A stretch of 64,000 nucleotides of DNA, from IMG/VR virus record IMGVR_UViG_3300031873_000001, positions 1 to 64,000 of that record. One strand, given 5' to 3'. Each line of letters begins with the position of its first letter. Positions within the stretch are counted from its first letter, which is position 1. Made by a program: the position numbers and the translations under genes. Below the pieces are notes generated by a model. The model was given only the letters and a program-made list of their open reading frames with translations. It ran no database searches and was not told where the DNA came from. Source of the DNA: a virus. Below are positions 1 through 64,000 of the stretch, piece after piece.

Positions 1-127
1 TCTCATGGGCGGGCTCTACGATCCCATCGTAGATATCGTGAAGAAGTCGATTGAGAAGGTTAAGGACATCATCCGGGTCCCCCTACAGTGGATTAAGCAA
101 CACCTCAGCTGGATCACGGATATCTGG
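1..127 (+). repeat. 127-bp exact direct repeat, copy 1 (left window edge)
   Basis: Bases 1-127 are identical to 496-622 (offset 495, in frame). Identity stops after base 127 (c versus a). Both copies lie in the tape measure gene. Confidence 0.95.
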
Positions 128-1729
128 CAGACCGTGCGTAAGTTTGAAGTCTCTCTTGGAATGGCTTTTGGAAAGTTAGTTAAGGTCATCGGGGGAGGGA
201 TTATCGCTTTAGTGAAGGGAGCGATCGGGCAGATTAAGTCCATCTGGACTTCTATTCTCAGCATCCCGAAGTTCTTTGCCGATATCGTAAAAAGGGTGAC
301 GAAGATTTTCAGCATCGTGGCGGGCATCGGCAAGGCGTTCATTATGCTCTCCCGGCCTGTGCGGGGCATCTGGAATATGTTTCAGGGGATCGCCACCATG
401 ATGAGGGGGATCGAAGAACGGATATGGGGGATTGGGGAGGCCGTGGGGGGATGGGAGATGTCGGCGGCGAAGGCTTTAGGAGGCTTTGCCAAAGTTCTCA
501 TGGGCGGGCTCTACGATCCCATCGTAGATATCGTGAAGAAGTCGATTGAGAAGGTTAAGGACATCATCCGGGTCCCCCTACAGTGGATTAAGCAACACCT
601 CAGCTGGATCACGGATATCTGGAACGCCGCCTTCGGCCCGATTAAGGATTACATCGAAGCCGTGAAGGCGTTCATTGATCTCCGGAAGGGAGAGATGACG
701 ACTGAGACGGGTGTGGGCGGCGAGGGGACATGGGGGAAGGGCGGTTGGGGTGACGTCCTCAAGGGGAAATACGGCGCCGCTCCGGAGAAGTGGCAGGGGA
801 TGATGACGGGGGCCGCTTCCAGGGCGGGCGTTACGAAGGAAGACCTGGAAACGATCTTTGGGGATGAGTCGGCTTGGCAGGAAGGAGCTATCTCTCCTGC
901 GGGGGCCCGAGGGGTCGCACAGCTTATGCCCAAGACGGCGGCGGGGCATGGTCTTGTTCCGCACGAGAAGTGGGGCTACACTCTCGCTCCCGAGGCGATG
1001 AAGGCGAAGATGGAGAAGGCCATGGCGCCGTGGAAGGGATGGATGAAGCTGAAGCAGACCACTCCCAAGATGATAGAGGAAAAAAGAGCTGGGTTTGAGA
1101 AGCAGATCGCCATTCAGTCGCAGATGGATGCCGGGGCTCAGGAATATGCCTGGCGCCTCAAGAGATACGGCGGGGATAAGGCTCTTGCCCTTGCCGACTA
1201 TAACTGGGGATACGTTGACAAGTGGCTGAAGGGGAAGGCCGGTCCAATCCCGAACGAAACCCTGAGCTACGTCCAGTCCAAGACGGGTATTACTCTGCCA
1301 CAGAGCGGCTTGGACTATCCTATCTCCGCAGAGGTCGGAAAGACGGTAGGACGAAAGACGAACCTCATGACGGGTTACGGGGAAGCTGGAATGGGTGGGG
1401 GAGAGGAAACGATGATAACGGCGCCTACTTATGCCGAGGATTATGAGGGCGACATTACCACCGGGGGACTGCCCGAAGGATTGGCTCCTATGCCCGCCGT
1501 GCCGGCGCTCAGTGGTCCAGATATCAATTATGGAGGTGGGGGCGGTGGCGGGTTCATAGAGAAGGCCGGGGGAAAGGTCGAAGGCGTCCTCGGGTCGATT
1601 GTGGATGCCCTGCGTCGTCTCAAGGGGGATGTCTTTATGGATGGCAAGAAGATCGGCGAGGTCGTGTGGGGGAACATCCGAGAGAAGGTCGAGGCCGAGA
1701 TTCGGGAAGGAGTGTCGACTCGTGGATAA
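2..1729 (+). CDS. Tape measure protein, C-terminal part, with lytic transglycosylase domain (5' partial)
   Basis: The reading frame is open to the left edge, so the true start lies outside the window. The first ~230 visible residues are amphipathic helices rich in Ile, Val, Lys and Trp, as in tail tape measure proteins, and contain a ~42-residue segment twice (about residues 1-41 and 166-206). Residues ~262-430 form a soluble lytic transglycosylase (SLT) domain: GDES (predicted catalytic Glu 288), SPAGARGVAQLMPKTA and YNWGYVDKWL. After a Gly-rich linker the end MDGKKIGEVVWGNI resembles the usual C-terminus of tape measures. It sets tail length, and the SLT domain probably cuts peptidoglycan at DNA entry. 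Function is inferred from motifs and from the tail genes that follow. Confidence 0.85.
   Translation, partial: LMGGLYDPIVDIVKKSIEKVKDIIRVPLQWIKQHLSWITDIWQTVRKFEVSLGMAFGKLVKVIGGGIIALVKGAIGQIKSIWTSILSIPKFFADIVKRVTKIFSIVAGIGKAFIMLSRPVRGIWNMFQGIATMMRGIEERIWGIGEAVGGWEMSAAKALGGFAKVLMGGLYDPIVDIVKKSIEKVKDIIRVPLQWIKQHLSWITDIWNAAFGPIKDYIEAVKAFIDLRKGEMTTETGVGGEGTWGKGGWGDVLKGKYGAAPEKWQGMMTGAASRAGVTKEDLETIFGDESAWQEGAISPAGARGVAQLMPKTAAGHGLVPHEKWGYTLAPEAMKAKMEKAMAPWKGWMKLKQTTPKMIEEKRAGFEKQIAIQSQMDAGAQEYAWRLKRYGGDKALALADYNWGYVDKWLKGKAGPIPNETLSYVQSKTGITLPQSGLDYPISAEVGKTVGRKTNLMTGYGEAGMGGGEETMITAPTYAEDYEGDITTGGLPEGLAPMPAVPALSGPDINYGGGGGGGFIEKAGGKVEGVLGSIVDALRRLKGDVFMDGKKIGEVVWGNIREKVEAEIREGVSTRG
496..622 (+). 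repeat. 127-bp exact direct repeat, copy 2
   Basis: Identical to 1-127. It encodes the amphipathic segment with GLYDPIVDIVKK and QWIKQHLSWITDIW a second time. Confidence 0.95.
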
Positions 1730-1745
1730 CTGCTGGCGCCAGCAG
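1730..1745. repeat. 16-bp perfect palindrome CTGCTGGCGCCAGCAG, copy 1
   Basis: The palindrome touches the stop codon of the tape measure gene. The same 16 bp recurs at 37013-37028, just after the stop of the adenine methyltransferase gene. It could fold as a 6-bp stem with a GCGC loop; no T-run follows here, so it is not a clear terminator. Confidence 0.8.
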
Positions 1746-1828
1746 GGGTACATAAGTCATGATAATTTTGATTTTTCAGGAGAGTTAGTTCCACCGGGGC
1801 AGTTTCGGGAGCTACCAGAATCGCCCCG
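1746..1828 (+). promoter_or_regulatory. Leader with hairpin directly before the ATP-grasp start codon
   Basis: A 6-bp stem CGGGGC (1795-1800) pairs with GCCCCG (1823-1828), ending immediately before the ATG at 1829. The good SD-like AGGAGAG is at ~1778-1784, ~45 bases upstream and outside the hairpin; only a weak CGGGAG lies in the loop. A 9-codon open frame starts at 1759. Folding of the leader could bring the SD near the start or restrict translation. This is inference from sequence only. Confidence 0.35.
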
Positions 1829-4189
1829 ATGAGAGTCCTGATACTCGACACTGGTCTTGCCCTTGATCTGGCCAGGAGACTGGCGCAGGAGGGAGATGAG
1901 GTTTACTACTACCTCAACAAGATCAGGAACTATCCGGACGAGTCCGAAGCCCTTTACGGTAAAGGCCTCTTTGAAGAGTGGGGGGTCAAGCGGATCGACA
2001 TGTATGAGTCCATCCTGAGCTACGTCGACTACGTTATAGCAACGGATATCGGCTACGGGAAGCATCTCGACTACTTCCGGAAGAAGGGGACGCTGGTCTA
2101 CGGGGCCCCGTTCCTGGGCGAGAGGCTTGAGACGGACCGGGAGTTCGGCAGAGAGACCCTCGCAGGTTACGGGGTGAAGGTCCCGGAGGTCACAGTCCAC
2201 GATACCAAAGAGGACGCCGTCCAGCACATCAAGCAGAACCCTTCCGGCTACGCCTATAAGTCGGATGAGTCCCGCAACAAAAAGACCTTCGTGACCAAAT
2301 CTCCGGAGGCCATGATCAAGTTCCTGTCCGGCCTGTCCTCCTCGGCCCCGATCCGGCTTGAGAAGTTCATTGAGGGCGTGGAGATCGCCGTCGGAGGATT
2401 CTTCAATGGGCAGGAGTTCCTGGGGCCCAAACTGGTCTCCTTCGAGTACAACAAGACCTTCCCCGGGGATCTCGGGCCGATGAACTCGGAGATCGGAACG
2501 GCAATGTATTACGATGACACCGGAGGGAAGGCGTTTGCGGAGACCCTGCAGAAGATTGAGCCCTTCCTGCGGATGGTCGGCTACCGGGGCTACGTGGAGG
2601 TCTCCTGCATCGCCAACGAGAGCGGGACGCACGTCATTGAGTTCACCTGTTTCGACGAGAAGACCGAAATCCTGACCCAACGGGGCTGGCTGAAGTATAC
2701 GGAGGTTGTGGTTGGAGATATGGCCTTAGCTATCAATCCCCTAAATCGTAAGATAGAGTGGAAGAAAATCGTAGGGAAACGGGTGCGGGATTATGAGGGC
2801 GAGATGGTTAAAATCGGGAATAAGGCTTTAGATGTTTTGGTCACTCCTGATCATAATTTACTGATTACCAAGAGCGGGTTAGGGAAAACGGTTAAGGCAA
2901 ATACAATTCCACAAGGATGGTCGTTAATTAGAAGTGGAACCTGGGAGGGTGATGAATTCTCTTATATTGAGATCCCGGAATATATTCATTTTAGAAAAAT
3001 CGGTCATAAACATAATGCTACCGTTAAGACTGTCCGACCTTTACGGCGGGTAGATGCTCCTATCTTTATGAAATTCTTGGGGTTATTTTTGTCGGAAGGA
3101 AGTTTGGGAGCACCCTACAACGGAATGAAAAGACAGGTCATTATTTCTCAAAGTCCCAAGTCTTTACGCCGAAAAGAGATAGAATCTATATTGAAAATCT
3201 TTGGTTTCAAGTATTTTACAGATAATTCTTCTGGGGCATTTGTGATATGCTCGATCCAATTATGTTCTTTTTTGAAATCTCTCGGATTAGATGTTAAGGC
3301 TTGGGAGAAGAGAATTCCAGGAGAATTTAAAAATTTATCGCCTGCGCTTCTGGAATCTCTAATTCACGGGTATGCTCTTGGGGATGGTTCTTGGCATAAG
3401 GGAGATGGTCAATTAACTCTATATACTACGTCGGAAAAGTTAGCCGACGATTTACAAGAAGCTATCATTAAAGTTGGAAAAGTTTCGAATATTGCCACAA
3501 GAACCAAGTTCAGGAAACGGCCTTACTATTCTTTATCCATAAGAGACGAAAGAAAGGACTACTTTCTGGACAATCGGGTAATTAAGAAAGAACATTATAC
3601 TGGAAAAGTCTGGGACGTCGAAGTTGAAGATCTACATACTCTTTTAGTTCGTCGAAACGGGAAGGCATTTTTCTCTGGGAATTGCCGCTTTGGGTATCCA
3701 GTATATATCATTCAGATGACGCTCCACAAACGCTTCGGGGAGGTGCTCTCGGGGATCGCCTACGGGACCCTTCTGGATCCACGGTACAGGCCGAAGTGGG
3801 ATATCTTGAAGCACCGCTGGGCGATCGGGACGTGCTGGTGCGTGAACGGCTACCCCTACACGGAGGTCATGAAAGCCCGGGGCGGTGACTGGTCGATCGT
3901 CTACGGCATCGACAAGGCGATTAAGGAAGGGGCCCGGATCGGCTTCTTCGGGGTGGTCAAGGAGGATGGTAAGTATATCGCCCTCCCGGATTACGGGCGG
4001 ACGGTCTGCATCACGGGACAGGGGCAGACGATCTCCCAGGCCATGCAGGACATGAACGAAGGGGCCCAGAAGATATGGATCCCGGACGGCTTCTACCGCT
4101 ACGATATCGGAGCCCGCACGATCGCCGAGGGGCAGAATCTTCTCGAGTGGGGCTACGTCGACAAGGACTGGGCGAAGAGTTTCCGTTAA
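1829..4189 (+). CDS. PurD-like ATP-grasp ligase interrupted by an intein
   Basis: The extein (residues 1-273 and 619-786, 441 aa when joined) is an ATP-grasp protein with the architecture of phosphoribosylamine-glycine ligase. It has a pre-ATP-grasp N-domain, an ATP-grasp body with EKFIEGVEIAVGGFFNG, a catalytic motif of EF-x-x-RFG type (EFT/CRFGYP) and a C-terminal YRYDIGART resembling the end of PurD. The PurD GGREHA motif near the N-terminus is absent (it reads LDTGLALDLARRL), so the substrate is probably not phosphoribosylamine. An intein sits exactly in the catalytic motif. The paralogue at 10872 is intein-free and also 441 aa. Lying between tape measure and fibre genes, it may modify a tail protein; a metabolic role cannot be excluded. 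Confidence 0.8.
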   Translation: MRVLILDTGLALDLARRLAQEGDEVYYYLNKIRNYPDESEALYGKGLFEEWGVKRIDMYESILSYVDYVIATDIGYGKHLDYFRKKGTLVYGAPFLGERLETDREFGRETLAGYGVKVPEVTVHDTKEDAVQHIKQNPSGYAYKSDESRNKKTFVTKSPEAMIKFLSGLSSSAPIRLEKFIEGVEIAVGGFFNGQEFLGPKLVSFEYNKTFPGDLGPMNSEIGTAMYYDDTGGKAFAETLQKIEPFLRMVGYRGYVEVSCIANESGTHVIEFTCFDEKTEILTQRGWLKYTEVVVGDMALAINPLNRKIEWKKIVGKRVRDYEGEMVKIGNKALDVLVTPDHNLLITKSGLGKTVKANTIPQGWSLIRSGTWEGDEFSYIEIPEYIHFRKIGHKHNATVKTVRPLRRVDAPIFMKFLGLFLSEGSLGAPYNGMKRQVIISQSPKSLRRKEIESILKIFGFKYFTDNSSGAFVICSIQLCSFLKSLGLDVKAWEKRIPGEFKNLSPALLESLIHGYALGDGSWHKGDGQLTLYTTSEKLADDLQEAIIKVGKVSNIATRTKFRKRPYYSLSIRDERKDYFLDNRVIKKEHYTGKVWDVEVEDLHTLLVRRNGKAFFSGNCRFGYPVYIIQMTLHKRFGEVLSGIAYGTLLDPRYRPKWDILKHRWAIGTCWCVNGYPYTEVMKARGGDWSIVYGIDKAIKEGARIGFFGVVKEDGKYIALPDYGRTVCITGQGQTISQAMQDMNEGAQKIWIPDGFYRYDIGARTIAEGQNLLEWGYVDKDWAKSFR
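2648..3682 (+). mobile_element. Intein with LAGLIDADG homing endonuclease domain (345 aa)
   Basis: Residues 274-618 of the ATP-grasp precursor. The N-terminal splice block starts with Cys (CFDEKTEILTQRGW); the block B-like VTPDHNLLI carries the conserved His. Two LAGLIDADG-like helices are seen (FLGLFLSEGSL and LIHGYALGDGSW). The C-terminal blocks are VWDVEVEDLHTLLV and FFSGN, with Cys as the +1 extein residue. The penultimate residue is Gly rather than the usual His, which is unusual but compatible with splicing in some inteins. Boundaries are supported by the intein-free paralogue, which reads EFTARFGYP at the junction. The intein is clearly more AT-rich than the exteins, a sign of separate origin. 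Confidence 0.93.
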
Positions 4190-4203
4190 CGTAGATAAAT
4201 CCT

Positions 4204-4374
4204 ATGCTTGAAGATGTGGTGAACCTCAGCTCGTCCATAACACGGATTTTCGATAGGGAGACTGGACTTATAAAGCTCTTCGATTTCGACGGGCCAATAA
4301 TTATCCAGTTTGCCTTCGATGGAATGGTTTCAAACCAGATTCTTCTAACTTCGAGGATTCCCTACGATGGGTAA
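4204..4374 (+). CDS. Small hypothetical protein (56 aa)
   Basis: ATG at 4204, stop at 4372-4374, overlapping the next start (4367) by eight bases, typical of this operon. The protein begins MLEDVVNLSSSITRIF and ends LLTSRIPYDG; it is beta-rich in the second half and has no Cys or membrane segment. Not recognised. Spacing and tight overlap with a structural-type gene suggest a minor virion component. Confidence 0.55.
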   Translation: MLEDVVNLSSSITRIFDRETGLIKLFDFDGPIIIQFAFDGMVSNQILLTSRIPYDG

Positions 4375-4663
4375 AGTATATGTGGGACAGACGGCTCTCA
4401 GGATTCGGGTGACGACGGGAGTTAGTCTCGCCGGGGCGAAGGAGGTAAAGATCGTGATTAAGAGGCCGAACGGATCTCGGGTTACCGAGACTGCTACTGT
4501 GGAAGATCCGGTCACTGGGATTATCTACTACGATGTAACCTCTGCCACTTATTTGAATGAGTTCGGAAATTATGTCGTGCAGGCTTACGTGAAGTTTTCC
4601 GACGATAGGATTGCTTATGGTGAAGAGGCTATTCTTCAGGTTTTTACGGTTTCTGTTATCTAA
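4367..4663 (+). CDS. Small Ig-like virion protein (98 aa)
   Basis: An all-beta protein: GQTALRIRVTTG, then VKIVIKRPNGSRV, a YYDVTSATYLNEFGNYVVQAYV segment (split here only in description) and a short C-terminal strand. The pattern of a material-property strand followed by a TGxxYYDVT turn resembles N-terminal domains of baseplate upper proteins (BppU type) and other Ig-like phage tail modules. It lies in a run of small overlapping fibre/baseplate genes. No enzymatic motif. Confidence 0.55.
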   Translation: MGKVYVGQTALRIRVTTGVSLAGAKEVKIVIKRPNGSRVTETATVEDPVTGIIYYDVTSATYLNEFGNYVVQAYVKFSDDRIAYGEEAILQVFTVSVI

Positions 4664-4775
4664 GCCTAGGTTTTCGGTAAGTGCCAAGGCTAAGGTCAAG
4701 AAGCCTGTGATAAGAGCTAGGGTCTATCGTGCTTCCACTGGAAAGTGGGAAGATTTAGGGATAATCTCTAAGTAG
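4620..4775 (+). CDS. Possible small basic protein, GTG start (51 aa)
   Basis: A frame open from GTG 4620 to TAG 4773-4775 covers the gap before the next gene and overlaps the preceding gene by 44 bases. The product is strongly basic (SAKAKVKKPVIRARVYRAST) and ends WEDLGIISK. An AGGA lies 9 bases upstream of the GTG. The second half looks coding, with no stop in a stretch otherwise empty; the start is uncertain. Not recognised. Confidence 0.4.
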   Translation: MKRLFFRFLRFLLSKPRFSVSAKAKVKKPVIRARVYRASTGKWEDLGIISK

Positions 4776-4782
4776 AGGAATT

Positions 4783-5142
4783 ATGGCTACCGTTCTGACG
4801 CATGTCGGCGAGAATTGGATTGTCGATAAGCTGGACGAAGTAGTTCAGACCACGGCTGAATACATCGCTTGGGGAACCGGTCCTGGGACGGCGGATAAGA
4901 ACGATCTTGCTCTCTTTGTCGAAGCGAGCGAGGCTAGGGTCGTGGCTTCCCGGTCCCAGCCTGCGACCAACAAGATTCGGTGGGTTGGAATACTACAGGC
5001 CGATGCCCCAAAGACGATTACGAATGCGGGGAACTTCACTCTTGCCGCAGGAGGGACGCTAGTCGTTCATGGAGACTTTACTGGGGTTCCATTATCTTTG
5101 GGGGACCGAATGGAGTTCACGATCGATTTGGAGATTACCTGA
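4783..5142 (+). CDS. Small tail fibre or appendage protein (119 aa)
   Basis: Beta-rich protein with the segment EYIAWGTGPGTADKNDLAL followed by an Arg-Val strand and a closing GDRMEFTIDLEIT. This resembles a common phage appendage family (YI.FGTG..., then many beta strands) and is similar in layout to the protein at 23632 (YIRFGSSTSGLGVSNTAL). SD GAGGAA precedes the ATG. TGATG overlap with the next gene. The virion role is inferred from context. Confidence 0.55.
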   Translation: MATVLTHVGENWIVDKLDEVVQTTAEYIAWGTGPGTADKNDLALFVEASEARVVASRSQPATNKIRWVGILQADAPKTITNAGNFTLAAGGTLVVHGDFTGVPLSLGDRMEFTIDLEIT

Positions 5143-5489
5143 TGGCTGAAGGCCCCGGATTCATACAGGTTCCTACCGATGGGGCGGGGAAGAAAACCCG
5201 GACGAATGTTCGGGACGTCTCCGGGAACGAGGTTCACGAGCAATTTATCATCGGAGTCCGCCCGAATGGTCTTGATCCCTACGTAGGTCTTGCGATGAGG
5301 GTTGATGAAGCCAGTAGTGACGTGACCTATATCGGCGAGGCTCCTACCGGGACGGCTGGAAGTGCGTCATCTTGGAGGCTTAGAAAGATGATTGTCTCCG
5401 GGGCGGTGACTACGGTGCTTTGGGCTGATGGGAACGAGAACTTTGATAACGTCTGGGACGACAGAGCAACCACAGTGGTGTATTCATAA
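5142..5489 (+). CDS. Phage structural protein with YIGEA and WRLRK motifs (115 aa)
   Basis: Start chosen at the ATG 5142, which overlaps the upstream stop (TGATG). The protein contains DVTYIGEAPTGT, SSWRLRKMIVSG, VLWADGNENFDNVWDDR and TVVYS, an ordering I associate with small phage tail proteins of metagenomic myophages and siphophages. No catalytic residues. It sits among fibre genes and probably contributes to an adhesin or baseplate appendage. Confidence 0.5.
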   Translation: MAEGPGFIQVPTDGAGKKTRTNVRDVSGNEVHEQFIIGVRPNGLDPYVGLAMRVDEASSDVTYIGEAPTGTAGSASSWRLRKMIVSGAVTTVLWADGNENFDNVWDDRATTVVYS

Positions 5490-5492
5490 GTT

Positions 5493-7058
5493 ATGGCTGG
5501 AACAGTAACTGCAAATATGACCGACATCAGTATGTGTGAGTCCACTACGGGTTGGACTAATGTTGGGACTGGCACACAGGCTCAAAATGATACATCAGTC
5601 TTTGATGCTATAGAAGGAACTTATTGCCTTGGGGATTATAAGGCATCCTCTGCTAACAGAGGAGCACGCTGGGATTTGGGTGCAGGCGGAACAAGCCTGT
5701 CCGGAAAGATGGTTCTTTTTTGGTTTGCTTTCAGTAAGAAAAATTATGGAGCAAACCCGATGAGGATTAGGTTGACCGATACTTCCGGAAATTATAGCGA
5801 GTGGAATATGTTCACGGCATCCACGCTACCGCATGGGGGATGGATACCGTGGGCTCTGCATACGAGCGTGACACCCGACACGACGAGTGGAACATTGATT
5901 TTGACTGCTGTGCGATATGTGGACTGGCGATGCGATACAGTCTCTGCAAAGGTTTATATTTACTGGGATGCTGTGAGGTACGGATACGGCTTGGACATCA
6001 AGGCCGGAACTTCCGGGGCTCCGGCGACATTTGAGGACTTTGTTACAGCAGAGGCTACCTTCGCCTATGGAGTGGTTGAAAAGTATAATGGAGCCTACTT
6101 TGTTCAGGGGATACTCCGCATGGGGGATGGAAGTGGAACTTCCGCTACATATTTTAAGGACTCAAATCAGGTAGTTCAATTCAAATCAATGAAGGGCAAC
6201 CCGACTGGCTTTTACGAGATAAAAGGGCAAGGGAACGGAACGGGAGCGACAGAAATATACTTCGGGTCTAAGTCTGGGACGGCGGGGATTGGTGGTTGCT
6301 TTGTTCGTGCTCCGTCTACTTCAAAGTGGAAGCTGACAATGACCGATACGAATATAACGAAGTTCGGATTTTATGGATGCACCTTTGTTTATGCGGACAC
6401 CATTGAGGGGCAAGCTTATAACGCCAACCAGGAGTTTTTGAACTCGAACTTCATTGCCGGTGCGGAGATGATACCCTCCACCGGAGTGGTCAAGAACTGC
6501 AATTTTATCAGTTCGACGTCTTCTGCGATTCGGATGAGTAGCACTTCGCATAATATTACGGATTGCTCGTTCATCTCATGTCCGAGGGCGATTCATATTA
6601 CGGTTGCTGGGCCATTCACGTTCAGTAATTTGGATTTCCTGGGGAACACTTATGATGGATATAGTAACTATGGAAGTGCGATTACTGTCAACTATGACCA
6701 ATACTGTAGTCCAGCACCCTCGTCATACGACCCTGCCGGGGATACGATTACCTTTCAGACATCCGTTACGTTGGTTGTCCGGCATGTGAAAACCGGAAGT
6801 GAGCCTTCGGAATATGTCAGATGTGCTATTTACAAGGTGTCTGATGGGACCGAACTTATGAATGCTAATGCGTCAACAGCCGATGACCAGAACCCCGGAT
6901 ATTATAAGGCATCGGTATCGTATACGGTGACAGGAATAGCTGTGAAGGTAAAAGCACGAGAAAAGGGTTATCTGCCGTTTGAAACGACTGTGACGATACC
7001 TTCTACTGGTCTGGATGTCACGGCTGTTTGGCAGGTAGATCCGAACTATTCAGTGTAA
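5493..7058 (+). CDS. Tail fibre protein with jelly-roll, beta-helix and Ig-like parts (521 aa)
   Basis: Residues ~1-170 look like a carbohydrate-binding jelly roll (SMCESTTGWTNVGT..., GARWDLGAGG, YVDWRCDTVSAKVYIYWDAVRYG). Residues ~185-400 have short repeating strands with Asn ladders (NCNFISSTSSAIRMSST, ITDCSFISCPRAIHI), typical of a right-handed parallel beta-helix. The last ~110 residues form an Ig-like module ending in VWQVDPNYSV. Base composition is more AT-rich than in baseplate genes, as often seen for exchangeable receptor-binding genes. Probable receptor-binding or depolymerase-like fibre; no catalytic site can be named. Confidence 0.6.
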   Translation: MAGTVTANMTDISMCESTTGWTNVGTGTQAQNDTSVFDAIEGTYCLGDYKASSANRGARWDLGAGGTSLSGKMVLFWFAFSKKNYGANPMRIRLTDTSGNYSEWNMFTASTLPHGGWIPWALHTSVTPDTTSGTLILTAVRYVDWRCDTVSAKVYIYWDAVRYGYGLDIKAGTSGAPATFEDFVTAEATFAYGVVEKYNGAYFVQGILRMGDGSGTSATYFKDSNQVVQFKSMKGNPTGFYEIKGQGNGTGATEIYFGSKSGTAGIGGCFVRAPSTSKWKLTMTDTNITKFGFYGCTFVYADTIEGQAYNANQEFLNSNFIAGAEMIPSTGVVKNCNFISSTSSAIRMSSTSHNITDCSFISCPRAIHITVAGPFTFSNLDFLGNTYDGYSNYGSAITVNYDQYCSPAPSSYDPAGDTITFQTSVTLVVRHVKTGSEPSEYVRCAIYKVSDGTELMNANASTADDQNPGYYKASVSYTVTGIAVKVKAREKGYLPFETTVTIPSTGLDVTAVWQVDPNYSV

Positions 7059-7079
7059 AGTTAACTTAAAGGAGAAGAA

Positions 7080-7313
7080 ATGCCAAGTGGAAACATCTCA
7101 CGGATGAAGTCCATCCTCGCCAAGCCGATGGAGGAGCTCTCCGAGGAGGACAGGGGGTTTCTCGTTCGGAAGCAAGGATGGCTTTCCGATGAAGAGAGGA
7201 TCAAGTATGGTGGAGTTCTCACCGGAAAGTCTTGCCCGGAGGTGATGGACCTGCCTCCGTCTGTGGTGGCAAGGGAGAGGCTTGAAATCAAAAGGAAGAA
7301 AGGGAGTAAGTAG
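7080..7313 (+). CDS. Small charged protein (77 aa)
   Basis: Preceded by a strong SD (AAAGGAGAAG). Helical, highly charged protein beginning MPSGNISRMKSILAKPMEEL and ending in a basic tail RLEIKRKKGSK. No recognised domain. It is two bases from the large structural gene downstream, so the two are co-translated; it could be a chaperone or small tail component. Confidence 0.6.
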   Translation: MPSGNISRMKSILAKPMEELSEEDRGFLVRKQGWLSDEERIKYGGVLTGKSCPEVMDLPPSVVARERLEIKRKKGSK

Positions 7314-7315
7314 CG

Positions 7316-9760
7316 ATGGCTATCTACGACGATTTCCATGTCGAAAGCTATACCCAGAAGAGAATTAGACACTTTTCTGGCTCGACCGTCTATACTGCAA
7401 ATGCCTTCTACTCATGGTTGATGGATGAGTTCGATGAGCAGGCGCAGATGGACGACGATGTGCCGATGTCCGCCCAGACGCCCTATGACTATAAGCTCAT
7501 CAATGGATGGTTCATGGACGATGCGTCCTTCCAGTTCCTCAAGACTGGAGCCATCACGACGGATGGTTATAGCGGGGCTGTCCGGATTCTCAAGATGTCC
7601 GCCACGGCTTACACGCCCTGCGTTGCTGGCGATATCGGTGATGTCGTTCTTGGGGGTAGCACCGGGGACACTGGTGTCTTGGTGGATTACAACAACACCA
7701 CGAGGGAGTGGTGGGTCCGGATGGATGCCGCAGATGACCTGTTCGATGTTGCTGAGGGCATCACCGGGCCTGGGACAGGCGCAGGGACTACGATTGGGCC
7801 GAGCACGTCTGGGGAAGACCTGTGGTCGAACATCTACACGCTTGGAACGATCGCAACGAATCCCTATGCGTTGATCTACGTCTACCAGTATGACGAACTC
7901 CTGGCGGGGTGGTGGCCGAGGGGACACATCGACGTGCTCCTCAAGGTCAAGGAGTCTGGGTCGGAGATCGCCGGCGGGGTTGTCGCGGTCTTCAACCGCC
8001 AGTATGGAGACTTGTTCGATCATTACGAGATCGACCTGTCTGCTGGTGGTCGTAACGCCGTGCCTTTGGCGACGGCGACCGACCTTAACAACGACGATGG
8101 GCTCACGCAGTCGGAGCTTTACCTGATTCCCGCCGCTACGACAGGATTTGTCGTAGGGAACTTCGTTCGCGGCGTGACGAGTGGAGCTTACGGGGAGCTC
8201 ATGGCCACTGCCGATACTCCGAATAGGTTCTATCTCGGAACGGTCAAGGGGACGTTCCAGACTTCCGAGACCCTGAAGGAGACGACCAATGGTCTTGCGT
8301 CGGGGGACACGGGCGACCAGACCACAAACGATGCTTCTACCGCCTTCGTCAACGTGGTCGCTGGCTACGGCGGCTCCGGGAAGATCCTGGTCTACACGGT
8401 CTCCGGAGAGCTGGACTACAACGCAGAGACTGGAAACTTTGCCGTTGGCCTGACCGTGACTGGCGGGACATCCGGGGCTACCGGGGTCATCCTGGCTATC
8501 ACGGATGCTGGGGTGACTGGAACGCTTGTTCTTGGAAACGTCATCGGGACGTTCCAGGATAACGAGCTCATCACGGACACCGGTACGGGTTCTGCGGATG
8601 CCAATGGAACGCTGGACCCGACTGTCACGACGGTGAACAAGGCTTACCCTCTGGGGACAGCCTTTCCGTATAACGTGGTGATCGATCTGAATGGCGACCT
8701 GCTTCTCGACTTCTACAATTACCTGAAGTATATCACTCGAGAAGCACAGACCTTTGCGCTCTACAACTACAACAGTTCGATCCGCATCTTGGAATTTGCG
8801 GCTGGAGGCTATGTCTCCTGCGTGGAGTCGGATGTCGGAAAGGCAGTCGTAGGTGGAAGCACCGCCGACAGCGGCAAGCTGTTGTCTTACAACAACAGCA
8901 CCCGGAAGTGGTACGTCAAGATGGACGCCTGCACCGGGGTTCCAGCCTCCGATGACCTGTTCGATCAGGTCGAAGCCATCACAATCACTTCGGGAACTGG
9001 AGCTGGGACAACGACTGGGGCTTCGTGTTCGGCACCCCAGGATGGCGCAGAATACGTCATCACGTTCCCGGGTTATTCGCCCGTCAAGGCTTCTCCTCTC
9101 GGTGCGTTCGCTGGGGGTGTCTACTTCGGTGCGAGAGGTGTCTGGATCGAGGATATGGACTCTGGGGACATCAAGAACTACTCCCTGACCGATGCCGATG
9201 GAGAAGTAAGGAACCCGCCGAACATGGTCAACATCGTTGTTGGTTCTGTTGTTGCGGGAGACAAGGTCGCTGTGTTCGAGACGACCGGGGACAACTACAT
9301 CATCGACAAGAGCCAGTTCACCTGCTACGGTCAGATCACTGCTCAGACCTATGTAAGAGTGGTCGAGGCCATCCCGAACGACACTCCGTTGGAGGGGTAT
9401 ATCCGGGTCTGTCAGAAGACTGGTGGGGTGATTACGGCGGAGCAAAGGTATCACTACACGAGCTGGAACAACACTGACCAGCCAACGTATAGCACCTTTG
9501 TTCTCGATGAGTCAACGACTCAGGCGTATGACTCCGATGACACTGCTTACGTTCCTTACATCGACGAGGCGGCCGCTGGAACTTCCGTGACGGTTCAGGT
9601 GACGTATACGGCGGCGAGAACTGTGATGGCAGTCGTAAGGCGCTATGACGGGCTAACGCCGCCCGGGGACAGTATCCTCCCGTTCCGGACGAAAGGGTCC
9701 ATCGGGTTAACCGGATATGCCGCCACGGCCATCAGGACTCCGGACGGGATTGTCACCTAA
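7316..9760 (+). CDS. Large beta-rich virion protein with internal duplication (814 aa)
   Basis: Beta-rich protein with no enzyme motif. A module occurs twice: residues ~98-160 (AGDIGDVVLGGSTGDTG, YNNTTREWWVRMDA, DDLFDVAEGIT, TGAGTT) and ~503-570 (ESDVGKAVVGGSTADSG, YNNSTRKWYVKMDA, DDLFDQVEAIT, TGAGTT). Between them are two or three related 'ILAITDAG..G/GTFQ..E' units (residues ~270-440), as in tail proteins built from repeated small barrels. Long, Asp/Gly/Thr-rich composition and position suggest a tail sheath-associated, fibre or tail-surface protein. Not identified further. Confidence 0.6.
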   Translation: MAIYDDFHVESYTQKRIRHFSGSTVYTANAFYSWLMDEFDEQAQMDDDVPMSAQTPYDYKLINGWFMDDASFQFLKTGAITTDGYSGAVRILKMSATAYTPCVAGDIGDVVLGGSTGDTGVLVDYNNTTREWWVRMDAADDLFDVAEGITGPGTGAGTTIGPSTSGEDLWSNIYTLGTIATNPYALIYVYQYDELLAGWWPRGHIDVLLKVKESGSEIAGGVVAVFNRQYGDLFDHYEIDLSAGGRNAVPLATATDLNNDDGLTQSELYLIPAATTGFVVGNFVRGVTSGAYGELMATADTPNRFYLGTVKGTFQTSETLKETTNGLASGDTGDQTTNDASTAFVNVVAGYGGSGKILVYTVSGELDYNAETGNFAVGLTVTGGTSGATGVILAITDAGVTGTLVLGNVIGTFQDNELITDTGTGSADANGTLDPTVTTVNKAYPLGTAFPYNVVIDLNGDLLLDFYNYLKYITREAQTFALYNYNSSIRILEFAAGGYVSCVESDVGKAVVGGSTADSGKLLSYNNSTRKWYVKMDACTGVPASDDLFDQVEAITITSGTGAGTTTGASCSAPQDGAEYVITFPGYSPVKASPLGAFAGGVYFGARGVWIEDMDSGDIKNYSLTDADGEVRNPPNMVNIVVGSVVAGDKVAVFETTGDNYIIDKSQFTCYGQITAQTYVRVVEAIPNDTPLEGYIRVCQKTGGVITAEQRYHYTSWNNTDQPTYSTFVLDESTTQAYDSDDTAYVPYIDEAAAGTSVTVQVTYTAARTVMAVVRRYDGLTPPGDSILPFRTKGSIGLTGYAATAIRTPDGIVT

Positions 9761-9761
9761 C

Positions 9762-9950
9762 ATGGCAACAGAGAAACCGACCTACGAGTTGTCTGCTCTG
9801 TATAAAGCCGTGTCCCAATGCGAGAAGAACATTGAGGCTTTCCGGAAGGCCATCGTGCAGGAGGAGGAGCGTAAGAAGCTCATGGAGGGTTATATCCTTC
9901 AGCATGAGAAATACGAAGAGGAGCAGAAGGCTCTGGTCGGAAAGGGATAG
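9762..9950 (+). CDS. Small coiled-coil protein (62 aa)
   Basis: ATG at 9762 chosen, one base after the upstream stop. The protein is mostly one charged helix with heptad-like spacing (LYKAVSQCEKNIEAFRKAI, then EEERKKLMEGYILQHEKYEEE). Likely an oligomerising or assembly protein of the tail; function unknown. Confidence 0.6.
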   Translation: MATEKPTYELSALYKAVSQCEKNIEAFRKAIVQEEERKKLMEGYILQHEKYEEEQKALVGKG

Positions 9951-9955
9951 GGCTT

Positions 9956-10435
9956 GTGGGTGTCGAGTTCGATCCTTACAATAAGTGGATTAAGATCACG
10001 TCGCCGACGACCAATATCTCGGCTCTCGAGATATACAGCGAGGCGATGGATTGGGGGGATGAGCTCTCTAACTTGGTTTTTGGCCCTCCGATGTCTGCGG
10101 TGGGGAGGTTTGGGATGGGAGGCGGGGTCTATTCCGACTCGATCTTCATCATCAACGCATCGGATGGATGGAAGATCAAGCCCTGGTCTGGTAACTACCA
10201 GCTCTTGATTACGGGGACGATAATCACGAATGATGAGAGCCCGCTAATGGTTCTGCCGGATAGTGGGAATGTCGAGGCTGTGTTCCGGGTTTCCTCTCAG
10301 GCTACTGTCGTTGAAGCGATAACTGCATCGGGGGTCTGGGACCAGATGGTCTCGTCCCACCAGACCCCCGGGACGTTCGGGGAAAGGGTAGGAAAGAAGC
10401 TTTTGGATTTCATAAGGTATGTTACGTTTAGATGA
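9956..10435 (+). CDS. Virion protein, beta-rich, with C-terminal helix (159 aa)
   Basis: GTG start at 9956. The first ~115 residues are strands (FDPYNKWIKITSP, TNISALEIYSEAMDW, GYVYSDSIFIINASDGWKI-like pattern, YQLLITGTIITND), followed by VFRVSSQATVVEAI and a helix KKLLDFIRYVTFR. This layout resembles small proteins next to fibre genes in myophages. It overlaps the next gene by four bases (ATGA). Confidence 0.55.
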   Translation: MGVEFDPYNKWIKITSPTTNISALEIYSEAMDWGDELSNLVFGPPMSAVGRFGMGGGVYSDSIFIINASDGWKIKPWSGNYQLLITGTIITNDESPLMVLPDSGNVEAVFRVSSQATVVEAITASGVWDQMVSSHQTPGTFGERVGKKLLDFIRYVTFR

Positions 10436-10872
10436 TCCATCCGCTCATAGACATGATGTGGTGGCCGGAAGTAATTCGGAAACTTTTGGCCGTCACGGAG
10501 GTGAGTGTTCCATCCATCCATCGTGGGATTTTAAAGTCCATGATGGTGGTCGAGACATCTATTACTGTAATCAGGCGGATGACCGGGAAGTCTTTATTAG
10601 CTGTTTCGTCTGTCCAGGCCACCCTCAGTCGGTTCGTGCAGAAAGTCCTGGGGGCCATCTCCGTATCGGTATCTCGCATCCAAAGATTGATATCGAAGGA
10701 GCTGAGCGTTTCGGAGGTAGCCATTCCGGTTTTGAGGACCGCCCGGATATTCGTTCAGGTGCTCTCAGTATCTGTTTCCGCTGTGGCTTCCATTGTTTCT
10801 CGAACGGTTCACCTTGTTGTCGTTGAAATAGTTAACTTGTACTCGAAGATAACAAAACTTTTTGATTTCTGA
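10432..10872 (+). CDS. Small protein of ~20-residue Ser/Val repeats (146 aa)
   Basis: The chosen frame starts with ATGA overlap (10432) and ends with TGATG overlap (10870-10872), matching both neighbours; a competing frame 10419-10826 lacks that fit. The sequence is a run of degenerate ~18-20 residue units (VTEVSVPSIHRGIL, VETSITVIRRMTGKSLL, VSSVQATLSRFVQKVLG, ISVSVSRIQRLISKEL, and so on) ending in IVNLYSKITKLFDF. Similar S-V-S repeats occur in phage tail proteins of unknown role. Unusually hydrophobic; a membrane-contacting or fibrous beta structure is possible. Confidence 0.55.
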   Translation: MIHPLIDMMWWPEVIRKLLAVTEVSVPSIHRGILKSMMVVETSITVIRRMTGKSLLAVSSVQATLSRFVQKVLGAISVSVSRIQRLISKELSVSEVAIPVLRTARIFVQVLSVSVSAVASIVSRTVHLVVVEIVNLYSKITKLFDF

Positions 10873-12197
10873 TGGCTAGCTTTCTGATCATGGACACGGC
10901 CCTGGCGATGGCGCTCGCCAGGAGGCTTCGGGATGAAGGCCACAAGGTCTTCTACTGGGTGAACTGGGCCCGGGCTCACCCGGAGATTTACGAGACGACC
11001 TACGGAAAGGGCCTCTTCGAAGAGTGGGGGGTCAAGAAGGTGGAAGGTTTTCTCGACATCGCCAAGTCGGTAGACTGCGTGGTTTCCACGGACGTCGGCT
11101 TCGGTCAGGACGTGGACGGCCTCCGGGAAGACGGGATCAAGGTCTTTGGGGCCGGGGCGGGGGTCGCCCGGCTAGAACTCGACCGGAAGGTCGGGAAGCA
11201 GGTAATGCGGGACGCAGGGATCCAGACACCCCACTCAGAAGCCTTCCAGGACGTCAAAAAGGCCATCCAGACCGTCCAGAACGGCAAAGTGGGCTACTGC
11301 GTCAAGGTTTCCGAGATGATGGCTAAGGGGACGTATGTTGGGAGGGCACCGCAGGACACGCTTGATTACCTTGAAAAAGTGAAGGAGAAGGCCGGGGACA
11401 AGGCCGAGCTTATCCTCGAGGAGAAGATCGAAGGTGTGGAGATGGCGATCGGGGGATTCTTCGACGGCAAGAAGTTCATCCAACCTCTCTGCCTAAACTT
11501 CGAGGAGAAGAGGCTCGTGGCCGGAGGGCAGGGGGCCCTCACGGGGGAGATGGGGACCAGCCTCCGGTACGTGATGGGCGGTAAGTTCTTCGACGAGACC
11601 CTGGCAAAGCTCGAGGGGATTCTAGCTGAGGGCGATCGCTTCCGGGGCTACTTTGATATCAATGCGATCGTGAACGAGGACGGGATTTTCGGGATAGAGT
11701 TCACGGCACGGTTCGGGTATCCCCTGCTCCTCATCCAGATGGCCCTCCATAAGGACGGGGTCGGAGATCTGCTCATGAAGTGCGCCTTTGGGGAGAAAGA
11801 TATCAGCCCCCAGATCATGAGGGGTTGGGCGGTCGGGGTGACTCTCAACATCGGGTCTTATCCCTTCGATGAGTGCTTCGAGCAATACGACTGGGAGGTC
11901 GTGAACGGGATTCCGGAGGCCGAGGAGAACGGGTGTGACATACAACCCTTCGGACTCGTCCTCGAGGACGGGATCTACAAAGTCCTTCCCGGCATGGGGC
12001 GGATTCTCTGCTCGAACGGGGTAGATGAGAGGCTTCCGGTGGCCCGGCGAAATGCGCTCGATGCTTTCGATTACGTCAAGGTGAACGATGGCCACTACCG
12101 GAACGATATCGGCATGCGGGTGACCTACGCCGGTGAGCGGCTCAAGAAGCTCGGCTATTTCGATGACGATCTACTGCGGAGCGTGGAGGAAGCATGA
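10872..12197 (+). CDS. PurD-like ATP-grasp ligase, intein-free paralogue (441 aa)
   Basis: Same length and order of motifs as the joined extein of the gene at 1829: an identical block YGKGLFEEWGVK, ATP-grasp EKIEGVEMAIGGFFDGKKF, catalytic FGIEFTARFGYP and the C-terminal HYRNDIGMRVTYAGE. As in the paralogue, the PurD N-terminal GGREHA motif is missing, and the Asn of the PurD EFN.RFG motif is Thr. Predicted ATP-dependent carboxylate-amine/thiol ligase of unknown substrate. It lies between fibre and baseplate genes and overlaps the LysM gene downstream by four bases, so it is made with the tail proteins. Confidence 0.8.
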   Translation: MASFLIMDTALAMALARRLRDEGHKVFYWVNWARAHPEIYETTYGKGLFEEWGVKKVEGFLDIAKSVDCVVSTDVGFGQDVDGLREDGIKVFGAGAGVARLELDRKVGKQVMRDAGIQTPHSEAFQDVKKAIQTVQNGKVGYCVKVSEMMAKGTYVGRAPQDTLDYLEKVKEKAGDKAELILEEKIEGVEMAIGGFFDGKKFIQPLCLNFEEKRLVAGGQGALTGEMGTSLRYVMGGKFFDETLAKLEGILAEGDRFRGYFDINAIVNEDGIFGIEFTARFGYPLLLIQMALHKDGVGDLLMKCAFGEKDISPQIMRGWAVGVTLNIGSYPFDECFEQYDWEVVNGIPEAEENGCDIQPFGLVLEDGIYKVLPGMGRILCSNGVDERLPVARRNALDAFDYVKVNDGHYRNDIGMRVTYAGERLKKLGYFDDDLLRSVEEA

Positions 12198-12481
12198 AGT
12201 CCATGCCCTTCGGATCCAGGCTTAACAAGGCGACCTACATGACGGAGGGAGGAGTCTCCTTCTGGGATGCAGACTTCGTCGACGTGGCCGGGAATACGGA
12301 CGATCTCTTCCTGGCCTTCACCGGAGGAGACCGGCTCGACTATATCGCAAGCCGGGCCTACGGGACCGTCCACGGCTGGTGGGTAATCGCATCGCTAAAC
12401 AGGATCCAGCTTCCGGTGACCGATCTACAACCGGGAGATCTCCTGCGGATCCCGTCCTTTGAGAAGTTCGGGGCGTTATGA
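12194..12481 (+). CDS. LysM-type baseplate protein, gp53-like (95 aa)
   Basis: The C-terminal ~50 residues form a LysM-like fold: GGDRLDYIASRAYGTVHG, WWVIASLN, LQPGDLLRIPS. Small LysM proteins of this size directly before hub genes correspond to T4 gp53 or P2 gpX-type baseplate proteins, which hold wedges or tube rather than bind cell wall. Four-base overlaps on both sides place it in the same translational unit as the hub protein. Confidence 0.75.
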   Translation: MKSMPFGSRLNKATYMTEGGVSFWDADFVDVAGNTDDLFLAFTGGDRLDYIASRAYGTVHGWWVIASLNRIQLPVTDLQPGDLLRIPSFEKFGAL

Positions 12482-13722
12482 AGATAGACTACGACTTCAC
12501 TACGCCTTTCTGGGAGGTTAGTTTCCTTCGTCCCGTGATCGGGAACAACGAGGCGGTCGACTGCCCTCGGAAGTTTAAATATGAGAAGCGGTGGAACGAG
12601 GGGGACAATAACTTTCCGTCCTTCCGGCATTACATCGATGAGATCAATTTGAAATATCGATTTGCCGATGGTCTCTATGGGGGGATTTTCACGGGGTCGA
12701 TATCCTTGAGGCCGGATATCGAAACGATCCAGAAATATATGACCGACAAGGACTCCTGGTGGAAGTGGATGACCGGGATCCGTCTTCGCTTCGGATATCG
12801 TGGGCCCAGCCCGAATGCCGCGACGTTTCCCGTTACGGCCTTCGCAACGAATCCTAGGGGCGGGCTGTCCCTGCAACCGGATATCGGTTTTGACTTCGCT
12901 TTTATGGGTTCTGGTTTCCGGCTCGGAGAGGAGAGCGGTCTTATCTTGAAGGGGACAAAGTCCGTCGAGGACTTCCTATCACAGATCGTGGACGCCTTCG
13001 ATCTCAACGCCGACTTCTCGGAGGAAACCAAGTCCGTCATGGAACAATCGATCTCCCTCAAGGATGAAATATCGTGGAGGAAGGGATCGAAGCTTCATGA
13101 CGTTTTGTATGCGTTCTTTTCAAAATTTACTCCTGCTCTCGATTACACTGTCATGCCAGGAGAGGAGGATTCCGATGAGAAGCCCTGGCTGAAGATTTTT
13201 AAGAGGCAGGATAAGAAAGAGTCGTCCATCCCGAAGCCGGAGGTCAAGTTCGTCTGGGGGAGGCCGATTAACCTGCAGGCCGATCCCCCGATTGTCCCGA
13301 TCGAAGATTTTGAAACCGAGACGAATTGGAACTTCTTTACCCGAGCGTTCACCAGCATGGAGGCGTCCGACGACGTTAACTATCTCACCAAAGAGAAGAT
13401 GCAGGCTGTCAGACGGACGAGGGCAAAGGCACTTTACGATGTCGCCCCGGCCCGGGATAAGGTGACCCTATCGAAGAACGATGATGTCGCTCAGAAGTTC
13501 GGAGACGCCGGGCTGGTCCTGAAGTGTGTTGTGAGGGTTCCGAGCCTTCCCAACCTGCCAGTCGGAGGTGCCGCCGGAGTCATGATCGGGAATAACTTTA
13601 TCGGAGGGGAGGACGCTTTCTGGCAGATTTGGATGATTGAGCATACCCTTACCAAGTCCGGATTTAAAAGTAAGGTTCATCTTCAAGCTCGCCCGGTGTG
13701 GGCGGCCATGCTTGGAGGGTAG
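12478..13722 (+). CDS. Baseplate hub protein, gp27/gpD-like (414 aa)
   Basis: Length, beta-rich character and position between the LysM protein and the OB-fold spike gene match the hub (T4 gp27, P2 gpD, Afp VgrG-like N-part). Features: an N-terminal region with YDFTTPFWEVSFLRP, a middle part with charged strands and a C-terminal barrel ending IWMIEHTLTKSGFKSKVHLQ, as in gpD-type proteins. It would form the trimer that joins the tail tube to the spike. Assignment rests mainly on context. Confidence 0.7.
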   Translation: MKIDYDFTTPFWEVSFLRPVIGNNEAVDCPRKFKYEKRWNEGDNNFPSFRHYIDEINLKYRFADGLYGGIFTGSISLRPDIETIQKYMTDKDSWWKWMTGIRLRFGYRGPSPNAATFPVTAFATNPRGGLSLQPDIGFDFAFMGSGFRLGEESGLILKGTKSVEDFLSQIVDAFDLNADFSEETKSVMEQSISLKDEISWRKGSKLHDVLYAFFSKFTPALDYTVMPGEEDSDEKPWLKIFKRQDKKESSIPKPEVKFVWGRPINLQADPPIVPIEDFETETNWNFFTRAFTSMEASDDVNYLTKEKMQAVRRTRAKALYDVAPARDKVTLSKNDDVAQKFGDAGLVLKCVVRVPSLPNLPVGGAAGVMIGNNFIGGEDAFWQIWMIEHTLTKSGFKSKVHLQARPVWAAMLGG

Positions 13723-13724
13723 CG

Positions 13725-14531
13725 ATGGGAGTCGTAGCCGAACTGTGGGACACGATTGCCACGAGGGGCTTGGAGGCTCTCGGTCGCTTCTATAGCTTCT
13801 ACCGGGCAAAGGTTGTCGACAACAAGGATCCCGACTTCCTGGGTCGGATTAAGGTTAGCTGTCCCTATATGAACCGGGGGGCCGACCTTCCGCAGTGGGT
13901 CATTCCCATGTCCTCCTATGCAGGAAAGGATCACGGTTACTTCTTTGTGCCGGAGATTGGGGAAGGCGTTTGGATCATGTTCGAGCGGGGCGATAAGGAC
14001 TACCCGGTGTATATCGCCCAGTGGTGGGGGACGGGAGAGATGCCGAAGGACATGGCTAAGAGCCCGCCGACTGCCCGGGGGATCAGGACGAAGGCCAAGC
14101 ACCAGCTTCTCTTTGAGGACGATCCCGCCAAGCTCAAGGTCGAGCTCCGGACGTCCAAAGGCCACATCATCCAGGTGGACGAGATTGCCGAGACCATCCT
14201 GATCAAGACGGTTAAGGGCATGAAGATGCTCTTTGAGGATAAGGCCAAGAGGATAACGGTCACGGATGCCGGAGGGGATACTCTCACGATGTCCAACGGG
14301 GTAACGAAGGTGGTTTGCAAGACTTCTGCGGTTCACGCCAGCGGCAAGGCGTATATCACCAGTCCGAACGTCATTCTCGGCGGCGACACGGCTTCTTCTC
14401 AAGAGAGGATTCTGAGGTATAAGGATATGGATAAGTTTAAGTGCCCGATAACGAAGCAGGGTCACAACAAGGCGCCTATCCAGATTCCTCCAATTCCTGT
14501 TGGGTCTGGACCGGCAAAGGCGATAGACTGA
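13725..14531 (+). CDS. Baseplate spike protein with OB-fold, gp5/gpV-like (268 aa)
   Basis: ATG 13725 chosen (two bases after the upstream stop). Residues ~15-110 are a gp5/VgrG-type OB-fold: YRAKVVDNKDPDFLGRIKVS, then LPQWVIPMSSYAG, VPEIGEGVWIMFERGD and YPVYIAQWWG. Residues ~130-220 are short strands (GHIIQVDEIAETILIKTVKG, DAGGDTLTMS) of the beta-helix seen in central spikes. The lysozyme domain of T4 gp5 is absent. It forms the membrane-piercing tip; TGATG overlap with the next gene. Confidence 0.85.
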   Translation: MGVVAELWDTIATRGLEALGRFYSFYRAKVVDNKDPDFLGRIKVSCPYMNRGADLPQWVIPMSSYAGKDHGYFFVPEIGEGVWIMFERGDKDYPVYIAQWWGTGEMPKDMAKSPPTARGIRTKAKHQLLFEDDPAKLKVELRTSKGHIIQVDEIAETILIKTVKGMKMLFEDKAKRITVTDAGGDTLTMSNGVTKVVCKTSAVHASGKAYITSPNVILGGDTASSQERILRYKDMDKFKCPITKQGHNKAPIQIPPIPVGSGPAKAID

Positions 14532-14800
14532 TGGCACTCAATAGCGCCCGTCTCGGAGAAGCACTGAAGACCAAGATGGTGGGTGTTTCCGGCGGTGCAA
14601 GCATCGAAGAGGTGCTTGGACAGCTTGGATTGGCCATAGCCCAGGCTGTTGTTGAGGAGATCAATGCCCATGCAGAAATCCAGACGACCGGAACAGTGCT
14701 TGCCGCGATAACCGGAGCCGGAGGAGGCGTTCCCGGACCGATCCAGGGGACGACGGTTGCCCCGGCTCAGGTGATTCTGCCGGAGGGATGTGTCAAATGA
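14531..14800 (+). CDS. Small baseplate-cluster protein (89 aa)
   Basis: ATG 14531 chosen because it overlaps the spike stop (TGATG) and matches the operon style. The N-half is helical (RLGEALKTKMV, EEVLGQLGLAIAQAVVEEINAHAEI); the C-half is Gly/Pro/Thr-rich (GAGGGVPGPIQGTTVAPAQV). Not recognised; the position between spike and wedge genes suggests a baseplate or PAAR-like accessory protein. Confidence 0.6.
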   Translation: MALNSARLGEALKTKMVGVSGGASIEEVLGQLGLAIAQAVVEEINAHAEIQTTGTVLAAITGAGGGVPGPIQGTTVAPAQVILPEGCVK

Positions 14801-15093
14801 TGATCAAGGCTGATCTCATTCAGGCGATCAAGACGTTAGTCGATTCCCGAGGGGAGCAGTGGACGAGGCTCGGCCTTAGCTCTAACGGGTATGCCTGGGG
14901 AATAGACAAGGGCATAGACGCCATCCTTGAGGTGCTTGCGAATGCAGAGAGCGCCGATATCCAGGCTATTAACTTGAGGGTCGACTCCGTCGTGGCCAAG
15001 ATCAACGAGCTGATCGACCAGTATAATCAGCTGTTAACCGATCACAATACCCCAACGGTTCCGTCGACTGCTCACACGGTTCAGAGGCTTTAA
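14797..15093 (+). CDS. Small helical baseplate-cluster protein (98 aa)
   Basis: Starts at 14797 (ATGA overlap, with GGAGGG ten bases upstream) rather than 14788. Almost entirely helical with a coiled-coil-like C-half (LRVDSVVAKINELIDQYNQLLTDHN) and a short tail PTVPSTAHTVQRL. Such proteins occur near gp25-like genes in contractile-tail clusters; function unknown. It overlaps the next gene by one base. Confidence 0.6.
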   Translation: MMIKADLIQAIKTLVDSRGEQWTRLGLSSNGYAWGIDKGIDAILEVLANAESADIQAINLRVDSVVAKINELIDQYNQLLTDHNTPTVPSTAHTVQRL

Positions 15094-15575
15094 TGCTGTT
15101 AGCAAACGATATCCGTTACCTGACAAGCCTTCTCTCGGGAACCGACCCGACGAGGCTGTTCCTTCTGCTCGAGGAGCGATCGCTGAAGGAGCTACGGGAC
15201 GTCACCCCGAAGAAGATCCGGGGTCGGGCGGCGGATATCATTCCCATGATTCAGACGATCACCCGGGACGGGCGGTACATCTACAAGACGGTCACTCTGG
15301 CAAATGGGAATACCCACCAGTGCTGGGTGATGTCCTTTCCTCCGGGGGAGAAGTCCCTCAACAGCATGTCTCAGGACGTCCTCGTGTGGTGTGACTGTCC
15401 TTACTTCACCTACCACCTCGAGGTCGCCTTAACGCAGGACAATGCCAGCGTGATCGCCTACAGCAACGGTGCGGATCCCGTCGTGAAGAACCCCGGCAAG
15501 CGGAAGTATCTCTGCAAGCACCTTTATGCCGTCCTGCGGGATATCAAGGATCGGCTTGAGGGCAAAGGGAAGTAG
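15093..15575 (+). CDS. SWIM zinc-finger protein (160 aa)
   Basis: The C-terminal half carries a SWIM-type zinc site: CDCPYFTYHLE, ~37 residues, then CKHLYAV (CxC...CxH). SWIM domains bind nucleic acid or protein in cellular proteins. The N-terminal half is helical and charged (LFLLLEERSLKELRDVTPKKIRGR). It stands inside the baseplate operon immediately before the gp25-like gene, so it may be a tail assembly or structural protein using the zinc site for stability. Confidence 0.7.
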   Translation: MLLANDIRYLTSLLSGTDPTRLFLLLEERSLKELRDVTPKKIRGRAADIIPMIQTITRDGRYIYKTVTLANGNTHQCWVMSFPPGEKSLNSMSQDVLVWCDCPYFTYHLEVALTQDNASVIAYSNGADPVVKNPGKRKYLCKHLYAVLRDIKDRLEGKGK

Positions 15576-15577
15576 CA

Positions 15578-15952
15578 ATGTGGAATGGCATCTCGTTTCC
15601 GTTCCGGAAGGCCGGAGATGGATTTCCCCCGGCCAGCCGGGGGGATAGCCACATCTGGGAGAGCATCCAGCAGATTCTTCTCACCCGGAGAGGCGAGCGG
15701 GTGATGAACCCGGAGTTCGGGTCCAACCTTCAGGATATCGTCTTTGAGAACAACGACGATGACATGGCCGTCGACCTGGGGGTCTTTGAGATTAAGGAAT
15801 CACTTGCCCGGTGGGAACCCCGGATCGTTATCATCGACGTCGAAGGGAAGTCCGATCCTAATACTGGCTACGTCAATTTTGTGATCGAATATGAAGTCGC
15901 CGGGAACCGATACGGCAATAACCTCGAAGTAGAAAGGTCGGTGGCGGTATGA
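15578..15952 (+). CDS. Baseplate wedge protein, gp25-like (124 aa)
   Basis: Matches the gp25/gpW lysozyme-like fold family in length and motifs: SHIWESIQQILLTRRGERVMN, PEFGSNLQDIVFE, then VIIDVEGK and FVIEYEV. The family forms the core of the wedge and clamps the sheath. ATGA overlap with the gpJ-like gene, the usual neighbour. Confidence 0.9.
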   Translation: MWNGISFPFRKAGDGFPPASRGDSHIWESIQQILLTRRGERVMNPEFGSNLQDIVFENNDDDMAVDLGVFEIKESLARWEPRIVIIDVEGKSDPNTGYVNFVIEYEVAGNRYGNNLEVERSVAV

Positions 15953-17724
15953 TCATAGATGTCTTAGAGCTCGAGTCCCTCCCAGATAATCCACAGGATT
16001 ACGACATCGTTTATCTTGCCCCATCCGGGACGACCTATGTGTATGTTTTAGGGACAGGCTGGGTCGAGAAGGAGTTCGACGCCCGGCTCCCGAGTGCGTT
16101 TCAGGTGCGGGATGCCCTTACGAGGGTCGCTTACTACGGGAGGGACTACCAGACGATCCTCGACGAGATGCAGGCGTGGCTGAAGGTGAAGTATCAGGAC
16201 ACCTACCAGGACTTCCTGGATAGCGACATGGGCGTGATGCTCATGCAATTGTTTGCCTTCGTCGGGGACAACCTGTCGTGGTATCAGGACTTCAAAGCCT
16301 CGGAAGCATTTATCGGGACGGCAACCCTCCGCAAGAACGTTGGCCGGGGAGCTTGGAATCTCGGCTATCGGGTCGGCAGGGCTGTGGCCGCCCGGACAGC
16401 GATAACGGTCACTTTATCGCAGACTTATTCCTTCGACGTGGTCATTCCGAGCGGGACGGCCTGTGCGGGTCCGAACGACTTAGAGTTCACCCTCAACGAC
16501 GATCTGAAGTTCTATACCGGGGAGCTGACCCTCCGTCCCGTAGAGGTGGAGAAGGCCATCGTAACCGAGGGGAAGATCGTTCGCATGTCTTTCATCTCGG
16601 ATGAGAGTTCCAACCAGAAGTTCCCCCTCTCCGATCACCCTACCGAAATGTTTGTAGCACAGGGGACGATGCTGGTTACGGTCGACGGCGTTCCCTGGAC
16701 GGAACAGGACTACTGGACGTTCGACGGGTCGAATCATTACATCGTGGACTACAATGATTCGCCGCCGACGCTCAAGTTCGGAGATGGGGTAAGCGCCCCT
16801 ATCCCTCGGGACGGGGCGCAGATTGAAGTCTCATGGAGGGCTTGTTCCGGAGCCATCGGCAACGCGAAGAGCGCCTCCATCACGTCTTTCAAGTCCCCTG
16901 TCTACGTCAAAGGAACGGAGATCAGGGCTACCCTCAACAACGTTCTTGGGGCTTCGGGAGGCGCCGACGAAGAGGACACCCGCCACGTCAAGGTCTATGC
17001 TCCCCGGATATTCCTCACGAAGGACCGGGCGGTCACGATCGGGGACTACGAGACCATCGCCATGAACTACGTCGATCCAGAGGGAAGCCTGGCGAGAGTC
17101 CGGGGCGTGGTGATCAAGCAGGTTCTGGATGACGCCTACCTGCAGGGGCTTTTGGATTTGATCACGGACGTCGGGACCAAGACGGCCCTCACGAACTACC
17201 TGACGGGGATCATTGCCTCGGGTCGGGATGTGAACCTCATTAAGCTCTACGTCCTGTCCCTGGACGGCGACGGGAATTACGTCAACCCATCGACGGACTT
17301 CATGAACCGCCTGTCCGACCATCTCGAGACCAAGAAAGTCGCCACGGTCGTGGTCCAGATCGTAGCCGGATCGAGCCTCCTGCGTCCTGTGAATATCACC
17401 ATCCAGGTCGGGGTGCTTGATAACTACAACGCCGGGGACGTGATCTCCGCAGTGAATACCGCCGTGCAGGAGCTTCTCAAGAACAGAAACTTCGGGGTTG
17501 CCTTGCGGGCGTCCCACATTTACGACGTCGCCCAGGAGGTTACAGGCGTGGACTACGTTCGGGTCACACTCAGTCTTCCATCGGGGACGACCGGAGTGAC
17601 AATGGAGAGCGGGGACGCCGTTCCTAAGCCGCAGTATATCTTGGTTGCGGGGACGGTCACCATTACCGGGACAACCAGGCCGCGAAACACCCAGCCGCCT
17701 CGGGATATCAGGGCGACTTACTAA
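15949..17724 (+). CDS. Baseplate wedge protein, gpJ/gp6-like (591 aa)
   Basis: A Baseplate_J family protein: N-terminal wedge region with MGVMLMQLFAFVGDNLSWYQD, a middle beta domain with DYNDSPPTLKFGDGVSAPIP and GASGGADEEDTRHVKVYAPRIFL (broken here at domain level), and a C-terminal half with AVTIGDYETIAMNYVDPEGSLARVRG. The residues around FGDGV...P and the AVT..DYE motif are standard for this family. It follows gp25 with a four-base overlap. It forms the dimer that links neighbouring wedges. Confidence 0.9.
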   Translation: MIIDVLELESLPDNPQDYDIVYLAPSGTTYVYVLGTGWVEKEFDARLPSAFQVRDALTRVAYYGRDYQTILDEMQAWLKVKYQDTYQDFLDSDMGVMLMQLFAFVGDNLSWYQDFKASEAFIGTATLRKNVGRGAWNLGYRVGRAVAARTAITVTLSQTYSFDVVIPSGTACAGPNDLEFTLNDDLKFYTGELTLRPVEVEKAIVTEGKIVRMSFISDESSNQKFPLSDHPTEMFVAQGTMLVTVDGVPWTEQDYWTFDGSNHYIVDYNDSPPTLKFGDGVSAPIPRDGAQIEVSWRACSGAIGNAKSASITSFKSPVYVKGTEIRATLNNVLGASGGADEEDTRHVKVYAPRIFLTKDRAVTIGDYETIAMNYVDPEGSLARVRGVVIKQVLDDAYLQGLLDLITDVGTKTALTNYLTGIIASGRDVNLIKLYVLSLDGDGNYVNPSTDFMNRLSDHLETKKVATVVVQIVAGSSLLRPVNITIQVGVLDNYNAGDVISAVNTAVQELLKNRNFGVALRASHIYDVAQEVTGVDYVRVTLSLPSGTTGVTMESGDAVPKPQYILVAGTVTITGTTRPRNTQPPRDIRATY

Positions 17725-17736
17725 CAGGGAGGGAGA

Positions 17737-18159
17737 ATGCCGACTACACAGAAATGCAGTTTCGTCTACCCCCCGGAGGGAGACACATCGTCGTATTCTA
17801 CTTTGTCGAACCTCTTTGCGGCCTTCGACCAGTTCACCTACGGGGGTTACCGCAATCACGGCCTCATCCCGATTCAGGACGGGGGCTTTACCTACTCGAG
17901 CGGGGCCGCAACGGTGGCGTGGACGGAGGCCAAGTGGTTCAATCCATTCAGCGGACAGGTCTTGACTCTTGCCGCAGGAAGCCTTGCCGTCGAGGATGGG
18001 CAGTGCCTCTACTTCAAGGTCTACGATACGTCCCTCGTTTTGTATGCGGGATCCGTTGTTCCCGTCGAGAGCACGATCTACGTTCTGGGCGTCCGATGGG
18101 GGGACACCTTCTTCGTGCTTCCCGGTCGTCTTGGGGTCACAAGTCTTCCCGGGCCATAA
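17737..18159 (+). CDS. Small tail protein upstream of the lysis genes (140 aa)
   Basis: Beta-rich protein (MPTTQKCSFVYPPEGDTSS, then GGFTYSSGAATVAW, LTLAAGSLAVEDGQCLYFKV, TIYVLGVRWGDTFFVLPG). SD GGGAGGGAG precedes the ATG. No catalytic motif. The pattern is that of phage tail decoration or fibre-base proteins; it lies between gpJ and the amidase. Confidence 0.55.
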   Translation: MPTTQKCSFVYPPEGDTSSYSTLSNLFAAFDQFTYGGYRNHGLIPIQDGGFTYSSGAATVAWTEAKWFNPFSGQVLTLAAGSLAVEDGQCLYFKVYDTSLVLYAGSVVPVESTIYVLGVRWGDTFFVLPGRLGVTSLPGP

Positions 18160-18170
18160 CAGGAGAAGCC

Positions 18171-18743
18171 ATGTTAAACATTGCCGAGTATATCGTTCTG
18201 CATCACTCGTTCTCCCCGGACAACAACATTACCGCCGACTGGGAGGGGATCAGGAGGTATCACAAGAGCTGGCGATTCGAAGGGAAGATCGTTACCCCGG
18301 AGATCGGGAAACAGCTCCAGGCGCAGGGGAAGCATGTCGAGGGTCCCTGGTCGGATATCGGCTACCACGGTGGCTTGGAGTTCGTCGACGGAAAGCTCTG
18401 CTGGCGCCGGGGGAGAAGCTTCTGGACCGGGGGAAGCCATGCCCACGGGTTCAATGACCGGAGCGTGGGCTTCGTGGTGATCGGGGACTACGATCACAAC
18501 ATCGTTCCGGATCTCGTGTGGTACGGGATGCTCAAGATGGTTTTCGCCACCTGCTTCCTGTCCGGGATTCCATTCAAGAACGTCATCGGCCACAGGGAGA
18601 CGTTCGTGATGCTCAACAAGCCTGTCGAGAAGCAATGTCCCGGAGTAAACTGGGATATGGATAAGTTCCGAGCCGACCTGAAGGCCCAGGAGCCGAACAT
18701 CGAACAAATCATGGGGGTGTATTATGGAGAAGGCGACTTATAA
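18171..18743 (+). CDS. N-acetylmuramoyl-L-alanine amidase, endolysin (190 aa)
   Basis: Amidase_2/PGRP fold. ATG 18171 chosen: SD AGGAGAAG precedes it and the fold begins at once (IAEYIVLHHSFSPDN). Zinc ligands are predicted as the first His of VLHHS, the His of IGHRE and the Cys of KQCPGVNWD; SDIGYHGGLEF and the GFNDRSVGFVVIGDYD strand are typical. It cuts the amide between MurNAc and the stem peptide. No signal peptide, so it needs the holin nearby. It overlaps the following fibre gene by 20 bases. Confidence 0.92.
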   Translation: MLNIAEYIVLHHSFSPDNNITADWEGIRRYHKSWRFEGKIVTPEIGKQLQAQGKHVEGPWSDIGYHGGLEFVDGKLCWRRGRSFWTGGSHAHGFNDRSVGFVVIGDYDHNIVPDLVWYGMLKMVFATCFLSGIPFKNVIGHRETFVMLNKPVEKQCPGVNWDMDKFRADLKAQEPNIEQIMGVYYGEGDL

Positions 18744-21700
18744 AACTGGGTTTATCGAAAGCATCCAGGATGTCGTTGCTCTCATTGAGCAAGCTGAGGT
18801 AGCCAACCTCACGGCCCTTCTCGGCGCCTACGTCAAGACCTATGGCGTGGCGATCACGTCGTATGATACCTCGGGGGCCCCCTATTCCGACCTGCAGGTG
18901 GTCGACGTTGGATCGTGGACATCCTACACGATAAAGCCCGGCTATGCTCTTACGCAGAACGGGAACGTGATCTGCGTTCCCTCGGGCGGGATAACGGGAA
19001 ATTCTTATCCCACAGGGAACGGGACGTGGGTCATTGCCCTGCGTTACAAGGTCTACAACGATCCTGCCGAGGACGTGACCTACGACGGGACTTACAGTCC
19101 GAACGGCCACACCTACAATCACAACAGTTATGAGATCATCGTGGCCGCATCGTTCGGGCCGTCTGACACCGATGTCGTTCAGCTTGCAGAGGTCGATATC
19201 TCCGGAGGGTCTCCTATAGCCATGCGGGATGTCCGCTACCGGAATGTCCTGGTGTTCAAGGAAGGAACGGGTCGGGGATTATTTAAGCCTCCAAAGCCGC
19301 GACATGTTTCCGTCCCGGAAACCGGGCTAGACCGGGATCTTCCTCCCGATAAGCTCAATCAGCCAGGGACGAACCGGAACGTCGGTCCACATGCTTACAT
19401 CCGTGTGGTCTGGGGAGACAAGGGCGTCGGGCACTGGAACGGGACTCTCTTTACAATCGACACCACCAGGTGTGGGGCTTACTCGACCGACGAGTGGGCG
19501 GCGTCCGGTCAAGATGATGCCTGGTATCTCTATGATGTAGCCGGAAACGTTTATCACAAGATTCTTTCTAATACCGATACGACGGTCATCGTCGAGGGAG
19601 TCGGCGGTTCCGGAACGAACAAGACCTTCTATATCTTGCCGAAAGACTGCCAGATGAAGGTTTACGTCACTCCGTTCAGTCAAGGTGGGACGACTACGGT
19701 CGATGAGCTCACGGAGGTTTTCGAGAATCCATCCTTTGTTTCGGTCCCCTCTCCCGAGTTTCCGGTCAATGGCTACCCGCCCTCGCAGACCAAAATCGTA
19801 TCTAACGAGCGCTACGTCCGGGGCCTGCTGGTGAATACCAAGTACCAAGTCTACGTCATCGCCCAGAGATTCAGCGTCTCGAGCGACATTTCCGATGTCG
19901 TCACTAAGACCACGGCTAGCGACAGTCCCCCGATTCCAAAGGGCATTGCCATCACGACCGGGATTGATGAAGATCAGAAACAGCCGGAGATCGAATTTCC
20001 GATGTCCTCCCAGTCTAAGCAAATTCCGAAGACTGCTTGGGTTAAGCTCAAGTGGGGAGATACCGGAAGCGGCACGTGGGCTTTGAATATTCTCACGGAC
20101 GGGGGAAAGGCGTGGAGTCCGGACTACTGGATCGGACAGCTGGTGACCGATTCTGCAGGGAAACGGTTGAGCGTACTCGACAACGCCGATACCGTTCTGG
20201 TCGTTCCGTCTGGATCAACGGGGGCGGACGGGTCTTACTCCGTGGGCCCCGGGGCTCTTGGCTACGATGTCCAGCTACAGCCGATGAACTCGGGGGGTGT
20301 TACCGGGGTAGACGAAGAGGAGGAACTCTTTAGGGTCGATCCGAGCGGCGACCCTCTGGATGCCGCCAAGTGGACGCCGATGTATTATACCAAGCACGGG
20401 TTGGTTGTTGGAGTCAAGTACCGGATGCGGGTCCGGTCGTCCAACGGGCCCTCCCCGGCACAGAAGAGCGCCTGGACTTCGTGGGTAAGCGTCATCGCCG
20501 GAGCCAAAACTAAGCTAGCCATGCCTACGGGTGGCTACATGATCAAGCGGGTCGGCGGGGTTGACCTGAGCTGGAACAGCGTGGTAAATGCGAAGGGCTA
20601 CGAGATAGCGTGGACGAAGGATGGGTCGACTCCGGATTACAACTCGGGCAACTCGTTCATCATGCACACGATCGGGACGAGGGTCTGGTTGGGGGCCGAC
20701 CTTGCACAGATCTCGGGGGTGTCTCCTATCCCGCCGACGTTCAAGGCGAGAATCAGGGCTTTCGACTCGGGAGGGCAGGCGGGGTATGAGACGGACGTCA
20801 TCACTCTGCAGGCCGATCCCATCACGATGGATCACGTTGCGGATGGCGAGATCTACGCCAAGCTGAAGACCGAAATAGTCGCATCACTCGAGACTACGCA
20901 GGTGGCGGCCGCTGAAGTCGTGAGCGCCCGAGGGACGTTTGCATCAATCGGGGAACGCTTGGAAGCCGCCGCCGCTCAAGGGGGGTTTGCCCCGGGGTTT
21001 ACGAGGGTCGTGGCGAAGGAAGGGGCTCAATTCTCCGACCCGCAAGCGGCGATCAACGACATTAAGTCGGCGTCGATCCCGGCTTCAAGGGATAATCCTT
21101 ACGTCGTCGTCCTGTACCCAGGAATTTACCAGTCCGACTTGGTTCTTGAAAACCTCGATGGGGTCTACGTCATAGGTCTCGATCCCCGGATGACCATTAT
21201 CAAAGGAGACGTTACCGTTCTTCGGAATGCCTGCCTGCCATCCGGCCAGGTCTACACGCCGGAAGTTGGGCTCGTGAACCTTCAGATTTACAACATCAAT
21301 CCTTCTTATGGTCTCGATTACGAGGTGAGCCATCCGTCGGGGTCGATCTATCCCACGAAGCAGAGCCTGTATATCCGGAACGTAGACGTCTACCAGACGG
21401 ACTCTTCCTGTGAGGCCATGCTGGTTTTCTGCTCGGGCGGGACGGCGGGCATACCGGACATCCTTGCGGACATCGACGCCGGATATCTGAGGCTGTATCC
21501 TTACAACAACAACGCCCTGAAGATCATCTACTACCCGGACGCCTTGCCTCCAACAAAGTTCTGGTGGTATAACTGCGAGTTCGATCCGGTGCTCCTTTCG
21601 GACGATGCCAATCCACATGACGGGATCGTGTGGGATTTACTTACGGACATCGATCTCGGAGGGGGTGCCTTTGAGAAGCAATGGCTCTATCGATGCAAGA

Positions 21701-21906
21701 TTCGATGCTATCCCACTGGGCCCTACCCCGACTCCTATCCACTCAGAAACTTGAACGGTGATCCGACCTATACCACTCAGTTTCTGCGGATAACTCAGTG
21801 TGTGTTCGAAAAGACCAACTACTACAATGGTAACTTCTCGGTTAGTGGAGGGTATCCCATTTCCGGTCTTGAGGGAAGCGTTTCCCTTAGTCAAGAGCCT
21901 ATATGA
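18724..21906 (+). CDS. Large tail protein with Fn3-like repeats and pectin-lyase-like beta-helix (1060 aa)
   Basis: The N-terminal ~170 residues are a tail-attachment type region (KTGFIESIQDVVALIEQAEV). Residues ~210-700 hold Fn3-like modules, two of them starting with similar strands (HAYIRVVWGDKGVGHWN at ~220 and TAWVKLKWGDTGSGTW at ~440). A helical linker follows at ~720-755. Residues ~758-1060 form a right-handed beta-helix of the pectin-lyase type (FSDPQAAINDIKSA, YVVVLYPGIYQSDLVLEN, VYVIGLDPRMTIIKGDVTV). Such helices bind or cleave surface polysaccharides. Likely receptor-binding tail fibre; catalytic residues are not evident. Confidence 0.75.
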   Translation: MEKATYKTGFIESIQDVVALIEQAEVANLTALLGAYVKTYGVAITSYDTSGAPYSDLQVVDVGSWTSYTIKPGYALTQNGNVICVPSGGITGNSYPTGNGTWVIALRYKVYNDPAEDVTYDGTYSPNGHTYNHNSYEIIVAASFGPSDTDVVQLAEVDISGGSPIAMRDVRYRNVLVFKEGTGRGLFKPPKPRHVSVPETGLDRDLPPDKLNQPGTNRNVGPHAYIRVVWGDKGVGHWNGTLFTIDTTRCGAYSTDEWAASGQDDAWYLYDVAGNVYHKILSNTDTTVIVEGVGGSGTNKTFYILPKDCQMKVYVTPFSQGGTTTVDELTEVFENPSFVSVPSPEFPVNGYPPSQTKIVSNERYVRGLLVNTKYQVYVIAQRFSVSSDISDVVTKTTASDSPPIPKGIAITTGIDEDQKQPEIEFPMSSQSKQIPKTAWVKLKWGDTGSGTWALNILTDGGKAWSPDYWIGQLVTDSAGKRLSVLDNADTVLVVPSGSTGADGSYSVGPGALGYDVQLQPMNSGGVTGVDEEEELFRVDPSGDPLDAAKWTPMYYTKHGLVVGVKYRMRVRSSNGPSPAQKSAWTSWVSVIAGAKTKLAMPTGGYMIKRVGGVDLSWNSVVNAKGYEIAWTKDGSTPDYNSGNSFIMHTIGTRVWLGADLAQISGVSPIPPTFKARIRAFDSGGQAGYETDVITLQADPITMDHVADGEIYAKLKTEIVASLETTQVAAAEVVSARGTFASIGERLEAAAAQGGFAPGFTRVVAKEGAQFSDPQAAINDIKSASIPASRDNPYVVVLYPGIYQSDLVLENLDGVYVIGLDPRMTIIKGDVTVLRNACLPSGQVYTPEVGLVNLQIYNINPSYGLDYEVSHPSGSIYPTKQSLYIRNVDVYQTDSSCEAMLVFCSGGTAGIPDILADIDAGYLRLYPYNNNALKIIYYPDALPPTKFWWYNCEFDPVLLSDDANPHDGIVWDLLTDIDLGGGAFEKQWLYRCKIRCYPTGPYPDSYPLRNLNGDPTYTTQFLRITQCVFEKTNYYNGNFSVSGGYPISGLEGSVSLSQEPI

Positions 21907-22502
21907 TAGACCTCAAGAACTTTAAACTGAACTCGAATCATGCCGTCATCGCTCTAATTCTGGTGATGCTCGTCATGATGTTTGCGAGGGGAAACAACGG
22001 CCCGCAGGTGGTGACCGTCGGACCGAACCAGGGTTCAACGGTTACGATGGATAGCCTCTTTAAGTCGATCCAGGTTTTGAACGACCGGGTGATCGCCATT
22101 CAGAACAATGGGTCGCAGGTGATCATACAGAAGCCACCCGAGGGGCACGTGACGATCATCCCAGGCAAGGCCGAGACGACCTGGGTCTACAATTCGACCA
22201 CCAAGGAGACGACGATGGTGGTCATCCAACAGCCCCCGACCCTTCAGGTCCAGCAGAGGGGATGGTGTCTTATCCCGGAAGTCTACGGAGGCTTCGACAC
22301 GAGGGCGAAGTACCGGATCGGGGGACGGCTTAAGTTTATGTTCAACCGAAAGTGGAACTGGGGAGTGGTCGGGACTCAGAGCTACGCCGGGTTTGCCCCG
22401 GCCTACCATCTGACTCCCAACGTGGAAGCGACGTTCGGCGTGGGCTGGCTTTATAAAGGCCCGCCATGCGCCTTCGCTGGGGTTTCTATTCCACTGCGAT
22501 AG
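21903..22502 (+). CDS. Membrane-anchored lysis-cassette protein, possible spanin analogue (199 aa)
   Basis: One N-terminal transmembrane segment (residues ~13-30, AVIALILVMLVMMFARG) follows a short charged start. A periplasmic linker of strands and a C-terminal ~75-residue domain with alternating aromatic strands (WCLIPEVYGGFDTRAKYRIGG, GVVGTQSYAGFAP, VEATFGVGWLYKG) resembles an outer-membrane beta-hairpin or barrel fragment. It sits between amidase/fibre and holin-like genes. A role in disrupting or linking the outer membrane is inferred; no classical i-spanin/o-spanin pair is visible. Confidence 0.55.
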   Translation: MIDLKNFKLNSNHAVIALILVMLVMMFARGNNGPQVVTVGPNQGSTVTMDSLFKSIQVLNDRVIAIQNNGSQVIIQKPPEGHVTIIPGKAETTWVYNSTTKETTMVVIQQPPTLQVQQRGWCLIPEVYGGFDTRAKYRIGGRLKFMFNRKWNWGVVGTQSYAGFAPAYHLTPNVEATFGVGWLYKGPPCAFAGVSIPLR

Positions 22503-22515
22503 GAGGTGAGAGAGA

Positions 22516-22824
22516 ATGAACGGATGGGATGCACAGCTGTTGCTGATCACGGGGGTTTGCTTGGGAGCTCTTCCAATTCTGAAAAACCTCCCTTACATCG
22601 GAAAGTTTATCACCGGCCAGGTGGCGGTGATAGCCGATCTCATTGTAGGGGTCGGAGCGGCCGCAGTTCGAGCCTATTACTTCATGGACCCGTTCTACGG
22701 GGTGCCACCGAAGATGTGGCTTATCGTGGCGGTCGGGTTGATCGGCGGGTTCCTGGCGTCCGGAGGTTACAAGACGATAGGAGACCTGTTGAGCAAGGCG
22801 AACCCGAACAACGGGAAGAAGTAA
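22516..22824 (+). CDS. Holin-like membrane protein (102 aa)
   Basis: Small protein with up to three hydrophobic segments (residues ~6-22, ~34-56 and ~68-88: LLLITGVCLGALPIL, VAVIADLIVGVGAAAVRAYY, WLIVAVGLIGGFLASGGY) and a basic C-terminus ANPNNGKK. Strong SD GGAGGTGAGAG upstream. Size, topology and position near the amidase are those of a class I-type holin, which would open the inner membrane for the endolysin. No sequence family recognised. Confidence 0.7.
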   Translation: MNGWDAQLLLITGVCLGALPILKNLPYIGKFITGQVAVIADLIVGVGAAAVRAYYFMDPFYGVPPKMWLIVAVGLIGGFLASGGYKTIGDLLSKANPNNGKK

Positions 22825-22848
22825 CTTTGACAGGAGGAGATCAGGTCG

Positions 22849-23619
22849 ATGCCTGGGTTTGGTCAGGATAGGTTCGGGCTGGACCCGTTTGGTCGGGCGG
22901 CCTTCGGCTTTCCGGCCTTATGGAACGGAGTGCCCGGAATCTATAGGGACAAGGACGACGATCGGGGGGGTGTCCTCAAGGACTTTTTCGATATAGCCGC
23001 AACCCCTATCGAGCGTCTCAAGGTGGCCGCCGACGGTTTCATGAGTCTGCGGGATCCTACGTCTGTCCGACCTGATCTCCTCCACTACTTGGCCGAGATG
23101 TTCGCCATTGACGTGGACGTCCGGTGGTCCGATGAATTCCTTCGGGCGTTCCTGGACTCCTACGGCTACTGGACTCTCCGCAAGGGGGAGATCTGGTGCT
23201 ATAACTTTGTCCTGCGGATGACCGGGCTGGACGTTACGGTCAAAGACCTCTACGAGATTCAGGTCCAGCGGGGCGATCCGGCAAACTATTATCTCCTGCG
23301 GGCGGGGTACGAGGCCGTGGCCGGAGTGAACGAGGGATTCGACGAGTACATCATCTACTTTGCGGGATCCGGGAACTGGGTGGCGCTCGAGGAACGTCCT
23401 CCCGACCGGGAGGGCGTCCCGTTAAGCAAGATCCGGCTCGACATCACGGAACGCAGTCCCCGGAAACGAGCGGAGTGGGGCGTGGGCGATTTCAAGATGC
23501 TGAGGCGCCTGATCGGATGGATTCACCCGGCTCATATTTCGATCCCACGGGTCCGGGTGACCTACGAGATTAACGACAGCCTGTTGGCATCCGATACCGT
23601 CAGTGCCATTCCATCATAA
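22849..23619 (+). CDS. Baseplate protein, P2 gpI-like (256 aa)
   Basis: Resembles the Tail_P2_I family: after a Gly/Phe-rich start (FGQDRFGLDPFGRAAFGFP) comes the family pattern of a short helix, PIERLKVAADGFMSLRDP, RPDLLHYLAEMFAIDVD, FLRAFLDSYGYWTLRKG and IHPAHISIPRV. gpI closes the wedge and connects it to fibres, which matches the fibre genes that follow. SD GGAGGAG precedes the ATG. Confidence 0.7.
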   Translation: MPGFGQDRFGLDPFGRAAFGFPALWNGVPGIYRDKDDDRGGVLKDFFDIAATPIERLKVAADGFMSLRDPTSVRPDLLHYLAEMFAIDVDVRWSDEFLRAFLDSYGYWTLRKGEIWCYNFVLRMTGLDVTVKDLYEIQVQRGDPANYYLLRAGYEAVAGVNEGFDEYIIYFAGSGNWVALEERPPDREGVPLSKIRLDITERSPRKRAEWGVGDFKMLRRLIGWIHPAHISIPRVRVTYEINDSLLASDTVSAIPS

Positions 23620-23631
23620 GGAGAAGGAATC

Positions 23632-24117
23632 ATGGAAGATCATTTGAGGATGCGGGGGACTGTTGAGGTCGTTGCCCGGAATGCCACCGGCGAAGAGGTG
23701 TGGCGCCGGATAGTCAGCAACATGATCGTGGATGTTTTCCGGACACTCGTCCGCAGGCGTCTTGGAAATGATGCTCTGGGAGCGTTGCCTGCGATTAAGT
23801 ATATCCGGTTTGGAAGCTCTACGAGTGGTCTGGGGGTTAGCAATACCGCTCTTGCCGGAGACTATGGAGAAAATAGGGCTGTGGATTCCCCGACGTATCC
23901 GAGTGGGACGCAGGTTCAGGTTACTTATACCATTCCCCTTTCAGATACCTTGAACGATAAGGCCATCGGGGAGGCCGGAATTTTCAGCGATACGGTTTCT
24001 TCGGATCCAGACTTCGGGACGTCAGGTCAAAGGATGTTTGCCCGTGCTGTGTTCGTTCCTTCCCCTGTCAAGACGGGGGCCATTACGATCGAATACATCT
24101 GGACTCTCACGCTATAG
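23632..24117 (+). CDS. Tail fibre/appendage protein (161 aa)
   Basis: Strand-rich protein with IKYIRFGSSTSGLGVSNTAL, DKAIGEAGIFSDTVSSD, then MFARAVFVPSP and a last strand AITIEYIWTLTL. This 'YIRFG..., EAGIF..., final ITIEYIWT' order is a recurrent phage appendage family and parallels the protein at 4783. It probably connects gpI to the receptor-binding protein downstream. Confidence 0.6.
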   Translation: MEDHLRMRGTVEVVARNATGEEVWRRIVSNMIVDVFRTLVRRRLGNDALGALPAIKYIRFGSSTSGLGVSNTALAGDYGENRAVDSPTYPSGTQVQVTYTIPLSDTLNDKAIGEAGIFSDTVSSDPDFGTSGQRMFARAVFVPSPVKTGAITIEYIWTLTL

Positions 24118-24126
24118 GAGATCATC

Positions 24127-26025
24127 ATGTCTGATAAATCGGTTCTCGAGAAGGGGAGTTTAGACTTCTTCGACTCTGCTCTTATGGCTCTCTACTGGAT
24201 GATGAACGGGGAGCCTCTGGTGGCATGGGACGGCACGACGGAGGGAATCGAAGCGGACGTCCTGAACCGGGTCGGACGAAACATCTCGGACAATTCCCGG
24301 TGGCTCCGGCAGAGGCTGTTGTCCGAGGTTCAGGTTAAAACTTTCCCGCACTATTCGAAGTGCGTGAAGACCGATGCCTCTGGAAGTTACGAGGCCTCCA
24401 TGAAGTGGTCGTCTGTTAAGATTAATTCCCAAGACCTGAGAACCGAATATGGGTTTGGCGAAGCGATCGCTATCAACGGGAAAGTGTGCCGGATCGAGCA
24501 TATTTGGGGGACAGGGTCTTACAATCCCCTTCCCATTGACGGGCATCCTACGACGCTGTGGGTGAGCGGCTACGGGGGGTCGGTTCCTTCGGGGTCCAGG
24601 GTCGAGTCCGGACCGGTCGTGGAGAGCACGATGGTCTATATCCCTCCATTCGCGATTCCTTCAGGGTCGTTGATCAGCGGGTCTCCGTGCTTCCCATCTC
24701 AAGACCTGAACCTGGGTGGGTTCTGGGTGGACGCCTATGAAGATAGCATTCCGACTGCCTCTCCGTGGACGGCGTCTGCCTCATCGTCCCTTCATGTTCC
24801 AACCTCCCGGCAGGGTGTCCCGCCGTGGTGCAATCTCAGCTACAATGCCGCTAGGCAGACTGCCGCGAGAAGGAATATCAACGGGCGGTTCGGCCATCTC
24901 ATGAATGGCTACGAGTGGGCGACGATCCTGTGGCTCAACGTCATCTTTGGGGCCGATCAGAAGGGGTCGAACTACTACGGGAGGGATTACGGGGATTCGG
25001 CTGTTCCGGACAGTTACGGGATCCCCGACCCGACCTACGGGGCGGCCCTCGGTCTTGAGTTCTCCGGAGGGGCATACCGGATGAACCGGCTCCTGACCGG
25101 GTCCGGACCGACTAAGTGGGCACACAACAACCGGGTTCCTGGGATCTCCGACTTCTTCGGGAACGTGCGGGAGCTCATCGATCTTACGATCAGCTCGTCT
25201 CTTTTGACCGTCTACCGTCATGGGCGGCTCGTCGCCTCGGCGCCTTCGGGGGGCACGGAGGTTTCGATGCGACTCGATTACATCGACGGACTGCAGGTGA
25301 CGGGAAGCCTTACCCTTGCGAACGCTGTGGGGGCTACGGAGAACGTGGCCTTCACGGATGCCGAGAACCTAGGGAGCAAGGTCCTTCGGTTCACGACTGC
25401 TCCTCTGGGAATAAGCTATTCCGTAGGAGATCAGGGGTACATCGCCGAGACCTTCCTGTGCATGCCGAGCGGATCCCGGGGGATTCTCTACCAGTGGGGA
25501 ATGGAAGAGCCTATCGACGGGGACGTTATCCGGGTGAATAACGTCATCTCGAACAGGACTGCCGGACAGGAGTTTCTCACCGGCGATATCCTGCAGGTGG
25601 AGAACGAGCAGATGCTGGTGACAGCACCTTCTGGCATGGGAGGCGGGGCTTGGACTCTCTACGTGGAGCGGGCTTACAACGGGACGACTGGAACCGTTCA
25701 TGCGATCGGTACGCCCGTCGTTGTGATCTGTCCTCAGATGACCAACCATCCGCTCACGATCCCTCCTTATGTCGGGGGGTCTATGGTGTCATTCATGACC
25801 GACGCCTTCCTTCAGGGGCTTCTCATCCCTCTCCTGGCCTCGTCCACGGAGAAGGATATCTTTATCGCCCCAGCAGGATCCCGGGCGGCCATCCGGGGGA
25901 TGAAGTGGAGCGACGGGTTGGGAAGATCGCCCTACTACCTGTCGTTCGTGAAGGGGTTTGAAGATGCCCCAGGCACGGACGTGGGATTCCGGGTCTGCAT
26001 CGACGAGGTGATACCCAATGCCTGA
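24127..26025 (+). CDS. Tail protein with FGE/C-type-lectin-like (SUMF1) fold (632 aa)
   Basis: Residues ~170-370 and the C-terminus (~560-632) carry the signature order of the formylglycine-generating-enzyme-like/C-type-lectin fold: MVYIPPFAI, GGFWVDAYEDSI, VPPWCNLSYNAARQTAARR, FGHLMNGYEWATILWL, ISDFFGNVREL, then SRAAIRGMKWSDG and the terminal GFRVCIDEV. The same fold is used by variable receptor-binding proteins such as phage Mtd. The N-terminal ~150 residues are unrelated and probably attach to the tail. The FGE catalytic Cys pair is not evident. Predicted receptor-binding protein. It overlaps the next gene by eight bases. Confidence 0.7.
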   Translation: MSDKSVLEKGSLDFFDSALMALYWMMNGEPLVAWDGTTEGIEADVLNRVGRNISDNSRWLRQRLLSEVQVKTFPHYSKCVKTDASGSYEASMKWSSVKINSQDLRTEYGFGEAIAINGKVCRIEHIWGTGSYNPLPIDGHPTTLWVSGYGGSVPSGSRVESGPVVESTMVYIPPFAIPSGSLISGSPCFPSQDLNLGGFWVDAYEDSIPTASPWTASASSSLHVPTSRQGVPPWCNLSYNAARQTAARRNINGRFGHLMNGYEWATILWLNVIFGADQKGSNYYGRDYGDSAVPDSYGIPDPTYGAALGLEFSGGAYRMNRLLTGSGPTKWAHNNRVPGISDFFGNVRELIDLTISSSLLTVYRHGRLVASAPSGGTEVSMRLDYIDGLQVTGSLTLANAVGATENVAFTDAENLGSKVLRFTTAPLGISYSVGDQGYIAETFLCMPSGSRGILYQWGMEEPIDGDVIRVNNVISNRTAGQEFLTGDILQVENEQMLVTAPSGMGGGAWTLYVERAYNGTTGTVHAIGTPVVVICPQMTNHPLTIPPYVGGSMVSFMTDAFLQGLLIPLLASSTEKDIFIAPAGSRAAIRGMKWSDGLGRSPYYLSFVKGFEDAPGTDVGFRVCIDEVIPNA

Positions 26026-26710
26026 CCTCGGTAGCATTGCTTCATCGGCGTTTCAGGGTTACTTTCTGAAGCGAAGAAGGAAGCTAGCTTCGGTTTATAT
26101 TTTAAGTAAGGTGGATGCTGGTGCGAATAGCATGTATCAAACCTTACAGCAAGGTTCGCTCGATAGAAAATTTCGAGACGACAGAAGGCTGTCTCTGAGA
26201 CTTCAGTTCTTTCCCGAGACCCTGACCGACGATGGTGGAGGAGTTACTTGGGCGGGCATCGATGTTCCCTTTGCTCCCGTACCGATTTACCAGTGGACGG
26301 GAGGCGGAGAGCGAACGGTCTCCTTCACGGCGGTGCTTTACCGTGAAGTCAACCGCTCTACTCTCGATCTGTCTCCCGCGAAGGAGAGCAAGTATAACGT
26401 AGACATCAATGAGCACATCAAGATTCTCCGGTCGATGAAAACGGGCCGCTATGACACAGGTGAAAGCAACATGCCTATTCAGCCCCCGCCTCTCCTGCTT
26501 CTCTACTTTCCTAAGACCCACCTTCGAATCCTTCCTAAGCAGGGAGCGGATATTCTACCGTGTGTCATGACGAATTGCTCGATCGGCTACAAGGCTTGGT
26601 TTGAGGACGGAACGCCGAGGCTGGCGTCCGTGGAGCTTACCTTTACGGAGATTTCACAATTCTCCGGAACGATCATGTGGTTGGGGAGGGAAAGGTTCAC
26701 CAGTCGTTAG
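26018..26710 (+). CDS. Contractile-tail tube/baseplate adaptor protein, Afp7/CIS-tube-like (230 aa)
   Basis: The C-terminal ~80 residues fit the tube-protein N-domain seen in contractile injection systems: PPLLLLYFPKTHLRILP, then LPCVMTNCSIGYKAWFEDGTP and RLASVELTFTEISQFSG. The N-terminal part is basic and beta-rich with an extended insertion. This type of protein (Afp7/PVC7, T4 gp48/gp54 analogues) caps or joins the tube at the baseplate. Assigned on motif pattern and context. Confidence 0.6.
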   Translation: MPDLGSIASSAFQGYFLKRRRKLASVYILSKVDAGANSMYQTLQQGSLDRKFRDDRRLSLRLQFFPETLTDDGGGVTWAGIDVPFAPVPIYQWTGGGERTVSFTAVLYREVNRSTLDLSPAKESKYNVDINEHIKILRSMKTGRYDTGESNMPIQPPPLLLLYFPKTHLRILPKQGADILPCVMTNCSIGYKAWFEDGTPRLASVELTFTEISQFSGTIMWLGRERFTSR

Positions 26711-26729
26711 AGAAAGTGAGGGATGCGAT

Positions 26730-27128
26730 ATGCGAAACGGCTTCAAGACGTTGTCCTACGAGCTTGTTTCCAATGCTCTGATTTCAGCTGGGCGGTATGA
26801 TGATGGCGAGGCGAAGAACTTCCTCAAGGGTTACCGTGAGACGATCTGGAGCGAGATTCTACCCGTAGACGACGACATGATCGATCGGGCTCTTCGGGCA
26901 AGGCTCAAAAGCTCCTCCCGGGTGAAGGAGTTTTTTGTCCACGTAGCCGCATTGAGGATGGCGGAGCGAGGGGGAATTACGCCAACCCAGTTTGCCCTTC
27001 ATCTGGGATTGACGATCCCCAAGGCTTCCACGATTTTGACGGAGCTGAAGCGGCGCGGCAAGCTCAAGTGCGTATCCTGTCGAGGGATGCGAATCTATAC
27101 TCCAAGGAACGGTAACGGACATAACTAA
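26730..27128 (+). CDS. Winged-helix DNA-binding-like protein (132 aa)
   Basis: ATG 26730 chosen, with GAGGG-type SD just upstream. Residues ~70-125 look like a MarR/GntR-size winged helix: FFVHVAALRMAERGGITPTQF, ALHLGLTIPKASTILTELKRRGKL and a wing KCVSCRGMRIYTP. The N-half is helical. It sits between baseplate and long-fibre genes, an odd place for a regulator; it may control late or fibre gene expression or be a structural protein using a winged helix. Confidence 0.6.
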   Translation: MRNGFKTLSYELVSNALISAGRYDDGEAKNFLKGYRETIWSEILPVDDDMIDRALRARLKSSSRVKEFFVHVAALRMAERGGITPTQFALHLGLTIPKASTILTELKRRGKLKCVSCRGMRIYTPRNGNGHN

Positions 27129-27139
27129 AGCCGATTTGA

Positions 27140-30100
27140 ATGGCTGATCCACGAGACATTCGCGGAGAACGGAAGAGCCCGGATGGCATATCGAAATCTC
27201 TTCCGTCTTCCGTATTTAGCTGGCACCTGAATAACGAGATCTACGGGCGGGGACTTCCGGAGCCTGTCGGAGCGTCCGGTTATTCCGGGGACGAAAAGCA
27301 GATCAGCCGGAGGGACCACGTCCACGAGGGGGTCCACTCGATCGGGATCGTCTCTCCCATTGCGCCTCCTCCCGCAACCGGGAATGTTCTCTTTCAGGGG
27401 TATAGCGGTGTCGACGTTACCCAGGACGGCCAGACGATCACCTTCAGTGGGGCGGGAGGGACCGGAGCGTCCGGTTATTCCGGCCTTTCTGGTTACAGCG
27501 GAGAATCGGGAGGGTCGGGGCCCAGTGGAGCGTCGGGTTACTCGGGATTCTCGGGGTTCAGTGGGGAGGCTACGGGGGTATCGGGGGCCAGCGGTTACAG
27601 CGGGTTCTCAGGATTCTCGGGGGAGTCCGGGGCCTCCGGCCTGTCGGGCGCCTCAGGGGCCTCAGGTGCGTCCGGGACGTCAGGGGAGTCCGGTTACTCG
27701 GGAGCCAGCGGGTTCTCAGGCCAGAGTGGCCTTTCTGGGGCTTCTGGGGGGTCAGGAACGTCAGGCGCGAGTGGGCAGAGCGGGTATTCCGGCTTTTCCG
27801 GCTTTACTGGGGCTTCCGGCCTATCCGGAGCATCGGGTGCCAGTGGAGCCTCCGGCCAGTCGGGATACTCGGGGTTCTCGGGGTTCACGGGGGAGTCCGG
27901 GGCGTCTGGTGCCTCCGGGACCAGCGGAGCCTCGGGACAATCGGGTTACAGCGGGTTTTCCGGGTTCACAGGAGCATCAGGGCAGAGTGGAGCGAGTGGT
28001 GCATCAGGCCAATCAGGACAGTCGGGGTATTCCGGATTCAGCGGGTTCAGCGGAGAATCCGGGGCGTCAGGTGCAAGTGGAACTTCGGGTGCATCGGGAC
28101 AATCAGGCTACAGCGGTCTCTCAGGTCTCAGTGGACTATCTGGGACTTCAGGAGCATCTGGTGCATCTGGGGCCAGCGGTCAGTCTGGGTATTCTGGGTT
28201 CTCTGGATTCACCGGGCTCTCGGGTGCTAGCGGAGCTTCAGGAGCCTCAGGAGCATCTGGAACTTCAGGTGCTTCTGGTTACTCTGGTTTCTCCGGATTC
28301 AGCGGACAATCCGGAGCAGAAGGGGCATCCGGAGCTAGTGGTCTTTCGGGTGCTTCTGGCCAGTCGGGCTACTCGGGACTTTCTGGACTTTCTGGCGCGT
28401 CAGGTGCGTCGGGAACATCGGGAGCATCCGGCTACAGCGGTTTCTCAGGTTTCACGGGAGCCTCCGGCGCCGGAGGAGCTTCCGGAGCAAGCGGGGCAAG
28501 CGGTCAATCAGGATATTCAGGGTTCAGCGGATTCTCCGGGCTGAGTGGAGCCTCGGGAGCGTCCGGCGCCTCGGGAACTTCGGGAGCTAGCGGTCAATCC
28601 GGTTATAGCGGATTTTCCGGATTCACAGGTGCCAGTGGATCTTCAGGAGCCAGCGGGGCTTCCGGTGCATCCGGCCAGTCTGGTTACTCAGGTCTTAGCG
28701 GGTTTTCCGGAGAGTCCTTCGTAGGATCATCCGGTCAGTCCGGTTATTCTGGTTTCAGTGGGTTCACGGGACAATCCGGGGCTTCGGGAGCCTCGGGTCT
28801 TTCGGGGGCCAGTGGAGCTTCGGGTGCCAGCGGTCAGTCGGGTTATTCGGGCTTCTCAGGATTTTCCGGCCTATCCGGAGCGTCAGGCGCGAGCGGTGCG
28901 TCTGGTGCTTCAGGGCAGTCCGGATATTCTGGTTTTTCAGGCTTCACGGGTTTGTCCGGAGCCAGCGGACTAAGCGGTGCGTCTGGTCTATCGGGAGCGA
29001 GCGGGGCGTCCGGACAGTCCGGTTATTCCGGGTTCTCGGGCTTTACAGGTCTTTCTGGCGCTTCGGGTGCTTCAGGCGCGTCTGGGGCATCTGGACAAAG
29101 TGGCTACAGCGGGTTTTCTGGTTTCACTGGTGCTTCAGGCGCCTCAGGGGCCTCCGGCGCATCCGGAGCATCGGGCCTATCGGGTTACTCCGGCTTCTCG
29201 GGATTCACCGGAGCATCGGGACTCAGCGGAACATCAGGAGCATCGGGGGCCTCGGGAGAGAGTGGACAAAGTGGATATTCAGGACTATCCGGTCTCAGTG
29301 GTCTTTCTGGAGCGGTGGGACTTTCGGGCGCGTCTGGTTATTCAGGATTTAGTGGGTTCAGCGGTACGTCAGGGGAATCAGGTCTTTCTGGTGCGAGTGG
29401 AGCATCTGGGGCCAGCGGCCTCTCGGGTTATTCGGGATTCAGTGGCTTCACAGGGGCATCCGGAACTTCAGGAGCCTCGGGTGCGAGTGGAGCTTCGGGC
29501 GCTTCCGGACAGTCCGGCTACAGCGGATTTAGCGGATTCACAGGAGCGGTTGGAGCGTCTGGCGCCTCCGGTGCTTCAGGAGCGTCCGGTCTCAGTGGAT
29601 ACTCAGGCTTTTCGGGATTCACTGGGGCTTCAGGGCTCTCCGGACTCTCAGGTGCGTCCGGAGCGAGTGGCGCGTCCGGGGCTGTTGGGCAGTCAGGATA
29701 TAGCGGACTCTCTGGCTTCTCTGGACTCTCTGGAGCCGAAGGGGCCTCCGGAGCATCGGGACTCTCGGGAGCCAGCGGACTAAGCGGGTACTCCGGGTTT
29801 AGTGGTTTTACCGGCGCCTCTGGTCTCAGTGGAGCCTCGGGAGCGAGTGGGGCCAGCGGTCAATCCGGATATTCTGGCTTCTCTGGTTTCACTGGGGCTT
29901 CCGGACTCATCGGGGCTTCAGGAGCGAGCGGACAGAGTGGCTACTCTGGATTCAGTGGATTTACGGGAGTCAGCGGGCTTTCTGGGGCAAGCGGAGCTAG
30001 TGGGCAATCCGGATATAGTGGCTTCTCGGGGTTCACTGGTCTCTCGGGTGCGTCCGGACTTTCGGGCGCGTCCGGCGCTAGTGGTGCCAGCGGAGCTTCG

Positions 30101-32725
30101 GGTCTTTCGGGCTATTCGGGGTTCTCAGGGTTCACTGGGCTGTCCGGGGCCTCGGGCCTCAGTGGTGCTTCAGGTGCTTCAGGCCAGAGTGGGTACAGCG
30201 GCTTCTCAGGATTTACTGGTCTCTCTGGGGCATCGGGTTTGTCCGGAGCATCTGGGGCCAGCGGGGCTTCTGGTTATTCTGGTCTCAGTGGACTCTCTGG
30301 TGCGGTCGGTGAGTCTGGGGCATCAGGGGCAAGTGGGGCGTCCGGGCAAAGCGGTTATTCCGGCTTCAGTGGGTTCACAGGGGCCTCTGGACTCAGTGGA
30401 GCCTCGGGGGCTAGCGGAGCTTCCGGCCTCAGCGGGTATTCCGGTTTCAGTGGATTTACTGGTCTGTCCGGTCTTTCTGGGGCCAGTGGGGCTTCAGGTG
30501 CGAGCGGAGCAAGTGGTGCGTCGGGCCAAAGCGGGTACTCAGGATTCTCGGGATTCACCGGCCTGTCCGGAGCATCTGGATTAAGCGGAGCCTCAGGTGC
30601 GTCTGGGCTGTCCGGTTATTCTGGTTTCAGTGGGTTCACGGGAGCGTCCGGTCTATCCGGAGCGAGCGGTGCCAGCGGGGCTTCTGGGCTCTCTGGTTAC
30701 AGTGGGTTTAGTGGATTCACCGGGTTGTCCGGAGCATCCGGGCTTTCAGGGGCATCTGGTGCGATCGGGCAATCGGGTTACAGCGGGCTGTCTGGATTAT
30801 CCGGCCTATCCGGAGCTAGCGGAGCCTCAGGTGCTTCAGGGTTGTCCGGGGCCAGCGGAGCTAGCGGACAATCAGGCTACAGCGGCTTTTCAGGATTCAC
30901 TGGGGCATCGGGACTCAGTGGGGCCAGCGGAGCTAGCGGTCTATCGGGCTACTCAGGCTTCAGCGGGTTCACAGGTTTGTCAGGTGCGAGCGGGGCTAGT
31001 GGAGCATCCGGTGCGTCGGGTCTTTCGGGCTATTCGGGGTTCTCAGGGTTCACCGGAGCCAGTGGTCTGTCCGGAGCTTCAGGGGCCTCGGGACTTTCAG
31101 GTGCCAGCGGGGCATCTGGTCAAAGCGGCTACTCGGGTTTCAGTGGATTTACGGGACTTAGCGGGGCTTCCGGAGCGAGCGGTGCGTCCGGGGCTTCAGG
31201 TCTCAGCGGATATTCTGGGTTCTCGGGATTTACAGGGCTTTCGGGGGCCAGCGGTGCCAGCGGGGCGAGCGGAGCCTCCGGTCTTTCCGGTTATTCCGGC
31301 TTCTCTGGATTTACCGGAGCTGTTGGCGCCTCCGGAGCTTCGGGAGCAAGTGGTGCTTCCGGACTCTCCGGGTATTCGGGTTTCTCTGGGTTTACCGGCG
31401 CCTCGGGTCTTTCAGGAGCTAGTGGAGCCTCTGGGGCCAGCGGGCAGTCCGGTTACTCAGGATACAGCGGACGATCCGGCTTCAGCGGGCTGTCCGGAGC
31501 AGGAGGAGCTTCAGGCGCCAGCGGAGCGAGCGGCGCCTCGGGACTTTCAGGCTACTCCGGGTTCTCGGGGTTTACCGGAGCCAGTGGGGCTAGCGGAGCT
31601 TCAGGTGCCAGTGGGGCCTCGGGGTATAGTGGCTATCTCTCGCCTGCTCTGTTTAGAAATTATACCAACGCAGAATACCTGGCCAGTGATACATCTGGAT
31701 GGTACGCTCCTGTAGCAAGAACTGGAAACGAAAGAATTTATCTCTGCCAGACTCCACAGACCCAGAATAATGTTGGGTTCCGTATCCGAGCGGCGTTCAA
31801 GCCTAATTCCTCAGCCGACACCTATGGAATATGTTTTGGTTGGAATGGATTAAATCCAGCTACCGCAAGTGGTCTTGTCTTTTACTATACCGGCTCTGGA
31901 ACTACGTTGAATATGTCTGTTGATACTGCTGGAAGCTGGTCCAGCGTGTCTGGTGGTGCTTTCACAGTTACATTGGCTACGGGACAATGGCATAATATAG
32001 AAATCTATGTATACGGCGATTATGGAAGTGGGGTCAATGTTTGCGATTGTTATTGTGATGGTATATTTTACTATCGGATGACGACTACTGATTTTTCTGC
32101 ATTCGATGCTTATACTGGTTATTATGGAGTTTGGTTGGATGCTACGGCAGTCAGGGTTCACCCCGACTTTATTGCCGATGAACTCGGGTCGGTCATGGCT
32201 CCGAAGGTCAGTTATGAGGGTTATCCGGGTTTCTACGACCACTTCGACGGGACCTCTCTTGATACGAACCTTTGGACTAAAGTTGGAGCGTCTGCTACCT
32301 ATTCAGTAGATAAAAGTATTATAGCTATCCTGAATGCCGGGGGGACTTATGGTGAAATGTATACGAAGAAGACGTGGTTGTATGGTAGACTTGCCATGAG
32401 AGTGAAGGATGATTACGACAGGTCTGGTGTATTTAGGAATGCTGTTGGTTTCTGGGATTCTGGTGGAACTTACTATGTTCGTTTTAACGATGGAAACTTT
32501 GAAACCTACGATGGGACTGTAACGCAGACTGTGGTTGCGGTTCCGGCTAAGGCATGGCATCTTATAGAAATTACATGGGACCCGAACAAGTGCAGAATGT
32601 ATTTGAACGGTCAGTTGGTTGCCGAGCATACGACACATATTCCAACCAATGTTTGGTTGCCTATTCACATTTTTTCCGGTGATACTTCTGTTGGTATTAG
32701 TTTCGATTGGATTGGTGCTACATGA
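27140..32725 (+). CDS. Giant collagen-like Gly-X-Ser tail fibre with lectin-like C-terminal domains (1861 aa)
   Basis: Residues ~1-100 are a globular tail-attachment part (LNNEIYGRGLPEPVGASGY, RRDHVHEGVHSIGIVSP). Residues ~105-1498 are an almost unbroken Gly-X-Y repeat in which Y is nearly always Ser or Thr and X is mostly Ala, Leu, Tyr, Phe or Gln; longer units such as GYSGFSGFTGASG recur every ~30-45 residues. Proline is nearly absent, unlike animal collagen. Residues ~1500-1690 and ~1690-1861 are two concanavalin-like jelly rolls (IRAAFKPNSSADTYGICFGW; YDHFDGTSLDTNLWTKVG, WHLIEITWDPNKCRMYLNG). Predicted long trimeric fibre with a carbohydrate-binding tip; dense Ser/Thr suggests O-glycosylation (inference). 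The tip DNA is more AT-rich than the stalk. Confidence 0.85.
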   Translation: MADPRDIRGERKSPDGISKSLPSSVFSWHLNNEIYGRGLPEPVGASGYSGDEKQISRRDHVHEGVHSIGIVSPIAPPPATGNVLFQGYSGVDVTQDGQTITFSGAGGTGASGYSGLSGYSGESGGSGPSGASGYSGFSGFSGEATGVSGASGYSGFSGFSGESGASGLSGASGASGASGTSGESGYSGASGFSGQSGLSGASGGSGTSGASGQSGYSGFSGFTGASGLSGASGASGASGQSGYSGFSGFTGESGASGASGTSGASGQSGYSGFSGFTGASGQSGASGASGQSGQSGYSGFSGFSGESGASGASGTSGASGQSGYSGLSGLSGLSGTSGASGASGASGQSGYSGFSGFTGLSGASGASGASGASGTSGASGYSGFSGFSGQSGAEGASGASGLSGASGQSGYSGLSGLSGASGASGTSGASGYSGFSGFTGASGAGGASGASGASGQSGYSGFSGFSGLSGASGASGASGTSGASGQSGYSGFSGFTGASGSSGASGASGASGQSGYSGLSGFSGESFVGSSGQSGYSGFSGFTGQSGASGASGLSGASGASGASGQSGYSGFSGFSGLSGASGASGASGASGQSGYSGFSGFTGLSGASGLSGASGLSGASGASGQSGYSGFSGFTGLSGASGASGASGASGQSGYSGFSGFTGASGASGASGASGASGLSGYSGFSGFTGASGLSGTSGASGASGESGQSGYSGLSGLSGLSGAVGLSGASGYSGFSGFSGTSGESGLSGASGASGASGLSGYSGFSGFTGASGTSGASGASGASGASGQSGYSGFSGFTGAVGASGASGASGASGLSGYSGFSGFTGASGLSGLSGASGASGASGAVGQSGYSGLSGFSGLSGAEGASGASGLSGASGLSGYSGFSGFTGASGLSGASGASGASGQSGYSGFSGFTGASGLIGASGASGQSGYSGFSGFTGVSGLSGASGASGQSGYSGFSGFTGLSGASGLSGASGASGASGASGLSGYSGFSGFTGLSGASGLSGASGASGQSGYSGFSGFTGLSGASGLSGASGASGASGYSGLSGLSGAVGESGASGASGASGQSGYSGFSGFTGASGLSGASGASGASGLSGYSGFSGFTGLSGLSGASGASGASGASGASGQSGYSGFSGFTGLSGASGLSGASGASGLSGYSGFSGFTGASGLSGASGASGASGLSGYSGFSGFTGLSGASGLSGASGAIGQSGYSGLSGLSGLSGASGASGASGLSGASGASGQSGYSGFSGFTGASGLSGASGASGLSGYSGFSGFTGLSGASGASGASGASGLSGYSGFSGFTGASGLSGASGASGLSGASGASGQSGYSGFSGFTGLSGASGASGASGASGLSGYSGFSGFTGLSGASGASGASGASGLSGYSGFSGFTGAVGASGASGASGASGLSGYSGFSGFTGASGLSGASGASGASGQSGYSGYSGRSGFSGLSGAGGASGASGASGASGLSGYSGFSGFTGASGASGASGASGASGYSGYLSPALFRNYTNAEYLASDTSGWYAPVARTGNERIYLCQTPQTQNNVGFRIRAAFKPNSSADTYGICFGWNGLNPATASGLVFYYTGSGTTLNMSVDTAGSWSSVSGGAFTVTLATGQWHNIEIYVYGDYGSGVNVCDCYCDGIFYYRMTTTDFSAFDAYTGYYGVWLDATAVRVHPDFIADELGSVMAPKVSYEGYPGFYDHFDGTSLDTNLWTKVGASATYSVDKSIIAILNAGGTYGEMYTKKTWLYGRLAMRVKDDYDRSGVFRNAVGFWDSGGTYYVRFNDGNFETYDGTVTQTVVAVPAKAWHLIEITWDPNKCRMYLNGQLVAEHTTHIPTNVWLPIHIFSGDTSVGISFDWIGAT
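27455..31640 (+). repeat. Coding triplet-repeat region (Gly-X-Ser/Thr stalk)
   Basis: About 4.2 kb encoding ~464 Gly-X-Ser/Thr triplets. All six serine codons and all four glycine codons are mixed, so the peptide repeats while the DNA rarely repeats exactly over long distances. Confidence 0.9.
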
Positions 32726-33084
32726 GGAATAGAGAGCACCTTTATTTTGATACTCCAGCCTCTGCCGGAGACAGGTATTTTGGAATTGGGGTCGTCGCCT
32801 CTCAATATGCGGTTCAGATGATGGCTCCTGGAAGGATAATAGGCTTTAAGGCTTATGGTTCTTCAAGTGGTGAGCAGGCTATCATCCAAGATGTCGCTCC
32901 GGCCCCCTTTGTAAGTGGAGATAGAATCTCCGTATATATCTCCTACGATGCTATGTTTGAGATGGGTTTTCTTCTGATTCATTTGAATGGTGCATACGCC
33001 GACGCCGGACAATTCCAGTATAGTTGGTTTGCTGATGTCCGGAATGAGAACTGGAACGCTACGATTCTGGTGGAGTATTTTTGA
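32722..33084 (+). CDS. Tandem small tail-tip protein, copy 1 (120 aa)
   Basis: ATG 32722 overlaps the fibre stop by four bases. First of three tandem paralogues sharing ASAGDRYFGI-like, ASQYAVQMM, PGRIIGFKAYG, GEQAI..VAP, SGDRISVYI and the end NWNATILVEY. All-beta, probably a jelly roll. Location after the giant fibre suggests a tip, chaperone or capping protein. AT-rich compared with the baseplate genes. Confidence 0.65.
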   Translation: MRNREHLYFDTPASAGDRYFGIGVVASQYAVQMMAPGRIIGFKAYGSSSGEQAIIQDVAPAPFVSGDRISVYISYDAMFEMGFLLIHLNGAYADAGQFQYSWFADVRNENWNATILVEYF

Positions 33085-33449
33085 TGAGGACTTATAACCA
33101 TCTAAGCTTTGCTGACACGGCATCTGCCGGGGATAGATATTTGCGTGGTGGTTCGGTAGCCTCTCAGTATGCTGTTCAGATGATGACTCCGGGTAGGATA
33201 ATTGGGTTCCGGTGCTATTCTGATAGTGGGAGTATAGTGGAACAGGCCATTGTTAGGAATGTCGCTCCAGTTTACTTTGCGTCGGGAGATAGAATTGCAG
33301 TATACATTCGTTATGATTTGATGTTTGGCGACACCTATGTAGAGACCAGAAAAAATGGTGCAGTAGCAGGTTCGTTTTACACGAAGTTCACTTTTTCGGA
33401 CTATCGTGCTAACAACTGGGCGGCGACTGTTCTTGTGGAGTATACATGA
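33084..33449 (+). CDS. Tandem small tail-tip protein, copy 2 (121 aa)
   Basis: ATG 33084 overlaps the upstream stop (TGATG). Paralogue of its neighbours: TASAGDRYLRGGSVASQYA, MMTPGRIIGFRCYS, FASGDRIAVYIRY and NNWAATVLVEYT. Divergence concentrates in the middle (residues ~70-105), as expected for a binding surface. Overlaps the next copy by four bases. Confidence 0.65.
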   Translation: MRTYNHLSFADTASAGDRYLRGGSVASQYAVQMMTPGRIIGFRCYSDSGSIVEQAIVRNVAPVYFASGDRIAVYIRYDLMFGDTYVETRKNGAVAGSFYTKFTFSDYRANNWAATVLVEYT

Positions 33450-33805
33450 AGGCTCTTAGCCATCTGAGTTTTGACACGGCGGCGAGTGCGAGCGATAGAT
33501 ATTTTGGGTCTGCTTATTTTGCTACTCAATACGCCGTTCAGATGATGCAACCCGGAAGGATTATTGGTTTCCGGTGTTATGGTGCTACGCTTGGGGAACG
33601 GGCTATAGTCCAAAATGTAACTCCCATTTACTTTGCGAGTGGAGATAGAATTTCTGTTTATATTAGGTGTATCGGAGGCGAACAAACGAATGTGGAAATA
33701 AGAAAGAATGGAGCCTTAGCAACTGGATGGGAGGACATTGTAGACCCTGCCGGTGATTCTCGTAATCAGGCTTGGAACGCAACGATTCTAGTGGAGTATC
33801 TCTAA
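33446..33805 (+). CDS. Tandem small tail-tip protein, copy 3 (119 aa)
   Basis: Third paralogue: AASASDRYFGSAYFATQYA, MMQPGRIIGFRCYG, GERAIVQNVTPIYFASGDR, ISVYIRC and the end AWNATILVEYL. ATGA overlap with copy 2. The three copies imply local duplication followed by divergence; function otherwise unknown. Confidence 0.65.
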   Translation: MKALSHLSFDTAASASDRYFGSAYFATQYAVQMMQPGRIIGFRCYGATLGERAIVQNVTPIYFASGDRISVYIRCIGGEQTNVEIRKNGALATGWEDIVDPAGDSRNQAWNATILVEYL

Positions 33806-33817
33806 AAAGGAGGATGC

Positions 33818-34051
33818 ATGAAGTATTTTAGACTAGGGGTGATGAACGACGAGACGTTCCGGAAGTTTACAAAGAAGCCGATCCCCATCAGTGCGGCTCA
33901 GATCAACGAGCCCTTTGAGGTTCAGACCATCGAGGGAACGATGCAGGGAGCGGCTGGGGACTATCTGCTGATCGGAGTTCGGGGCGAGATGTACCCGGTC
34001 AAGAAGGAGATCTTCGAAGAGACCTATCAACCCGTGGAGGATGCGAGATGA
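33818..34051 (+). CDS. PGDYG-like small protein (77 aa)
   Basis: C-half GTMQGAAGDYLLIGVRGEMYP followed by KKEIFEETYQPVED matches the small 'PGDYG' phage/bacterial family (G..GDY...G..GE.YP...F..TY). The function of that family is not established. Strong SD AAAAAGGAGG precedes the start. It overlaps the radical-SAM gene by four bases, so the two are co-expressed. Confidence 0.65.
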   Translation: MKYFRLGVMNDETFRKFTKKPIPISAAQINEPFEVQTIEGTMQGAAGDYLLIGVRGEMYPVKKEIFEETYQPVEDAR

Positions 34052-34800
34052 ATACCCTTGAAATAACCACCGTGATCGGCTGTGTCAACCGGTGCAAATA
34101 CTGCCCGCAGAAGAAGCTGGTCTACAATTACCACCTGCAGGCGAAGCAACCGAGGGAGATGACCTTCTCCGACTTTGAGACGATCATCTCAACGGTTCCC
34201 AAGACCGTCCGGATCGACTTCTCCGGCTTCTCGGAGCCCTTCCTGAATCCGGAGGCCGCACGGATGATGAGAGCCGCAGGACTGTCCGGGCATCCCGTAG
34301 CCCTCTACACAACGATGGTCGGCATGACCGAGAAGGACGTGGCCATCATCCAGGGAATGATGTTTGACATCATAGTCGTCCACCGGACGGCTTCCCCGGA
34401 GCTTACGGATGAATGGTTCAGGAAGAAGCGGGACATTCTAATGGAAGCCGTGGACGCCAAGATCAAGAACCTCGAGGATCGGGTTCATTCCCCCGTTTCC
34501 CGGGCCGGAAACCTGTTCCCTTCCGTCCCGACGATAAGGGGGCCCCTTCACTGCGGGGTCTGCGGGGACCAGTTCGATCACAACGAAGTCCTGCCGAACG
34601 GGAACGTCTACCTGTGTTGCATGGACTACGGCCTGAAGCACAAGATCGGGAATCTCCTGAATCAGTCGTGGGAGTCCCTGGACCGGGCGGCCATCCGGAA
34701 ACTATCCGGAGCCATGAGCTCGGATTTACTGTGTCGTTCATGTGAGAATGCGAGGAGGATCAATGTCACTGATCAAAACAGACCGCTCCCAAAGGCGTGA
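34048..34800 (+). CDS. Radical SAM enzyme with SPASM-like C-terminus (250 aa)
   Basis: The N-terminal CVNRCKYC (CxxxCxxC) binds the 4Fe-4S cluster used for SAM cleavage; ITTVIGC precedes it and RIDFSGFSEPFLNPEA is the usual barrel strand. The C-terminal cysteines (CGVCGDQFDH, NGNVYLCCMDY, DLLCRSCENARR) form a SPASM/twitch-like auxiliary cluster region, with LKHKIGNLLNQSWESL typical. Such enzymes modify peptides or sugars. The phage context is late/fibre genes on the left and a sugar cluster on the right. Substrate unknown. The end overlaps the next gene. Confidence 0.85.
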   Translation: MNTLEITTVIGCVNRCKYCPQKKLVYNYHLQAKQPREMTFSDFETIISTVPKTVRIDFSGFSEPFLNPEAARMMRAAGLSGHPVALYTTMVGMTEKDVAIIQGMMFDIIVVHRTASPELTDEWFRKKRDILMEAVDAKIKNLEDRVHSPVSRAGNLFPSVPTIRGPLHCGVCGDQFDHNEVLPNGNVYLCCMDYGLKHKIGNLLNQSWESLDRAAIRKLSGAMSSDLLCRSCENARRINVTDQNRPLPKA

Positions 34801-37006
34801 ACGGGATCTGCTAATCCACCTCCGCAAGTGGTGGGGAGTTTTAGCAAAGGACGTATTCCGGAACCAAAGAGAGAAGTTCGACTCGGAGGATCCCGAGGGG
34901 GACGCCCTCCGGCTGAAGGAGATCACCCGAAGGATTCTCGACCGGATCGTGTTTATCCGGTTCTGTGAGGATCGCAAGGCCCTTGCCCGACCCCACCTGA
35001 ATACCCTCTTCCCCGAGACCGCATCCGGCAACGCCCTCGACGTCCTCCGGCAGGAGTTCCAGCACTACCACAGCATTTTCGGGGGAGATTTATTTGAAGC
35101 CCAGGAGTGGGAGTCCTGGGTCTTTATCTCTCCGGACGTCCTGCGGTCGATCCTGGCCGACGCCTACGAGTCCCACCAGTTCGACCAGATCTCTTTAGAC
35201 ATCCTCGGCACCATGCACGAGGCCTACTTCGGGTGCGCTGTCCGGATCGTGAAATGGACATCCGTCGGTGAGGGCGAGTCCGAGAGGGGCAAGACTTTAC
35301 ATGACGTCGAGTACTCCTTCAACACGGAGGAGCGGAAGGTCGGAGGTGTTTATTACACCCCGAAGCACATCGTGGATCACATCATCGAACAGACCCTCTG
35401 CAGAAAGCTAAAAGAGGTCACTTGGTATTGGGCCCAGCGTCTCCGGATCATCGACCCGGCCTGCGGGTCGGGTAACTTCCTCGTCGCGGCCTACGAGTAT
35501 CTCTTGTCCTACTTCGAGGCCCAGAAGAAAGCCCAAAAGAATTCTCCCCTCAGTCTTCACGAACGGATGGAGGTGCTTCAGAGGCAGATCTTCGGCATCG
35601 ACCTGGATCCCAACGCCGTGCGCCTGGCGAGGCTTTCTCTCCTCCTGAAGCTCTACGAAGGGCAGGAGGTCACTATTACCGATGGTCAAGGAACGCTCGA
35701 CATGACCCAAAACATCCGGTGCGGGAATACGCTTGTAGGCCCGGACATCGCACAGAAGCCGGAATTCTACAACCTCCCCGAGGCCGAGCGGCTGAAGATC
35801 AACCCGTTTGACTGGACCCGTGGCTTCCCGGATGTTATGTCCGAGGGCGGTTTTGATATCATCATCGGCAACCCTCCCTATGTCCGGACGGGAGCCATGC
35901 ATGACGACCTGCAGAAGGTTTACTTCGAGGAGAAGTATTCGATCAAGGGGCAGTCCAACCTTTACCTCCTCTTCATCCTAAAATCCGTCTCCCTTCTAAA
36001 GCCAGAAGGCTACTTCTCGTTCATCGTTCCTCTATCCCTGCTCTTCACGCAGGACGGGGAGGCGGCCCGAAGGGCCCTCCTCGACTGGACGATCCTCGAG
36101 GTCAACGACGTCGGACCGGCCTTTGAAGGGATCGCCATTGAATGCACGGTCTTTGCCATGCGGAAGGTTCCCTCTAACGGGAACGTGGTCAACGTCCGGA
36201 TTGTCAACAAGACGGGAACGTTCGAGAGGACGAACCCCGTCCACCAGGGTCGGTTCAAGGGGTTTCCCCGGGCCCTGCTCAACGTGTTCTGCTCCGATGC
36301 GGACATAGAGATGTTCGGCAAGATGACGGCGTCCGGCAGGCCGACGATCGCAGAGTTCCTCGAGATCAAGAACGGCTTCCGCTGGAATGAGTCCCTGAAC
36401 GTGCCGGGTCCAGAGCAGGGAGGGGTCAGAGCCCTTCTGGGGACGGATATCGACCGCTACAAAGTCAACCTGCAGGAGCACTGGGTGGATCCCGCCAAAA
36501 GCAAGGAGATCGCCCATCTCGTCAGACTCTTTGGGGAGATGCCCGAGAAGATAGTCATCCGGGGCTTCACGAATCAGCTTATCACCTCCCTGGACTACGA
36601 CCGCTGTGTGTTCGTGGATGCCGTCTACGGGTGTGTCAATAACGGCAAGATATCCGACCGCTACTTGATCGGAGTCATAAATACCCAGCTCCTCAATTAC
36701 TACGTGAGGAGGTTCTACATCCAGACCCGCAGGAGGATTCTCTGCGAGCTCCACTTCTACCACATCCTTGAGCTCCCGGTCCCGGCCATAGACGGTCCGG
36801 CAGAGCAGAGGGCCCATGACCAGATCGTGTCCCTCGTGGACGAGCTCCTAACCCTCAACCGGAACCTCCCATCGATCCTGGATCCTCATAAGAAGGCGTC
36901 GGCCCGCTGGCGGATTAAGAACGCCTACCAGGAGATAGAGATGCTGGTAAGCAACCTCTACGGTCTTACCGGTCCGGAGAGGCAGATGGTAGCTACCGGA
37001 ATGTGA
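34763..37006 (+). CDS. Eco57I-like type IIG adenine DNA methyltransferase, nuclease domain not evident (747 aa)
   Basis: ATG 34763 chosen, with GGAGG five to ten bases upstream. SAM-binding motif IDPACGSGNFLVAAYEY (~residue 229) and catalytic NPPY (IIIGNPPYVRTG, ~residue 370) define a gamma-class N6-adenine methyltransferase. The region before it (RILDRIVFIRFCEDRKAL, YYTPKHIVDHIIE) is the helical linker of Eco57I/type IIG enzymes, and the C-terminal ~300 residues are a target-recognition domain. Type IIG enzymes usually carry an N-terminal nuclease; only ~60 residues precede the linker here and I see no PD-ExK motif. Probably a solitary methylase protecting phage DNA. Followed by a terminator. 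Confidence 0.85.
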   Translation: MSLIKTDRSQRRERDLLIHLRKWWGVLAKDVFRNQREKFDSEDPEGDALRLKEITRRILDRIVFIRFCEDRKALARPHLNTLFPETASGNALDVLRQEFQHYHSIFGGDLFEAQEWESWVFISPDVLRSILADAYESHQFDQISLDILGTMHEAYFGCAVRIVKWTSVGEGESERGKTLHDVEYSFNTEERKVGGVYYTPKHIVDHIIEQTLCRKLKEVTWYWAQRLRIIDPACGSGNFLVAAYEYLLSYFEAQKKAQKNSPLSLHERMEVLQRQIFGIDLDPNAVRLARLSLLLKLYEGQEVTITDGQGTLDMTQNIRCGNTLVGPDIAQKPEFYNLPEAERLKINPFDWTRGFPDVMSEGGFDIIIGNPPYVRTGAMHDDLQKVYFEEKYSIKGQSNLYLLFILKSVSLLKPEGYFSFIVPLSLLFTQDGEAARRALLDWTILEVNDVGPAFEGIAIECTVFAMRKVPSNGNVVNVRIVNKTGTFERTNPVHQGRFKGFPRALLNVFCSDADIEMFGKMTASGRPTIAEFLEIKNGFRWNESLNVPGPEQGGVRALLGTDIDRYKVNLQEHWVDPAKSKEIAHLVRLFGEMPEKIVIRGFTNQLITSLDYDRCVFVDAVYGCVNNGKISDRYLIGVINTQLLNYYVRRFYIQTRRRILCELHFYHILELPVPAIDGPAEQRAHDQIVSLVDELLTLNRNLPSILDPHKKASARWRIKNAYQEIEMLVSNLYGLTGPERQMVATGM

Positions 37007-37012
37007 GTCCGT

Positions 37013-37028
37013 CTGCTGGCGCCAGCAG
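37013..37028. repeat. 16-bp perfect palindrome CTGCTGGCGCCAGCAG, copy 2
   Basis: Identical to 1730-1745; lies seven bases after the methyltransferase stop and two bases before the terminator hairpin. Confidence 0.8.
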
Positions 37029-37030
37029 GT

Positions 37031-37052
37031 AGTCGCAAAATGCGACTTTTTG
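37031..37052 (+). terminator. Rho-independent terminator (AGTCGCA stem)
   Basis: AGTCGCA-AAA-TGCGACT (37031-37047) followed by a T-run (TTTTT). It ends the long late transcript after the methyltransferase gene. The same stem recurs twice in the next 150 bases. Confidence 0.7.
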
Positions 37053-37080
37053 GGAAGTAGCTGTTTTCACCTGCTAATCC

Positions 37081-37097
37081 AGTCGCATTATGCGACT
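37081..37097. repeat. 17-bp palindrome AGTCGCA-TTA-TGCGACT
   Basis: Second copy of the stem found in the terminator at 37031, with loop TTA and no T-run directly after it. Confidence 0.75.
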
Positions 37098-37182
37098 ACA
37101 CGCTTTTCTGTATATATTACTTGTTGTTCTTCTCTTCTCTTAAAAGCTGTTTGTAGTTAATCTGTTCTTTAGTATTTGTTTG

Positions 37183-37199
37183 AGTCGCAAAATGCGACT
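37183..37199. repeat. 17-bp palindrome AGTCGCA-AAA-TGCGACT
   Basis: Third copy, identical in stem and loop to the first. It ends 24 bases before the -35 box at 37224, so it is well placed as an operator. Confidence 0.75.
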
Positions 37200-37223
37200 A
37201 TTAAACTTTTTCCCAGGAGGGTC

Positions 37224-37252
37224 TTGACAATCAAATTGAAATCCCTTATAAT
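37224..37252 (+). promoter_or_regulatory. Consensus sigma70 promoter for the sugar cluster
   Basis: TTGACA (37224-37229), a 17-bp spacer and TATAAT (37247-37252), both perfect. The spacer begins ATCAAAT and is close to that of the promoter at 56688. The gene starts at 37288; SD AAGGAG lies in a six-codon mini-frame starting at 37264. Confidence 0.85.
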
Positions 37253-37287
37253 GTTTAGCCAATATGCAGAAGGAGAACCTTTAATTC

Positions 37288-38763
37288 ATGTGGTCAGAGG
37301 AAACATCCAAGGGGTTTGAATCTCGTAAGTGTCGTGGGCGCCTGGAACAATTCTGTAAGGGGACAGGAGTTGATTTGGGGTGTGGGGACGAGAAGGTAGT
37401 TCCAGGAGCTATCGGCGTGGATCGTGCGGGGAAGGAAGTGAATGTCGCCGGAGACATCACTTCCCTTCCTATTTTTGCCGATGGCGCATTTGACTATGTA
37501 TTCTCCTCTCATGCTCTGGAGGACCAGGTCGACACGGTGGCGACCCTTCGGGAGTGGTGTCGGCTCGTGAGGCCGGGAGGGTATCTCGTTCTTTATCTGC
37601 CGCACAAGAACTTCTATCCCAATATCGGTATGCCGGGATCCAATCCAAACCACCGCTACGACTTTCTGCCGGAAGATGTTCTCCGACCGTTAGCTCTTCT
37701 AGATGGCATGATGTTTATGCACGTCGAATCCCACAATGAGAATGACGAGTACGCCTTTGACCTCGTGGCCCGGAAGGTCGACTTCCAATCCGATAGGGAG
37801 CGGTTGATCACGACCGTGAGTAACCTGAACTACCTGCCGGAGAATTCCGTGCTCCTGGGCCGGCTCAAGGACTTGCGGACGAAGGTCGATACCGTTCAGG
37901 TTCAGAGGCTTGGGATGTTGGGGGATATGCTCATGACTCTACCCGCTGTGTCCCAGCTCAAGAAGAAGCACGACGTTCTCATTTACCTCACCGATCCCAA
38001 GTGGCTCCCCTTGATTGCAGACCATCCGGACATTGACGTTATCCGCTTCTCTAACCCGCCCGGGACGCATCCGGGGGAGAAGGGCTTCGCCCAGTGGCCG
38101 GACACGGATATCTACTTCCGGTATCCCGATCGGAAGGTCCAGGATACGAAGCATCTCACGGAGTGGTTCTGCGAACAAGCTGGGGTCCCGCCAACCCGGG
38201 ATATCTACTACCCCGTCGACCCGAATGTCTGGAAGACCCTCGGGGGGATCGTCGGCAAGGTCGGCATGCCCTATATCGTCGTTCACCCTTACCCCGGCTT
38301 CACGATCAATAAGGCCTGGCCGCCCCGGCAGTGGGGTCGCCTCTGCCAACGGTTGATAATGGAGGGCTACAGGGTCATCCAGGTCGGGGATCAGAAGGAG
38401 GAGCCCGTCCTGAAGGAGAGCAACAATTTCACCTGTGCCGCTGGGATGACGAACCTGAAGGGTCTGGCCGCCCTCATAGGCCGGGCTCAGGCGTTGATCT
38501 GCGGGGACTCCGTGACCAATCACCTGTCTCAGGCCATGAAGACCCGGGCGGTCGTGATCTTCGGAAGCACGTGCCCGAAGAGCTCCGGCTACGATCAGAA
38601 CGTGAATATCTTCCAGGGCGTGAAGTGTCAGCCTTGTTACATGGAGGACAAGATTTGCAACCACAGGGCCTGTCTCGATGGGGTTTCTGTCGAGCAAGTC
38701 TACGACGCCCTGATGTCGATCTTGAAGGATGCTGGCGGCGGCGGAGAGTCAAATCCACGATAG
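37288..38763 (+). CDS. Fusion of SAM methyltransferase and GT9 glycosyltransferase (491 aa)
   Basis: Residues ~1-170 form a class I SAM methyltransferase (VDLGCGDEKVVPGAIGVD, DYVFSSHALEDQVDT, VRPGGYLVLYLP). Residues ~195-491 form a heptosyltransferase-type GT9 enzyme (VQRLGMLGDMLMTLPAVSQL, PYIVVHPYPGFTINKAWPP, GLAALIGRAQALICGDSVTN, VIFGSTCPK). GT9 enzymes transfer heptose or related sugars from ADP/NDP donors. The fusion suggests transfer and methylation of the same glycan. First gene of the sugar cluster, directly behind a consensus promoter. A second GT9 closes the cluster at 46587. Confidence 0.85.
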   Translation: MWSEETSKGFESRKCRGRLEQFCKGTGVDLGCGDEKVVPGAIGVDRAGKEVNVAGDITSLPIFADGAFDYVFSSHALEDQVDTVATLREWCRLVRPGGYLVLYLPHKNFYPNIGMPGSNPNHRYDFLPEDVLRPLALLDGMMFMHVESHNENDEYAFDLVARKVDFQSDRERLITTVSNLNYLPENSVLLGRLKDLRTKVDTVQVQRLGMLGDMLMTLPAVSQLKKKHDVLIYLTDPKWLPLIADHPDIDVIRFSNPPGTHPGEKGFAQWPDTDIYFRYPDRKVQDTKHLTEWFCEQAGVPPTRDIYYPVDPNVWKTLGGIVGKVGMPYIVVHPYPGFTINKAWPPRQWGRLCQRLIMEGYRVIQVGDQKEEPVLKESNNFTCAAGMTNLKGLAALIGRAQALICGDSVTNHLSQAMKTRAVVIFGSTCPKSSGYDQNVNIFQGVKCQPCYMEDKICNHRACLDGVSVEQVYDALMSILKDAGGGGESNPR

Positions 38764-38834
38764 CGATGGATAGTCGGGAGTAAGTGTGGCCCTACTCCTG
38801 CCTCGCCAGCCCGAATTAAGGGAGGTGAAGCCAA

Positions 38835-39146
38835 GTGAAGAAGATAGCCTTTGACCTAGACGGAACGCTCGCAAAGGTGAACCCTGACAAAGAGGGGGGA
38901 GAGATCGGAGAGGTCATTCACCCAAACATAGATTTAGCAATCCGATGGATGCAGGAAGGTAACCTAGTCTTTATTTTCACGGCCCGGGGTTGGTGGGAGT
39001 ATGTGGATATCCGTGCGTGGATGGAGAAGAACGGCCTGAAGGATGCCATCCTTGTCTGCGGGAAGCTCCACGCCGATATCTACTTCGATGATCGTGGGCG
39101 ACAGCTCGATGAGAATACATTGAAAGGGACGGAGGTTCCGAAGTGA
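38835..39146 (+). CDS. HAD-superfamily phosphatase (103 aa)
   Basis: GTG start with SD GGGAGGTGA. HAD motifs: FDLDGTLAK (nucleophile DxD), VFIFTARG (motif II Thr), then the KLHADIYFDDRG end (motif IV). Compact, without a cap domain. HAD enzymes of this size in polysaccharide clusters dephosphorylate sugar phosphates. Four-base overlap with the GT2 gene. Confidence 0.8.
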   Translation: MKKIAFDLDGTLAKVNPDKEGGEIGEVIHPNIDLAIRWMQEGNLVFIFTARGWWEYVDIRAWMEKNGLKDAILVCGKLHADIYFDDRGRQLDENTLKGTEVPK

Positions 39147-40924
39147 TCTCGATCGTGATTCCGATTCTCAACCGTTTGGATCTCCTCAGGCGGGCGTTCC
39201 CCTCGATCTACACACAGGACTACCCCCGAGAGAATTACGAGGTCATCTTTGTGGACTACGGGTCCACGGACGGCCTCAAGGAATACCTGCAGTCTCTCTC
39301 CGGCGTTCTTAACCTCACCTACCTTCGGATCGATGACTCGAAGGCCAAGATCCCCGTCTACCACGGTCCCACTGGGACGTGCAATCCTGCACTAGCCTGG
39401 AATGTCGGGATCCGCAGGGCCCGGGGCGACCTTCTCATGCTGACAAGCCCGGAAGTCATTCACGTTACCGAGACTTTAAAGCAGGCCGTGGAGTTCGGCA
39501 GGGAGGGCCGGGTCGTGCGGGCTCGGGTCGTGGATGTCCCTCCCTGGACCCAGCTTCTGATGGATGAGCTCCACACCTTCAGCTCGTCGGGGCTGATCAA
39601 CCTCACCTGCTCCACCGAGCGCCCGGATATGGCCGGACTCTACTTCATCGGGGTCATCCCGAAATCCCTCATGGAGAAGATCGGAGGGATTGACGAGGAC
39701 TACATGCAGGGTCTGGCCTGGGAGGACACCGAATGTGGTCGTCGGATGATGGCTTCCGGGGTAGAGCTCTTCCACGCCGACGACATGATAGGACTTCACC
39801 AGTATCATCCCCGGGTCGATCTTGGATCAGACTTCTACTGCCTCAAGAACCAGACCCGCTTCCTAAGCGAGTTCAAGACCGTTGCCAACGTCGGTCGGGT
39901 CTGGGGAGATCCCGACGTGATCGTGGACGAGTGGTCTTGCGTTCCCAGTGTTCCTGCCGATCCGCAACGCCAGCACTTTGAGGATCGCCGCTACCGCCTT
40001 AATATCTTGAAAACCCCAAAACGCCTCGTGGGATTCGTTCGGACGTATAACGAGGTCGGGCGGGACTACTTCGACAAGTTCTTCGATCAGGCCAAGACCT
40101 GGGGCCTCGACGCCCTCTTCGTTCTCGATGACTGCTCCACGGACGGGACGGTAGCGGCCGTCCGGAAGCATACTCCGTATGTCTGGGTGAGGGATCGGAA
40201 CCGGGGGAAGCACTACGAGATAGAAAATATGATGTTCCTGGTTGACCGGTGCAAAGAGGTCGGAGCCCAGTGGATGCTTTGGATGGACATCGACGAGGTT
40301 TTAACTCGGAATGCCGGGGAGATCATGAAGCGGCTAATGGAGGAGGGCGACAAGCAGGGATGGTCGTCGGTTTACTTTCCCGAATACAACCTTTGGAAGA
40401 CCCCCCGCTGGCGTCGACGGGACATGGGTTGGTCGTGTAGCACGGGCTGGGCGAGGCTATGGAAAAACGATGGCATCATGTTTTTCGAACAGGGGAACGC
40501 CGTTGGAGCCCATCTTCAGCTGTGGCCTCGGTGCCTTGACCGGAATTCCTTCCGGACGGAGGAGGTTGCTGTCCTTCACTACGGCTACGCATCGAAGGAG
40601 AACCTTGATACCAAGTGGGAGGAGTATACCCGACTCGATTCCCGGCGCCTCTTTCTCTACACGAGGATGCTGGATGAGACGAACTTGCTTTTGCAGAGGT
40701 TGCCGGACGAGATTTTTCCCGAGGCCCTAATCCCGAAGCCGGAGGATGAAGAGTATCCCCGGTGGATGGAGAATGACCTTCATCGGATCGCCGAAGTTAT
40801 GGGGAGGTGTGCGTGGACAATGAGGCCGTTGGTGGAAGCCGATTTTCTGCAGAACGTATATCAGGAAACCCAGCAGATAAAATTGGCAGGCTTGCCCGAT
40901 ATTACTTCTGTGGGTACGCCCTAA
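39143..40924 (+). CDS. Double-domain GT2 glycosyltransferase (593 aa)
   Basis: GTG start overlapping the HAD stop. Residues ~1-260 are one GT-A/GT2 domain (SIVIPILNRLDLLRRAFPSI, EVIFVDYGSTDG, LAWEDTECGRRMM). Residues ~290-560 are a second GT2-like domain (LVGFVRTYNEVGRDYF, ALFVLDDCSTDGT, WMLWMDIDEVLTR), closely related to the whole protein at 42140 (YNLWKTPRWRR versus YNLWRKPRWRR). Both have the DxD-type metal site. Probably adds two sugars in turn. The end overlaps the next gene by ~110 bases. Confidence 0.85.
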   Translation: MISIVIPILNRLDLLRRAFPSIYTQDYPRENYEVIFVDYGSTDGLKEYLQSLSGVLNLTYLRIDDSKAKIPVYHGPTGTCNPALAWNVGIRRARGDLLMLTSPEVIHVTETLKQAVEFGREGRVVRARVVDVPPWTQLLMDELHTFSSSGLINLTCSTERPDMAGLYFIGVIPKSLMEKIGGIDEDYMQGLAWEDTECGRRMMASGVELFHADDMIGLHQYHPRVDLGSDFYCLKNQTRFLSEFKTVANVGRVWGDPDVIVDEWSCVPSVPADPQRQHFEDRRYRLNILKTPKRLVGFVRTYNEVGRDYFDKFFDQAKTWGLDALFVLDDCSTDGTVAAVRKHTPYVWVRDRNRGKHYEIENMMFLVDRCKEVGAQWMLWMDIDEVLTRNAGEIMKRLMEEGDKQGWSSVYFPEYNLWKTPRWRRRDMGWSCSTGWARLWKNDGIMFFEQGNAVGAHLQLWPRCLDRNSFRTEEVAVLHYGYASKENLDTKWEEYTRLDSRRLFLYTRMLDETNLLLQRLPDEIFPEALIPKPEDEEYPRWMENDLHRIAEVMGRCAWTMRPLVEADFLQNVYQETQQIKLAGLPDITSVGTP

Positions 40925-41898
40925 GAGATTACAGCATCCTGACCGTCTTTGTCTCCGGCGCCGGGCCGGACGTCATAGAGGGGATGAAAGTGTTCTCGGA
41001 CATGGGGTTTGAGGTTTCGCCTATCCTGAACCCCCCGGCTCTAGGGTTTCCGGACGCCATCGTCTGTCTTGATACCTTCAAGAGAACGCACGACTGGGGT
41101 GAGTATGCGAAGAATTTAGTCGAGAGTGCCGCTAAAGTATTTATGTTCTCTATTGAAATCGGGGAGGAGTTTGACCGGAGCGTCTTGCCCCCGAATACGA
41201 CCTTTTTCAACCAGACATCCGAGGGCTTTATCTATGATCGTGATACGCACTTCCTTCCGGCTACCCATCTTATCGGGCTCGTGGTGAAGGAACAGAAGGA
41301 GGGGCCCCTCCGTGTCATCCTTGGCGGTCACTGGGCCCAGGCTATAGGATGGACGATACTGACGCATGCTCAACAGGACATTACGCATCCATTGCAGTTT
41401 CTGGCTGGGAGCGTGGAGTGCCTGTTTATGGAGCATGCCCTCGAGCACATAGGCTTCGGAGATGCTCTCAAGTTCTTCAATGAGGCTTACCGGGTCTTGA
41501 AGCCGGGAGGCGTTCTCCGGATCGTATCTCCGGATCTCGATAAGCTGTTCAATTTCATGGCCACCGATGAGGATGGCGAGTGTATTGACGATCGGGATGA
41601 GGAATATGTAAAGACGTTGATCGACAAGTATGCCATTCCTGAAGAGCTCCAATCCCGCTATACGTTTCCCGTTTTTCTGGTGAACGATATTGTTCGGGAG
41701 CATGGCCATAAGTTCGTCTGGAACGTTCCTCTTGTCTTCCATGCCCTCCGGAGGTGCGGATTTGAGGTTAAGGTGTTCGGGATAGGTGAGGGGACGAATC
41801 CGGACTTCTGCCTCGAGCGGAAACGTCGGGGTCTAAAGGATGAGATCGGACCGCCCTATGATTGCGAGAGTTTTCATGTGGAGGGGGTTAAGCTATGA
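40813..41898 (+). CDS. SAM-dependent methyltransferase-like protein (361 aa)
   Basis: GTG 40813 chosen with GGGGAGG just upstream; the long overlap with the preceding gene is supported because ARYYFCGYALRDY (~residue 28) matches RYYFAAEILSDY in the protein at 43044. The C-terminal half has a methyltransferase core (VECLFMEHALEHIGFGDALKF, RVLKPGGVLRIVSPDLDKL). The N-terminal ~160 residues resemble a second, degenerate Rossmann domain. Probably methylates a sugar or links to glycan assembly. Confidence 0.7.
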   Translation: MDNEAVGGSRFSAERISGNPADKIGRLARYYFCGYALRDYSILTVFVSGAGPDVIEGMKVFSDMGFEVSPILNPPALGFPDAIVCLDTFKRTHDWGEYAKNLVESAAKVFMFSIEIGEEFDRSVLPPNTTFFNQTSEGFIYDRDTHFLPATHLIGLVVKEQKEGPLRVILGGHWAQAIGWTILTHAQQDITHPLQFLAGSVECLFMEHALEHIGFGDALKFFNEAYRVLKPGGVLRIVSPDLDKLFNFMATDEDGECIDDRDEEYVKTLIDKYAIPEELQSRYTFPVFLVNDIVREHGHKFVWNVPLVFHALRRCGFEVKVFGIGEGTNPDFCLERKRRGLKDEIGPPYDCESFHVEGVKL

Positions 41899-42143
41899 GG
41901 CATTTTAAGGATACGATTTGTCCTCGATGTGGCGTGGCGGGGAAAGTTAGACGGTTTCCGAGTCCTCGTGAAATGAAGCGTAGGGTTGAGGAGTGTGGAA
42001 AGAAGAAGGATGTAGTTGCTCTTTTGGCTTACGGAGCAAGCATCCCTTCGGTTCATGGATTTAAATGCGACGGCTGTGGCGCTACCGGGACAGGTTGGGA
42101 AGTGATTGCCAAGAACCTTGTTATCGTGGAGCCTATTAAATGA
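41895..42143 (+). CDS. Zinc-ribbon protein (82 aa)
   Basis: Two CxxC knuckles: CPRCGVAG near the start and CDGCGATGTGW in the second half, separated by a helical basic stretch. Four-base overlaps with both neighbours. Small phage zinc ribbons of this type have no established function; the position inside the sugar cluster may be incidental. Confidence 0.65.
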   Translation: MRHFKDTICPRCGVAGKVRRFPSPREMKRRVEECGKKKDVVALLAYGASIPSVHGFKCDGCGATGTGWEVIAKNLVIVEPIK

Positions 42144-43051
42144 AGCTAGCCTGCATCGTTCGTGTTTACAACGAGATGATCACGGGGCATGCTCAACGGT
42201 TCTTTGCCCACTGGAAAGAGTGGGGAGCGGACGAGCTCTTTGTCCTCGACGACCACTCCGACGACGGGACAGCGGAGTATGCCCGGAAGTTCACGCCCCA
42301 CGTCTGGGTGCGGGAGCAGAGGTACGGCAGGAACAGGGAGAAGGAGAACACGGTATTCCTTCTGGACCGGGTGAACGAGGTTGGCGCCGAGTATATCCTT
42401 TTCATGGACTGCGACGACATCCTTAGCCGGGGGGCCGGACAACGTCTGCGGGATTACTGGCTTCCCACGATGGACAAGCAGAACTTCAGCTCCCTGGTCT
42501 TTACGTCTTATAATCTCTGGCGGAAGCCCCGCTGGCGTCGGGTCGATTCCATGTGGGCCTGCGAGGATCAGTTCTATCGGTTGTGGAAGAACGAGGGCCT
42601 GAAGTTTGACGTGATCGAGGATAAGCAGATGCATGCCCCGCCCGCTCCTCCGCAGGTTTTCCGGTACTGGACGATCGTGCCCCATGACGACATCACGTTT
42701 CTGCACTACGCCTATGCCGACCTTTACAGATTGAGGGAACGCTTCCTGCATTACGCCCATCTCGACGGGAAGCGGATCGGCATGTATGCCCGGATCATCG
42801 ACGAGTCCAGCCTGATGTTGGAGCGGGTCCCGGATGAGCGGTTTCCGGAGGATCTCGTGCCCGGCCCGGACCAGGAGGAGTATCTCCGGACTCCGATGGA
42901 CGACCTGCACTATCTCAGTTTGTCTGTGGGCCGGGCCTGCTGGAAGGACAAGCCCATAGAGGAACGAACGGAGTGGTGGGAATGCGCCGAGAGAAATAAG
43001 CGTATTCTGGAATCTAACCGCCCGGGGATGAGGATGCTTGGTGATGAATAA
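42140..43051 (+). CDS. GT2 glycosyltransferase (303 aa)
   Basis: One GT-A domain: CIVRVYNEMITGHAQRFF, LFVLDDHSDDGT, YILFMDCDDILSRG and YNLWRKPRWRRVDSMW. It is a paralogue of the C-terminal domain of the protein at 39143. The C-terminal ~80 residues are helical (FLHYAHLDGKRIGMYARIID). No membrane segment, so it acts in the cytoplasm on a nucleotide-sugar donor. Confidence 0.85.
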   Translation: MKLACIVRVYNEMITGHAQRFFAHWKEWGADELFVLDDHSDDGTAEYARKFTPHVWVREQRYGRNREKENTVFLLDRVNEVGAEYILFMDCDDILSRGAGQRLRDYWLPTMDKQNFSSLVFTSYNLWRKPRWRRVDSMWACEDQFYRLWKNEGLKFDVIEDKQMHAPPAPPQVFRYWTIVPHDDITFLHYAYADLYRLRERFLHYAHLDGKRIGMYARIIDESSLMLERVPDERFPEDLVPGPDQEEYLRTPMDDLHYLSLSVGRACWKDKPIEERTEWWECAERNKRILESNRPGMRMLGDE

Positions 43052-43541
43052 CATTCACCTGTCCGCGATTTACCTGAAGCTGGTCCGGTACTACTTCGCC
43101 GCCGAGATTCTGTCCGACTACGAGGTCACGGGATTCGTCTTGGACTCGGAATGCGGGGACGGTTTAGGGACGGACGTCTTGGCTAAGGCGGGCCTCCACA
43201 CTCTTGGGGTCGACGAGAACCCCCATGTCGTTAACTATGCCAACGAGCACTTTACGGAGTCGAGCCGGGCCATCTTTTTATGGAAACCCGCTTTAAGCAA
43301 AGAGCTCAAGGTCGATGCGGTGGTTTCTTTTGAAGCCTTCAAGGACGAGAAGTTCAATCTCCCCGTTCTGGTGGAGATGGCGAGGAGGATATTTATCTTC
43401 TCGGCAAACTATATCCCGGAGGGGGCGCTGATTCCGGAGGGGACGCAGTTCTTCTACCAGACTGAGGATGGGCTGATCTACGACCGGATGCCGACCAAGC
43501 ATCCTCCGATCCACCTTATTGGAGTGGTTATAAAGCGATGA
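43044..43541 (+). CDS. Methyltransferase-like Rossmann protein (165 aa)
   Basis: ATG 43044 chosen. It opens with a helix similar to the protein at 40813 (LVRYYFAAEILSDY) and a SAM-binding-like strand-loop (FVLDSECGDGLGTDVLAKAG, LGVDENPHVVNYANEHF). It then follows the path of the N-domain of 40813 (RIFIFSANYIPEG and PEGTQFFYQTEDGLIYDR resemble KVFMFSIEIGEE and PNTTFFNQTSEGFIYDR). It thus looks like a shortened paralogue lacking the second half. Confidence 0.65.
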   Translation: MNNIHLSAIYLKLVRYYFAAEILSDYEVTGFVLDSECGDGLGTDVLAKAGLHTLGVDENPHVVNYANEHFTESSRAIFLWKPALSKELKVDAVVSFEAFKDEKFNLPVLVEMARRIFIFSANYIPEGALIPEGTQFFYQTEDGLIYDRMPTKHPPIHLIGVVIKR

Positions 43542-44620
43542 TGCGAGCGAAACCGTTGGAAGGCGCCCGGGTCCTGGTGACCGGAGGGACCGGCTCTTTG
43601 GGTAAGGTGCTGGTCCGGAGGATTTTCGCCGGGGAGATGGGTATTCCCAATGAGGTAGTCGTGTTCTCTCGGGATGAGGCCAAGCAACACTTCATGAGAA
43701 TGGAGTGGCAACGATCGACCGTTGCGGTGACCGACGAGAGGATTTACGATGACTTCCAGAACAAGCTGAAGTTCGTGATCGGGGACGTGCGGGACTACGA
43801 TAGCGTCTTTCGGGTGTTGGAGGACGTGGATGTGGTGTTCAATGCCGCCGCCCTGAAGCAAGTCCCGACCTGCGAGTACTTTCCCCTCGAGGCCGTGAAG
43901 ACTAACATTCTCGGGGTGGCAAATATCGTTCGTGCGGTCGAGGCGCATCCCCGGGTGCAGACGGTCGTGGGGATATCTACCGACAAGGCCGTGAAGCCTG
44001 TGAACGTCATGGGGATGACCAAAGCCATCCAGGAGCGTATCTTTATCGAAGCGAACATCCACTGCCCGACCCGGTTCGTCGTCGTCCGTTACGGGAACGT
44101 GCTGGCTTCCCGGGGATCTGTGATACCTCTTTTCTATGATCAAATCCAGCGAGGCGGTCCCGTCACGGTTACCACGAAGGATATGACGAGGTTCCTGCTC
44201 TCCCTCGATGAGGCCGTGGACGCCATTTTTGCCGCTCTCAAGGAGGGTGATGCGGGGGAAACCTACGTGCCGGTCGTTCCCTCGGCAAAGGTTGTCGATA
44301 TCGCCTGTGCTTTGAGGGGTAAGAGACCCATCGAACTTCTGTTTACGGGAATCAGGCCGGGGGAGAAGACCCACGAAATTCTGATCAGCGAAGAGGAGGA
44401 TTACCGGACCTATCAGAAGGGGAATTATTATGTCATCCTTCCGATCCTTTCGGAGATTCGATCTGGACTTCCTGGGGACGTGAAACCTGCTCGTGGCGTT
44501 AGGGGGGAATATAGTTCCGAGCATGGATGCTTAAAATTCTCGGAGGTCGAAGAGTTCCTGCAGGCGAAGGGATTGATGGTCGATGACTACAAGCCGGATT
44601 CGATGGACGCTATGCGATGA
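43538..44620 (+). CDS. UDP-GlcNAc 4,6-dehydratase-like enzyme, CapE/WbjB family (360 aa)
   Basis: Extended short-chain dehydrogenase. NAD motif VLVTGGTGSLGKVLVRR; FSRDEAKQHFMRMEW; GDVRDYDSVFRVLEDVDVVF; NAAALKQVPTCEYFPLEAV (catalytic AAALKQVP region); STDKAVKPVNVMGMTKA; RYGNVLASRGSVIPLF; GIRPGEKTHEIL. These are typical of the polysaccharide-biosynthesis 4,6-dehydratases acting on UDP-GlcNAc (CapE/WbjB/FlaA1-type). With the 2-epimerase next door, two of the three enzymes of the UDP-L-FucNAc route would be present; no CapF/WbjC reductase is visible. Product is inferred. Confidence 0.85.
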   Translation: MMRAKPLEGARVLVTGGTGSLGKVLVRRIFAGEMGIPNEVVVFSRDEAKQHFMRMEWQRSTVAVTDERIYDDFQNKLKFVIGDVRDYDSVFRVLEDVDVVFNAAALKQVPTCEYFPLEAVKTNILGVANIVRAVEAHPRVQTVVGISTDKAVKPVNVMGMTKAIQERIFIEANIHCPTRFVVVRYGNVLASRGSVIPLFYDQIQRGGPVTVTTKDMTRFLLSLDEAVDAIFAALKEGDAGETYVPVVPSAKVVDIACALRGKRPIELLFTGIRPGEKTHEILISEEEDYRTYQKGNYYVILPILSEIRSGLPGDVKPARGVRGEYSSEHGCLKFSEVEEFLQAKGLMVDDYKPDSMDAMR

Positions 44621-45729
44621 AGATCGCAACCCTGTTCGGGACCCGCCCGGAAATTATCAGGCTTTCCAACGTAATCCGGGGGCTCGATTCCCTATGTGAT
44701 CAGATCGTCGTCCACACCGGGCAGAACAGCGATCCCTGCCTCTCCGAGGTGTTCTTTGAGGAGCTCGAAATCAAGAACATTCTCCGGCGCCTCATGATCA
44801 CAGGGGAGAACTTCGAAAATCGGGTTGCCGACATTTTTGTGAAGGTGGGAGATCTCTTTCGGAAGGAGAGGCCGGACCGGGTTCTTATTCTGGGGGATAC
44901 CGACAGCGGGCTGGCGGCGATCGTGGCCAAGAGAATGGGGATCCCGGTCTACCACATGGAAGCGGGGAATAGGTGTTACGATGATCGGGTGCCGGAGGAG
45001 GTTAACCGGAAGGTGATCGACCACGCCAGCGACATCTTGATGCCCTACACCCAGCGGAGCAAGGAGAACCTCTTGCGGGAGGGGATCCCGCCCAACCGTA
45101 TTTACGTCACGGGGAATCCGATCTACGAGGTCATCTGCCGCTGGGGAGAACAGATAAGGCAATCTGATGTTTTATTTTCTGTCGGGCCGCCTCCCCTGCA
45201 GTCCGGGCAGTATTTTCTGGCAACCTTCCATCGGCAGGAGAACGTAGACGTCCCGGACCGTCTGAAGAACATCATCCAGGGTCTGTCCCTCGTGGGGGAT
45301 CATTATTCGATGCCTGTTGTTGTTAGCCTGCATCCCCGGACGAAGGAGAAGCTGAATCAGGCCGACGAGCTGGATATCAGTAAGTGGGTTGCCTTCCGTG
45401 AGCCCTTTGGCTTCTTCGACTTCGTGAGGCTCGAGCAGAACGCCTGCTGTATCTTGACCGACAGCGGGACGGTCCAGGAGGAGGCAACCATTTTCAAGGT
45501 TCCCGCCGTCACGGTCCGGGATACGACAGAACGCCCGGAGACCCTCGAGTGCGGGAGCAACATTCTATCGAAGGACGATCCGGAAGCTATTCTGGAAGCC
45601 GTGGAGACCGTCTTTTCTGGAACGACGGGAGAACGGGAGGACTGGTGGAGAGTTCCACCGGAATACGAGAACGGGTCTGTTTCAAGGATCGTAGCCAAGA
45701 TCATTTTAGGGCATCACTATGCTACCTGA
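44617..45729 (+). CDS. UDP-GlcNAc 2-epimerase family enzyme (370 aa)
   Basis: Classic family features: KIATLFGTRPEIIRLSNVIR, VVHTGQNSDPCLSEVFF, VLILGDTDSGLAAIVAKRMG, YHMEAGNRCYDDRVPEEVNRK (split only by description), YVTGNPIYEVI, LATFHRQENVD, LTDSGTVQEEA and TERPETLECGSNIL. Inverts C2 of a UDP-HexNAc (WecB/CapG-like). It follows the 4,6-dehydratase with a four-base overlap, so the pair supplies an activated sugar for the glycosyltransferases around it. Start overlap ATGA. Confidence 0.92.
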   Translation: MKIATLFGTRPEIIRLSNVIRGLDSLCDQIVVHTGQNSDPCLSEVFFEELEIKNILRRLMITGENFENRVADIFVKVGDLFRKERPDRVLILGDTDSGLAAIVAKRMGIPVYHMEAGNRCYDDRVPEEVNRKVIDHASDILMPYTQRSKENLLREGIPPNRIYVTGNPIYEVICRWGEQIRQSDVLFSVGPPPLQSGQYFLATFHRQENVDVPDRLKNIIQGLSLVGDHYSMPVVVSLHPRTKEKLNQADELDISKWVAFREPFGFFDFVRLEQNACCILTDSGTVQEEATIFKVPAVTVRDTTERPETLECGSNILSKDDPEAILEAVETVFSGTTGEREDWWRVPPEYENGSVSRIVAKIILGHHYAT

Positions 45730-46612
45730 TTATCTGATAACCGAGTTCAACCCGCTGTTCGACACCCACGAAGCCCGCTACCGGATCGAAGTCGTGGTCA
45801 CCACGAAGGAGCGGTACACCAACCTGTGCATGCTTTTGTCCTCCCTGCTCGCTCAGAACTACGGGAACTGGGATTTGACCGTCGTGGACGACACCGAAGG
45901 GGCAAGGCCGATCAGCGAGGCCTTCCCGACATGCAATATTCTCGATCAGCTCAACCACCAGGGGCATAACTGGCGGGTGATCTGGGGGCCGAAGAGGGGG
46001 CCCCATGCCGCCTTCTATGCGGGGTTCGTTAACCGACGCCATGAGCTCGTGGCCAACATCGACGACGACTTCGTGCTCTTTCCGAATTACCTTCAGTGGA
46101 TGGTCGTTCCCTTTGTGCAGTGCGAGCAAATCCTGGGCGTGGGGAAGATGCTGGGGGGCGTGGGAGGGGTCTATCTCTTACCCCGGATGACCCTCGAGAG
46201 CCAGACTGCCCCGAATAACTGGGCGTCCGTGAACCTCTATCAGGGGAAGATAAGGCCCTTAACCCCTCTTCTCCACCAGACCCTCTCTCCGGACGTCAAT
46301 CTCAAGGAGGCCGAGCACATTAACTCCTGCTTCCTCGTCTCGGGATCCGCCGTGGATGCCTCCGGAGGGATATGCCTCGATTATTCCCCCGCAGGCCACC
46401 GCTGGGAGACCGATCTCACCTACCACATGTTCAAGAAGGGCTATACCCTCCTGGTCCAGCCCCGAGCGATCGCATGGCATTATGCCTCCCTCGAGGGCGG
46501 TATCCGGGTGACCAAAGGCATCCCTAACCCCGAGAAGTTTTGGATCGACGACCAGAACCTTTACGATCGGAGGATGGCAGAGCTCGATGGAACAAACCCC
46601 CCGGCCATCTAA
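45719..46612 (+). CDS. GT2 glycosyltransferase (297 aa)
   Basis: GT-A fold: RIEVVVTTKERYTNLCMLLSS, WDLTVVDDTEGARP, HAAFYAGFVNRRHELVANI with DDDF (metal site), then INSCFLVSGSAVDASGG and HRWETDLTYHMFKKG, the usual acceptor loop with catalytic acidic residues. Overlaps the previous gene by 11 bases and the next by 26. Soluble. Donor and acceptor unknown. Confidence 0.85.
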   Translation: MLPDYLITEFNPLFDTHEARYRIEVVVTTKERYTNLCMLLSSLLAQNYGNWDLTVVDDTEGARPISEAFPTCNILDQLNHQGHNWRVIWGPKRGPHAAFYAGFVNRRHELVANIDDDFVLFPNYLQWMVVPFVQCEQILGVGKMLGGVGGVYLLPRMTLESQTAPNNWASVNLYQGKIRPLTPLLHQTLSPDVNLKEAEHINSCFLVSGSAVDASGGICLDYSPAGHRWETDLTYHMFKKGYTLLVQPRAIAWHYASLEGGIRVTKGIPNPEKFWIDDQNLYDRRMAELDGTNPPAI

Positions 46613-47513
46613 CTGGTTCACCCTCGTAATCGACGGGGGCATCGGGGATCACATCTGCGTCACCCCGATGCTCCGGGCGACCAAGAAGGCCTACCCGGAT
46701 CACCACATCATCGTCTCGGCATGCTACTGGGAAGCCCTTCAGGGCAATCCGAACATCGACAAGCTCTTTCACATCTCTGCGGAGGATGCTCGGGAGTTCT
46801 ATGAGGACTGGGTAATCCCACAGAAAGATTCCCGAAAAACCATCCGGGCCGACCTCTACACCCGGCGCTGGAATCATGTCTACGACGGGCTCCAATCTAA
46901 GGCTTGGTCGGAGATCTGCGGGCTTCCCTGGGACAATGACGAACTTGAGGTTTTCCTCCGCCCGTCCGAGCTCACTTGGGGCATGAATTTTATGAAGGGT
47001 TTTGGCGAGAAGGTCGTCCTGATCAACAGTGCGGCCGCTAACATTCCTCTCACCGGGAAGAAGGGGACGCCCAACAAGGACTGGTTCCACGATCGCTGGG
47101 TAGCCCTCACAAAACGGCTCCGGGAGGCCGGGGTCGCCGTCCTCCAAATCGGGGGCAACGGGGAGACCTGTGTGCCCGGGGTAACCGCCAACCTTTGCGG
47201 GGGCCTCTCGATCCGGCAGACCCTTTCGATCCTGCGGTTCTGCTCGTCCTACGTCACGGTCGAATCCTTCATCGGGCACGGAGGGCCCGCCGTCGGGAAA
47301 CCGGGGGTCGTTCTCTTCGGAAGAAGCAACCCCCACATCTCCGGCCACGCCATGAATACCAACCTGTGGATCCCGGGCTCCTGCGATAACTTATTCTGCT
47401 GTCGGCCCGAGGGATATTACCTGGACGGGTTTAATTGCCCCTCGAGGCCCTGCATGTCCTCAATTACCGTGGACGCCGTTTTCGACGCTTTAGTCCCTCT
47501 CATTCCCCTGTAG
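46587..47513 (+). CDS. GT9 heptosyltransferase-like glycosyltransferase (308 aa)
   Basis: WFTLVIDGGIGDHICVTPML at the start (the G.GD...T.P motif of GT9), then HIIVSACYWEALQGNPNIDK, VLINSAAANIPLTGKKG, VAVLQIGGNGETCVPG and the C-terminal SSYVTVESFIGHGGPAVGKP and VVLFGRSNPH. The second GT9 in the cluster, related to the C-terminal domain of the protein at 37288. It ends the cluster; no clear T-run terminator follows. Confidence 0.85.
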   Translation: MEQTPRPSNWFTLVIDGGIGDHICVTPMLRATKKAYPDHHIIVSACYWEALQGNPNIDKLFHISAEDAREFYEDWVIPQKDSRKTIRADLYTRRWNHVYDGLQSKAWSEICGLPWDNDELEVFLRPSELTWGMNFMKGFGEKVVLINSAAANIPLTGKKGTPNKDWFHDRWVALTKRLREAGVAVLQIGGNGETCVPGVTANLCGGLSIRQTLSILRFCSSYVTVESFIGHGGPAVGKPGVVLFGRSNPHISGHAMNTNLWIPGSCDNLFCCRPEGYYLDGFNCPSRPCMSSITVDAVFDALVPLIPL

Positions 47514-47741
47514 GAAGGCCTCCCAGACAGCCACCAGATGCCCACCGTTCGCATCTAAGGCCGAGACCGACCTCAGATGCCCTGTCCCGTGCCCAGCCCG
47601 TCCTGAAATGAGATAGTGAACGAACATACCCCTTCGAGAAAGATTTTTCTCAAAGGGGCTTGACTTGCAATTAGGGATTATGTATAATGGTATCGTAGCG
47701 AGCAGGTATTCGAGCCCTTAACCCCAAGTAAGGAGGACGTG
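47514..47741 (+). promoter_or_regulatory. Intergenic regulatory region with early promoter and leader
   Basis: Contains, in order: a 20-bp element GATAGTGAACGAACATACCC (47612-47631, repeated at 53746), a hairpin GAGAAA-GATT-TTTCTC (47636-47651), a promoter TTGACT (47660-47665)/17 bp/TATAAT (47683-47688) and a leader with AACCCCAA (47720-47727) followed by AAGGAGG. The first ~100 bases hold a direct repeat CAGATGCCC but no gene I can support. Confidence 0.8.
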
Positions 47742-48062
47742 ATGGACAAGCGGACGCTGAGACTGAATATGGACGGGGCGGTGTGGGACGCCGGGGACGG
47801 CGGGATCTTCCTGATGAGCGGAGTCCGGGTTCCACCGCAGGAGCCTACCGACGATCGGCATATCGCCGACGAGAACAAAAAGGAAGTCGTGCGGAGGTGG
47901 AACGCCTTTCCGGAGCTCATCGAGTCATTGAAGCAGAGCCTCGCCTGCATGGAGCACCTCGACAAGATGCTCCTCGATCTGGCGGGACAGGAAAAGGAAT
48001 GTGACCGGGGCGAAGTCGCCAGAGCGAAGGAAGTTCTGGCCGCCTGGGAACCAAAGGTTTAA
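47742..48062 (+). CDS. Small early protein (106 aa)
   Basis: First gene of the early-type operon at the promoter 47660. ATG 47742 preferred over GTG 47739. The N-half is beta-like (TLRLNMDGAVWDAGDGGIFL); the C-half is helical (LIESLKQSLACMEHLDKML, VARAKEVLAAWEP). Not recognised. SD AAGGAGG. Confidence 0.6.
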   Translation: MDKRTLRLNMDGAVWDAGDGGIFLMSGVRVPPQEPTDDRHIADENKKEVVRRWNAFPELIESLKQSLACMEHLDKMLLDLAGQEKECDRGEVARAKEVLAAWEPKV

Positions 48063-48072
48063 GGAGGAGAGT

Positions 48073-48357
48073 ATGAGTCAGGTGTGGCCGGAAGGCTGGA
48101 AGAAGGAAAACTGGGTGACGGCGTTGTCGAGGAAGGGGTTTCAAATCTGGATTCCCCGATCCATTGAGGAGACCCTGCCCGCCAGTTTCTGTGCAGAGGT
48201 TCAGAAGGTTTATCCGGAGGGCAAGCGATGTCAGAATTGCCCGGCGCAAGATCATTGCGTGAAGGTCATGAACGAGGAGGTCGACTACCCCAAGGTGCTG
48301 GCCTGGATCTACGCCTGGGCGAGAACGTTGAAGGTGGCGTTGCCGGGGGCGGTTTAA
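48073..48357 (+). CDS. Small Cys-containing protein (94 aa)
   Basis: ATG 48073 after SD AAGGAGGAGAG. Contains CAEVQKVYPEGKRCQNCPAQ and DHCVKVM, four cysteines with a CxxC that may bind zinc or a cluster, and a hydrophobic C-terminal helix (LAWIYAWARTLKVALPG). Not recognised. Confidence 0.6.
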   Translation: MSQVWPEGWKKENWVTALSRKGFQIWIPRSIEETLPASFCAEVQKVYPEGKRCQNCPAQDHCVKVMNEEVDYPKVLAWIYAWARTLKVALPGAV

Positions 48358-48384
48358 GGTTCTACCAAACGATGTATCGGCGTT

Positions 48385-48411
48385 AACCCCAATTCAAAAG
48401 GAGAAGCGGAA
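48385..48411 (+). promoter_or_regulatory. AACCCCAA leader of the displaced DUF932 start
   Basis: AACCCCAA (48385-48392), a short A-rich stretch and AAAGGAGAAG lead into the ATG at 48412. The same leader motif precedes five other gene starts in the window. This was probably the original leader of the DUF932 gene before the HNH insertion. Confidence 0.55.
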
Positions 48412-48480
48412 ATGTCACACAATCTGATGGAGAGAGCGGACGGAAAAGGGCACAGCATGTTCTGGTTCGGGACCGCTTGA
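48412..48480 (+). pseudogene. N-terminal remnant of the DUF932 gene (22 codons)
   Basis: Encodes MSHNLMERADGKGHSMFW and a short out-of-family tail ending in TGA. The intact gene at 49119 begins MSHNLMQRSDGKGHALFW, so this is a displaced, truncated 5' end. The DNA differs from the intact start at many synonymous sites, so it is not a fresh duplication. Homology ends just where the promoter of the HNH gene begins; the TGA stop lies inside the -35 box TTGACT. Confidence 0.85.
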
Positions 48481-48506
48481 CTTCCTTTCCCGATTTAAGC
48501 TACAAT
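48477..48506 (+). promoter_or_regulatory. Promoter of the HNH endonuclease gene
   Basis: TTGACT (48477-48482), an 18-bp spacer and TACAAT (48501-48506). It differs from the family of 17-bp-spacer phage promoters, consistent with arrival together with the endonuclease. Confidence 0.65.
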
Positions 48507-48538
48507 CACTGTGTTGCTCAGAGCTTAAAGGCTTTTGA

Positions 48539-49129
48539 ATGATTATCACGAGCCCCCAAGTCCGCAGACGGAGAGCCGCCTTTTCGCCTGAGCAACCGGA
48601 TGAGGGGGCTTCGACTTTAAGGGGCAAGATGAAGAGGTGTCCTCGATGTCGTAAGTTTAAGTCTACCGAACCGGGCCGGAGCGAGTTCTACCATTCAGCA
48701 ACCCGAGCCGATGGATGGAGTGGCTGGTGTAAGGCTTGCGATAAGAGGGAGAGCACGATTTACAAGAGAGATGTCTACAGGAAAACCGAGAAGGGTTTAG
48801 AAAATTCCAGGAGGTGGGGTCGGAATAGTCAGCGAAGGCTCAAATTGGAAGTGTTGCAGGCTCTGGGTGGAAAGTGCAAGTGCTGTGGTGAGCGCCGAGA
48901 AGAGTTCCTTACGGTCGATCACATCGGCGGCGGCGGCAACGTTCACCGGAAGATTCTAAAAGGCAGGGGAAGTCAAAAGGTCTATCTCGACATCAAAAGG
49001 CAGGGATTTCCGGAGGATAAGTTTCGGATTCTGTGCTGGAATTGCAACATGGCAATCGCACACTTCGGATACTGCCCGCACGGGAATTTAAAAGAACCGT
49101 TAATCAAAGGAGGAAGTCATGTCGCATAA
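48539..49129 (+). CDS. HNH homing endonuclease (196 aa)
   Basis: An N-terminal zinc knuckle (CPRCRKFKSTEPG, WCKACDKRES), then an HNH core (CKCCGERREEFLTVDHIGGG, RILCWNCNMAIAHFGYCPHG). It nicks or cuts DNA and spreads by homing. The longer start (48539) has AAAGG upstream; ATG 48629, with AAGGGG upstream, would give 166 aa starting MKRCPRC and leave a leader hairpin AGCCCCC/GGGGGCT untranslated, so the start is uncertain. It lies between a displaced DUF932 5' end and the intact DUF932 gene, overlapping the latter by 11 bases and supplying its SD. Confidence 0.88.
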   Translation: MIITSPQVRRRRAAFSPEQPDEGASTLRGKMKRCPRCRKFKSTEPGRSEFYHSATRADGWSGWCKACDKRESTIYKRDVYRKTEKGLENSRRWGRNSQRRLKLEVLQALGGKCKCCGERREEFLTVDHIGGGGNVHRKILKGRGSQKVYLDIKRQGFPEDKFRILCWNCNMAIAHFGYCPHGNLKEPLIKGGSHVA

Positions 49130-50180
49130 CTTGATGCAAAGGTCGGACGGGAAGGGACACGCTCTCTTTTGGCATTCAGAGAGCCCCTGGCACGGTCTGG
49201 GGACTCAGCTGAACGGCCCGGCCACGTCCAAAGAGGCCATCACAGCCGCAGGGCTCGACTGGCCAGTTAAGAAGTATGAGCTGATGGCCATGCACGACGA
49301 GAACGGGGAGCACAACGCTCTTCAGGTCCCGGACAAGTTCGCGACCGTTCGTGAGGACGGGGAGAGGCGGGTCGTCCTGGGCGTGGTGGGGAAGCAGTAT
49401 ACCCCGCTTCAGAACACGGAAGCCTTCGGCTTCTTCGACAACATCGTGGGGGAGGGTCAGGCGATCTACCACACAGCCGGGGCCCTGGGCCAGGGCGAGC
49501 GCATCTGGGTTCTGGTCAAGCTTCCGGACAGCATCCGGGTTCTCAAGGGGGACGTGGTGGATAAATACCTCCTCCTCTACAACACCCACGACGGATCCAG
49601 CTCGGTCGGCGTGAAGTTTACCCCGATCCGGGTCGTCTGTCAGAACACCCTTCAGATGGCAACCGGGGACGGGAAGAAAGCTTATAAGGTTCGGCACTTC
49701 CCGGACGTGGCCGTCAACCTCGACAAGGTGGCCGATCTGATGGGCATCGTGCGGAAGTCCTACGATCAGATCGAAGAGCTCATTAGGGAGACCGCCAAGG
49801 TTCCCATGAACAACGAGCGGGCCGTGAATTACTTCAAGGCCGTCGTTCTGGACGATCCGAAGGCTGTGAGCCCGGACGAAATCCGGCGCAACGATCGCAA
49901 CGCCTTCATCCGGAACGAGATGCTGAGGCTCTCGAACGAAGGCCGGGGATCGAACATCCCTGGTGTCAGAGGGTCGCTGTGGGGAGCCCTGAACGGCGTG
50001 ACGGAGTTCGTCGACTACCAGGACACCCGCAGGGGCGGGGGAGAGGGACGCCTCGAGCGCATCCTGTTCGGGACGGGCTCGGACCTCAAAGCGAGGGGCT
50101 TCGCGATGGCCACGAAGATCGTGGACGACGGTCCGGATGCCCTCGACGCCATCCTGAAGAACGCCTATAAGGGCGCGTAA
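49119..50180 (+). CDS. DUF932 family protein (353 aa)
   Basis: Typical members start SHN and contain PWHGLGTQL, LQVPDKFATVRED, VVGKQYTPLQNTEAFGFFD, GEGQAIYHTAGALGQGERI, WVLVKLPDSIRV, TPIRVVCQNTLQMA and WGALNGVTEFVDYQDT, all present here. Common in phages and plasmids (YfjQ/YafZ-like); no biochemical function is established, although genomic context elsewhere ties it to DNA metabolism. The first ~20 codons appear to have been replaced with the HNH insertion. Confidence 0.9.
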   Translation: MSHNLMQRSDGKGHALFWHSESPWHGLGTQLNGPATSKEAITAAGLDWPVKKYELMAMHDENGEHNALQVPDKFATVREDGERRVVLGVVGKQYTPLQNTEAFGFFDNIVGEGQAIYHTAGALGQGERIWVLVKLPDSIRVLKGDVVDKYLLLYNTHDGSSSVGVKFTPIRVVCQNTLQMATGDGKKAYKVRHFPDVAVNLDKVADLMGIVRKSYDQIEELIRETAKVPMNNERAVNYFKAVVLDDPKAVSPDEIRRNDRNAFIRNEMLRLSNEGRGSNIPGVRGSLWGALNGVTEFVDYQDTRRGGGEGRLERILFGTGSDLKARGFAMATKIVDDGPDALDAILKNAYKGA

Positions 50181-50242
50181 TCGATCTGAGGAGGAATGGG
50201 GAGGGACTAAAATCCCTCCCCGAACCAATTCAGGAGAATAAC

Positions 50243-50875
50243 ATGAGCGACTACGACCTTGCCAATAAGCTACTGAAGATCAAGTCCGGCGTCCCTGCCG
50301 GGAAGTCCGGATCGTGGGAGGTGGAGAAGTTCACGATTTCAGAGGCCGAAGCCTCGATGGAGCGGATGCGTCACACGGTCCAGGCTCTGCAGGGCAGGGG
50401 CTTTCGGGCTCCGGATCCCGGGAACTACACAAAGCTCACCCGGAACGGCGACGTGATTATGTCGGACACCACTGCGGAGATGGAGGACATGCGATCTCTG
50501 GTGTATCGTGCGGAGGGCAACATCCTCATCCACGGCCTCGGGCTCGGGTTGGCCACGGAGATCTGCCTACAGCATCCTGCAGTCAAGTCCGTCACTGTGA
50601 TTGAGCGATCGGAGGACGTGCTCAACCTCGTGCAGTATTATCTCACCGAGAAGTATGCCAAGACGCCTCTCACGATCGTTCAGGCCGATGCCTTCGTGTG
50701 GCGTCCTCCGAAGGGTGTGGTCTACGAGACCATCTGGAGCGATATCTGGGACAACCTCTGCACGGACAACATCGCCGAGTTCACGAAGCTCCGGAGGATT
50801 TACTGCCGGAAGAAGAAGTGGCATGGCTTCTGGTGCGAGACGGACGTTCAGCGCCTGCGGATGAGAGGATGGTAG
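50243..50875 (+). CDS. Class I methyltransferase/spermidine-synthase-like protein (210 aa)
   Basis: Residues ~95-200 have a Rossmann core like spermidine synthases: NILIHGLGLGLATEICLQHP, VKSVTVIERSEDVLNLVQYY, IVQADAFVWRPPKG and YETIWSDIWDNL. The N-terminal ~90 residues are helical and unrelated. Polyamine synthesis is not implied; many phages have such SAM-fold proteins of unknown role. SD CAGGAGAA precedes the start. Confidence 0.65.
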   Translation: MSDYDLANKLLKIKSGVPAGKSGSWEVEKFTISEAEASMERMRHTVQALQGRGFRAPDPGNYTKLTRNGDVIMSDTTAEMEDMRSLVYRAEGNILIHGLGLGLATEICLQHPAVKSVTVIERSEDVLNLVQYYLTEKYAKTPLTIVQADAFVWRPPKGVVYETIWSDIWDNLCTDNIAEFTKLRRIYCRKKKWHGFWCETDVQRLRMRGW

Positions 50876-50877
50876 AG

Positions 50878-51171
50878 ATGAGACACTTAAAGTTATCCCG
50901 GCCTGCCTGCGGGTCGCACCGGAAGGTCCGGGGCGAGGTTATCAAGGTCGTGAAGGCCAGTTCCTGCAAGGCTGGGCCCTTCGATATGAAGTCCTACTTC
51001 TATCCCGGCCACAAGATCGTTCGTGACCGCTACGGTCGTGAGTATGATTTCCTCGACGGGAGCATCCACGGCCTCGGGCCGCAGTTCAAGAAGGGAACGA
51101 AGGTCTGGGTCCAGGTGCAATGGAGCCCGTCCTACAGCCTACCCTTCGCCTGGATTCGGAAGGAGGGATGA
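50878..51171 (+). CDS. Small SH3-like protein (97 aa)
   Basis: ATG 50878 chosen. Strand-rich, basic, Tyr-rich: RGEVIKVVKASSCKAGPFD, SYFYPGHKIVRDRYGREYDF, KKGTKVWVQVQWSPSYSLP, FAWIRKEG. Resembles small beta-barrel proteins abundant in this region, but lacks their shared C-terminal FGVxGx tail. Overlaps the next start. Confidence 0.55.
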   Translation: MRHLKLSRPACGSHRKVRGEVIKVVKASSCKAGPFDMKSYFYPGHKIVRDRYGREYDFLDGSIHGLGPQFKKGTKVWVQVQWSPSYSLPFAWIRKEG

Positions 51172-51452
51172 TGACCAAACTGTTTTGCGTGACCTTCGAA
51201 TACAAGGTTTGCGTTGCTCTCGAAGTGGAGGAGGGGAAGGACGTGACGGGGGAAGCTATCGGCCTGGCGATGGATAATCTCATGGCGGAGGTCCAGATTC
51301 AAGGCGAACGTGGGTCCGTCACGGACGTGGCTCTCATTAAAGCCGCAGAGACCGTTGAGAAGGAATGGCGTACCGGAATTCCCTACGGGGACCCGAAGAT
51401 AGTCAAGGATCGAACTGTAGAGCAAATTCTAAAAGAGGAGAATCAGTCATGA
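51171..51452 (+). CDS. Small alpha/beta protein (93 aa)
   Basis: Start 51171 preferred (SD AAGGAGG four to five bases upstream; ATG 51168 is the alternative). One strand-helix unit: LFCVTFEYKVCVALEVEEG, GEAIGLAMDNLMAEVQI, VALIKAAETVEKEWR. Not recognised. Four-base overlap with the secreted protein downstream. Confidence 0.55.
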   Translation: MTKLFCVTFEYKVCVALEVEEGKDVTGEAIGLAMDNLMAEVQIQGERGSVTDVALIKAAETVEKEWRTGIPYGDPKIVKDRTVEQILKEENQS

Positions 51453-52225
51453 AGAAGTTCCTGTTAGTGATCGCAGTGCTCGTGATGAGCGCAACCGCTT
51501 TCGCGGCAGACACCCTCACGACGTTCGCCGACATGGAGAGCACCTACGTCTACAACGGCGTGAGGTACGTTTGGGGTTGGAAGGTTTGGGGCGGAAGCTA
51601 CCCTTACCTGATTAAGGCGGACTCGCTCCGGTTCGTCTCGCCAAGCCACAGCCTCATGCTTCAGGGGATAACCTCTAACCTTTCTCAGACGAAGAACATC
51701 TTGGGAGTGCCCGCAGTGCATGGGCCGGGAACGTATCGGGTTCATCTCAACGTGAAGGTCAAGAAGATGCCTTGGACTGCGGGGATAACCTTGTCCTCGT
51801 ATACCTGGGTGCGGGGGTTCTGTGCGGATAGCGGAGGGATCACGACGTGGAGGGTGAACCGACGGGACACCATCCCAGGCTTCGACACGCTTTGGCATAC
51901 CCTAGATAGGGACTTAATGACCATTACCCTGGCCGCAGGAGATTCCTTCCGGGTGAGGGATACGCTGAGCTCGATAACTCTCGGATGCCAAATTACAGCC
52001 CGTTTTGACACCCTCTTCGTGGACGATGCTTACCTTACTGGGACGTTCACGCTCAACGGGGTGGAGGAGGGCCCAGCGAAGCCTAAGAGCGCGGTCCACG
52101 TCAGCGGCTTGAGGCCGGGGATTTACGACCTGCTGGGCCGCCGGGTCGATCAGATGGAGCACAGCGGGATCTACTTCGTGGTCGGTCGTGACGGATCCCG
52201 GACGAAGGTCGTCCATCTAAGGTAA
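51449..52225 (+). CDS. Exported protein with T9SS/Por-like C-terminal tail (258 aa)
   Basis: ATG 51449 gives a clear Sec signal peptide (MKKFLLVIAVLVMSATAFA, cleavage before ADT). The mature part is a jelly-roll-like beta domain (VWGWKVWGGSYPYLIKADS, SHSLMLQG, YRVHLNVKVKKMPWTAG, DSFRVRDTLSSITLG). The last ~35 residues (GIYDLLGRRVDQMEHSGIYF and TKVVHLR) resemble the end of type A T9SS/Por secretion domains. An exported phage protein of this form may coat or alter the host surface, e.g. for exclusion; inference only. Confidence 0.7.
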   Translation: MKKFLLVIAVLVMSATAFAADTLTTFADMESTYVYNGVRYVWGWKVWGGSYPYLIKADSLRFVSPSHSLMLQGITSNLSQTKNILGVPAVHGPGTYRVHLNVKVKKMPWTAGITLSSYTWVRGFCADSGGITTWRVNRRDTIPGFDTLWHTLDRDLMTITLAAGDSFRVRDTLSSITLGCQITARFDTLFVDDAYLTGTFTLNGVEEGPAKPKSAVHVSGLRPGIYDLLGRRVDQMEHSGIYFVVGRDGSRTKVVHLR

Positions 52226-52229
52226 TGCC

Positions 52230-53378
52230 ATGAGCGTAATCTTAGAAGTCGTCTACGATCCGTCGAAACGGAAACTGCGGGTGCGACCGCAGGGCAGGGA
52301 TGGCTGGGTTCAGTTCCCGAACGGCCTCCGGACGGAAGGCGCTCGTTACGAGGTGGACGATCTCAAGGCCGATCCGACAGGCTTCTACCGTGTGGTCGGG
52401 TCGATCCGGCCATGCACCTCTCGACCTGTCACCTTAGATTCCGTGACGCCACACCTCGTGAGGGCGGCTAAGGTGGTCGAAGCTCAGAGCGCCCGGAGCA
52501 CCTACATGGGATGCAAGGGGCAGACGCCGAGCGAGAATCTTAGGGACTATGAGGAGGGCTACATCGCCGACCTGAAGCTCGACGGGAACTGGGGTGAGTT
52601 CCGGTTTGATAGCCAGTGCAGGTTGCGGGTGACTTCCCGATCGGGCATGGATGCCACGAATCGGAAGGGCATCCGGGAATGTGTGGAGCGTCTGGAAGCC
52701 TCGGCCTTGAAGTGCAGACTGCACGATACGATCTTGATCGTGGAGAACATGATTGGAACGCAGATCGGGGTCAAGGCTCAGGAGGAGTTTGGGTTCGCCC
52801 CGAACATCGTGTTCGACGTGCTCGGGCTTCAGGGGAAGAACATCTGCGATGTTTTCCTTATGGAGCGCAGGCGCCAGCAGGAGGAGATCGTTCGGAAACT
52901 TCAGGCCCATCTGCCGGAGGGAATGCTTCGGAACGTGGAGTGGTGGGACGGCAAGTTCAAGACTCAATACGACAAGGTCGTCGCCCGGGGCGGGGAGGGG
53001 CTTGTCCTCAAGCTCAAGAATTCGATCTACCGATCCGGGGTCGACTCGCCGGATTGGATCAAGTGCAAGAAGGAAGTGGAGTCCGATATGGTCTTGATGG
53101 GCGTGACCTTCTCGGATGCGAAATCCTACGTCGGGGAGGGGCTGATCAAGTGCATCCGGGTCGGGATGTTCAGGGACGGAGAGCTCGTTCACGTCAACGA
53201 TGTCGGGGCGATGACCGTGGAAGATCGCCGCTGGTTCACCAAGAACTGGAAGGCTAACGTCGGGAAGCTCGTAGTGGAAATCCACGGCTGGGAGCGGTTC
53301 GAGTCCGGGGCCCTCCGGCATCCGGCGTTCAGGCGTATCCGCACGGACAAGAGAGTAGAGGAGTGTATTTTATCATGA
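52230..53378 (+). CDS. ATP-dependent DNA ligase with extra N-terminal domain (382 aa)
   Basis: Catalytic KLDG (IADLKLDGNWGEF, Lys at ~residue 112) is motif I; RVTSRSGMD is motif Ia/III-like; VENMIG and FAPNIVFDVLGLQG are motif III/IIIa; GGEGLVLKLKNSIY is motif IV; DWIKCKKEVESDMVL is motif V. It seals nicks in phage DNA using ATP. Residues ~1-65 (SVILEVVYDPSKRKLRVRP, DGWVQFPNGLR) are an extra small beta domain, duplicated as a separate protein in the next gene. C-terminal OB-fold end VVEIHGWERFESG. Confidence 0.88.
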   Translation: MSVILEVVYDPSKRKLRVRPQGRDGWVQFPNGLRTEGARYEVDDLKADPTGFYRVVGSIRPCTSRPVTLDSVTPHLVRAAKVVEAQSARSTYMGCKGQTPSENLRDYEEGYIADLKLDGNWGEFRFDSQCRLRVTSRSGMDATNRKGIRECVERLEASALKCRLHDTILIVENMIGTQIGVKAQEEFGFAPNIVFDVLGLQGKNICDVFLMERRRQQEEIVRKLQAHLPEGMLRNVEWWDGKFKTQYDKVVARGGEGLVLKLKNSIYRSGVDSPDWIKCKKEVESDMVLMGVTFSDAKSYVGEGLIKCIRVGMFRDGELVHVNDVGAMTVEDRRWFTKNWKANVGKLVVEIHGWERFESGALRHPAFRRIRTDKRVEECILS

Positions 53379-53698
53379 GCGTCATTCTGGAATGCGTCTA
53401 CGATGACGTGAAGCGGAAACTGCGGGTCCGCCCGCAGGACAGGGCAGGCTGGGTCCAGTTCCCAAACAACCTTCGCAGGGAAGGGGCTCTGTTTGAGGTC
53501 GACGATCTCAGGCATGATGCCCGGGGCTTCTGGCACGTGGTCGGGGATATCCGTCCCTGCACGTCCCTACGGAGGGAGATGGAAAGGACGGAGCGTCGGC
53601 CTACACCCCGGCCTACGGTGCGAGCTCGAAGGCCGGATGCCCAATCGCCCGTCCCTACCGATGATGACGCACCGTTCGGCGTCGTGGGGGGCTTGTGA
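53375..53698 (+). CDS. Stand-alone copy of the ligase N-terminal domain with FGVVGGL tail (107 aa)
   Basis: ATG 53375 overlaps the ligase stop. Residues ~1-65 closely match the N-terminal domain of the ligase (SVILECVYDDVKRKLRVRP, GWVQFPNNLRREGA, FWHVVGDIRPCTS). A Pro/Arg linker follows, and the protein ends DDDAPFGVVGGL, the tail shared with the proteins at 56825, 57385, 57648 and 63135. Probably a small protein-protein or DNA-binding module with a docking tail. Confidence 0.75.
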   Translation: MSVILECVYDDVKRKLRVRPQDRAGWVQFPNNLRREGALFEVDDLRHDARGFWHVVGDIRPCTSLRREMERTERRPTPRPTVRARRPDAQSPVPTDDDAPFGVVGGL

Positions 53699-53745
53699 GG
53701 CTACGATCCGCAGGGGCGTGGGTCATGGTTCCTACGCCCTTGAAA

Positions 53746-53765
53746 GATAGTGAACGAACATACCC
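53746..53765 (+). repeat. 20-bp element GATAGTGAACGAACATACCC, second copy
   Basis: Identical to 47612-47631; both lie ~30-40 bases upstream of the -35 box of an early promoter and just after a TGAAA. Confidence 0.85.
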
Positions 53766-53803
53766 TATGAGGAAAAGATTTTAAAGAATTCTCGGCAAAG
53801 CCC

Positions 53804-53832
53804 TTGACTGTCAATTACGAATTAGGTATAAT
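53804..53832 (+). promoter_or_regulatory. Early promoter TTGACT-17-TATAAT
   Basis: TTGACT (53804-53809), 17-bp spacer, TATAAT (53827-53832), then GGTATCGT as in the 47660 promoter. An AT-rich AAAAGATTTT stretch lies upstream. The leader contains AACCCCAA (53860-53867) and GGAGGAG before the ATG at 53884. Confidence 0.85.
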
Positions 53833-53883
53833 GGTATCGTGGTAAGCAGGTAATCCCCTAACCCCAAGTAGGAGGAGAGCAAG

Positions 53884-54186
53884 ATGTCAGAAGTGAAGAT
53901 CAGCAGGACGCAGACCATCGTGGGTTACGACTTTCGGAGCGGCATCGATTCCGGCCTGGACATTTTCAGAGGCCGGGGAGAGATGCTCGACGAAGGCAAG
54001 GCTCCGGTGGTTTTTACCTGGGAAGCCAGGAAGGACGGAAAGCGGGCGCCCATGAGCGTGGCGGTTCATCTTCCGCCGAATGTCGGGATCAACGATTCGA
54101 TCTATCCGGCCATCCTCGCCAGCATCAAGCCCCCGAAGAAATCCCGCAAGGCTTTCAAAATCCACGTTGGCGAAGAGAGGAGCTAG
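53884..54186 (+). CDS. Small early protein (100 aa)
   Basis: First gene after the promoter at 53804. Mixed alpha/beta: VKISRTQTIVGYDFRSGID, APVVFTWEARKDGKRAPMS, VAVHLPPNVGINDSIYPAIL and a basic end KPPKKSRKAFKIHVGEERS. Not recognised. Confidence 0.6.
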   Translation: MSEVKISRTQTIVGYDFRSGIDSGLDIFRGRGEMLDEGKAPVVFTWEARKDGKRAPMSVAVHLPPNVGINDSIYPAILASIKPPKKSRKAFKIHVGEERS

Positions 54187-54188
54187 CC

Positions 54189-54506
54189 ATGACCCCGAAG
54201 ACAGCGAAGGACTTTACGAGATGGATGGCCCCGAGGCTTCTCGAGACGCTTGAGGGCGAAGAGATCAGGCTGTTCGTGACTTCCCCTGGCGCCCACAAGG
54301 AGTTCGGGGGGCAGGAGCCCTACAACGGGGTCATCGCAGTGAAGGGCGGTCATCTCATGTTCGACGGGACGGATCACGGGCGGATCTCGAGCGCCCTGGC
54401 GATGTCCCTCTTCCGGGATGCCTTCTACGGTCAGTTCGGATACCTGCCGGGATCCCAGCGGGCGGTCCGGGAGCTCGATGCAGAGTTCGGAACGAAAGGA
54501 GTATGA
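54189..54506 (+). CDS. Small early protein (105 aa)
   Basis: Starts with a helix (KDFTRWMAPRLLETLEGEEI), then RLFVTSPGAHKEFGGQEP, GVIAVKGGHLMFDG and ISSALAMSLFRDAFYGQFGY. Not recognised. Two bases after the previous stop; SD GAGGAG within the end of the previous gene. Confidence 0.6.
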   Translation: MTPKTAKDFTRWMAPRLLETLEGEEIRLFVTSPGAHKEFGGQEPYNGVIAVKGGHLMFDGTDHGRISSALAMSLFRDAFYGQFGYLPGSQRAVRELDAEFGTKGV

Positions 54507-54510
54507 AGCC

Positions 54511-54936
54511 ATGAAGCAGAACGATGTCGGTATCAACATTCAGCCGCCCGTTCAGGCTGAGGGCAATTTGAGGGCATCGCTCAAGGAGTGGATGACCGTG
54601 AAAGCCAACATCAGCAATCTGAACGCCGAACTGAAGCGGCTCGGAGAAATCGAAGAGGGGTTCCGGGGCGAGACCGTCCATCAGGTAATGGCCTATCCCA
54701 ACCAGGAAGTGGCGGTTGGTGAGGTCACGATCGTGGCATCGATCACGCCACGGGATACGCCCAAGTATAAGGACGCCTTCGAGCTCGCCCTCACGAAGGT
54801 CAACGAGGCCACGCAGATCATCCTGACCACTTCCCTGGCGGCTTCGACGAGTCACAGCGAGAAGCCGGAGCTCAAGGTCAAGGCCGGGAAGAAGCTCAAG
54901 GTCAAGGCCATTCAGGGGACGGTTGTCGTAGCCTGA
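54511..54936 (+). CDS. Small early protein, coiled-coil start and beta end (141 aa)
   Basis: ATG 54511 chosen, with AAAGGAG upstream. Helical middle (LRASLKEWMTVKANISNLNAEL, broken by description), then EVAVGEVTIVASITPRDTPK and a basic C-terminus (ELKVKAGKKLKVKAIQGTV). The organisation resembles small recombination or single-strand-binding accessory proteins, but no family is recognised. Confidence 0.6.
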   Translation: MKQNDVGINIQPPVQAEGNLRASLKEWMTVKANISNLNAELKRLGEIEEGFRGETVHQVMAYPNQEVAVGEVTIVASITPRDTPKYKDAFELALTKVNEATQIILTTSLAASTSHSEKPELKVKAGKKLKVKAIQGTVVVA

Positions 54937-54946
54937 GAGCCGAGGG

Positions 54947-55073
54947 GTGCGGGGTGCGACCTCGCAAGACGGTGTGCGTATCCGACACCATGACGCAGAG
55001 TCCACCCCCGCACTAAGGCCACGCAGGATATCCCAAGTAACCTGCAGGCGAACCCCAAATCAAAAGGAGAGAC
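54947..55073 (+). promoter_or_regulatory. Structured leader element, copy 1
   Basis: An outer stem GTGCGGGG (54947-54954)/CCCCGCAC (55006-55013) encloses a hairpin GGTGT (54971-54975)/ACACC (54985-54989). It is followed by TAAGGC, a GCAGG/CCTGC stem (55023-55045) and AACCCCAA (55051-55058) before AAAGGAG. The same order recurs at 55754-55843. Confidence 0.6.
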
Positions 55074-55310
55074 GTGGAGAATATGAAAAAGAAAGAATGG
55101 GGGCGTGTCATAATTTACCGTCTTGGTCACGTGCCTAAGATTGTGCTCGTTCCATCCAGTGGTGAATCTGTTGGACAGGTTTTCCTAGCCGCGAGAATAT
55201 CCACGACGAAGTGGTTACGAATTCACGTGAACGGAAAGCGGAGAACCAGAAGGAAGAAAGTGTATCCTGGGGATAAAATAATAATCATCGCTACTCTACG
55301 AATCGGGTGA
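55074..55310 (+). CDS. Small basic beta protein (78 aa)
   Basis: GTG 55074 has AAAGGAG at good distance; ATG 55083 is the alternative. Basic strands: WGRVIIYRLGHVPKIVLVPS, SVGQVFLAARIST, KWLRIHVNGKRRTRRKKVYP, GDKIIIIATLRIG. AT-rich compared with its neighbours. Looks like a small beta barrel that may bind nucleic acid; not recognised. Confidence 0.55.
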   Translation: MENMKKKEWGRVIIYRLGHVPKIVLVPSSGESVGQVFLAARISTTKWLRIHVNGKRRTRRKKVYPGDKIIIIATLRIG

Positions 55311-55346
55311 ATTTAAATCTAAGTGAATGATGGGAGGTGAATCAGA

Positions 55347-55745
55347 ATGTCAAATAAGAAGTCCGCAGACGCATACCGTGATCGGGTGATCGCCCTGCAC
55401 AAGGAGGGCAAGAAGGATTCCCAGATCGTTCGGGACCTGAAGATCTCGAGAGGCATGGTGTGGCGAATCATGAAGGCTTTCAAGAAGGGCGGGCACGTGG
55501 CCAAGCCGGGATCCAAGAAGGCCGCTCCGAAGGCGGCCGCTCCGAAGGCCCAACCGAAAGCGAAGGCCGAAGCCAAGAAGCCGGAGGCCAATCCGAAGGC
55601 CGAGAAGCCAGCCGTGCGTGCCCCGGCTGATGTCGCTCCGGATGCCAAGCCCAAGACCGATCCGAAGGTCCAGATCGATGCCGACATGAAAGCTCGGGCG
55701 GAAGCCAAGCTGAAGGGCGGCAAGGTCACAGCCAAAGGTCTATAG
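55347..55745 (+). CDS. HTH protein with Lys/Ala/Pro-rich tail (132 aa)
   Basis: Residues ~10-45 form a homeodomain-like HTH (RVIALHKEGKKDSQIVRDL, KISRGMVWRIMKAF), as in resolvase/transposase DNA-binding domains. Residues ~50-132 are low-complexity, Lys-, Ala- and Pro-rich (histone H1-like), suited to non-specific DNA contact. The HTH matches that at ~115-150 of the protein at 61756 (SRGKVWRVLKG). SD GGGAGGTGA. Confidence 0.7.
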   Translation: MSNKKSADAYRDRVIALHKEGKKDSQIVRDLKISRGMVWRIMKAFKKGGHVAKPGSKKAAPKAAAPKAQPKAKAEAKKPEANPKAEKPAVRAPADVAPDAKPKTDPKVQIDADMKARAEAKLKGGKVTAKGL

Positions 55746-55753
55746 CCGATGGG

Positions 55754-55843
55754 GTGCGGGGTCATCCCCGCACTTAAGGCACGAGGCAGGTCCAAAGTCC
55801 TGCCATGCGATCTAACCCCAATACCCGGTCTGAAGGAGATGCG
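55754..55843 (+). promoter_or_regulatory. Structured leader element, copy 2
   Basis: Perfect 8-bp stem GTGCGGGG (55754-55761)/CCCCGCAC (55766-55773) with loop TCAT, then TTAAGGC, a second stem GGCAGG (55785-55790)/CCTGCC (55799-55804) and AACCCCAA (55814-55821) before GAAGGAG. Same order of parts as at 54947. Confidence 0.65.
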
Positions 55844-56071
55844 ATGGCGAGAGAACAAAAACGACAGGAAGTGAAGGACGCCCTCTGGCGGCTTGACGAA
55901 GAAGTTTCCCGGCTATCCGGAGAAGCTTCTCGGAGAGTGGGAGAGGCGTGGAAGGCTTACGTCGAGCACGAGAAGGACTGGCGTAAGCACCTCGAACACG
56001 CCAGGATCGCCTTGAGAGATGCGGAGAATAAAGTAAGCATGGCGTGGGACTCACTCGACGTGAAAGATTAG
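55844..56071 (+). CDS. Small coiled-coil protein (75 aa)
   Basis: ATG 55844 chosen after SD GAAGGAG. A single long charged helix: KRQEVKDALWRLDEEVSRL, RVGEAWKAYVEHEKDWRKH, ALRDAENKVSMAWDSL. Not recognised. Confidence 0.6.
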   Translation: MAREQKRQEVKDALWRLDEEVSRLSGEASRRVGEAWKAYVEHEKDWRKHLEHARIALRDAENKVSMAWDSLDVKD

Positions 56072-56081
56072 GGAGGATGTG

Positions 56082-56291
56082 ATGGGGCTGAACGATTCTC
56101 AGGGATGCTCGACGACCAAGACCCCCGGTCAGTTCGCCTACGATGAGTTCGTCTCGAAGTTCTCAGGCCGGAGGATGGTGCAGTGGGACTACCGGGACAG
56201 CAAGGGCAAGCTCTTCTCTGGGGTGGCCAAGTCTGTGGAGATTGCTCGGAGAGCCGCCCGGGATCAATCCGGGGAGCCCGTTGAGGGCTGA
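56082..56291 (+). CDS. Small protein (69 aa)
   Basis: ATG 56082 preferred to GTG 56079; SD GGGAGG. Sequence QFAYDEFVSKFSGRRMVQW, DYRDSKGKLFSGVAKSVE, IARRAARDQSG. Not recognised. Confidence 0.55.
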   Translation: MGLNDSQGCSTTKTPGQFAYDEFVSKFSGRRMVQWDYRDSKGKLFSGVAKSVEIARRAARDQSGEPVEG

Positions 56292-56304
56292 AAGGAGGCT
56301 GTAG

Positions 56305-56631
56305 GTGCTTACGCTCGTTCTGGTGGGGGGTTCCATCCTGCTCCTGACGGTCGCCCGCCTGTGGGCTTACAGGAGGCTCAAAAGGGGGGTAAACGCCTCT
56401 ACCCAGCGGGTGCTCAGGGCGTGGGACTGGGGGAGGCTTATTTTACTGAGTCTGGGGGGCGTGGCTTCCGTGATCGGGGGCGGTCTGTGGGCTTGGGGCC
56501 TAATGATCGTGGTGGTCATCCTGATTGAAGTGGCCATGCCCTTCGTGATGGTCAGTCCCCCGGATCGATCCAACGGGAAGAGCAGGAGGCCTCCCCCGAC
56601 CCGGGGCAACGAGAACAGGATAGTTCTATGA
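56305..56631 (+). CDS. Small membrane protein (108 aa)
   Basis: GTG start after SD AAAGGAGG. Two or three hydrophobic segments: residues ~2-18 (LTLVLVGGSILLLTVARL), ~44-66 (LILLSLGGVASVIGGGLWA) and ~66-84 (GLMIVVVILIEVAMPFVMV), with a basic Arg/Pro tail (PPDRSNGKSRRPPPTRG). Possible early membrane effector or exclusion protein; no family recognised. Confidence 0.6.
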   Translation: MLTLVLVGGSILLLTVARLWAYRRLKRGVNASTQRVLRAWDWGRLILLSLGGVASVIGGGLWAWGLMIVVVILIEVAMPFVMVSPPDRSNGKSRRPPPTRGNENRIVL

Positions 56632-56637
56632 AGGAAG

Positions 56638-56677
56638 CCCTGGCGGGTCCAGCGGGATTCGCCAGGGTAACTTTTTT
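56638..56677 (+). terminator. Rho-independent terminator
   Basis: Stem CCCTGGCG (56638-56645)/CGCCAGGG (56660-56667), then TAACTTTTTT. Closes the 53.8-56.6 kb operon. Confidence 0.85.
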
Positions 56678-56687
56678 GGGTAACCTC

Positions 56688-56716
56688 TTGACAATCAAAT
56701 ACGAATCCTTTATAAT
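56688..56716 (+). promoter_or_regulatory. Consensus promoter TTGACA-17-TATAAT
   Basis: Perfect boxes (56688-56693 and 56711-56716); the spacer starts ATCAAAT like that of 37224, and GGTA follows the -10 box. The ~100-base leader to the ATG at 56825 contains CCTCTCGATAGGG and CTCATGAGGAAG; no gene is seen there. Confidence 0.88.
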
Positions 56717-56824
56717 GGTAACCTACTGTTGTTCTTTAAACGAAAGGTTTACAGTGTGGTGTGATGGGGTGGATGTCCCTCTCGATAGGGAATCTACCCC
56801 ATAACCTCATGAGGAAGATTTATT

Positions 56825-57388
56825 ATGGCGAGGATTTATCAGCGGAAAAAATTAAGGGTTGGCGATCACGTCGAAGTCCTTCAGATCCATTCCCAGTCCG
56901 ATTATAGTTTTCTGGTCGGGACTCGTGGGGTCGTTAAAGGGGCCGGACATGCCGGGGCTTACGCCGTCCAGTTTGCCAAGAGACATCGGGATTTGAATAC
57001 CTGTGATGGGTGTTGCCTTCCGAATCGTGGTCTGTGGCTTGGGAGGTCTCAGCTCAAGCTCGTGTCCGATCATCCCGTTTACTACCCATCCGATCAGGCG
57101 AGGGTGGCTCGTCGTAATGCGGCTCGGGCAGTTCCCCGTCGTGTTCACAACGCCGATGAGCGGGAGGAGCTGGGGAGACGTGGTCGGGTCGGGACGGATC
57201 CCGTCAGCCAGGCCCGGGCGCATTATCGGAACACGGTAAGGACTCTTCAGATTCTCGACACGACAGAGGCCGATGCGGCTCGCGGGGCTATGGCCGACGT
57301 CCGGATGGTCACCCGGAAGGAAAAGCAAAGGCGTTCTCGGAAACCGTCCCTGAATGAGGAGGGCTTCGGAGTGATCGGGGAGCTGTGA
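56825..57388 (+). CDS. KOW/SH3-like protein with FGVIGEL tail (187 aa)
   Basis: Residues ~8-75 are an SH3/KOW-like barrel (LRVGDHVEVLQIHSQSDYSF, VGTRGVVKGAGHAGAYAVQF, LWLGRSQLKLVS), with CDGCC in a loop. The middle is basic and helical (ARVARRNAARAVPRRVHNAD). The protein ends NEEGFGVIGEL, the tail found on four other proteins here. First gene of its operon. Probably nucleic-acid or polymerase associated; inference. Confidence 0.7.
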   Translation: MARIYQRKKLRVGDHVEVLQIHSQSDYSFLVGTRGVVKGAGHAGAYAVQFAKRHRDLNTCDGCCLPNRGLWLGRSQLKLVSDHPVYYPSDQARVARRNAARAVPRRVHNADEREELGRRGRVGTDPVSQARAHYRNTVRTLQILDTTEADAARGAMADVRMVTRKEKQRRSRKPSLNEEGFGVIGEL

Positions 57389-57651
57389 GTTCGAAGCCGA
57401 AGTTCAAGATCGGCCAGCGGGTCAGGGTAACTTTTGAACATACGCCGGAAGAAGAGGGGTTGCTCAATGAGGCCGGGACGATCGTGGAAATTAAGGCCAG
57501 CGATTTTCTCTATGGGGTCCAGATGGATAAGGAGTCTCTCGGCCTTCACGACTGCTCGGGGAAAGCCAAGAAGGGAACAGGGAGATACCTCGAGGAGGTC
57601 CAGCTCGAGAGAGAAGAGGAGAAGCCCTTTGGAGTGGAGGGCGAGATATGA
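57385..57651 (+). CDS. Small SH3/KOW-like protein with FGVEGEI tail (88 aa)
   Basis: GTG start overlapping the previous stop. KFKIGQRVRVTFEHTPEEEG, LNEAGTIVEIKASDFLYGV and RYLEEVQLEREEE form one small barrel; the protein ends EEEKPFGVEGEI. Second of three consecutive genes with this type of tail. Confidence 0.7.
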   Translation: MSSKPKFKIGQRVRVTFEHTPEEEGLLNEAGTIVEIKASDFLYGVQMDKESLGLHDCSGKAKKGTGRYLEEVQLEREEEKPFGVEGEI

Positions 57652-57875
57652 TATTCGGAAATCAGTTTGATCTGTGCCCTCGGGTCCGGGTCGTGAGCGT
57701 TAACCAGGATTCCGACTTGAAGTTCCTGGGGGAGTTAGGATACGTTGTCGATCAGGAAGATGCTGGTCGGTTTGTTAGAGTTAAGCTCGATAACTTCCAC
57801 GTGGAAAAGATTTTCTGGCACGATCAGATCGAGGTTTACCGGGAGGAAGCCTTCGGGGTGATCGGGACCTTATAG
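57648..57875 (+). CDS. Small SH3/KOW-like protein with FGVIGTL tail (75 aa)
   Basis: ATGA overlap. Barrel strands CPRVRVVSVNQDSDLKFL, GELGYVVDQEDAGRFVRVKL and WHDQIEVYREE; ends REEAFGVIGTL. Third of the consecutive tailed genes. The DNA of the tail differs from that of its neighbours, so the peptide itself seems to be under selection. Confidence 0.7.
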   Translation: MIFGNQFDLCPRVRVVSVNQDSDLKFLGELGYVVDQEDAGRFVRVKLDNFHVEKIFWHDQIEVYREEAFGVIGTL

Positions 57876-57883
57876 GAGGAGTC

Positions 57884-58720
57884 ATGGGAGATAGAACTGG
57901 AATCGAATGGACGGACGCCACGCTGAACCTCGTCTCGGGATGCTCCAAGATTTCCGAGGCCTGCGAGCGGTGCTACGCCGAGCGGGACTCTCTCCGCTAC
58001 GGCTACACGAAGCATCCCTGGACCGAAGCGAATGCAGGAAAGAACGTCGTCCTGCATTCAGAGAGGCTTAAGATCCCTCTCAAGTGGAAAAGACCGAGAC
58101 GAGTGTTCACTTGTAGCATGGGAGACTTATTCCATCCCCTCGTCCCGTTTAACTTCATCTGTGATGCCTTCGCTATGATGACCTTCGCCAAGCAACACAC
58201 CTTCCAGGTTCTCACCAAGAGGCCGGAGCGGGCCCTTGAGTTCTTCAACACCTGGGGATCGAAGAGCTGGCCGCTCCCGAACGTCCAGATGATCGTGACT
58301 GCGGAAAATCAGAAGCGGGCGTATGAGAGGATCCCGCTTCTCCTGCAGATCCCAGCGGCCGTCCGTGGGGTGAGCATAGAGCCTATGCTTAGTGAGATGG
58401 ACTTGACGGAATACATGTCGTGCGATCGACGGACTACTCTGGATGGCATTCCGTGTGAGCCCTATTTTAAGGGGACGGTCGGCACTCGACTTTTAACTCT
58501 CGATTGGGTGATCGTGGGGGGGGAGTCGGGTCCAGGCGCCCGGATGACGAACCCATCGTGGATAAGGTCGATCCTCGACCAATGCAAGGCGGCTGGGATC
58601 CCGTTCTTTATGAAGCAGGCCGGAGAGGCTCTAGCTAAGGCGTGGGGATGCAGGGATCGGAAGGGAGGTAACCCGGAGGAGTGGCCGGAGGAATTCAGGG
58701 TGCGGGAGTTTCCTTCTTAA
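57884..58720 (+). CDS. DUF5131 phage protein (Gp37/Gp68 family, radical-SAM-like) (278 aa)
   Basis: The family signature is clear: TGIEWTDATLNLVSGCSKI, then SEACERCYAE (three Cys in radical-SAM-like spacing), VFTCSMGDLFHPLVP, FQVLTKRPER, VRGVSIEPML, LDWVIVGGESGPGARM and IPFFMKQAG. Widely found in phages and often called Gp37/Gp68. A cluster-bound radical-SAM-type fold is likely, but the reaction is unknown. SD AGGAGG; follows the tailed SH3 genes. Confidence 0.9.
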   Translation: MGDRTGIEWTDATLNLVSGCSKISEACERCYAERDSLRYGYTKHPWTEANAGKNVVLHSERLKIPLKWKRPRRVFTCSMGDLFHPLVPFNFICDAFAMMTFAKQHTFQVLTKRPERALEFFNTWGSKSWPLPNVQMIVTAENQKRAYERIPLLLQIPAAVRGVSIEPMLSEMDLTEYMSCDRRTTLDGIPCEPYFKGTVGTRLLTLDWVIVGGESGPGARMTNPSWIRSILDQCKAAGIPFFMKQAGEALAKAWGCRDRKGGNPEEWPEEFRVREFPS

Positions 58721-58732
58721 ATAGGAGGGGAG

Positions 58733-58993
58733 ATGTCGATTAAAACTGCAGGGGTAGCTTGGTTTACGACGTCCACTGAGCATTTCGGTATCGTCGTCGC
58801 GCTCGACGAGATCACGAATCAATTGAAGGCGTATATCGGAGTGGTGCCCGGAGGGGACGAGGAGGACGACATTGAACTCATCAAAGCCTATGGCGCGAAG
58901 TTCCCTGTGGAGGTGGCGATCCAGGCTGTGCTGAAGAGCGGGTCCGTGCATTACATGCCCGGGGCGTTTACCCAGTATCCGGCCGCTTGGTAA
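58733..58993 (+). CDS. Small early protein (86 aa)
   Basis: SD AGGAGGGGAG. GVAWFTTSTEHFGIVVALDE, LKAYIGVVPGGDEEDDIELI, KAYGAKFPVEVAIQAVL, ending YPAAW. An alpha/beta protein of a type frequent in phage early regions; function not known. Confidence 0.6.
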   Translation: MSIKTAGVAWFTTSTEHFGIVVALDEITNQLKAYIGVVPGGDEEDDIELIKAYGAKFPVEVAIQAVLKSGSVHYMPGAFTQYPAAW

Positions 58994-58997
58994 TCCC

Positions 58998-59408
58998 ATG
59001 ATCATGAAGGCCATGCACACCTCGTCCACCACGACCACGCATTGGGCTACCCCGGTGTTGATCTATCAGGAGCTTAATGCTAGGTTCGCCTTCAACGACG
59101 ATCCCTGCCCTCTGCACGGGACGGGAGGCTTGGAGCGGCCGTGGGGATCCCGGACCTACGTCAACCCTCCCTACGGCAAGGAGATCGGGAAGTGGATCGC
59201 AAGGGCGTACCAGGAGGGCCAGGCCGGGAAGCTCGTGGTGATGCTCCTGCCCTCGAGGACGGATACGATATGGTTTCACCGTTATATTTTACATCACGCC
59301 AGGGAGATAATATTTATCAAGGGAAGGCTTAGATTTAATGACGCAAAGGGAAGAGCTCCATTCCCATCAATGGTAGTTGTATTTGGACGTAGTGATGTGT
59401 TACAATAG
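58998..59408 (+). CDS. Phage Dam-like N6-adenine methyltransferase with replaced 3' end (136 aa)
   Basis: Short phage 'Dam' family: TTHWATPVLIYQELNARFAF, NDDPCPLHG, SRTYVNPPYGKEIGKWIARA (catalytic NPPY), GKLVVMLLPSRTDTIWFHRY and EIIFIKGRLRFNDAKGRAPF. From about base 59281 the sequence becomes AT-rich, and the same C-terminal segment occurs again, in normal composition, at 59868-60011 behind a homing endonuclease gene. The current 3' end thus seems to have arrived with that element, restoring a full-length enzyme. Confidence 0.88.
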   Translation: MIMKAMHTSSTTTTHWATPVLIYQELNARFAFNDDPCPLHGTGGLERPWGSRTYVNPPYGKEIGKWIARAYQEGQAGKLVVMLLPSRTDTIWFHRYILHHAREIIFIKGRLRFNDAKGRAPFPSMVVVFGRSDVLQ

Positions 59409-59418
59409 TGGCATCACT
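59377..59418 (+). promoter_or_regulatory. Possible promoter of the LAGLIDADG gene with inverted repeat
   Basis: TTGTAT (59377-59382), 18 bp, TACAAT (59401-59406). An inverted repeat AGTGATG (59391-59397)/CATCACT (59412-59418) spans the -10 box. Confidence 0.4.
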
Positions 59419-59430
59419 AACTAAGGAAAG

Positions 59431-59883
59431 ATGAAAATGACGGAGATGGAAAAGGCTTATTTAGCTGGTCTGTTTGACGGGGAGGGGTGTATACATATTC
59501 GCTTTAACAGATCTAATGGCCGTGGAGGACATGTAAGTGATCTTTATTCCTTGATTACTAAATTGTCGATGTGTGATGAGCGAGTGGTTAAATATGCGTG
59601 GAAGAAATTTGGAGTGGGTCATGTTGGGAAGTATAGTCCGAGAAATGAGAGATGGAATCCGGGATGGTCATGGGTTTGCTCGAGCCAAGACGCAAAAAAT
59701 GTTCTTTTAATTTTAAGGCCATATTTACGAACGAAGGCGAAGGAGGCAGATATTGCTTTGAATTTTATGAAGCTTCCCTTGGCTCGAGGTGGTCGGAATA
59801 GAACCGATCCAAAATTGGTGTTGCGTAGGAGACGGTTTTATCTTAGGCTAAGGGAAGCAAAGCGTGGCATCGGTACGTCATGA
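59431..59883 (+). CDS. LAGLIDADG homing endonuclease (150 aa)
   Basis: YLAGLFDGEGCIHIRF is the LAGLIDADG helix and following strand; one motif per chain suggests a homodimer. Other segments: LYSLITKLSMCDERVVKYAW, WVCSSQDAKNVLLILRPYL and KAKEADIALNFMKL. AT-rich, unlike the flanking genes. Its last codons (GTACGTCATGA) run into the displaced original 3' end of the Dam-like gene, which supplies the stop codon. It lies between the repaired methylase gene and that displaced end. Confidence 0.92.
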   Translation: MKMTEMEKAYLAGLFDGEGCIHIRFNRSNGRGGHVSDLYSLITKLSMCDERVVKYAWKKFGVGHVGKYSPRNERWNPGWSWVCSSQDAKNVLLILRPYLRTKAKEADIALNFMKLPLARGGRNRTDPKLVLRRRRFYLRLREAKRGIGTS

Positions 59884-60011
59884 AGGCTCAGGAGATCAGG
59901 TTTATCAAGGGCCGGCTCTGCTTCAACGACAACAAGAGGAAGCGGGCCCCGTTCCCGTCCTGCGTGGTGGTGTTCGGGAAGAATGATCGAAGAAGAGGGA
60001 GGCTTGGATGA
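59868..60011 (+). pseudogene. Displaced original 3' end of the Dam-like methylase gene
   Basis: Reads in frame HRYVMKAQEIRFIKGRL, then CFNDNKRKRAPFPSCVVVF and a stop after GRLG. It aligns with HRYILHHAREIIFIKGRL and RFNDAKGRAPFPSMVVVF at the end of the intact gene. An ATG at 59880 (ATGA overlap with the endonuclease stop) could still allow a 43-aa product. GC-rich like the rest of the methylase gene, so this is the original end. Confidence 0.88.
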
Positions 60012-60030
60012 GAAATAAGAGGAGGGAGAA

Positions 60031-60327
60031 GTGATTAACTTTAATACCCAGGATGTATCCGCACTTCCGAAGGTGATCACCTGGAAGCAGTTCTTTGAGA
60101 AGCAGGGGATCGATCCCCTGAGCGGGGAGGCGACCCGGAATTACTTCCGGGACAACATAACTTTCGGGAGGCTTCCCGTCGCCCTGTATTTTTGCCCCTA
60201 CTGCACGACGATCCTGTGGGAAGGGAACTATCCCTGCCCGGAGCCCACGTGCCCGAACCACAATCTCAAACCCGGGGAGCCTCCCAAGACGAAGTCTCTT
60301 GAGGGGCTGTGTCCCCCACTAGGATAA
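60031..60327 (+). CDS. Small zinc-binding protein (98 aa)
   Basis: GTG start with SD GGAGGGAG. Helical N-half (ITWKQFFEKQGIDPLSGEA, TRNYFRDNITFGRLPV), then CPYCTTILWEGNYPCPEPTC (four Cys in zinc-ribbon spacing). Not recognised; fits the many small zinc proteins of this region. Confidence 0.6.
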   Translation: MINFNTQDVSALPKVITWKQFFEKQGIDPLSGEATRNYFRDNITFGRLPVALYFCPYCTTILWEGNYPCPEPTCPNHNLKPGEPPKTKSLEGLCPPLG

Positions 60328-60330
60328 GCC

Positions 60331-60840
60331 ATGCATAAGATCGGAGAGCGGGTCGGGGCGATGGCCTCGGCGGACGAGACGACGGCCTTCATTTTCGGGT
60401 ACGGGGTTTACGAAGGGGAGGAGATCCCGACTCCGGACGTGGTTATGCTGGGGCGCCGGTACATCGATCTGTGCCCCGGAAACAAGAACCCCAAGATCAA
60501 GCTCGACAACGGGAAGGTCGTCTACGGATGCGAGTGCTGGTGGGGTGATGAGGAGACGATGAAGAGGTCGATCGCAGGTCGGAAGGTGGAGGTGGTCAAT
60601 ATCGATGATTACCGGAAGGAAGGGGCAAAGCTTTTAACGGAGAACATTTTAGGAAGGGAGGATGGAGCAATGGCTGATAAACAGAAGTGTCCGCAGTGTG
60701 GCGGGTTGAGCGAGAAGATTATCGAATGCCAGACCTGCCACCAACCCGGGTGCGTGGAGGAGTGCATCCCCGGAGGCCAGGGGACGAAGTGCGTCTCCTG
60801 CGAGCAGGATGAGGGGATGGCGAAGGCGAAGGGAGGCTGA
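60331..60840 (+). CDS. KOW-like domain fused to a zinc ribbon (169 aa)
   Basis: The N-half (HKIGERVGAMASADETTAF, IFGYGVYEGEEIPT, KIKLDNGKVVYGCECWWGDE) is a small beta domain common in phage proteins. The C-half (QKCPQCGGLSEKIIECQTC, HQPGCVEECIPGG, KCVSCEQDEG) is a zinc-ribbon or B-box-like region. A good SD (AAGGGAGG) and ATG lie at ~60670 exactly before the zinc part, so the C-half may also be made alone from an internal start. Confidence 0.6.
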   Translation: MHKIGERVGAMASADETTAFIFGYGVYEGEEIPTPDVVMLGRRYIDLCPGNKNPKIKLDNGKVVYGCECWWGDEETMKRSIAGRKVEVVNIDDYRKEGAKLLTENILGREDGAMADKQKCPQCGGLSEKIIECQTCHQPGCVEECIPGGQGTKCVSCEQDEGMAKAKGG

Positions 60841-60841
60841 G

Positions 60842-61069
60842 ATGGACGATCGACAGGTCGTTCTGTTGGAGGGCTTTCTCGAAGGGCGTTGCGTTGGCCG
60901 GGTGCATCTCCTGCGGGGGGACAAGCCCTGGGATGGGAGCCAGATCGGGGATGCGGGAGAGGAAGTGGGCTGGGGGAAGTTTGCCACGCAGGAAGAGGCT
61001 TCGCAGTGGCTCAAGGACGTCTGCGGGGCTGAAGAGGTGGTCGAGCACAAGGACCGTCCGGGCGGCTAA
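60842..61069 (+). CDS. Small early protein (75 aa)
   Basis: ATG 60842, two bases after the previous stop. VVLLEGFLEGRCVGRVHLL, RGDKPWDGSQIGDAGEEVG, FATQEEASQWLKDVCG. Acidic alpha/beta protein; not recognised. Confidence 0.55.
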   Translation: MDDRQVVLLEGFLEGRCVGRVHLLRGDKPWDGSQIGDAGEEVGWGKFATQEEASQWLKDVCGAEEVVEHKDRPGG

Positions 61070-61098
61070 AAGAATTTTAAGATTTTCCTTCAAAGCCC

Positions 61099-61127
61099 TT
61101 GACTGTTACTTTCGGATAATGTATAAT
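61099..61127 (+). promoter_or_regulatory. Early promoter TTGACT-17-TATAAT
   Basis: TTGACT (61099-61104), 17 bp, TATAAT (61122-61127), preceded by CAAAGCC as at 53804. The leader carries AACCCCAA (61159-61166) and AAAGGAG before ATG 61182. Confidence 0.85.
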
Positions 61128-61181
61128 GGGTGTGTAGTAAGGATGCGGTATCTCTTTTAACCCCAAGTAAAGGAGAGCGTC

Positions 61182-61808
61182 ATGACCATCAAACTTTACA
61201 ACCGATCCGGCATCCCCGACGAGCCCCTGCGGAGCCTTCTGGTGTCTGCGGGGAAGCTCATGGGGTGTCACGGATCGGTTGTGGTGAAGGCAACCCGAGG
61301 GGGTCTCTTCACCAAGAGCTGTGTATATGGAGCGATCGGCGTCAACCTTCACCACCTCGATCCGAGGACGAAGAAGGACAAGCAGGGAAGGCCGACCCCG
61401 AGCTACCCGATCACGTGGATCCCGACGAACGGGGGCTGGGTCGAGCTGAAGGTGAAGGAGTATCAGGGAGCCGACCCTCTGCAGTCGGCTGAGGTCATGT
61501 TCAAGACGATGCTTCACGAGTTCGATCACATCCGGGGGCATCAGGTGGGGGAGGACTTCAGTCGGCCCCGTCCGGGTAGGGTTCGGAGGACGATCTGGAA
61601 GTATCGGATTGAAGAAAGACGGGCGACATCCCGGGTCGATGAGACTCTCAGTTGGATCCAGAACGACCGGAAGGAAATCGATGAGCTCATCCTGCAGATT
61701 GGAGTGCAGTTAGAGGATGCCGCAAAGAAACGGGAGGCGGCTTGGAATAGGAAGTATGAACTACCCCAAGAGAGAGGAGCGGAGAGTGGAACGGAAACTG
61801 TTCAGTGA
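61182..61808 (+). CDS. HExxH metallopeptidase-like protein (208 aa)
   Basis: Residues ~105-125 read VMFKTMLHEFDHIRGHQVGE with an HExxH zinc motif on a helix and a further His two turns on. The preceding strand region (IKLYNRSGIPDEPLRSLLV, VYGAIGVNLHHLDPRT) suits a SprT/WSS1-size zinc fold, but the third ligand is not certain. The C-terminal ~55 residues are helical and charged. Phage versions have no known substrate. First gene after the promoter at 61099. Confidence 0.65.
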   Translation: MTIKLYNRSGIPDEPLRSLLVSAGKLMGCHGSVVVKATRGGLFTKSCVYGAIGVNLHHLDPRTKKDKQGRPTPSYPITWIPTNGGWVELKVKEYQGADPLQSAEVMFKTMLHEFDHIRGHQVGEDFSRPRPGRVRRTIWKYRIEERRATSRVDETLSWIQNDRKEIDELILQIGVQLEDAAKKREAAWNRKYELPQERGAESGTETVQ

Positions 61809-62619
61809 GGGTGACCTCGTTCTGGTCAACAAGAAGAAGGCCAGGATCGTGAAGGTCATGCCGAAGCTATCCAAGCCCTATCAGGTCAGGCTTCTGAAGG
61901 GGACGGGCAGGGGAGCCAGGGTTTGGAAGCGGATGGACGAAGTCTCTCCCCTCGAGATGTTCGTCGACGACAAGCCGGGGGAGAAGAAAAAGAAGGTCGC
62001 TACGGAGGTCCAGAAGCCGAAGGCGCCAGCAGAGGAGAAGTCTGTCCCTGCGGGCGAGCCGGTCTCGGAGCCCGAGGCGACCGTTCCTGTTTCGGGTGTG
62101 GCCGCCCGGATCGTTCAGCTCAGGGACGACGGGAAGACCCACTTGCAGATCGCCAACGAGCTCGGGGTCTCGAGGGGGAAGGTGTGGAGAGTTCTAAAGG
62201 GGGGATCCAGCGGCGGGGGTCAATCCGAAAGCTCCCGTCGTGATGCAGGGCCGGAGTCTGCGGAGCCCCCCGATGGAGATGCCCCGCTGAAGTCCGTTGC
62301 CCCGCAGACGCAGGGAGAGGCGCAGGAGGCTGAAGTTCCAGCCGCAGAGGTCTGTCCTGGAACTGCCCCGGCAGATGACGCGCCGGTCAAGTCTCCTCAA
62401 GTGCAGGTCAAGATAATCAAGCCGTCCTTTGAAGGCCCGGAGATCGGGACGCTCGAGCCGGAGACGGTCTGCCGGACGGAGTGGGGGACGAAGGTCGTGG
62501 TCAAGGAACAGCGTCCGACCACGACCGGGATATTCGTAGACCACCAGGGAGGCTTCACGAACAGCGTTCCCAAGACCTTGAAGGTGGAAGTCGTTCCCCC
62601 GAACGGGAAGAGGGCGTGA
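61756..62619 (+). CDS. Protein with SH3/KOW-like and HTH domains (287 aa)
   Basis: ATG 61756 chosen (AGGAAG upstream), overlapping the previous gene by 53 bases. Residues ~15-60 are a KOW/SH3-like barrel (LFSEGDLVLVNKKKARIVKV, QVRLLKGTGRGARVW). After a charged linker comes an HTH (RIVQLRDDGKTHLQIANEL, GVSRGKVWRVLKGG) related to that at 55347. The rest is Pro/Glu/Ala-rich with a small beta end (TGIFVDHQGGFTNSVPKTL). Probably DNA-binding; may act as a regulator. Confidence 0.65.
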   Translation: MNYPKREERRVERKLFSEGDLVLVNKKKARIVKVMPKLSKPYQVRLLKGTGRGARVWKRMDEVSPLEMFVDDKPGEKKKKVATEVQKPKAPAEEKSVPAGEPVSEPEATVPVSGVAARIVQLRDDGKTHLQIANELGVSRGKVWRVLKGGSSGGGQSESSRRDAGPESAEPPDGDAPLKSVAPQTQGEAQEAEVPAAEVCPGTAPADDAPVKSPQVQVKIIKPSFEGPEIGTLEPETVCRTEWGTKVVVKEQRPTTTGIFVDHQGGFTNSVPKTLKVEVVPPNGKRA

Positions 62620-62831
62620 TGATTACGGATCAGAATCGGGCCGAGCTCCAGCGGATCAGCCGGGGGATGAACTCCTGGATGCAGAGGCGGTTCTTCGGAA
62701 GGCCAGCGCCCGTGGCTCCCGTCCGGGTCGTGTGCCCGAAGTGCGGAGGGCAGGCCGAGCAGAAGCGTGGCCGGGTGTGGGCTCACAGAAAACCGGACGG
62801 GTCTGGGGTGTGCAACGGCATAGTGAAATGA
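62619..62831 (+). CDS. Small zinc-knuckle protein (70 aa)
   Basis: ATG overlaps the previous stop (TGATG). Helical start (NRAELQRISRGMNSWMQRR), then VRVVCPKCGGQAEQKRGRV and HRKPDGSGVCNG, a CxxC...H...C zinc site. Not recognised. Its stop lies two bases before a structured element. Confidence 0.6.
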   Translation: MITDQNRAELQRISRGMNSWMQRRFFGRPAPVAPVRVVCPKCGGQAEQKRGRVWAHRKPDGSGVCNGIVK

Positions 62832-62832
62832 T

Positions 62833-62945
62833 TCAGCGTGGCGAGCGCGATCTGGCGTGGAGGGACCCGTTTCTCCCCTCCTGCCTAAGCGGGTTGGATG
62901 AACGAAGGCTTGGGGCTGATCGCCCAACCCACCGCGCCACGCTGA
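62833..62945 (+). ncRNA. Candidate structured RNA (three-stem element)
   Basis: A perfect 11-bp outer stem TCAGCGTGGCG (62833-62843)/CGCCACGCTGA (62935-62945) closes ~90 bases holding two further hairpins: GGAGGG/CCCTCC around 62858-62880 and GGGTTGG (62891-62897)/CCAACCC (62924-62930). There is no convincing coding frame in the element. It starts right after one stop codon and ends one base before the ATG at 62947, with no other SD, so it may control that gene or be a separate RNA. It does not fit a tRNA cloverleaf. Confidence 0.55.
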
Positions 62946-62946
62946 T

Positions 62947-63138
62947 ATGAAGAGACTGCTGAACGTTTCGGAGGCCGCTGAGTATCTCGGCCTCAAGAAG
63001 CAGACCCTCTACAAGTGGGTCTGCCTGAAGAAGATCGCCTACGTCAAGGCAGGCCGGAGGACGATGTTCGATATGGCCGATCTGAATACCTTTATCGAAT
63101 TGAACCGGGTCGATCCGGTCGTCGTGAGGAGTAGATGA
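62947..63138 (+). CDS. Excisionase/MerR-like HTH protein (63 aa)
   Basis: Compact HTH_17 fold: KRLLNVSEAAEYLGLKKQTL, YKWVCLKKIAYVKAGRRTMF and DMADLNTFIELNR. Members of this family bind DNA as regulators or recombination directionality factors. No integrase is seen in the window. The ATG lies directly after a structured element. Confidence 0.85.
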   Translation: MKRLLNVSEAAEYLGLKKQTLYKWVCLKKIAYVKAGRRTMFDMADLNTFIELNRVDPVVVRSR

Positions 63139-63494
63139 GAGTCGGGTCTGTGGTGACCTTGAAGGTTGAAGGGATGCTCGGGTGTCCGGCAGGGACCCGG
63201 GGCGTGGCCTACGAAGAGTATGACATCGGCGCCGGGCATCCCGGACTCTCATTTATCTTCGCGAACGGGAACTATGACGGCTTCTCTCGGGAGGAGCAGG
63301 TGGCCTACCTGCATGAGATCGGATTCGACGGGGCCGTGGCGGGCTACCAGTTCTCGAATGTCATGAATTTGACCAGGGACTTCTCGATGGGGGTATTCGA
63401 CTTATGCCTGAAGATGGATCGGTTCACATGGAAGGATATTGCCGGGGAGACTGCTGTAGAGGAGGAAAAGTTTGGGGTCCAGGGAGGGCTGTGA
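63135..63494 (+). CDS. SH3-like protein with FGVQGGL tail (119 aa)
   Basis: ATGA overlap with the HTH gene. RVGSVVTLKVEGMLGCPAGT then RGVAYEEYD resembles a small SH3/KOW barrel; GFSREEQVAYLHEIGFDG and the following strand-helix are unlike the other tailed proteins. It ends EEEKFGVQGGL, matching the tail motif found at 53375, 56825, 57385 and 57648. Confidence 0.65.
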   Translation: MRVGSVVTLKVEGMLGCPAGTRGVAYEEYDIGAGHPGLSFIFANGNYDGFSREEQVAYLHEIGFDGAVAGYQFSNVMNLTRDFSMGVFDLCLKMDRFTWKDIAGETAVEEEKFGVQGGL

Positions 63495-63495
63495 G

Positions 63496-63753
63496 ATGGA
63501 GTGGAACGCTGGTGACTATTTCGTGGGATCGAGCGGTGACTCAAGGGGAGTTCGTGGATGCAGTTCGTGGGTGAGCTTTCCGTCCGTGGGCGTGGAGGTT
63601 CCTCTGGGGCCGTCTCCAACCATGCGGGGGTTCTTGCCCAACCGGATCGTGGAATGCGGTCACTGCGGGTATCAGACCGTGATCGGAGATCTGTCTAAGG
63701 CCGGGCTCACGGTCCTGAAGTGCCCGGAGTGCGCTGGTCCACTTAAAGTGTAA
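63496..63753 (+). CDS. Small zinc-ribbon protein (85 aa)
   Basis: ATG 63496 chosen, one base after the previous stop. C-half CGHCGYQTVIGDL, then KCPECAGPLKV, a classical four-Cys ribbon. The N-half is Gly/Ser-rich with strands (GCSSWVSFPSVGVEVPLGP). Not recognised. Confidence 0.6.
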   Translation: MEWNAGDYFVGSSGDSRGVRGCSSWVSFPSVGVEVPLGPSPTMRGFLPNRIVECGHCGYQTVIGDLSKAGLTVLKCPECAGPLKV

Positions 63754-63773
63754 TCACAGAAGGGAGAGGAGCA

Positions 63774-64000
63774 ATGCCAGACAGATTAGTTAAGATGTCG
63801 ATGTGGAAGGGAATCCTGAAGGACGTTCTCGGGATGACGACCTACGCCACGATACGGGATCCCGACACGGGCCGGGACAACCTGAAGAGCATCCGGATCA
63901 GGGGAGCGAAGGATAAGATCGGCTTCGTGGCGACCAACGGCCACCAGTTCGTTTCCTTAGAGCTCGACCTCGTCAAGGTTGGCGTGGAGGGCGAGGAGAT
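63774..64000 (+). CDS. Probable sliding-clamp-like protein, 5' part (3' partial)
   Basis: SD GGGAGAGGAG, ATG 63774, open to the right edge (75 complete codons). LKSIRIRGAKDKIGFVATNG followed by HQFVSLELDL resembles the 'FVATDGHRLA' loop of DNA polymerase III beta-clamp domains. Only ~75 residues are visible, so the call is tentative; it would mark the start of the replication genes to the right. Confidence 0.45.
   Translation, partial: MPDRLVKMSMWKGILKDVLGMTTYATIRDPDTGRDNLKSIRIRGAKDKIGFVATNGHQFVSLELDLVKVGVEGEE

What the first reader, a model, noticed from the sequence alone, without database searches (positions are those of the whole stretch)
27140..47513. Gly-X-Ser collagen-like fibre next to a large glycosylation cluster
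Roughly 460 triplets have Ser or Thr in the third position and almost no Pro. A radical-SAM enzyme and ~10 kb of glycosyltransferases, methyltransferases and nucleotide-sugar enzymes follow. In Bacillus BclA, collagen-like repeats are O-glycosylated at Thr, and here the sugar genes could coat the stalk similarly. A glycan coat could replace proline in stabilising or shielding the fibre. A polyglycine-II type fold is an alternative.
Basis: inference. Interest (0 to 1): 0.72.

Follow-up and report, generated by a model that had tools for sequence, protein, structure and literature searches.

The report
Phage collagen-like fibre with sugar genes
A bacterial virus carries a very long collagen-like spike made of Gly-X-Ser repeats beside sugar-attaching genes, and across many unrelated viruses this kind of spike is specifically found next to a mobile set of sugar-attaching genes, which suggests that viruses sugar-coat their own collagen-like fibres.

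Summary
One ORF (27140-32725, 1861 aa) has 464 Gly-X-Y triplets; Y is Ser in 417 and Thr in 34, with one Pro. About 13 kb of soluble glycosyltransferases (GTs), methyltransferases and nucleotide-sugar enzymes follow.

Comparison with other phages supports the link to sugars. In 65 IMG/VR records with aromatic-X Gly-X-Ser fibres, a family-2 GT lies within 8 kb in 38. It does so in 3/50 for Pro-type collagen fibres and 2/24 for Gly-[Ser/Thr]-Ser fibres. The genes shared most among these neighbourhoods are a cassette downstream of the fibre: GT2-methyltransferase, GT2 fused to the N-half of a GT9, and the C-half of that GT9 alone. At least three structurally unrelated phage groups carry it. The window's last two genes (45719-47513) are its unsplit homologues. 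Within one capsid lineage, cassette and fibre co-occur (4/6 fibre-positive, 0/28 fibre-negative records). An isolated phage, Methylophilaceae phage P19250A, carries fibre plus cassette, misannotated, so the idea can be tested.

Best reading: phage-encoded cytoplasmic O-glycosylation of Ser/Thr on the fibre stalk. No glycan has been shown. About a third of such fibres with enough downstream sequence lack this cassette, and some neighbouring genes may serve other purposes.

The parts
27140..27454 (+). Fibre N-terminal domain (aa 1-105, DHVHEGVHS-type motif), probable virion-attachment end
   Evidence: 79% identical in relative L010 and 33% in a tail protein of phage contig L011, which has no collagen repeat
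27455..31639 (+). Collagen-like Gly-X-Ser stalk, aa 106-1500, 464 triplets, 97% Ser/Thr at Y
31640..32722 (+). Fibre C-terminal tip region; its last part matches PF06439 (a ConA-like fold family)
   Evidence: Pfam E 4.6e-8; 90% identical in relative L009; AlphaFold model unusable, pLDDT 38
32722..33084 (+). Small tip-like protein 1, ATG overlaps the fibre stop (ATGA)
   Evidence: a homologous domain is fused to the fibre C-terminus in relative L009
33084..33449 (+). Small tip-like protein 2, paralogue
33446..33805 (+). Small tip-like protein 3, paralogue
34048..34800 (+). Radical-SAM/SPASM protein
   Evidence: PF04055 and PF13186 over cut-off
34742..37006 (+). Eco57I/TaqI_C-type DNA adenine methylase; probably unrelated to the fibre
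   Evidence: PF07669 E 9e-34, PF12950
37288..38763 (+). Methyltransferase fused to a full GT9 (heptosyltransferase-like)
   Evidence: PF08241 and PF01075 over cut-off; conserved in L009
38835..39146 (+). Small HAD-like hydrolase
   Evidence: weak Pfam matches below cut-off
39143..40924 (+). Double GT2 protein
   Evidence: PF00535 E 1.7e-23 and PF13704
40807..41898 (+). Methyltransferase
   Evidence: PF08241 over cut-off
42140..43051 (+). GT2 protein
   Evidence: PF13704 and PF00535 over cut-off
43038..43541 (+). Methyltransferase-like protein
   Evidence: PF08241 22.2 bits against cut-off 21.2
43538..44620 (+). UDP-GlcNAc 4,6-dehydratase-like enzyme (PseB/FnlA family)
   Evidence: PF02719 E 1.5e-89; TIGR03589 292 bits, under its equivalog cut-off
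44617..45729 (+). UDP-GlcNAc 2-epimerase (WecB type)
   Evidence: PF02350 E 4e-88; TIGR00236 272 bits over cut-off 210
45719..46612 (+). GT2, homologue of the GT-A domain of the conserved cassette protein GT2-GT9N
   Evidence: cassette HMM E 1e-25; hhalign E 1e-19; PF00535
46587..47513 (+). Full-length GT9, unsplit homologue of the split GT9 of the conserved cassette
   Evidence: GT9C HMM (window not in its training set) E 9e-17; N-half matches the C-terminal domain of GT2-GT9N, hhalign E 6e-5; PF01075

Best explanation
The ORF is a long, probably trimeric phage tail or host-recognition fibre with a Pro-free collagen-like stalk. Co-encoded soluble glycosyltransferases and methyltransferases attach short, partly O-methylated glycans to the Ser (some Thr) in the Y position of the Gly-X-Y triplets. 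They would act in the host cytoplasm before or during fibre assembly, and the glycans would stabilise or shield the stalk. Shown: repeat anatomy, specific genomic linkage, co-occurrence within one capsid lineage, sharing of the cassette among structurally unrelated phages, homology of the window's last two genes to the cassette. Inferred: trimerisation, acceptor residue, sugar identity, order of transfer, stabilising role.
For: (1) GT2 within 8 kb: 38/65 aromatic Gly-X-Ser records, 3/50 Pro-type, 2/24 Gly-[Ser/Thr]-Ser (Fisher p 1e-9 and 2e-5). Within the same scan 9/15 against 2/24 (p 9e-4). GT2 density near the fibre 9.5 per 100 kb, 1.4 elsewhere in the same records. (2) Unbiased clustering of 20-kb neighbourhoods: the two most shared families are the GT2 family (34/58) and GT9C (31/58), with none in 19 and 32 control regions of the two other classes; no other family exceeds 15/58. 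They are mostly downstream on the same strand, median 209 bp from the fibre. (3) Reverse: 61/80 loci with GT2-GT9N have an aromatic Gly-X-Ser fibre within 8 kb, 44/49 where at least 3 kb upstream is held. (4) One capsid lineage (same capsid-like protein): cassette in 4/6 fibre-positive and 0/28 fibre-negative records. (5) Cassette identity between podo-, myo- and sipho-like groups (65-69% median) is close to that within groups (66-75%). (6) Catalytic-type motifs conserved: DxD (WRxDDD), GxGDH. (7) Enzymes predicted soluble; no PF02397 initiating transferase or PF01943 flippase in the 159-kb record. (8) Cassette protein found in only 2 of 84,980 prokaryote genomes, but in at least 597 viral stretches.
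Against: No glycan has been measured. 15 of 42 aromatic Gly-X-Ser regions with at least 4 kb downstream lack the cassette, including L572 in the tested lineage. L488, L490 and L494 hold the cassette with no Gly-X-Ser fibre on short contigs. L011 has GT9 plus methyltransferase beside a tail gene without collagen repeats. In the window itself the homologous GT pair lies 13 kb from the fibre among other genes. Samples are the first rows of capped scans, and 31 of 58 regions share structural genes.
Confidence: 0.68

Rival explanations
1. The sugar genes alter the host's surface polysaccharide (O-antigen or capsule) to block superinfection, and lie beside the fibre only because tail-fibre regions collect host-interaction genes.
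For: This is the usual reading of phage GT clusters in fibre regions (pelagimyophages PMC7029224; Nanopelagicales phages PMC10202952). GT9 and WecB-like enzymes are typical of LPS pathways.
Against: It predicts equal linkage to other fibre types, but Pro-type and Gly-[Ser/Thr]-Ser fibres lack the cassette. All enzymes look soluble, with no initiating transferase or flippase of the two families searched. The cassette sits directly downstream of one stalk type in unrelated phages.
Confidence: 0.13
2. The cassette glycosylates another virion protein (capsid, tail tube or fibre tip) rather than the stalk.
For: Phage-encoded virion glycosylation of major capsid proteins is reported for mycobacteriophage Che8 and relatives (cited in PMC11256854).
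Against: Linkage is specific to the aromatic Gly-X-Ser stalk across phages with unrelated capsids and tails, and these stalks offer up to hundreds of Ser acceptors.
Confidence: 0.1
3. The stalk is an unglycosylated polyglycine-II-like or collagen-like rod, and the link to GT genes reflects a shared habitat or hitchhiking.
For: Many aromatic Gly-X-Ser fibres lack the cassette. Gly at every third position also suits polyglycine-II packing (general knowledge).
Against: Within-lineage co-occurrence and the within-record density contrast control in part for habitat and lineage.
Confidence: 0.07

Closest known systems
Bacillus BclA exosporium collagen-like glycoprotein
   Same: Collagen-like stalk bearing O-glycans that include methylated sugars (general knowledge; the oligosaccharide paper is cited in PMC9614988)
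   Different: BclA uses GPT triplets with Thr; here Ser dominates, X is often aromatic and Pro is nearly absent. Viral, with its own GT cassette.
Mimivirus L230 collagen hydroxylase/glucosyltransferase (PMC9614988)
   Same: A virus encodes both collagen-like proteins and an enzyme that glycosylates collagen
   Different: L230 acts on hydroxylysine and has a lysyl hydroxylase domain. The window's stalk has no Lys, and the enzymes are GT2/GT9.
Mycobacteriophage Che8-type virion glycosylation (reported in PMC11256854)
   Same: Phage-encoded GTs thought to glycosylate virion proteins
   Different: Acceptors reported there are major capsid proteins; no collagen-like stalk is mentioned
TibC/Aah autotransporter Ser heptosyltransferases
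   Same: GT9-related enzymes that modify Ser in a repetitive adhesin (general knowledge); the split GT9C profile weakly hits TibC in the PDB (E 0.36)
   Different: Window protein 37288-38760 scores 25 bits against the 200-bit cut-off of TIGR04414
E. coli O157:H7 prophage collagen-like proteins EPclA-D (PMC3368898)
   Same: Collagen-like phage side-tail proteins, trimeric
   Different: Pro-rich stalks; Thr glycosylation was not observed in the recombinant protein
WaaC-type GT9 heptosyltransferases
   Same: GT9C matches the C-half of WaaC structures (E 6e-5)
   Different: In the cassette the two halves of the GT9 are on separate proteins, the N-half fused to a GT2

Membership tests
Collagen-like proteins (Pfam PF01391) | Long uninterrupted Gly-X-Y repeats scoring over the Pfam cut-off | tested here: met
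   464 triplets, E 2e-192, 624 bits against 27.2
Collagen-like proteins (Pfam PF01391) | Trimeric triple helix | not testable with these tools
   needs CD, EM or crystallography; no model was made of the stalk
BclA-type glycosylated collagen | GPT-type triplets with Thr acceptors and Pro | tested here: not met
   1 Pro, 34 Thr, 417 Ser of 464
BclA-type glycosylated collagen | O-glycans on the collagen-like region | not testable with these tools
   needs mass spectrometry
Mimivirus L230-type collagen modification | Lys in the collagen repeat as acceptor | tested here: not met
   no Lys at X or Y in the window's triplets
GT9 (heptosyltransferase) family, window 46587-47510 and 37288-38760 | Over the Pfam PF01075 cut-off | tested here: met
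   36.4 and 64.6 bits against 22
TibC/Aah Ser heptosyltransferases (TIGR04414) | Equivalog score over cut-off | tested here: not met
   25 against 200 bits
Aromatic Gly-X-Ser fibre with GT2-MT / GT2-GT9N / GT9C cassette (described here) | Homologues of GT2-GT9N and GT9C in the same gene cluster as the fibre | tested here: met
   45719-46612 (E 1e-25) and 46587-47513 (E 9e-17); unsplit, and 13 kb downstream rather than adjacent
Polyglycine-II bundle | Hexagonal packing of PGII helices | not testable with these tools
   no structure available

The most novel reading that the evidence does not exclude
Phages carry a dedicated, horizontally mobile system that O-glycosylates and methylates Ser in Pro-free aromatic Gly-X-Ser collagen stalks. 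It includes a GT9 split into two proteins, its N-half fused to a GT2 that acts on the same substrate. The glycans take the role that Pro/Hyp plays in animal collagen.
Probability: 0.5. Interest if true: 0.85.

Novelty: new variant of a known kind. Interest (0 to 1): 0.74.

Why it matters
A specific, mobile GT cassette gives a direct hypothesis: glycans on Ser stabilise or shield the stalk. It would also give a function to phage GT genes now read as superinfection or DNA-modification genes. A cultured phage with fibre and cassette exists, so the question can be settled at the bench.

Tried and rejected
The C-terminal tip gave no phage hits in INPHARED and an unusable AlphaFold model (pLDDT 38). 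INPHARED had no relatives of the window's double GT2 and only partial, low-identity ones of the methyltransferase-GT9. Foldseek and VIA-align of GT2-GT9N (pLDDT 92) rank polypeptide GalNAc-transferases first (Z 18.4), but many other GT-A enzymes tie within 1 Z, so no acceptor is claimed. hhalign of A2 against the window GT9 is circular because A2 contains that segment; the independent test is the HMM. Aromatic Gly-X-Thr (GYTG) fibres were checked and lack the cassette (0/11). Literature searches in the held library found no report of this linkage.

Full report
Observation. The ORF at 27140-32725 encodes 1861 aa. Between aa 106 and 1500 it holds 464 Gly-X-Y triplets in three runs. Y is Ser in 417 and Thr in 34; X is mostly Ala, Phe, Leu, Tyr and Gln; there is one Pro and no Lys. 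Units of about 27 aa (GYSGFSGFTG...) recur. Forty of them average 84% amino-acid but 60% nucleotide identity, and Ser uses both TCN (291) and AGY (126), so the pattern is kept by selection on the protein. Pfam calls it collagen. Upstream lie tail genes, among them a baseplate wedge homologue. The record is a 159,536-base IMG/VR virus.

Downstream. Three small tip-like ORFs overlap the fibre stop and each other by ATGA-type or one-base junctions. In the relative L009 a homologous domain is fused to the fibre. Then come a radical-SAM/SPASM protein, an Eco57I-type DNA methylase, a methyltransferase-GT9 fusion, a double GT2, methyltransferases, another GT2, a UDP-GlcNAc 4,6-dehydratase-like enzyme, a WecB-type epimerase, and finally GT2 and GT9. 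All look soluble. The 159-kb record has no hit to the initiating sugar transferase family PF02397 or the flippase family PF01943. That fits direct glycosylation in the cytoplasm better than a lipid-linked polysaccharide, although two families do not exclude every route.

Close relative. IMGVR_UViG_3300035660_000001 (160 kb) keeps both the fibre (2112 aa, C-terminus 90% identical) and the cluster in the same order. It shares ancestry, so it adds little independent evidence.

Wider test. Two pattern scans of IMG/VR returned Gly-X-Ser fibres and one returned Pro-type collagens as controls. I sorted records by fibre composition and searched whole records for GT2. A GT2 lies within 8 kb of the fibre in 38 of 65 aromatic-X Gly-X-Ser records, 2 of 24 non-aromatic, 0 of 6 Gly-X-Thr and 3 of 50 Pro-type. 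In the aromatic class the density near the fibre is 9.5 per 100 kb, against 1.4 elsewhere in the same records. Within the first scan alone, where X was free, the contrast is 9/15 against 2/24 (p 9e-4).

Unbiased neighbourhood analysis. I fetched up to 20 kb around 58 aromatic, 20 non-aromatic Ser and 34 Pro-type fibres (no fibre was called in three control regions) and clustered all ORFs. The two most shared families in the aromatic class are a GT2 family (34/58) and a 150-aa GT9-like family (31/58). Both are absent from the controls, and no other family exceeds 15/58. They lie mostly downstream on the same strand, median 209 bp from the fibre. The usual order is fibre, GT2-methyltransferase (about 430 aa), GT2 with an extra C-terminal domain (about 325 aa), 150-aa protein. 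Grouping regions by other shared genes gives 18 lineages, 11 with the GT2 family and 9 with the 150-aa family. Three recurrent structural backgrounds, called podo-, myo- and sipho-like here from their gene content only, carry cassettes about as similar between groups (65-69% median identity) as within them (66-75%). The cassette appears to move between phages while staying with this fibre type.

A split GT9. The extra C-terminal domain of the 325-aa protein carries the GLGDHIVFSHVLP motif of the GT9 N-half and matches the N-terminus of the window's full GT9 (hhalign E 6e-5). The 150-aa protein matches the C-half of WaaC structures (E 6e-5). So a GT9 seems divided between two proteins. In the model of the 325-aa protein (pLDDT 92) residues 1-245 align to GT-A folds, and the rest has a strand-helix-strand arrangement that fits a half Rossmann domain. 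The window's last two genes are the unsplit version: GT2 45719-46612 (HMM E 1e-25) and GT9 46587-47513 (E 9e-17), from profiles that did not contain window sequences.

Reverse and lineage tests. Of 80 viral loci found by the 325-aa protein, 61 have an aromatic Gly-X-Ser fibre within 8 kb, 44 of 49 where at least 3 kb upstream is held. L488, L490 and L494 have the cassette beside another Gly-rich protein on short contigs. Among 34 records sharing one capsid-like protein, 6 have a collagen-type protein over the Pfam cut-off and 4 of these the cassette; of the 28 others none has it (p 3e-4). The two fibre-positive exceptions are one contig that ends 345 bp after the fibre and one real exception, L572. 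The 325-aa family is absent from 50 Pro-type, 24 Gly-[Ser/Thr]-Ser, 6 Gly-X-Thr and 11 GYTG records, and was found in only 2 of 84,980 prokaryote genomes.

An isolate. Methylophilaceae phage P19250A (KX815270) carries a GYSG fibre (P19250A_0023, 1202 aa, 281 triplets, annotated as tape measure), then a methyltransferase (0024, matching only the methyltransferase half of the 430-aa protein), GT2-GT9N (0025) and GT9C (0026), all three annotated hypothetical.

Limits. No glycan has been seen. Fifteen of 42 aromatic regions with at least 4 kb downstream lack the cassette; among their neighbours are a GT2, a GT17, a sulfotransferase, 2OG-Fe(II) oxygenases and radical-SAM proteins. Contig L011 has GT9 and methyltransferase-like genes beside a tail protein without collagen repeats. 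Acceptor residue, sugar and role in stability are inference. Interchange of Tyr, Phe and Trp at X argues that Ser/Thr, not Tyr, is the acceptor, again by inference.

Comparison with the known. It would work like BclA's glycosylated collagen stalk or mimivirus collagen glycosylation, but defining features of both were tested and not met (no GPT/Pro; no Lys). Published readings of GTs in phage genomes of this kind favour host-surface or DNA modification, and glycosylated phage capsids are reported. I found no report linking GTs to Gly-X-Ser fibres in the held library; absence there is weak evidence of novelty.

Noticed in passing
window 32722-33805; L009 5123-11461: Three tandem small paralogues with overlapping starts and stops follow the fibre, while in the relative a homologous domain is fused to the fibre C-terminus: possible exchangeable receptor-binding tips.
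   Followed up: partly
window 34742-37006: An Eco57I/TaqI_C-type DNA adenine methylase sits inside the sugar cluster; no restriction partner was noticed nearby.
   Followed up: no
L628 7750-11355 (KX815270.1 21390-24995): P19250A_0023 is annotated as tail length tape-measure protein but is a 281-triplet Gly-X-Ser collagen-like fibre.
   Followed up: yes
neighbours of the 15 cassette-less fibres (regions L353-L409): Fibres lacking the cassette have, among neighbours, a sulfotransferase, GT17, 2OG-Fe(II) oxygenases and radical-SAM proteins, perhaps alternative fibre-modifying enzymes.
   Followed up: partly
L268, L271, L311, L316, L323, L324, L330, L334, L350: A parallel class of viral fibres uses aromatic Gly-X-Thr (GYTG) repeats and lacks the cassette.
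   Followed up: partly
L011 4670-6384: GT9 and a methyltransferase-like gene lie beside tail genes whose protein shares the fibre's N-terminal motif but has no collagen repeat.
   Followed up: partly
window 1829-4189: The 786-aa protein matches a thymidylate synthase PHROG only over about 100 residues, which might be an intein or other shared insert.
   Followed up: no

Follow-up and report, generated by a model that had tools for sequence, protein, structure and literature searches.

Background

A homing endonuclease whose gene lands in coding sequence has to spare the gene that it targets; integrating phages and islands restore the 3' end of theirs (tRNA genes, icd). Phage endonucleases of the homing kind have been described as relying on introns, inteins or split genes (PMC2988022) or, in methylases, on out-of-frame overprinting (PMC11855218). 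The split genes are exemplified by mobE in nrdA of phage Aeh1 and mobA in the T4 topoisomerase gene 60, both of which are free-standing endonucleases (PMC2988022), and the insertions known in actinophage DNA methylases comprise the ShiLan domain and a "lone LAGLIDADG" type (PMC11855218). A different arrangement, the "gene hybrid", in which an endonuclease ORF interrupts a coding gene, a foreign C-terminus completes that gene in frame and the native C-terminus ends up behind the ORF, has been found in mitochondrial atp6 of Allomyces macrogynus and in atp6, cox2, nad3 (LAGLIDADG) and atp9 (GIY-YIG) of Glomus sp.; there the native C-terminus is 91–98% identical to its relatives in nucleotide sequence and the inserted one 64–81%, and both mobility and transcription have been tested (PMC3630166). 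Within the literature searched, a carried replacement end was known earlier only from these fungal mitochondria, and no phage case was found in the open-access literature (subscription journals lay mostly outside the search).

Here we describe such an arrangement in a bacterial virus. The DNA analysed (the window) is a stretch of 64,000 nucleotides, positions 1 to 64,000 of the 159,536-bp IMG/VR virus record IMGVR_UViG_3300031873_000001, a metagenomic contig. We consider it very probable that codons 92 and 93 of a Dam-family methylase gene were separated by a free-standing LAGLIDADG gene that came with a foreign Dam 3' end, and that a full-length hybrid arose thereby.

Organisation of the locus

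The features of the locus are listed in Table 1. The methylase gene at 58998–59408 is the only Dam gene found in a search of the entire 159,536-bp record; its hybrid ORF is complete and all conserved Dam columns are present. The last 44 codons of this ORF are AT-rich, it is ended by a TAG stop at 59406–59408, and many further stops in the Dam frame precede the displaced end. The foreign and displaced 3' ends lie in the same reading frame, the latter stopping with TGA at 60011, and they are homologous to each other with 28 of 41 amino acids identical (blastp E 8e-14), a similarity too high to be due to chance. The initial annotation had placed an endonuclease gene inside a Dam-like gene with a second 3' end behind it, and each of these parts lies where it was placed, with matches to PF05869 and to PF00961/PF14528. 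It had also noted an AT-rich Dam end, which does exist, although its start is at about codon 93 (59274), three codons earlier than the ~59281 proposed, and had the endonuclease take its last codons and stop from the displaced Dam end, as is indeed the case (TGA 59881–59883 is inside that end).

Table 1. Features of the interrupted Dam locus (positions in the window)
Feature	Position	Strand	Evidence
Hybrid Dam-family N6-adenine methyltransferase gene, 136 aa	58998..59408	+	PF05869 E 1.8e-15; phrog_111 E 8.5e-36
Native 5' part of Dam, codons 1–92	58998..59273	+	244/276 nt identical to L002; GC3 0.85
Inserted element, ~591 bp	59274..59864	+	Absent from L002, where Dam is contiguous; GC 0.42 vs 0.56 for the window
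Foreign Dam 3' end, codons 93 to stop TAG, F93/PFPSM type	59274..59408	+	84/131 aligned nt identical to sister; GC3 0.31
TGGCATC, direct repeat copy 1, right after the foreign stop	59409..59415	+	16/24 identical to 59865–59888 in register
LAGLIDADG endonuclease ORF, one motif (AGLFDGEG)	59431..59883	+	PF00961, PF14528, phrog_5046; GC3 0.40
Displaced native Dam 3' end, 49 codons with stop, W93/PFPSC type	59865..60011	+	138/147 nt identical to L002; GC3 0.78
TGGCATC, direct repeat copy 2, first bases of the displaced Dam end	59865..59871	+	See copy 1
Last five endonuclease codons (GIGTS) and stop, out of the Dam frame	59866..59883	+	Sequence

The base composition follows the same divisions. GC3 is high in the native 5' part, low in both the foreign 3' end and the endonuclease gene, and high again in the displaced 3' end (Table 1); overall GC is 0.385 in the foreign Dam end and 0.43 in the endonuclease gene. 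About 1% of other 591-bp segments are as GC-poor as the insert, and all of these are within one stretch, 2626–3797.

Comparison with known insertions

A search of positions 58900–60100 gave no Rfam match to group I or group II introns at E values up to 1. An intein was rejected because the TAG stop precedes the endonuclease gene and the Dam frame has stops before the displaced end is reached. The empty site in a sister phage (see below), the lack of an Rfam match and the stop codon together bear out the proposal of the initial annotation that the element carries its own version of the target's end and is neither intron nor intein. A split gene of the mobE/nrdA type that needs assembly was rejected since the upstream Dam ORF is complete. 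Like mobE and mobA, the window endonuclease is found in a phage coding gene without an intron or intein, but in those systems two polypeptides must reassemble, whereas the window target is restored as one polypeptide by the carried end.

The window element shares a phage methylase target with the ShiLan and lone LAGLIDADG insertions; in the ShiLan type, however, the methylase frame stays open through an out-of-frame endonuclease, while here a foreign stop closes it. Since no methylase frame crosses the insert, in contrast to the open frames of the Ailee and DotProduct genes, a ShiLan-type out-of-frame insertion was rejected. We note that Gordonia phages Ailee and Keitabear and Mycobacterium phage DotProduct have a LAGLIDADG ORF inside a C5-cytosine methylase gene whose frame is open, which is probably the lone LAGLIDADG insertion reported in actinophages (PMC11855218). 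The Gordonia phage and DotProduct LAGLIDADG proteins are distant relatives of the window endonuclease (33–34% identity).

Integrating phages and islands resemble the window element in that they bring along a copy of the 3' end of the target, which keeps insertion from killing the gene; they differ in using an integrase and a short att identity, as opposed to an endonuclease and repair, and the end carried here is a diverged homologue. The similarity to the mitochondrial gene hybrids is greater. An endonuclease ORF lies inside a conserved gene, a foreign C-terminus is attached to that gene in frame, and a native C-terminus very similar to that of the sister phage is displaced behind the endonuclease ORF, with nucleotide identities for the displaced and foreign ends (94% and 64%) that closely resemble those of the mitochondrial cases. 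Unlike the latter, the window element sits in a bacterial virus and targets a DNA methylase; its endonuclease is unfused, with its own start and ribosome-binding site and a stop from the displaced end.

The empty site in a sister phage

The sister phage is IMGVR_UViG_3300035660_000001 (160,139 bp; loci L002 and L254), which is 80–92% identical to the window in the aligned blocks around Dam. Its Dam gene is uninterrupted, the counterpart of 59273 running straight into that of 59865–60011, and it thus provides the relative joining ~59280 to 59868–60011 that the initial annotation had predicted. The native 5' part of the window gene is 88% identical to it in nucleotide sequence and the displaced 3' end 94%, with seven synonymous and one nonsynonymous codon differences in the latter, as against 64% for the inserted foreign 3' end, whose best C-terminal matches are Dam proteins of the FH...PFPSM type and not the sister. 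An endonuclease profile search of the sister genome gave no match. With 94% identity to the sister the displaced segment is evidently the native 3' end, and the attached segment, at 64% and AT-rich like the endonuclease gene, is evidently foreign. Because the native end is undamaged, with so few differences, it points to a recent event.

Downstream of the displaced end the window again matches the sister, at 82–91%. This continuity, following the 94% identity of the displaced end itself, bears on whether the locus could be an assembly chimera, that is, whether reads of two co-occurring phages, one of them AT-rich with a Dam and an endonuclease gene, were joined at the Dam sequence that they share. 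The contig is metagenomic and there is homologous sequence at the junctions, but a chimera would require two switches at the same codon and a return to the same genome, and the low homology there (64% in nucleotide sequence) is a poor substrate for misassembly, so that we regard such an origin as extremely unlikely. We also note that a comparison of window positions 57404–60900 with L002 shows several small genes, on either side of the methylase gene, to be present in one genome and not in the other; for instance, 58733–58993 is found only in the window and ~375 bp behind Dam only in L002. To judge by these two genomes, the Dam neighbourhood is a hot spot of gain and loss.

The initial annotation had named as evidence against an insertion the presence in relatives of two tandem C-termini without the endonuclease. 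None was seen in 96 Dam loci or in 103 phage records with a Dam C-terminal match (103 places), the window being the only exception to the rule of a single end; among the 96 loci, it is also the only one with two C-termini split by an endonuclease. One further locus, L071, has two adjoining Dam fragments, which look like a frameshift.

The junctions and the exchanged C-terminal module

Native Dam sequence breaks off after ...DTIW (TGG 59271–59273). The foreign end starts with FHRY and the displaced end with WHRY; both begin at Dam position 93, and therefore no codon has been lost or doubled and the insert is codon-exact between Dam codons 92 and 93. The left edge can be placed only to within a few bases (about 59265–59277) because the sister differs at 59265–59270. 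The right edge is within a shared GTGGCA(TC) region, which codes for Dam W-H in one reading and for the conserved KRG[IL] terminus of related endonucleases in another, and since it fits the two alike, the right junction may have formed by microhomology.

The two TGGCATC copies, right after the foreign stop and at the start of the displaced end, lie in sequence that is 16/24 identical and in the same frame, as might be expected if the locus arose in two steps, with a foreign tail added in tandem first and the endonuclease inserted later with duplication of its target TGGCATC. As a target-site duplication the repeat is suggestive in its exact place (P 7.5e-5 in fixed register), but it is not significant overall (P 0.13 over a 70x70 search), and GTGGCATC could result solely from the KRG[IL] terminus that is conserved in related endonucleases. 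A history in two steps is also at odds with the atypical base composition that the foreign end and the endonuclease gene have in common, and with the finding that no tandem C-terminus without an endonuclease exists among the Dam loci and phage records surveyed, and we think it unlikely. Insertion of the endonuclease gene and the foreign end together remains the reading that we prefer.

The sequence of the two ends shows what was exchanged. Among 81 distinct Dam ends, F93 occurs with PFPSM in 41 and with another sequence in one, and W93 occurs with PFPSA/C/V in 39 and with M in none, so that columns 93 and 125 covary 80:1 (Fisher P 2e-22, not corrected for relatedness of the ends). In the window F93/M125 (foreign) has been swapped for W93/C125 (displaced). 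Because the element carries F/M and the displaced end W/C, the co-adapted C-terminal module evidently moved as a unit, and the insertion swapped the complete co-varying module. This near-perfect F-M / W-A,C pairing in the Dam C-termini of phages is a useful marker of C-terminal swaps.

An AlphaFold model of the hybrid Dam has a mean pLDDT of 82, with C-terminal blocks mostly at 92 or more, and the folds nearest to it are adenine methyltransferases, E. coli Dam included. From the complete hybrid ORF, the good predicted fold and the intact co-varying module, we infer that methylase activity has probably been kept.

The endonuclease

The likely start of the endonuclease gene is the ATG at 59437, 9 nt after AAGGA (59423–59427). 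The protein has one LAGLIDADG motif with its acidic residue, and AGLFDGEG is conserved. Profile comparison groups it with I-MsoI and I-CreI, and fold comparison of the model finds the same two enzymes (TM about 0.75, E 3e-9 to 5e-8), so its likeness to them extends to fold, profile and the AGL.DGEG motif, although sequence identity is only ~20% and the gene is not inside a group I intron. By its predicted structure it is a member of the I-CreI/I-MsoI class, with the single-motif, homodimer-type fold of 140–170 amino acids. The AlphaFold pLDDT is 93.8, and the last helix ends at residue 145, which is the insert junction; the GIGTS tail sits outside the predicted fold. When the joined empty site was searched for a pseudo-palindromic target of the I-CreI type, it did not score above background (P about 0.58 over five centres), and such a target was rejected.

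The endonuclease stop overlaps the first ATG (59880) of the displaced Dam end in the sequence ATGA (59880–59883), which could allow translation of a 43-aa Dam remnant. Related endonuclease genes, too, often run into the start of the gene that follows: the overlap is 14 nt in Emma1919 (with ThyX), 13 nt in L146 and 56 nt in L101, so that termination within a neighbour's reading frame is common in the family. The ATGA overlap and the undamaged state of the remnant would suit a split gene that is in use, in which the displaced end is translated from ATG 59880 and its 43-aa product works with the methylase or otherwise, and nrdA/mobE is a precedent for a phage gene split into two working polypeptides (PMC2988022). 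We nevertheless consider this very unlikely, since the upstream ORF is already complete and a second piece is unneeded, and recent insertion accounts equally well for an undamaged remnant.

No close relative of the endonuclease was found in IMG/VR, the nearest endonuclease found is 38% identical, no exact-peptide match was found for the foreign Dam end, and in a search for the same element GTDB genomes gave only distant relatives. When 93 loci with related endonucleases were surveyed for C-terminal duplications on both strands, upstream and downstream, a clean case was present only in the window, and the raw matches at other loci were mostly low-complexity, high-GC artefacts. At L146 (1–2045) an endonuclease ORF lies between tandem paralogues of an SU10-adaptor-like gene; the paralogues are complete, and the locus was rejected as a second case. 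On other viral contigs, L156 and L158 (2998–4013), a related LAGLIDADG ORF adjoins a complete Dam-like gene; these were rejected as hybrids because the endonuclease ORF is 63 bp upstream of that gene. Members of this endonuclease family may thus have Dam genes as recurrent neighbours or targets.

Proposed mechanism

In the invaded gene the native 5' Dam part continues into the foreign end and so encodes a full-length hybrid methylase. The endonuclease gene follows with its own ribosome-binding site and without a stop of its own. The native 3' end lies behind it and is either untranslated or yields, at most, the 43-aa remnant. We propose that the endonuclease would cut an uninvaded Dam gene near codon 92/93, and that repair of the break would draw on an invaded or donor Dam allele, with homology on the 5' side, and would copy both the endonuclease gene and the 3' end of that allele; on the right, the repair would close within the native 3' end, perhaps at the microhomology GTGGCA(TC). 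The split site would no longer match the target of the enzyme and would thus be immune, and the carried 3' end would allow a coding gene to tolerate the insertion without splicing.

The sequences show that a gene which had been continuous was interrupted, that its new end is foreign, that the hybrid frame is intact and to which class the endonuclease belongs. Cutting and endonuclease-driven homing we infer: what one invaded copy and one close empty relative show is insertion and not endonuclease-driven transfer.

Implications

The window contains another AT-rich insert. An ATP-grasp-like gene at 1829–4189 has an in-frame one at about 2650–3790, from CFDEKTEILT to LLVRRNGKAFFSGN|C, and from its sequence the gene seems to carry an intein. 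If so, the same phage would house two mobile elements that spare their targets in different ways.

We suggest, tentatively and as something rather less than probable, that among the free-standing homing endonucleases of phages there is a class that replaces the 3' end of the target with a diverged, cleavage-resistant one and so invades essential coding positions. If that class exists, it would add a third way out to splicing and gene splitting, and its members would act as vehicles by which distant phage enzymes exchange co-adapted C-terminal modules. With an empty sister to compare, a phage case brings the process within reach of experiment in a kind of system that can be cultured. In a single step, such elements can exchange a third of an enzyme for a diverged but co-adapted module, and phylogenies of phage enzymes have to be read with this in mind; the remnant, if it decays in other genomes, would be mistaken there for a short gene in its own right.
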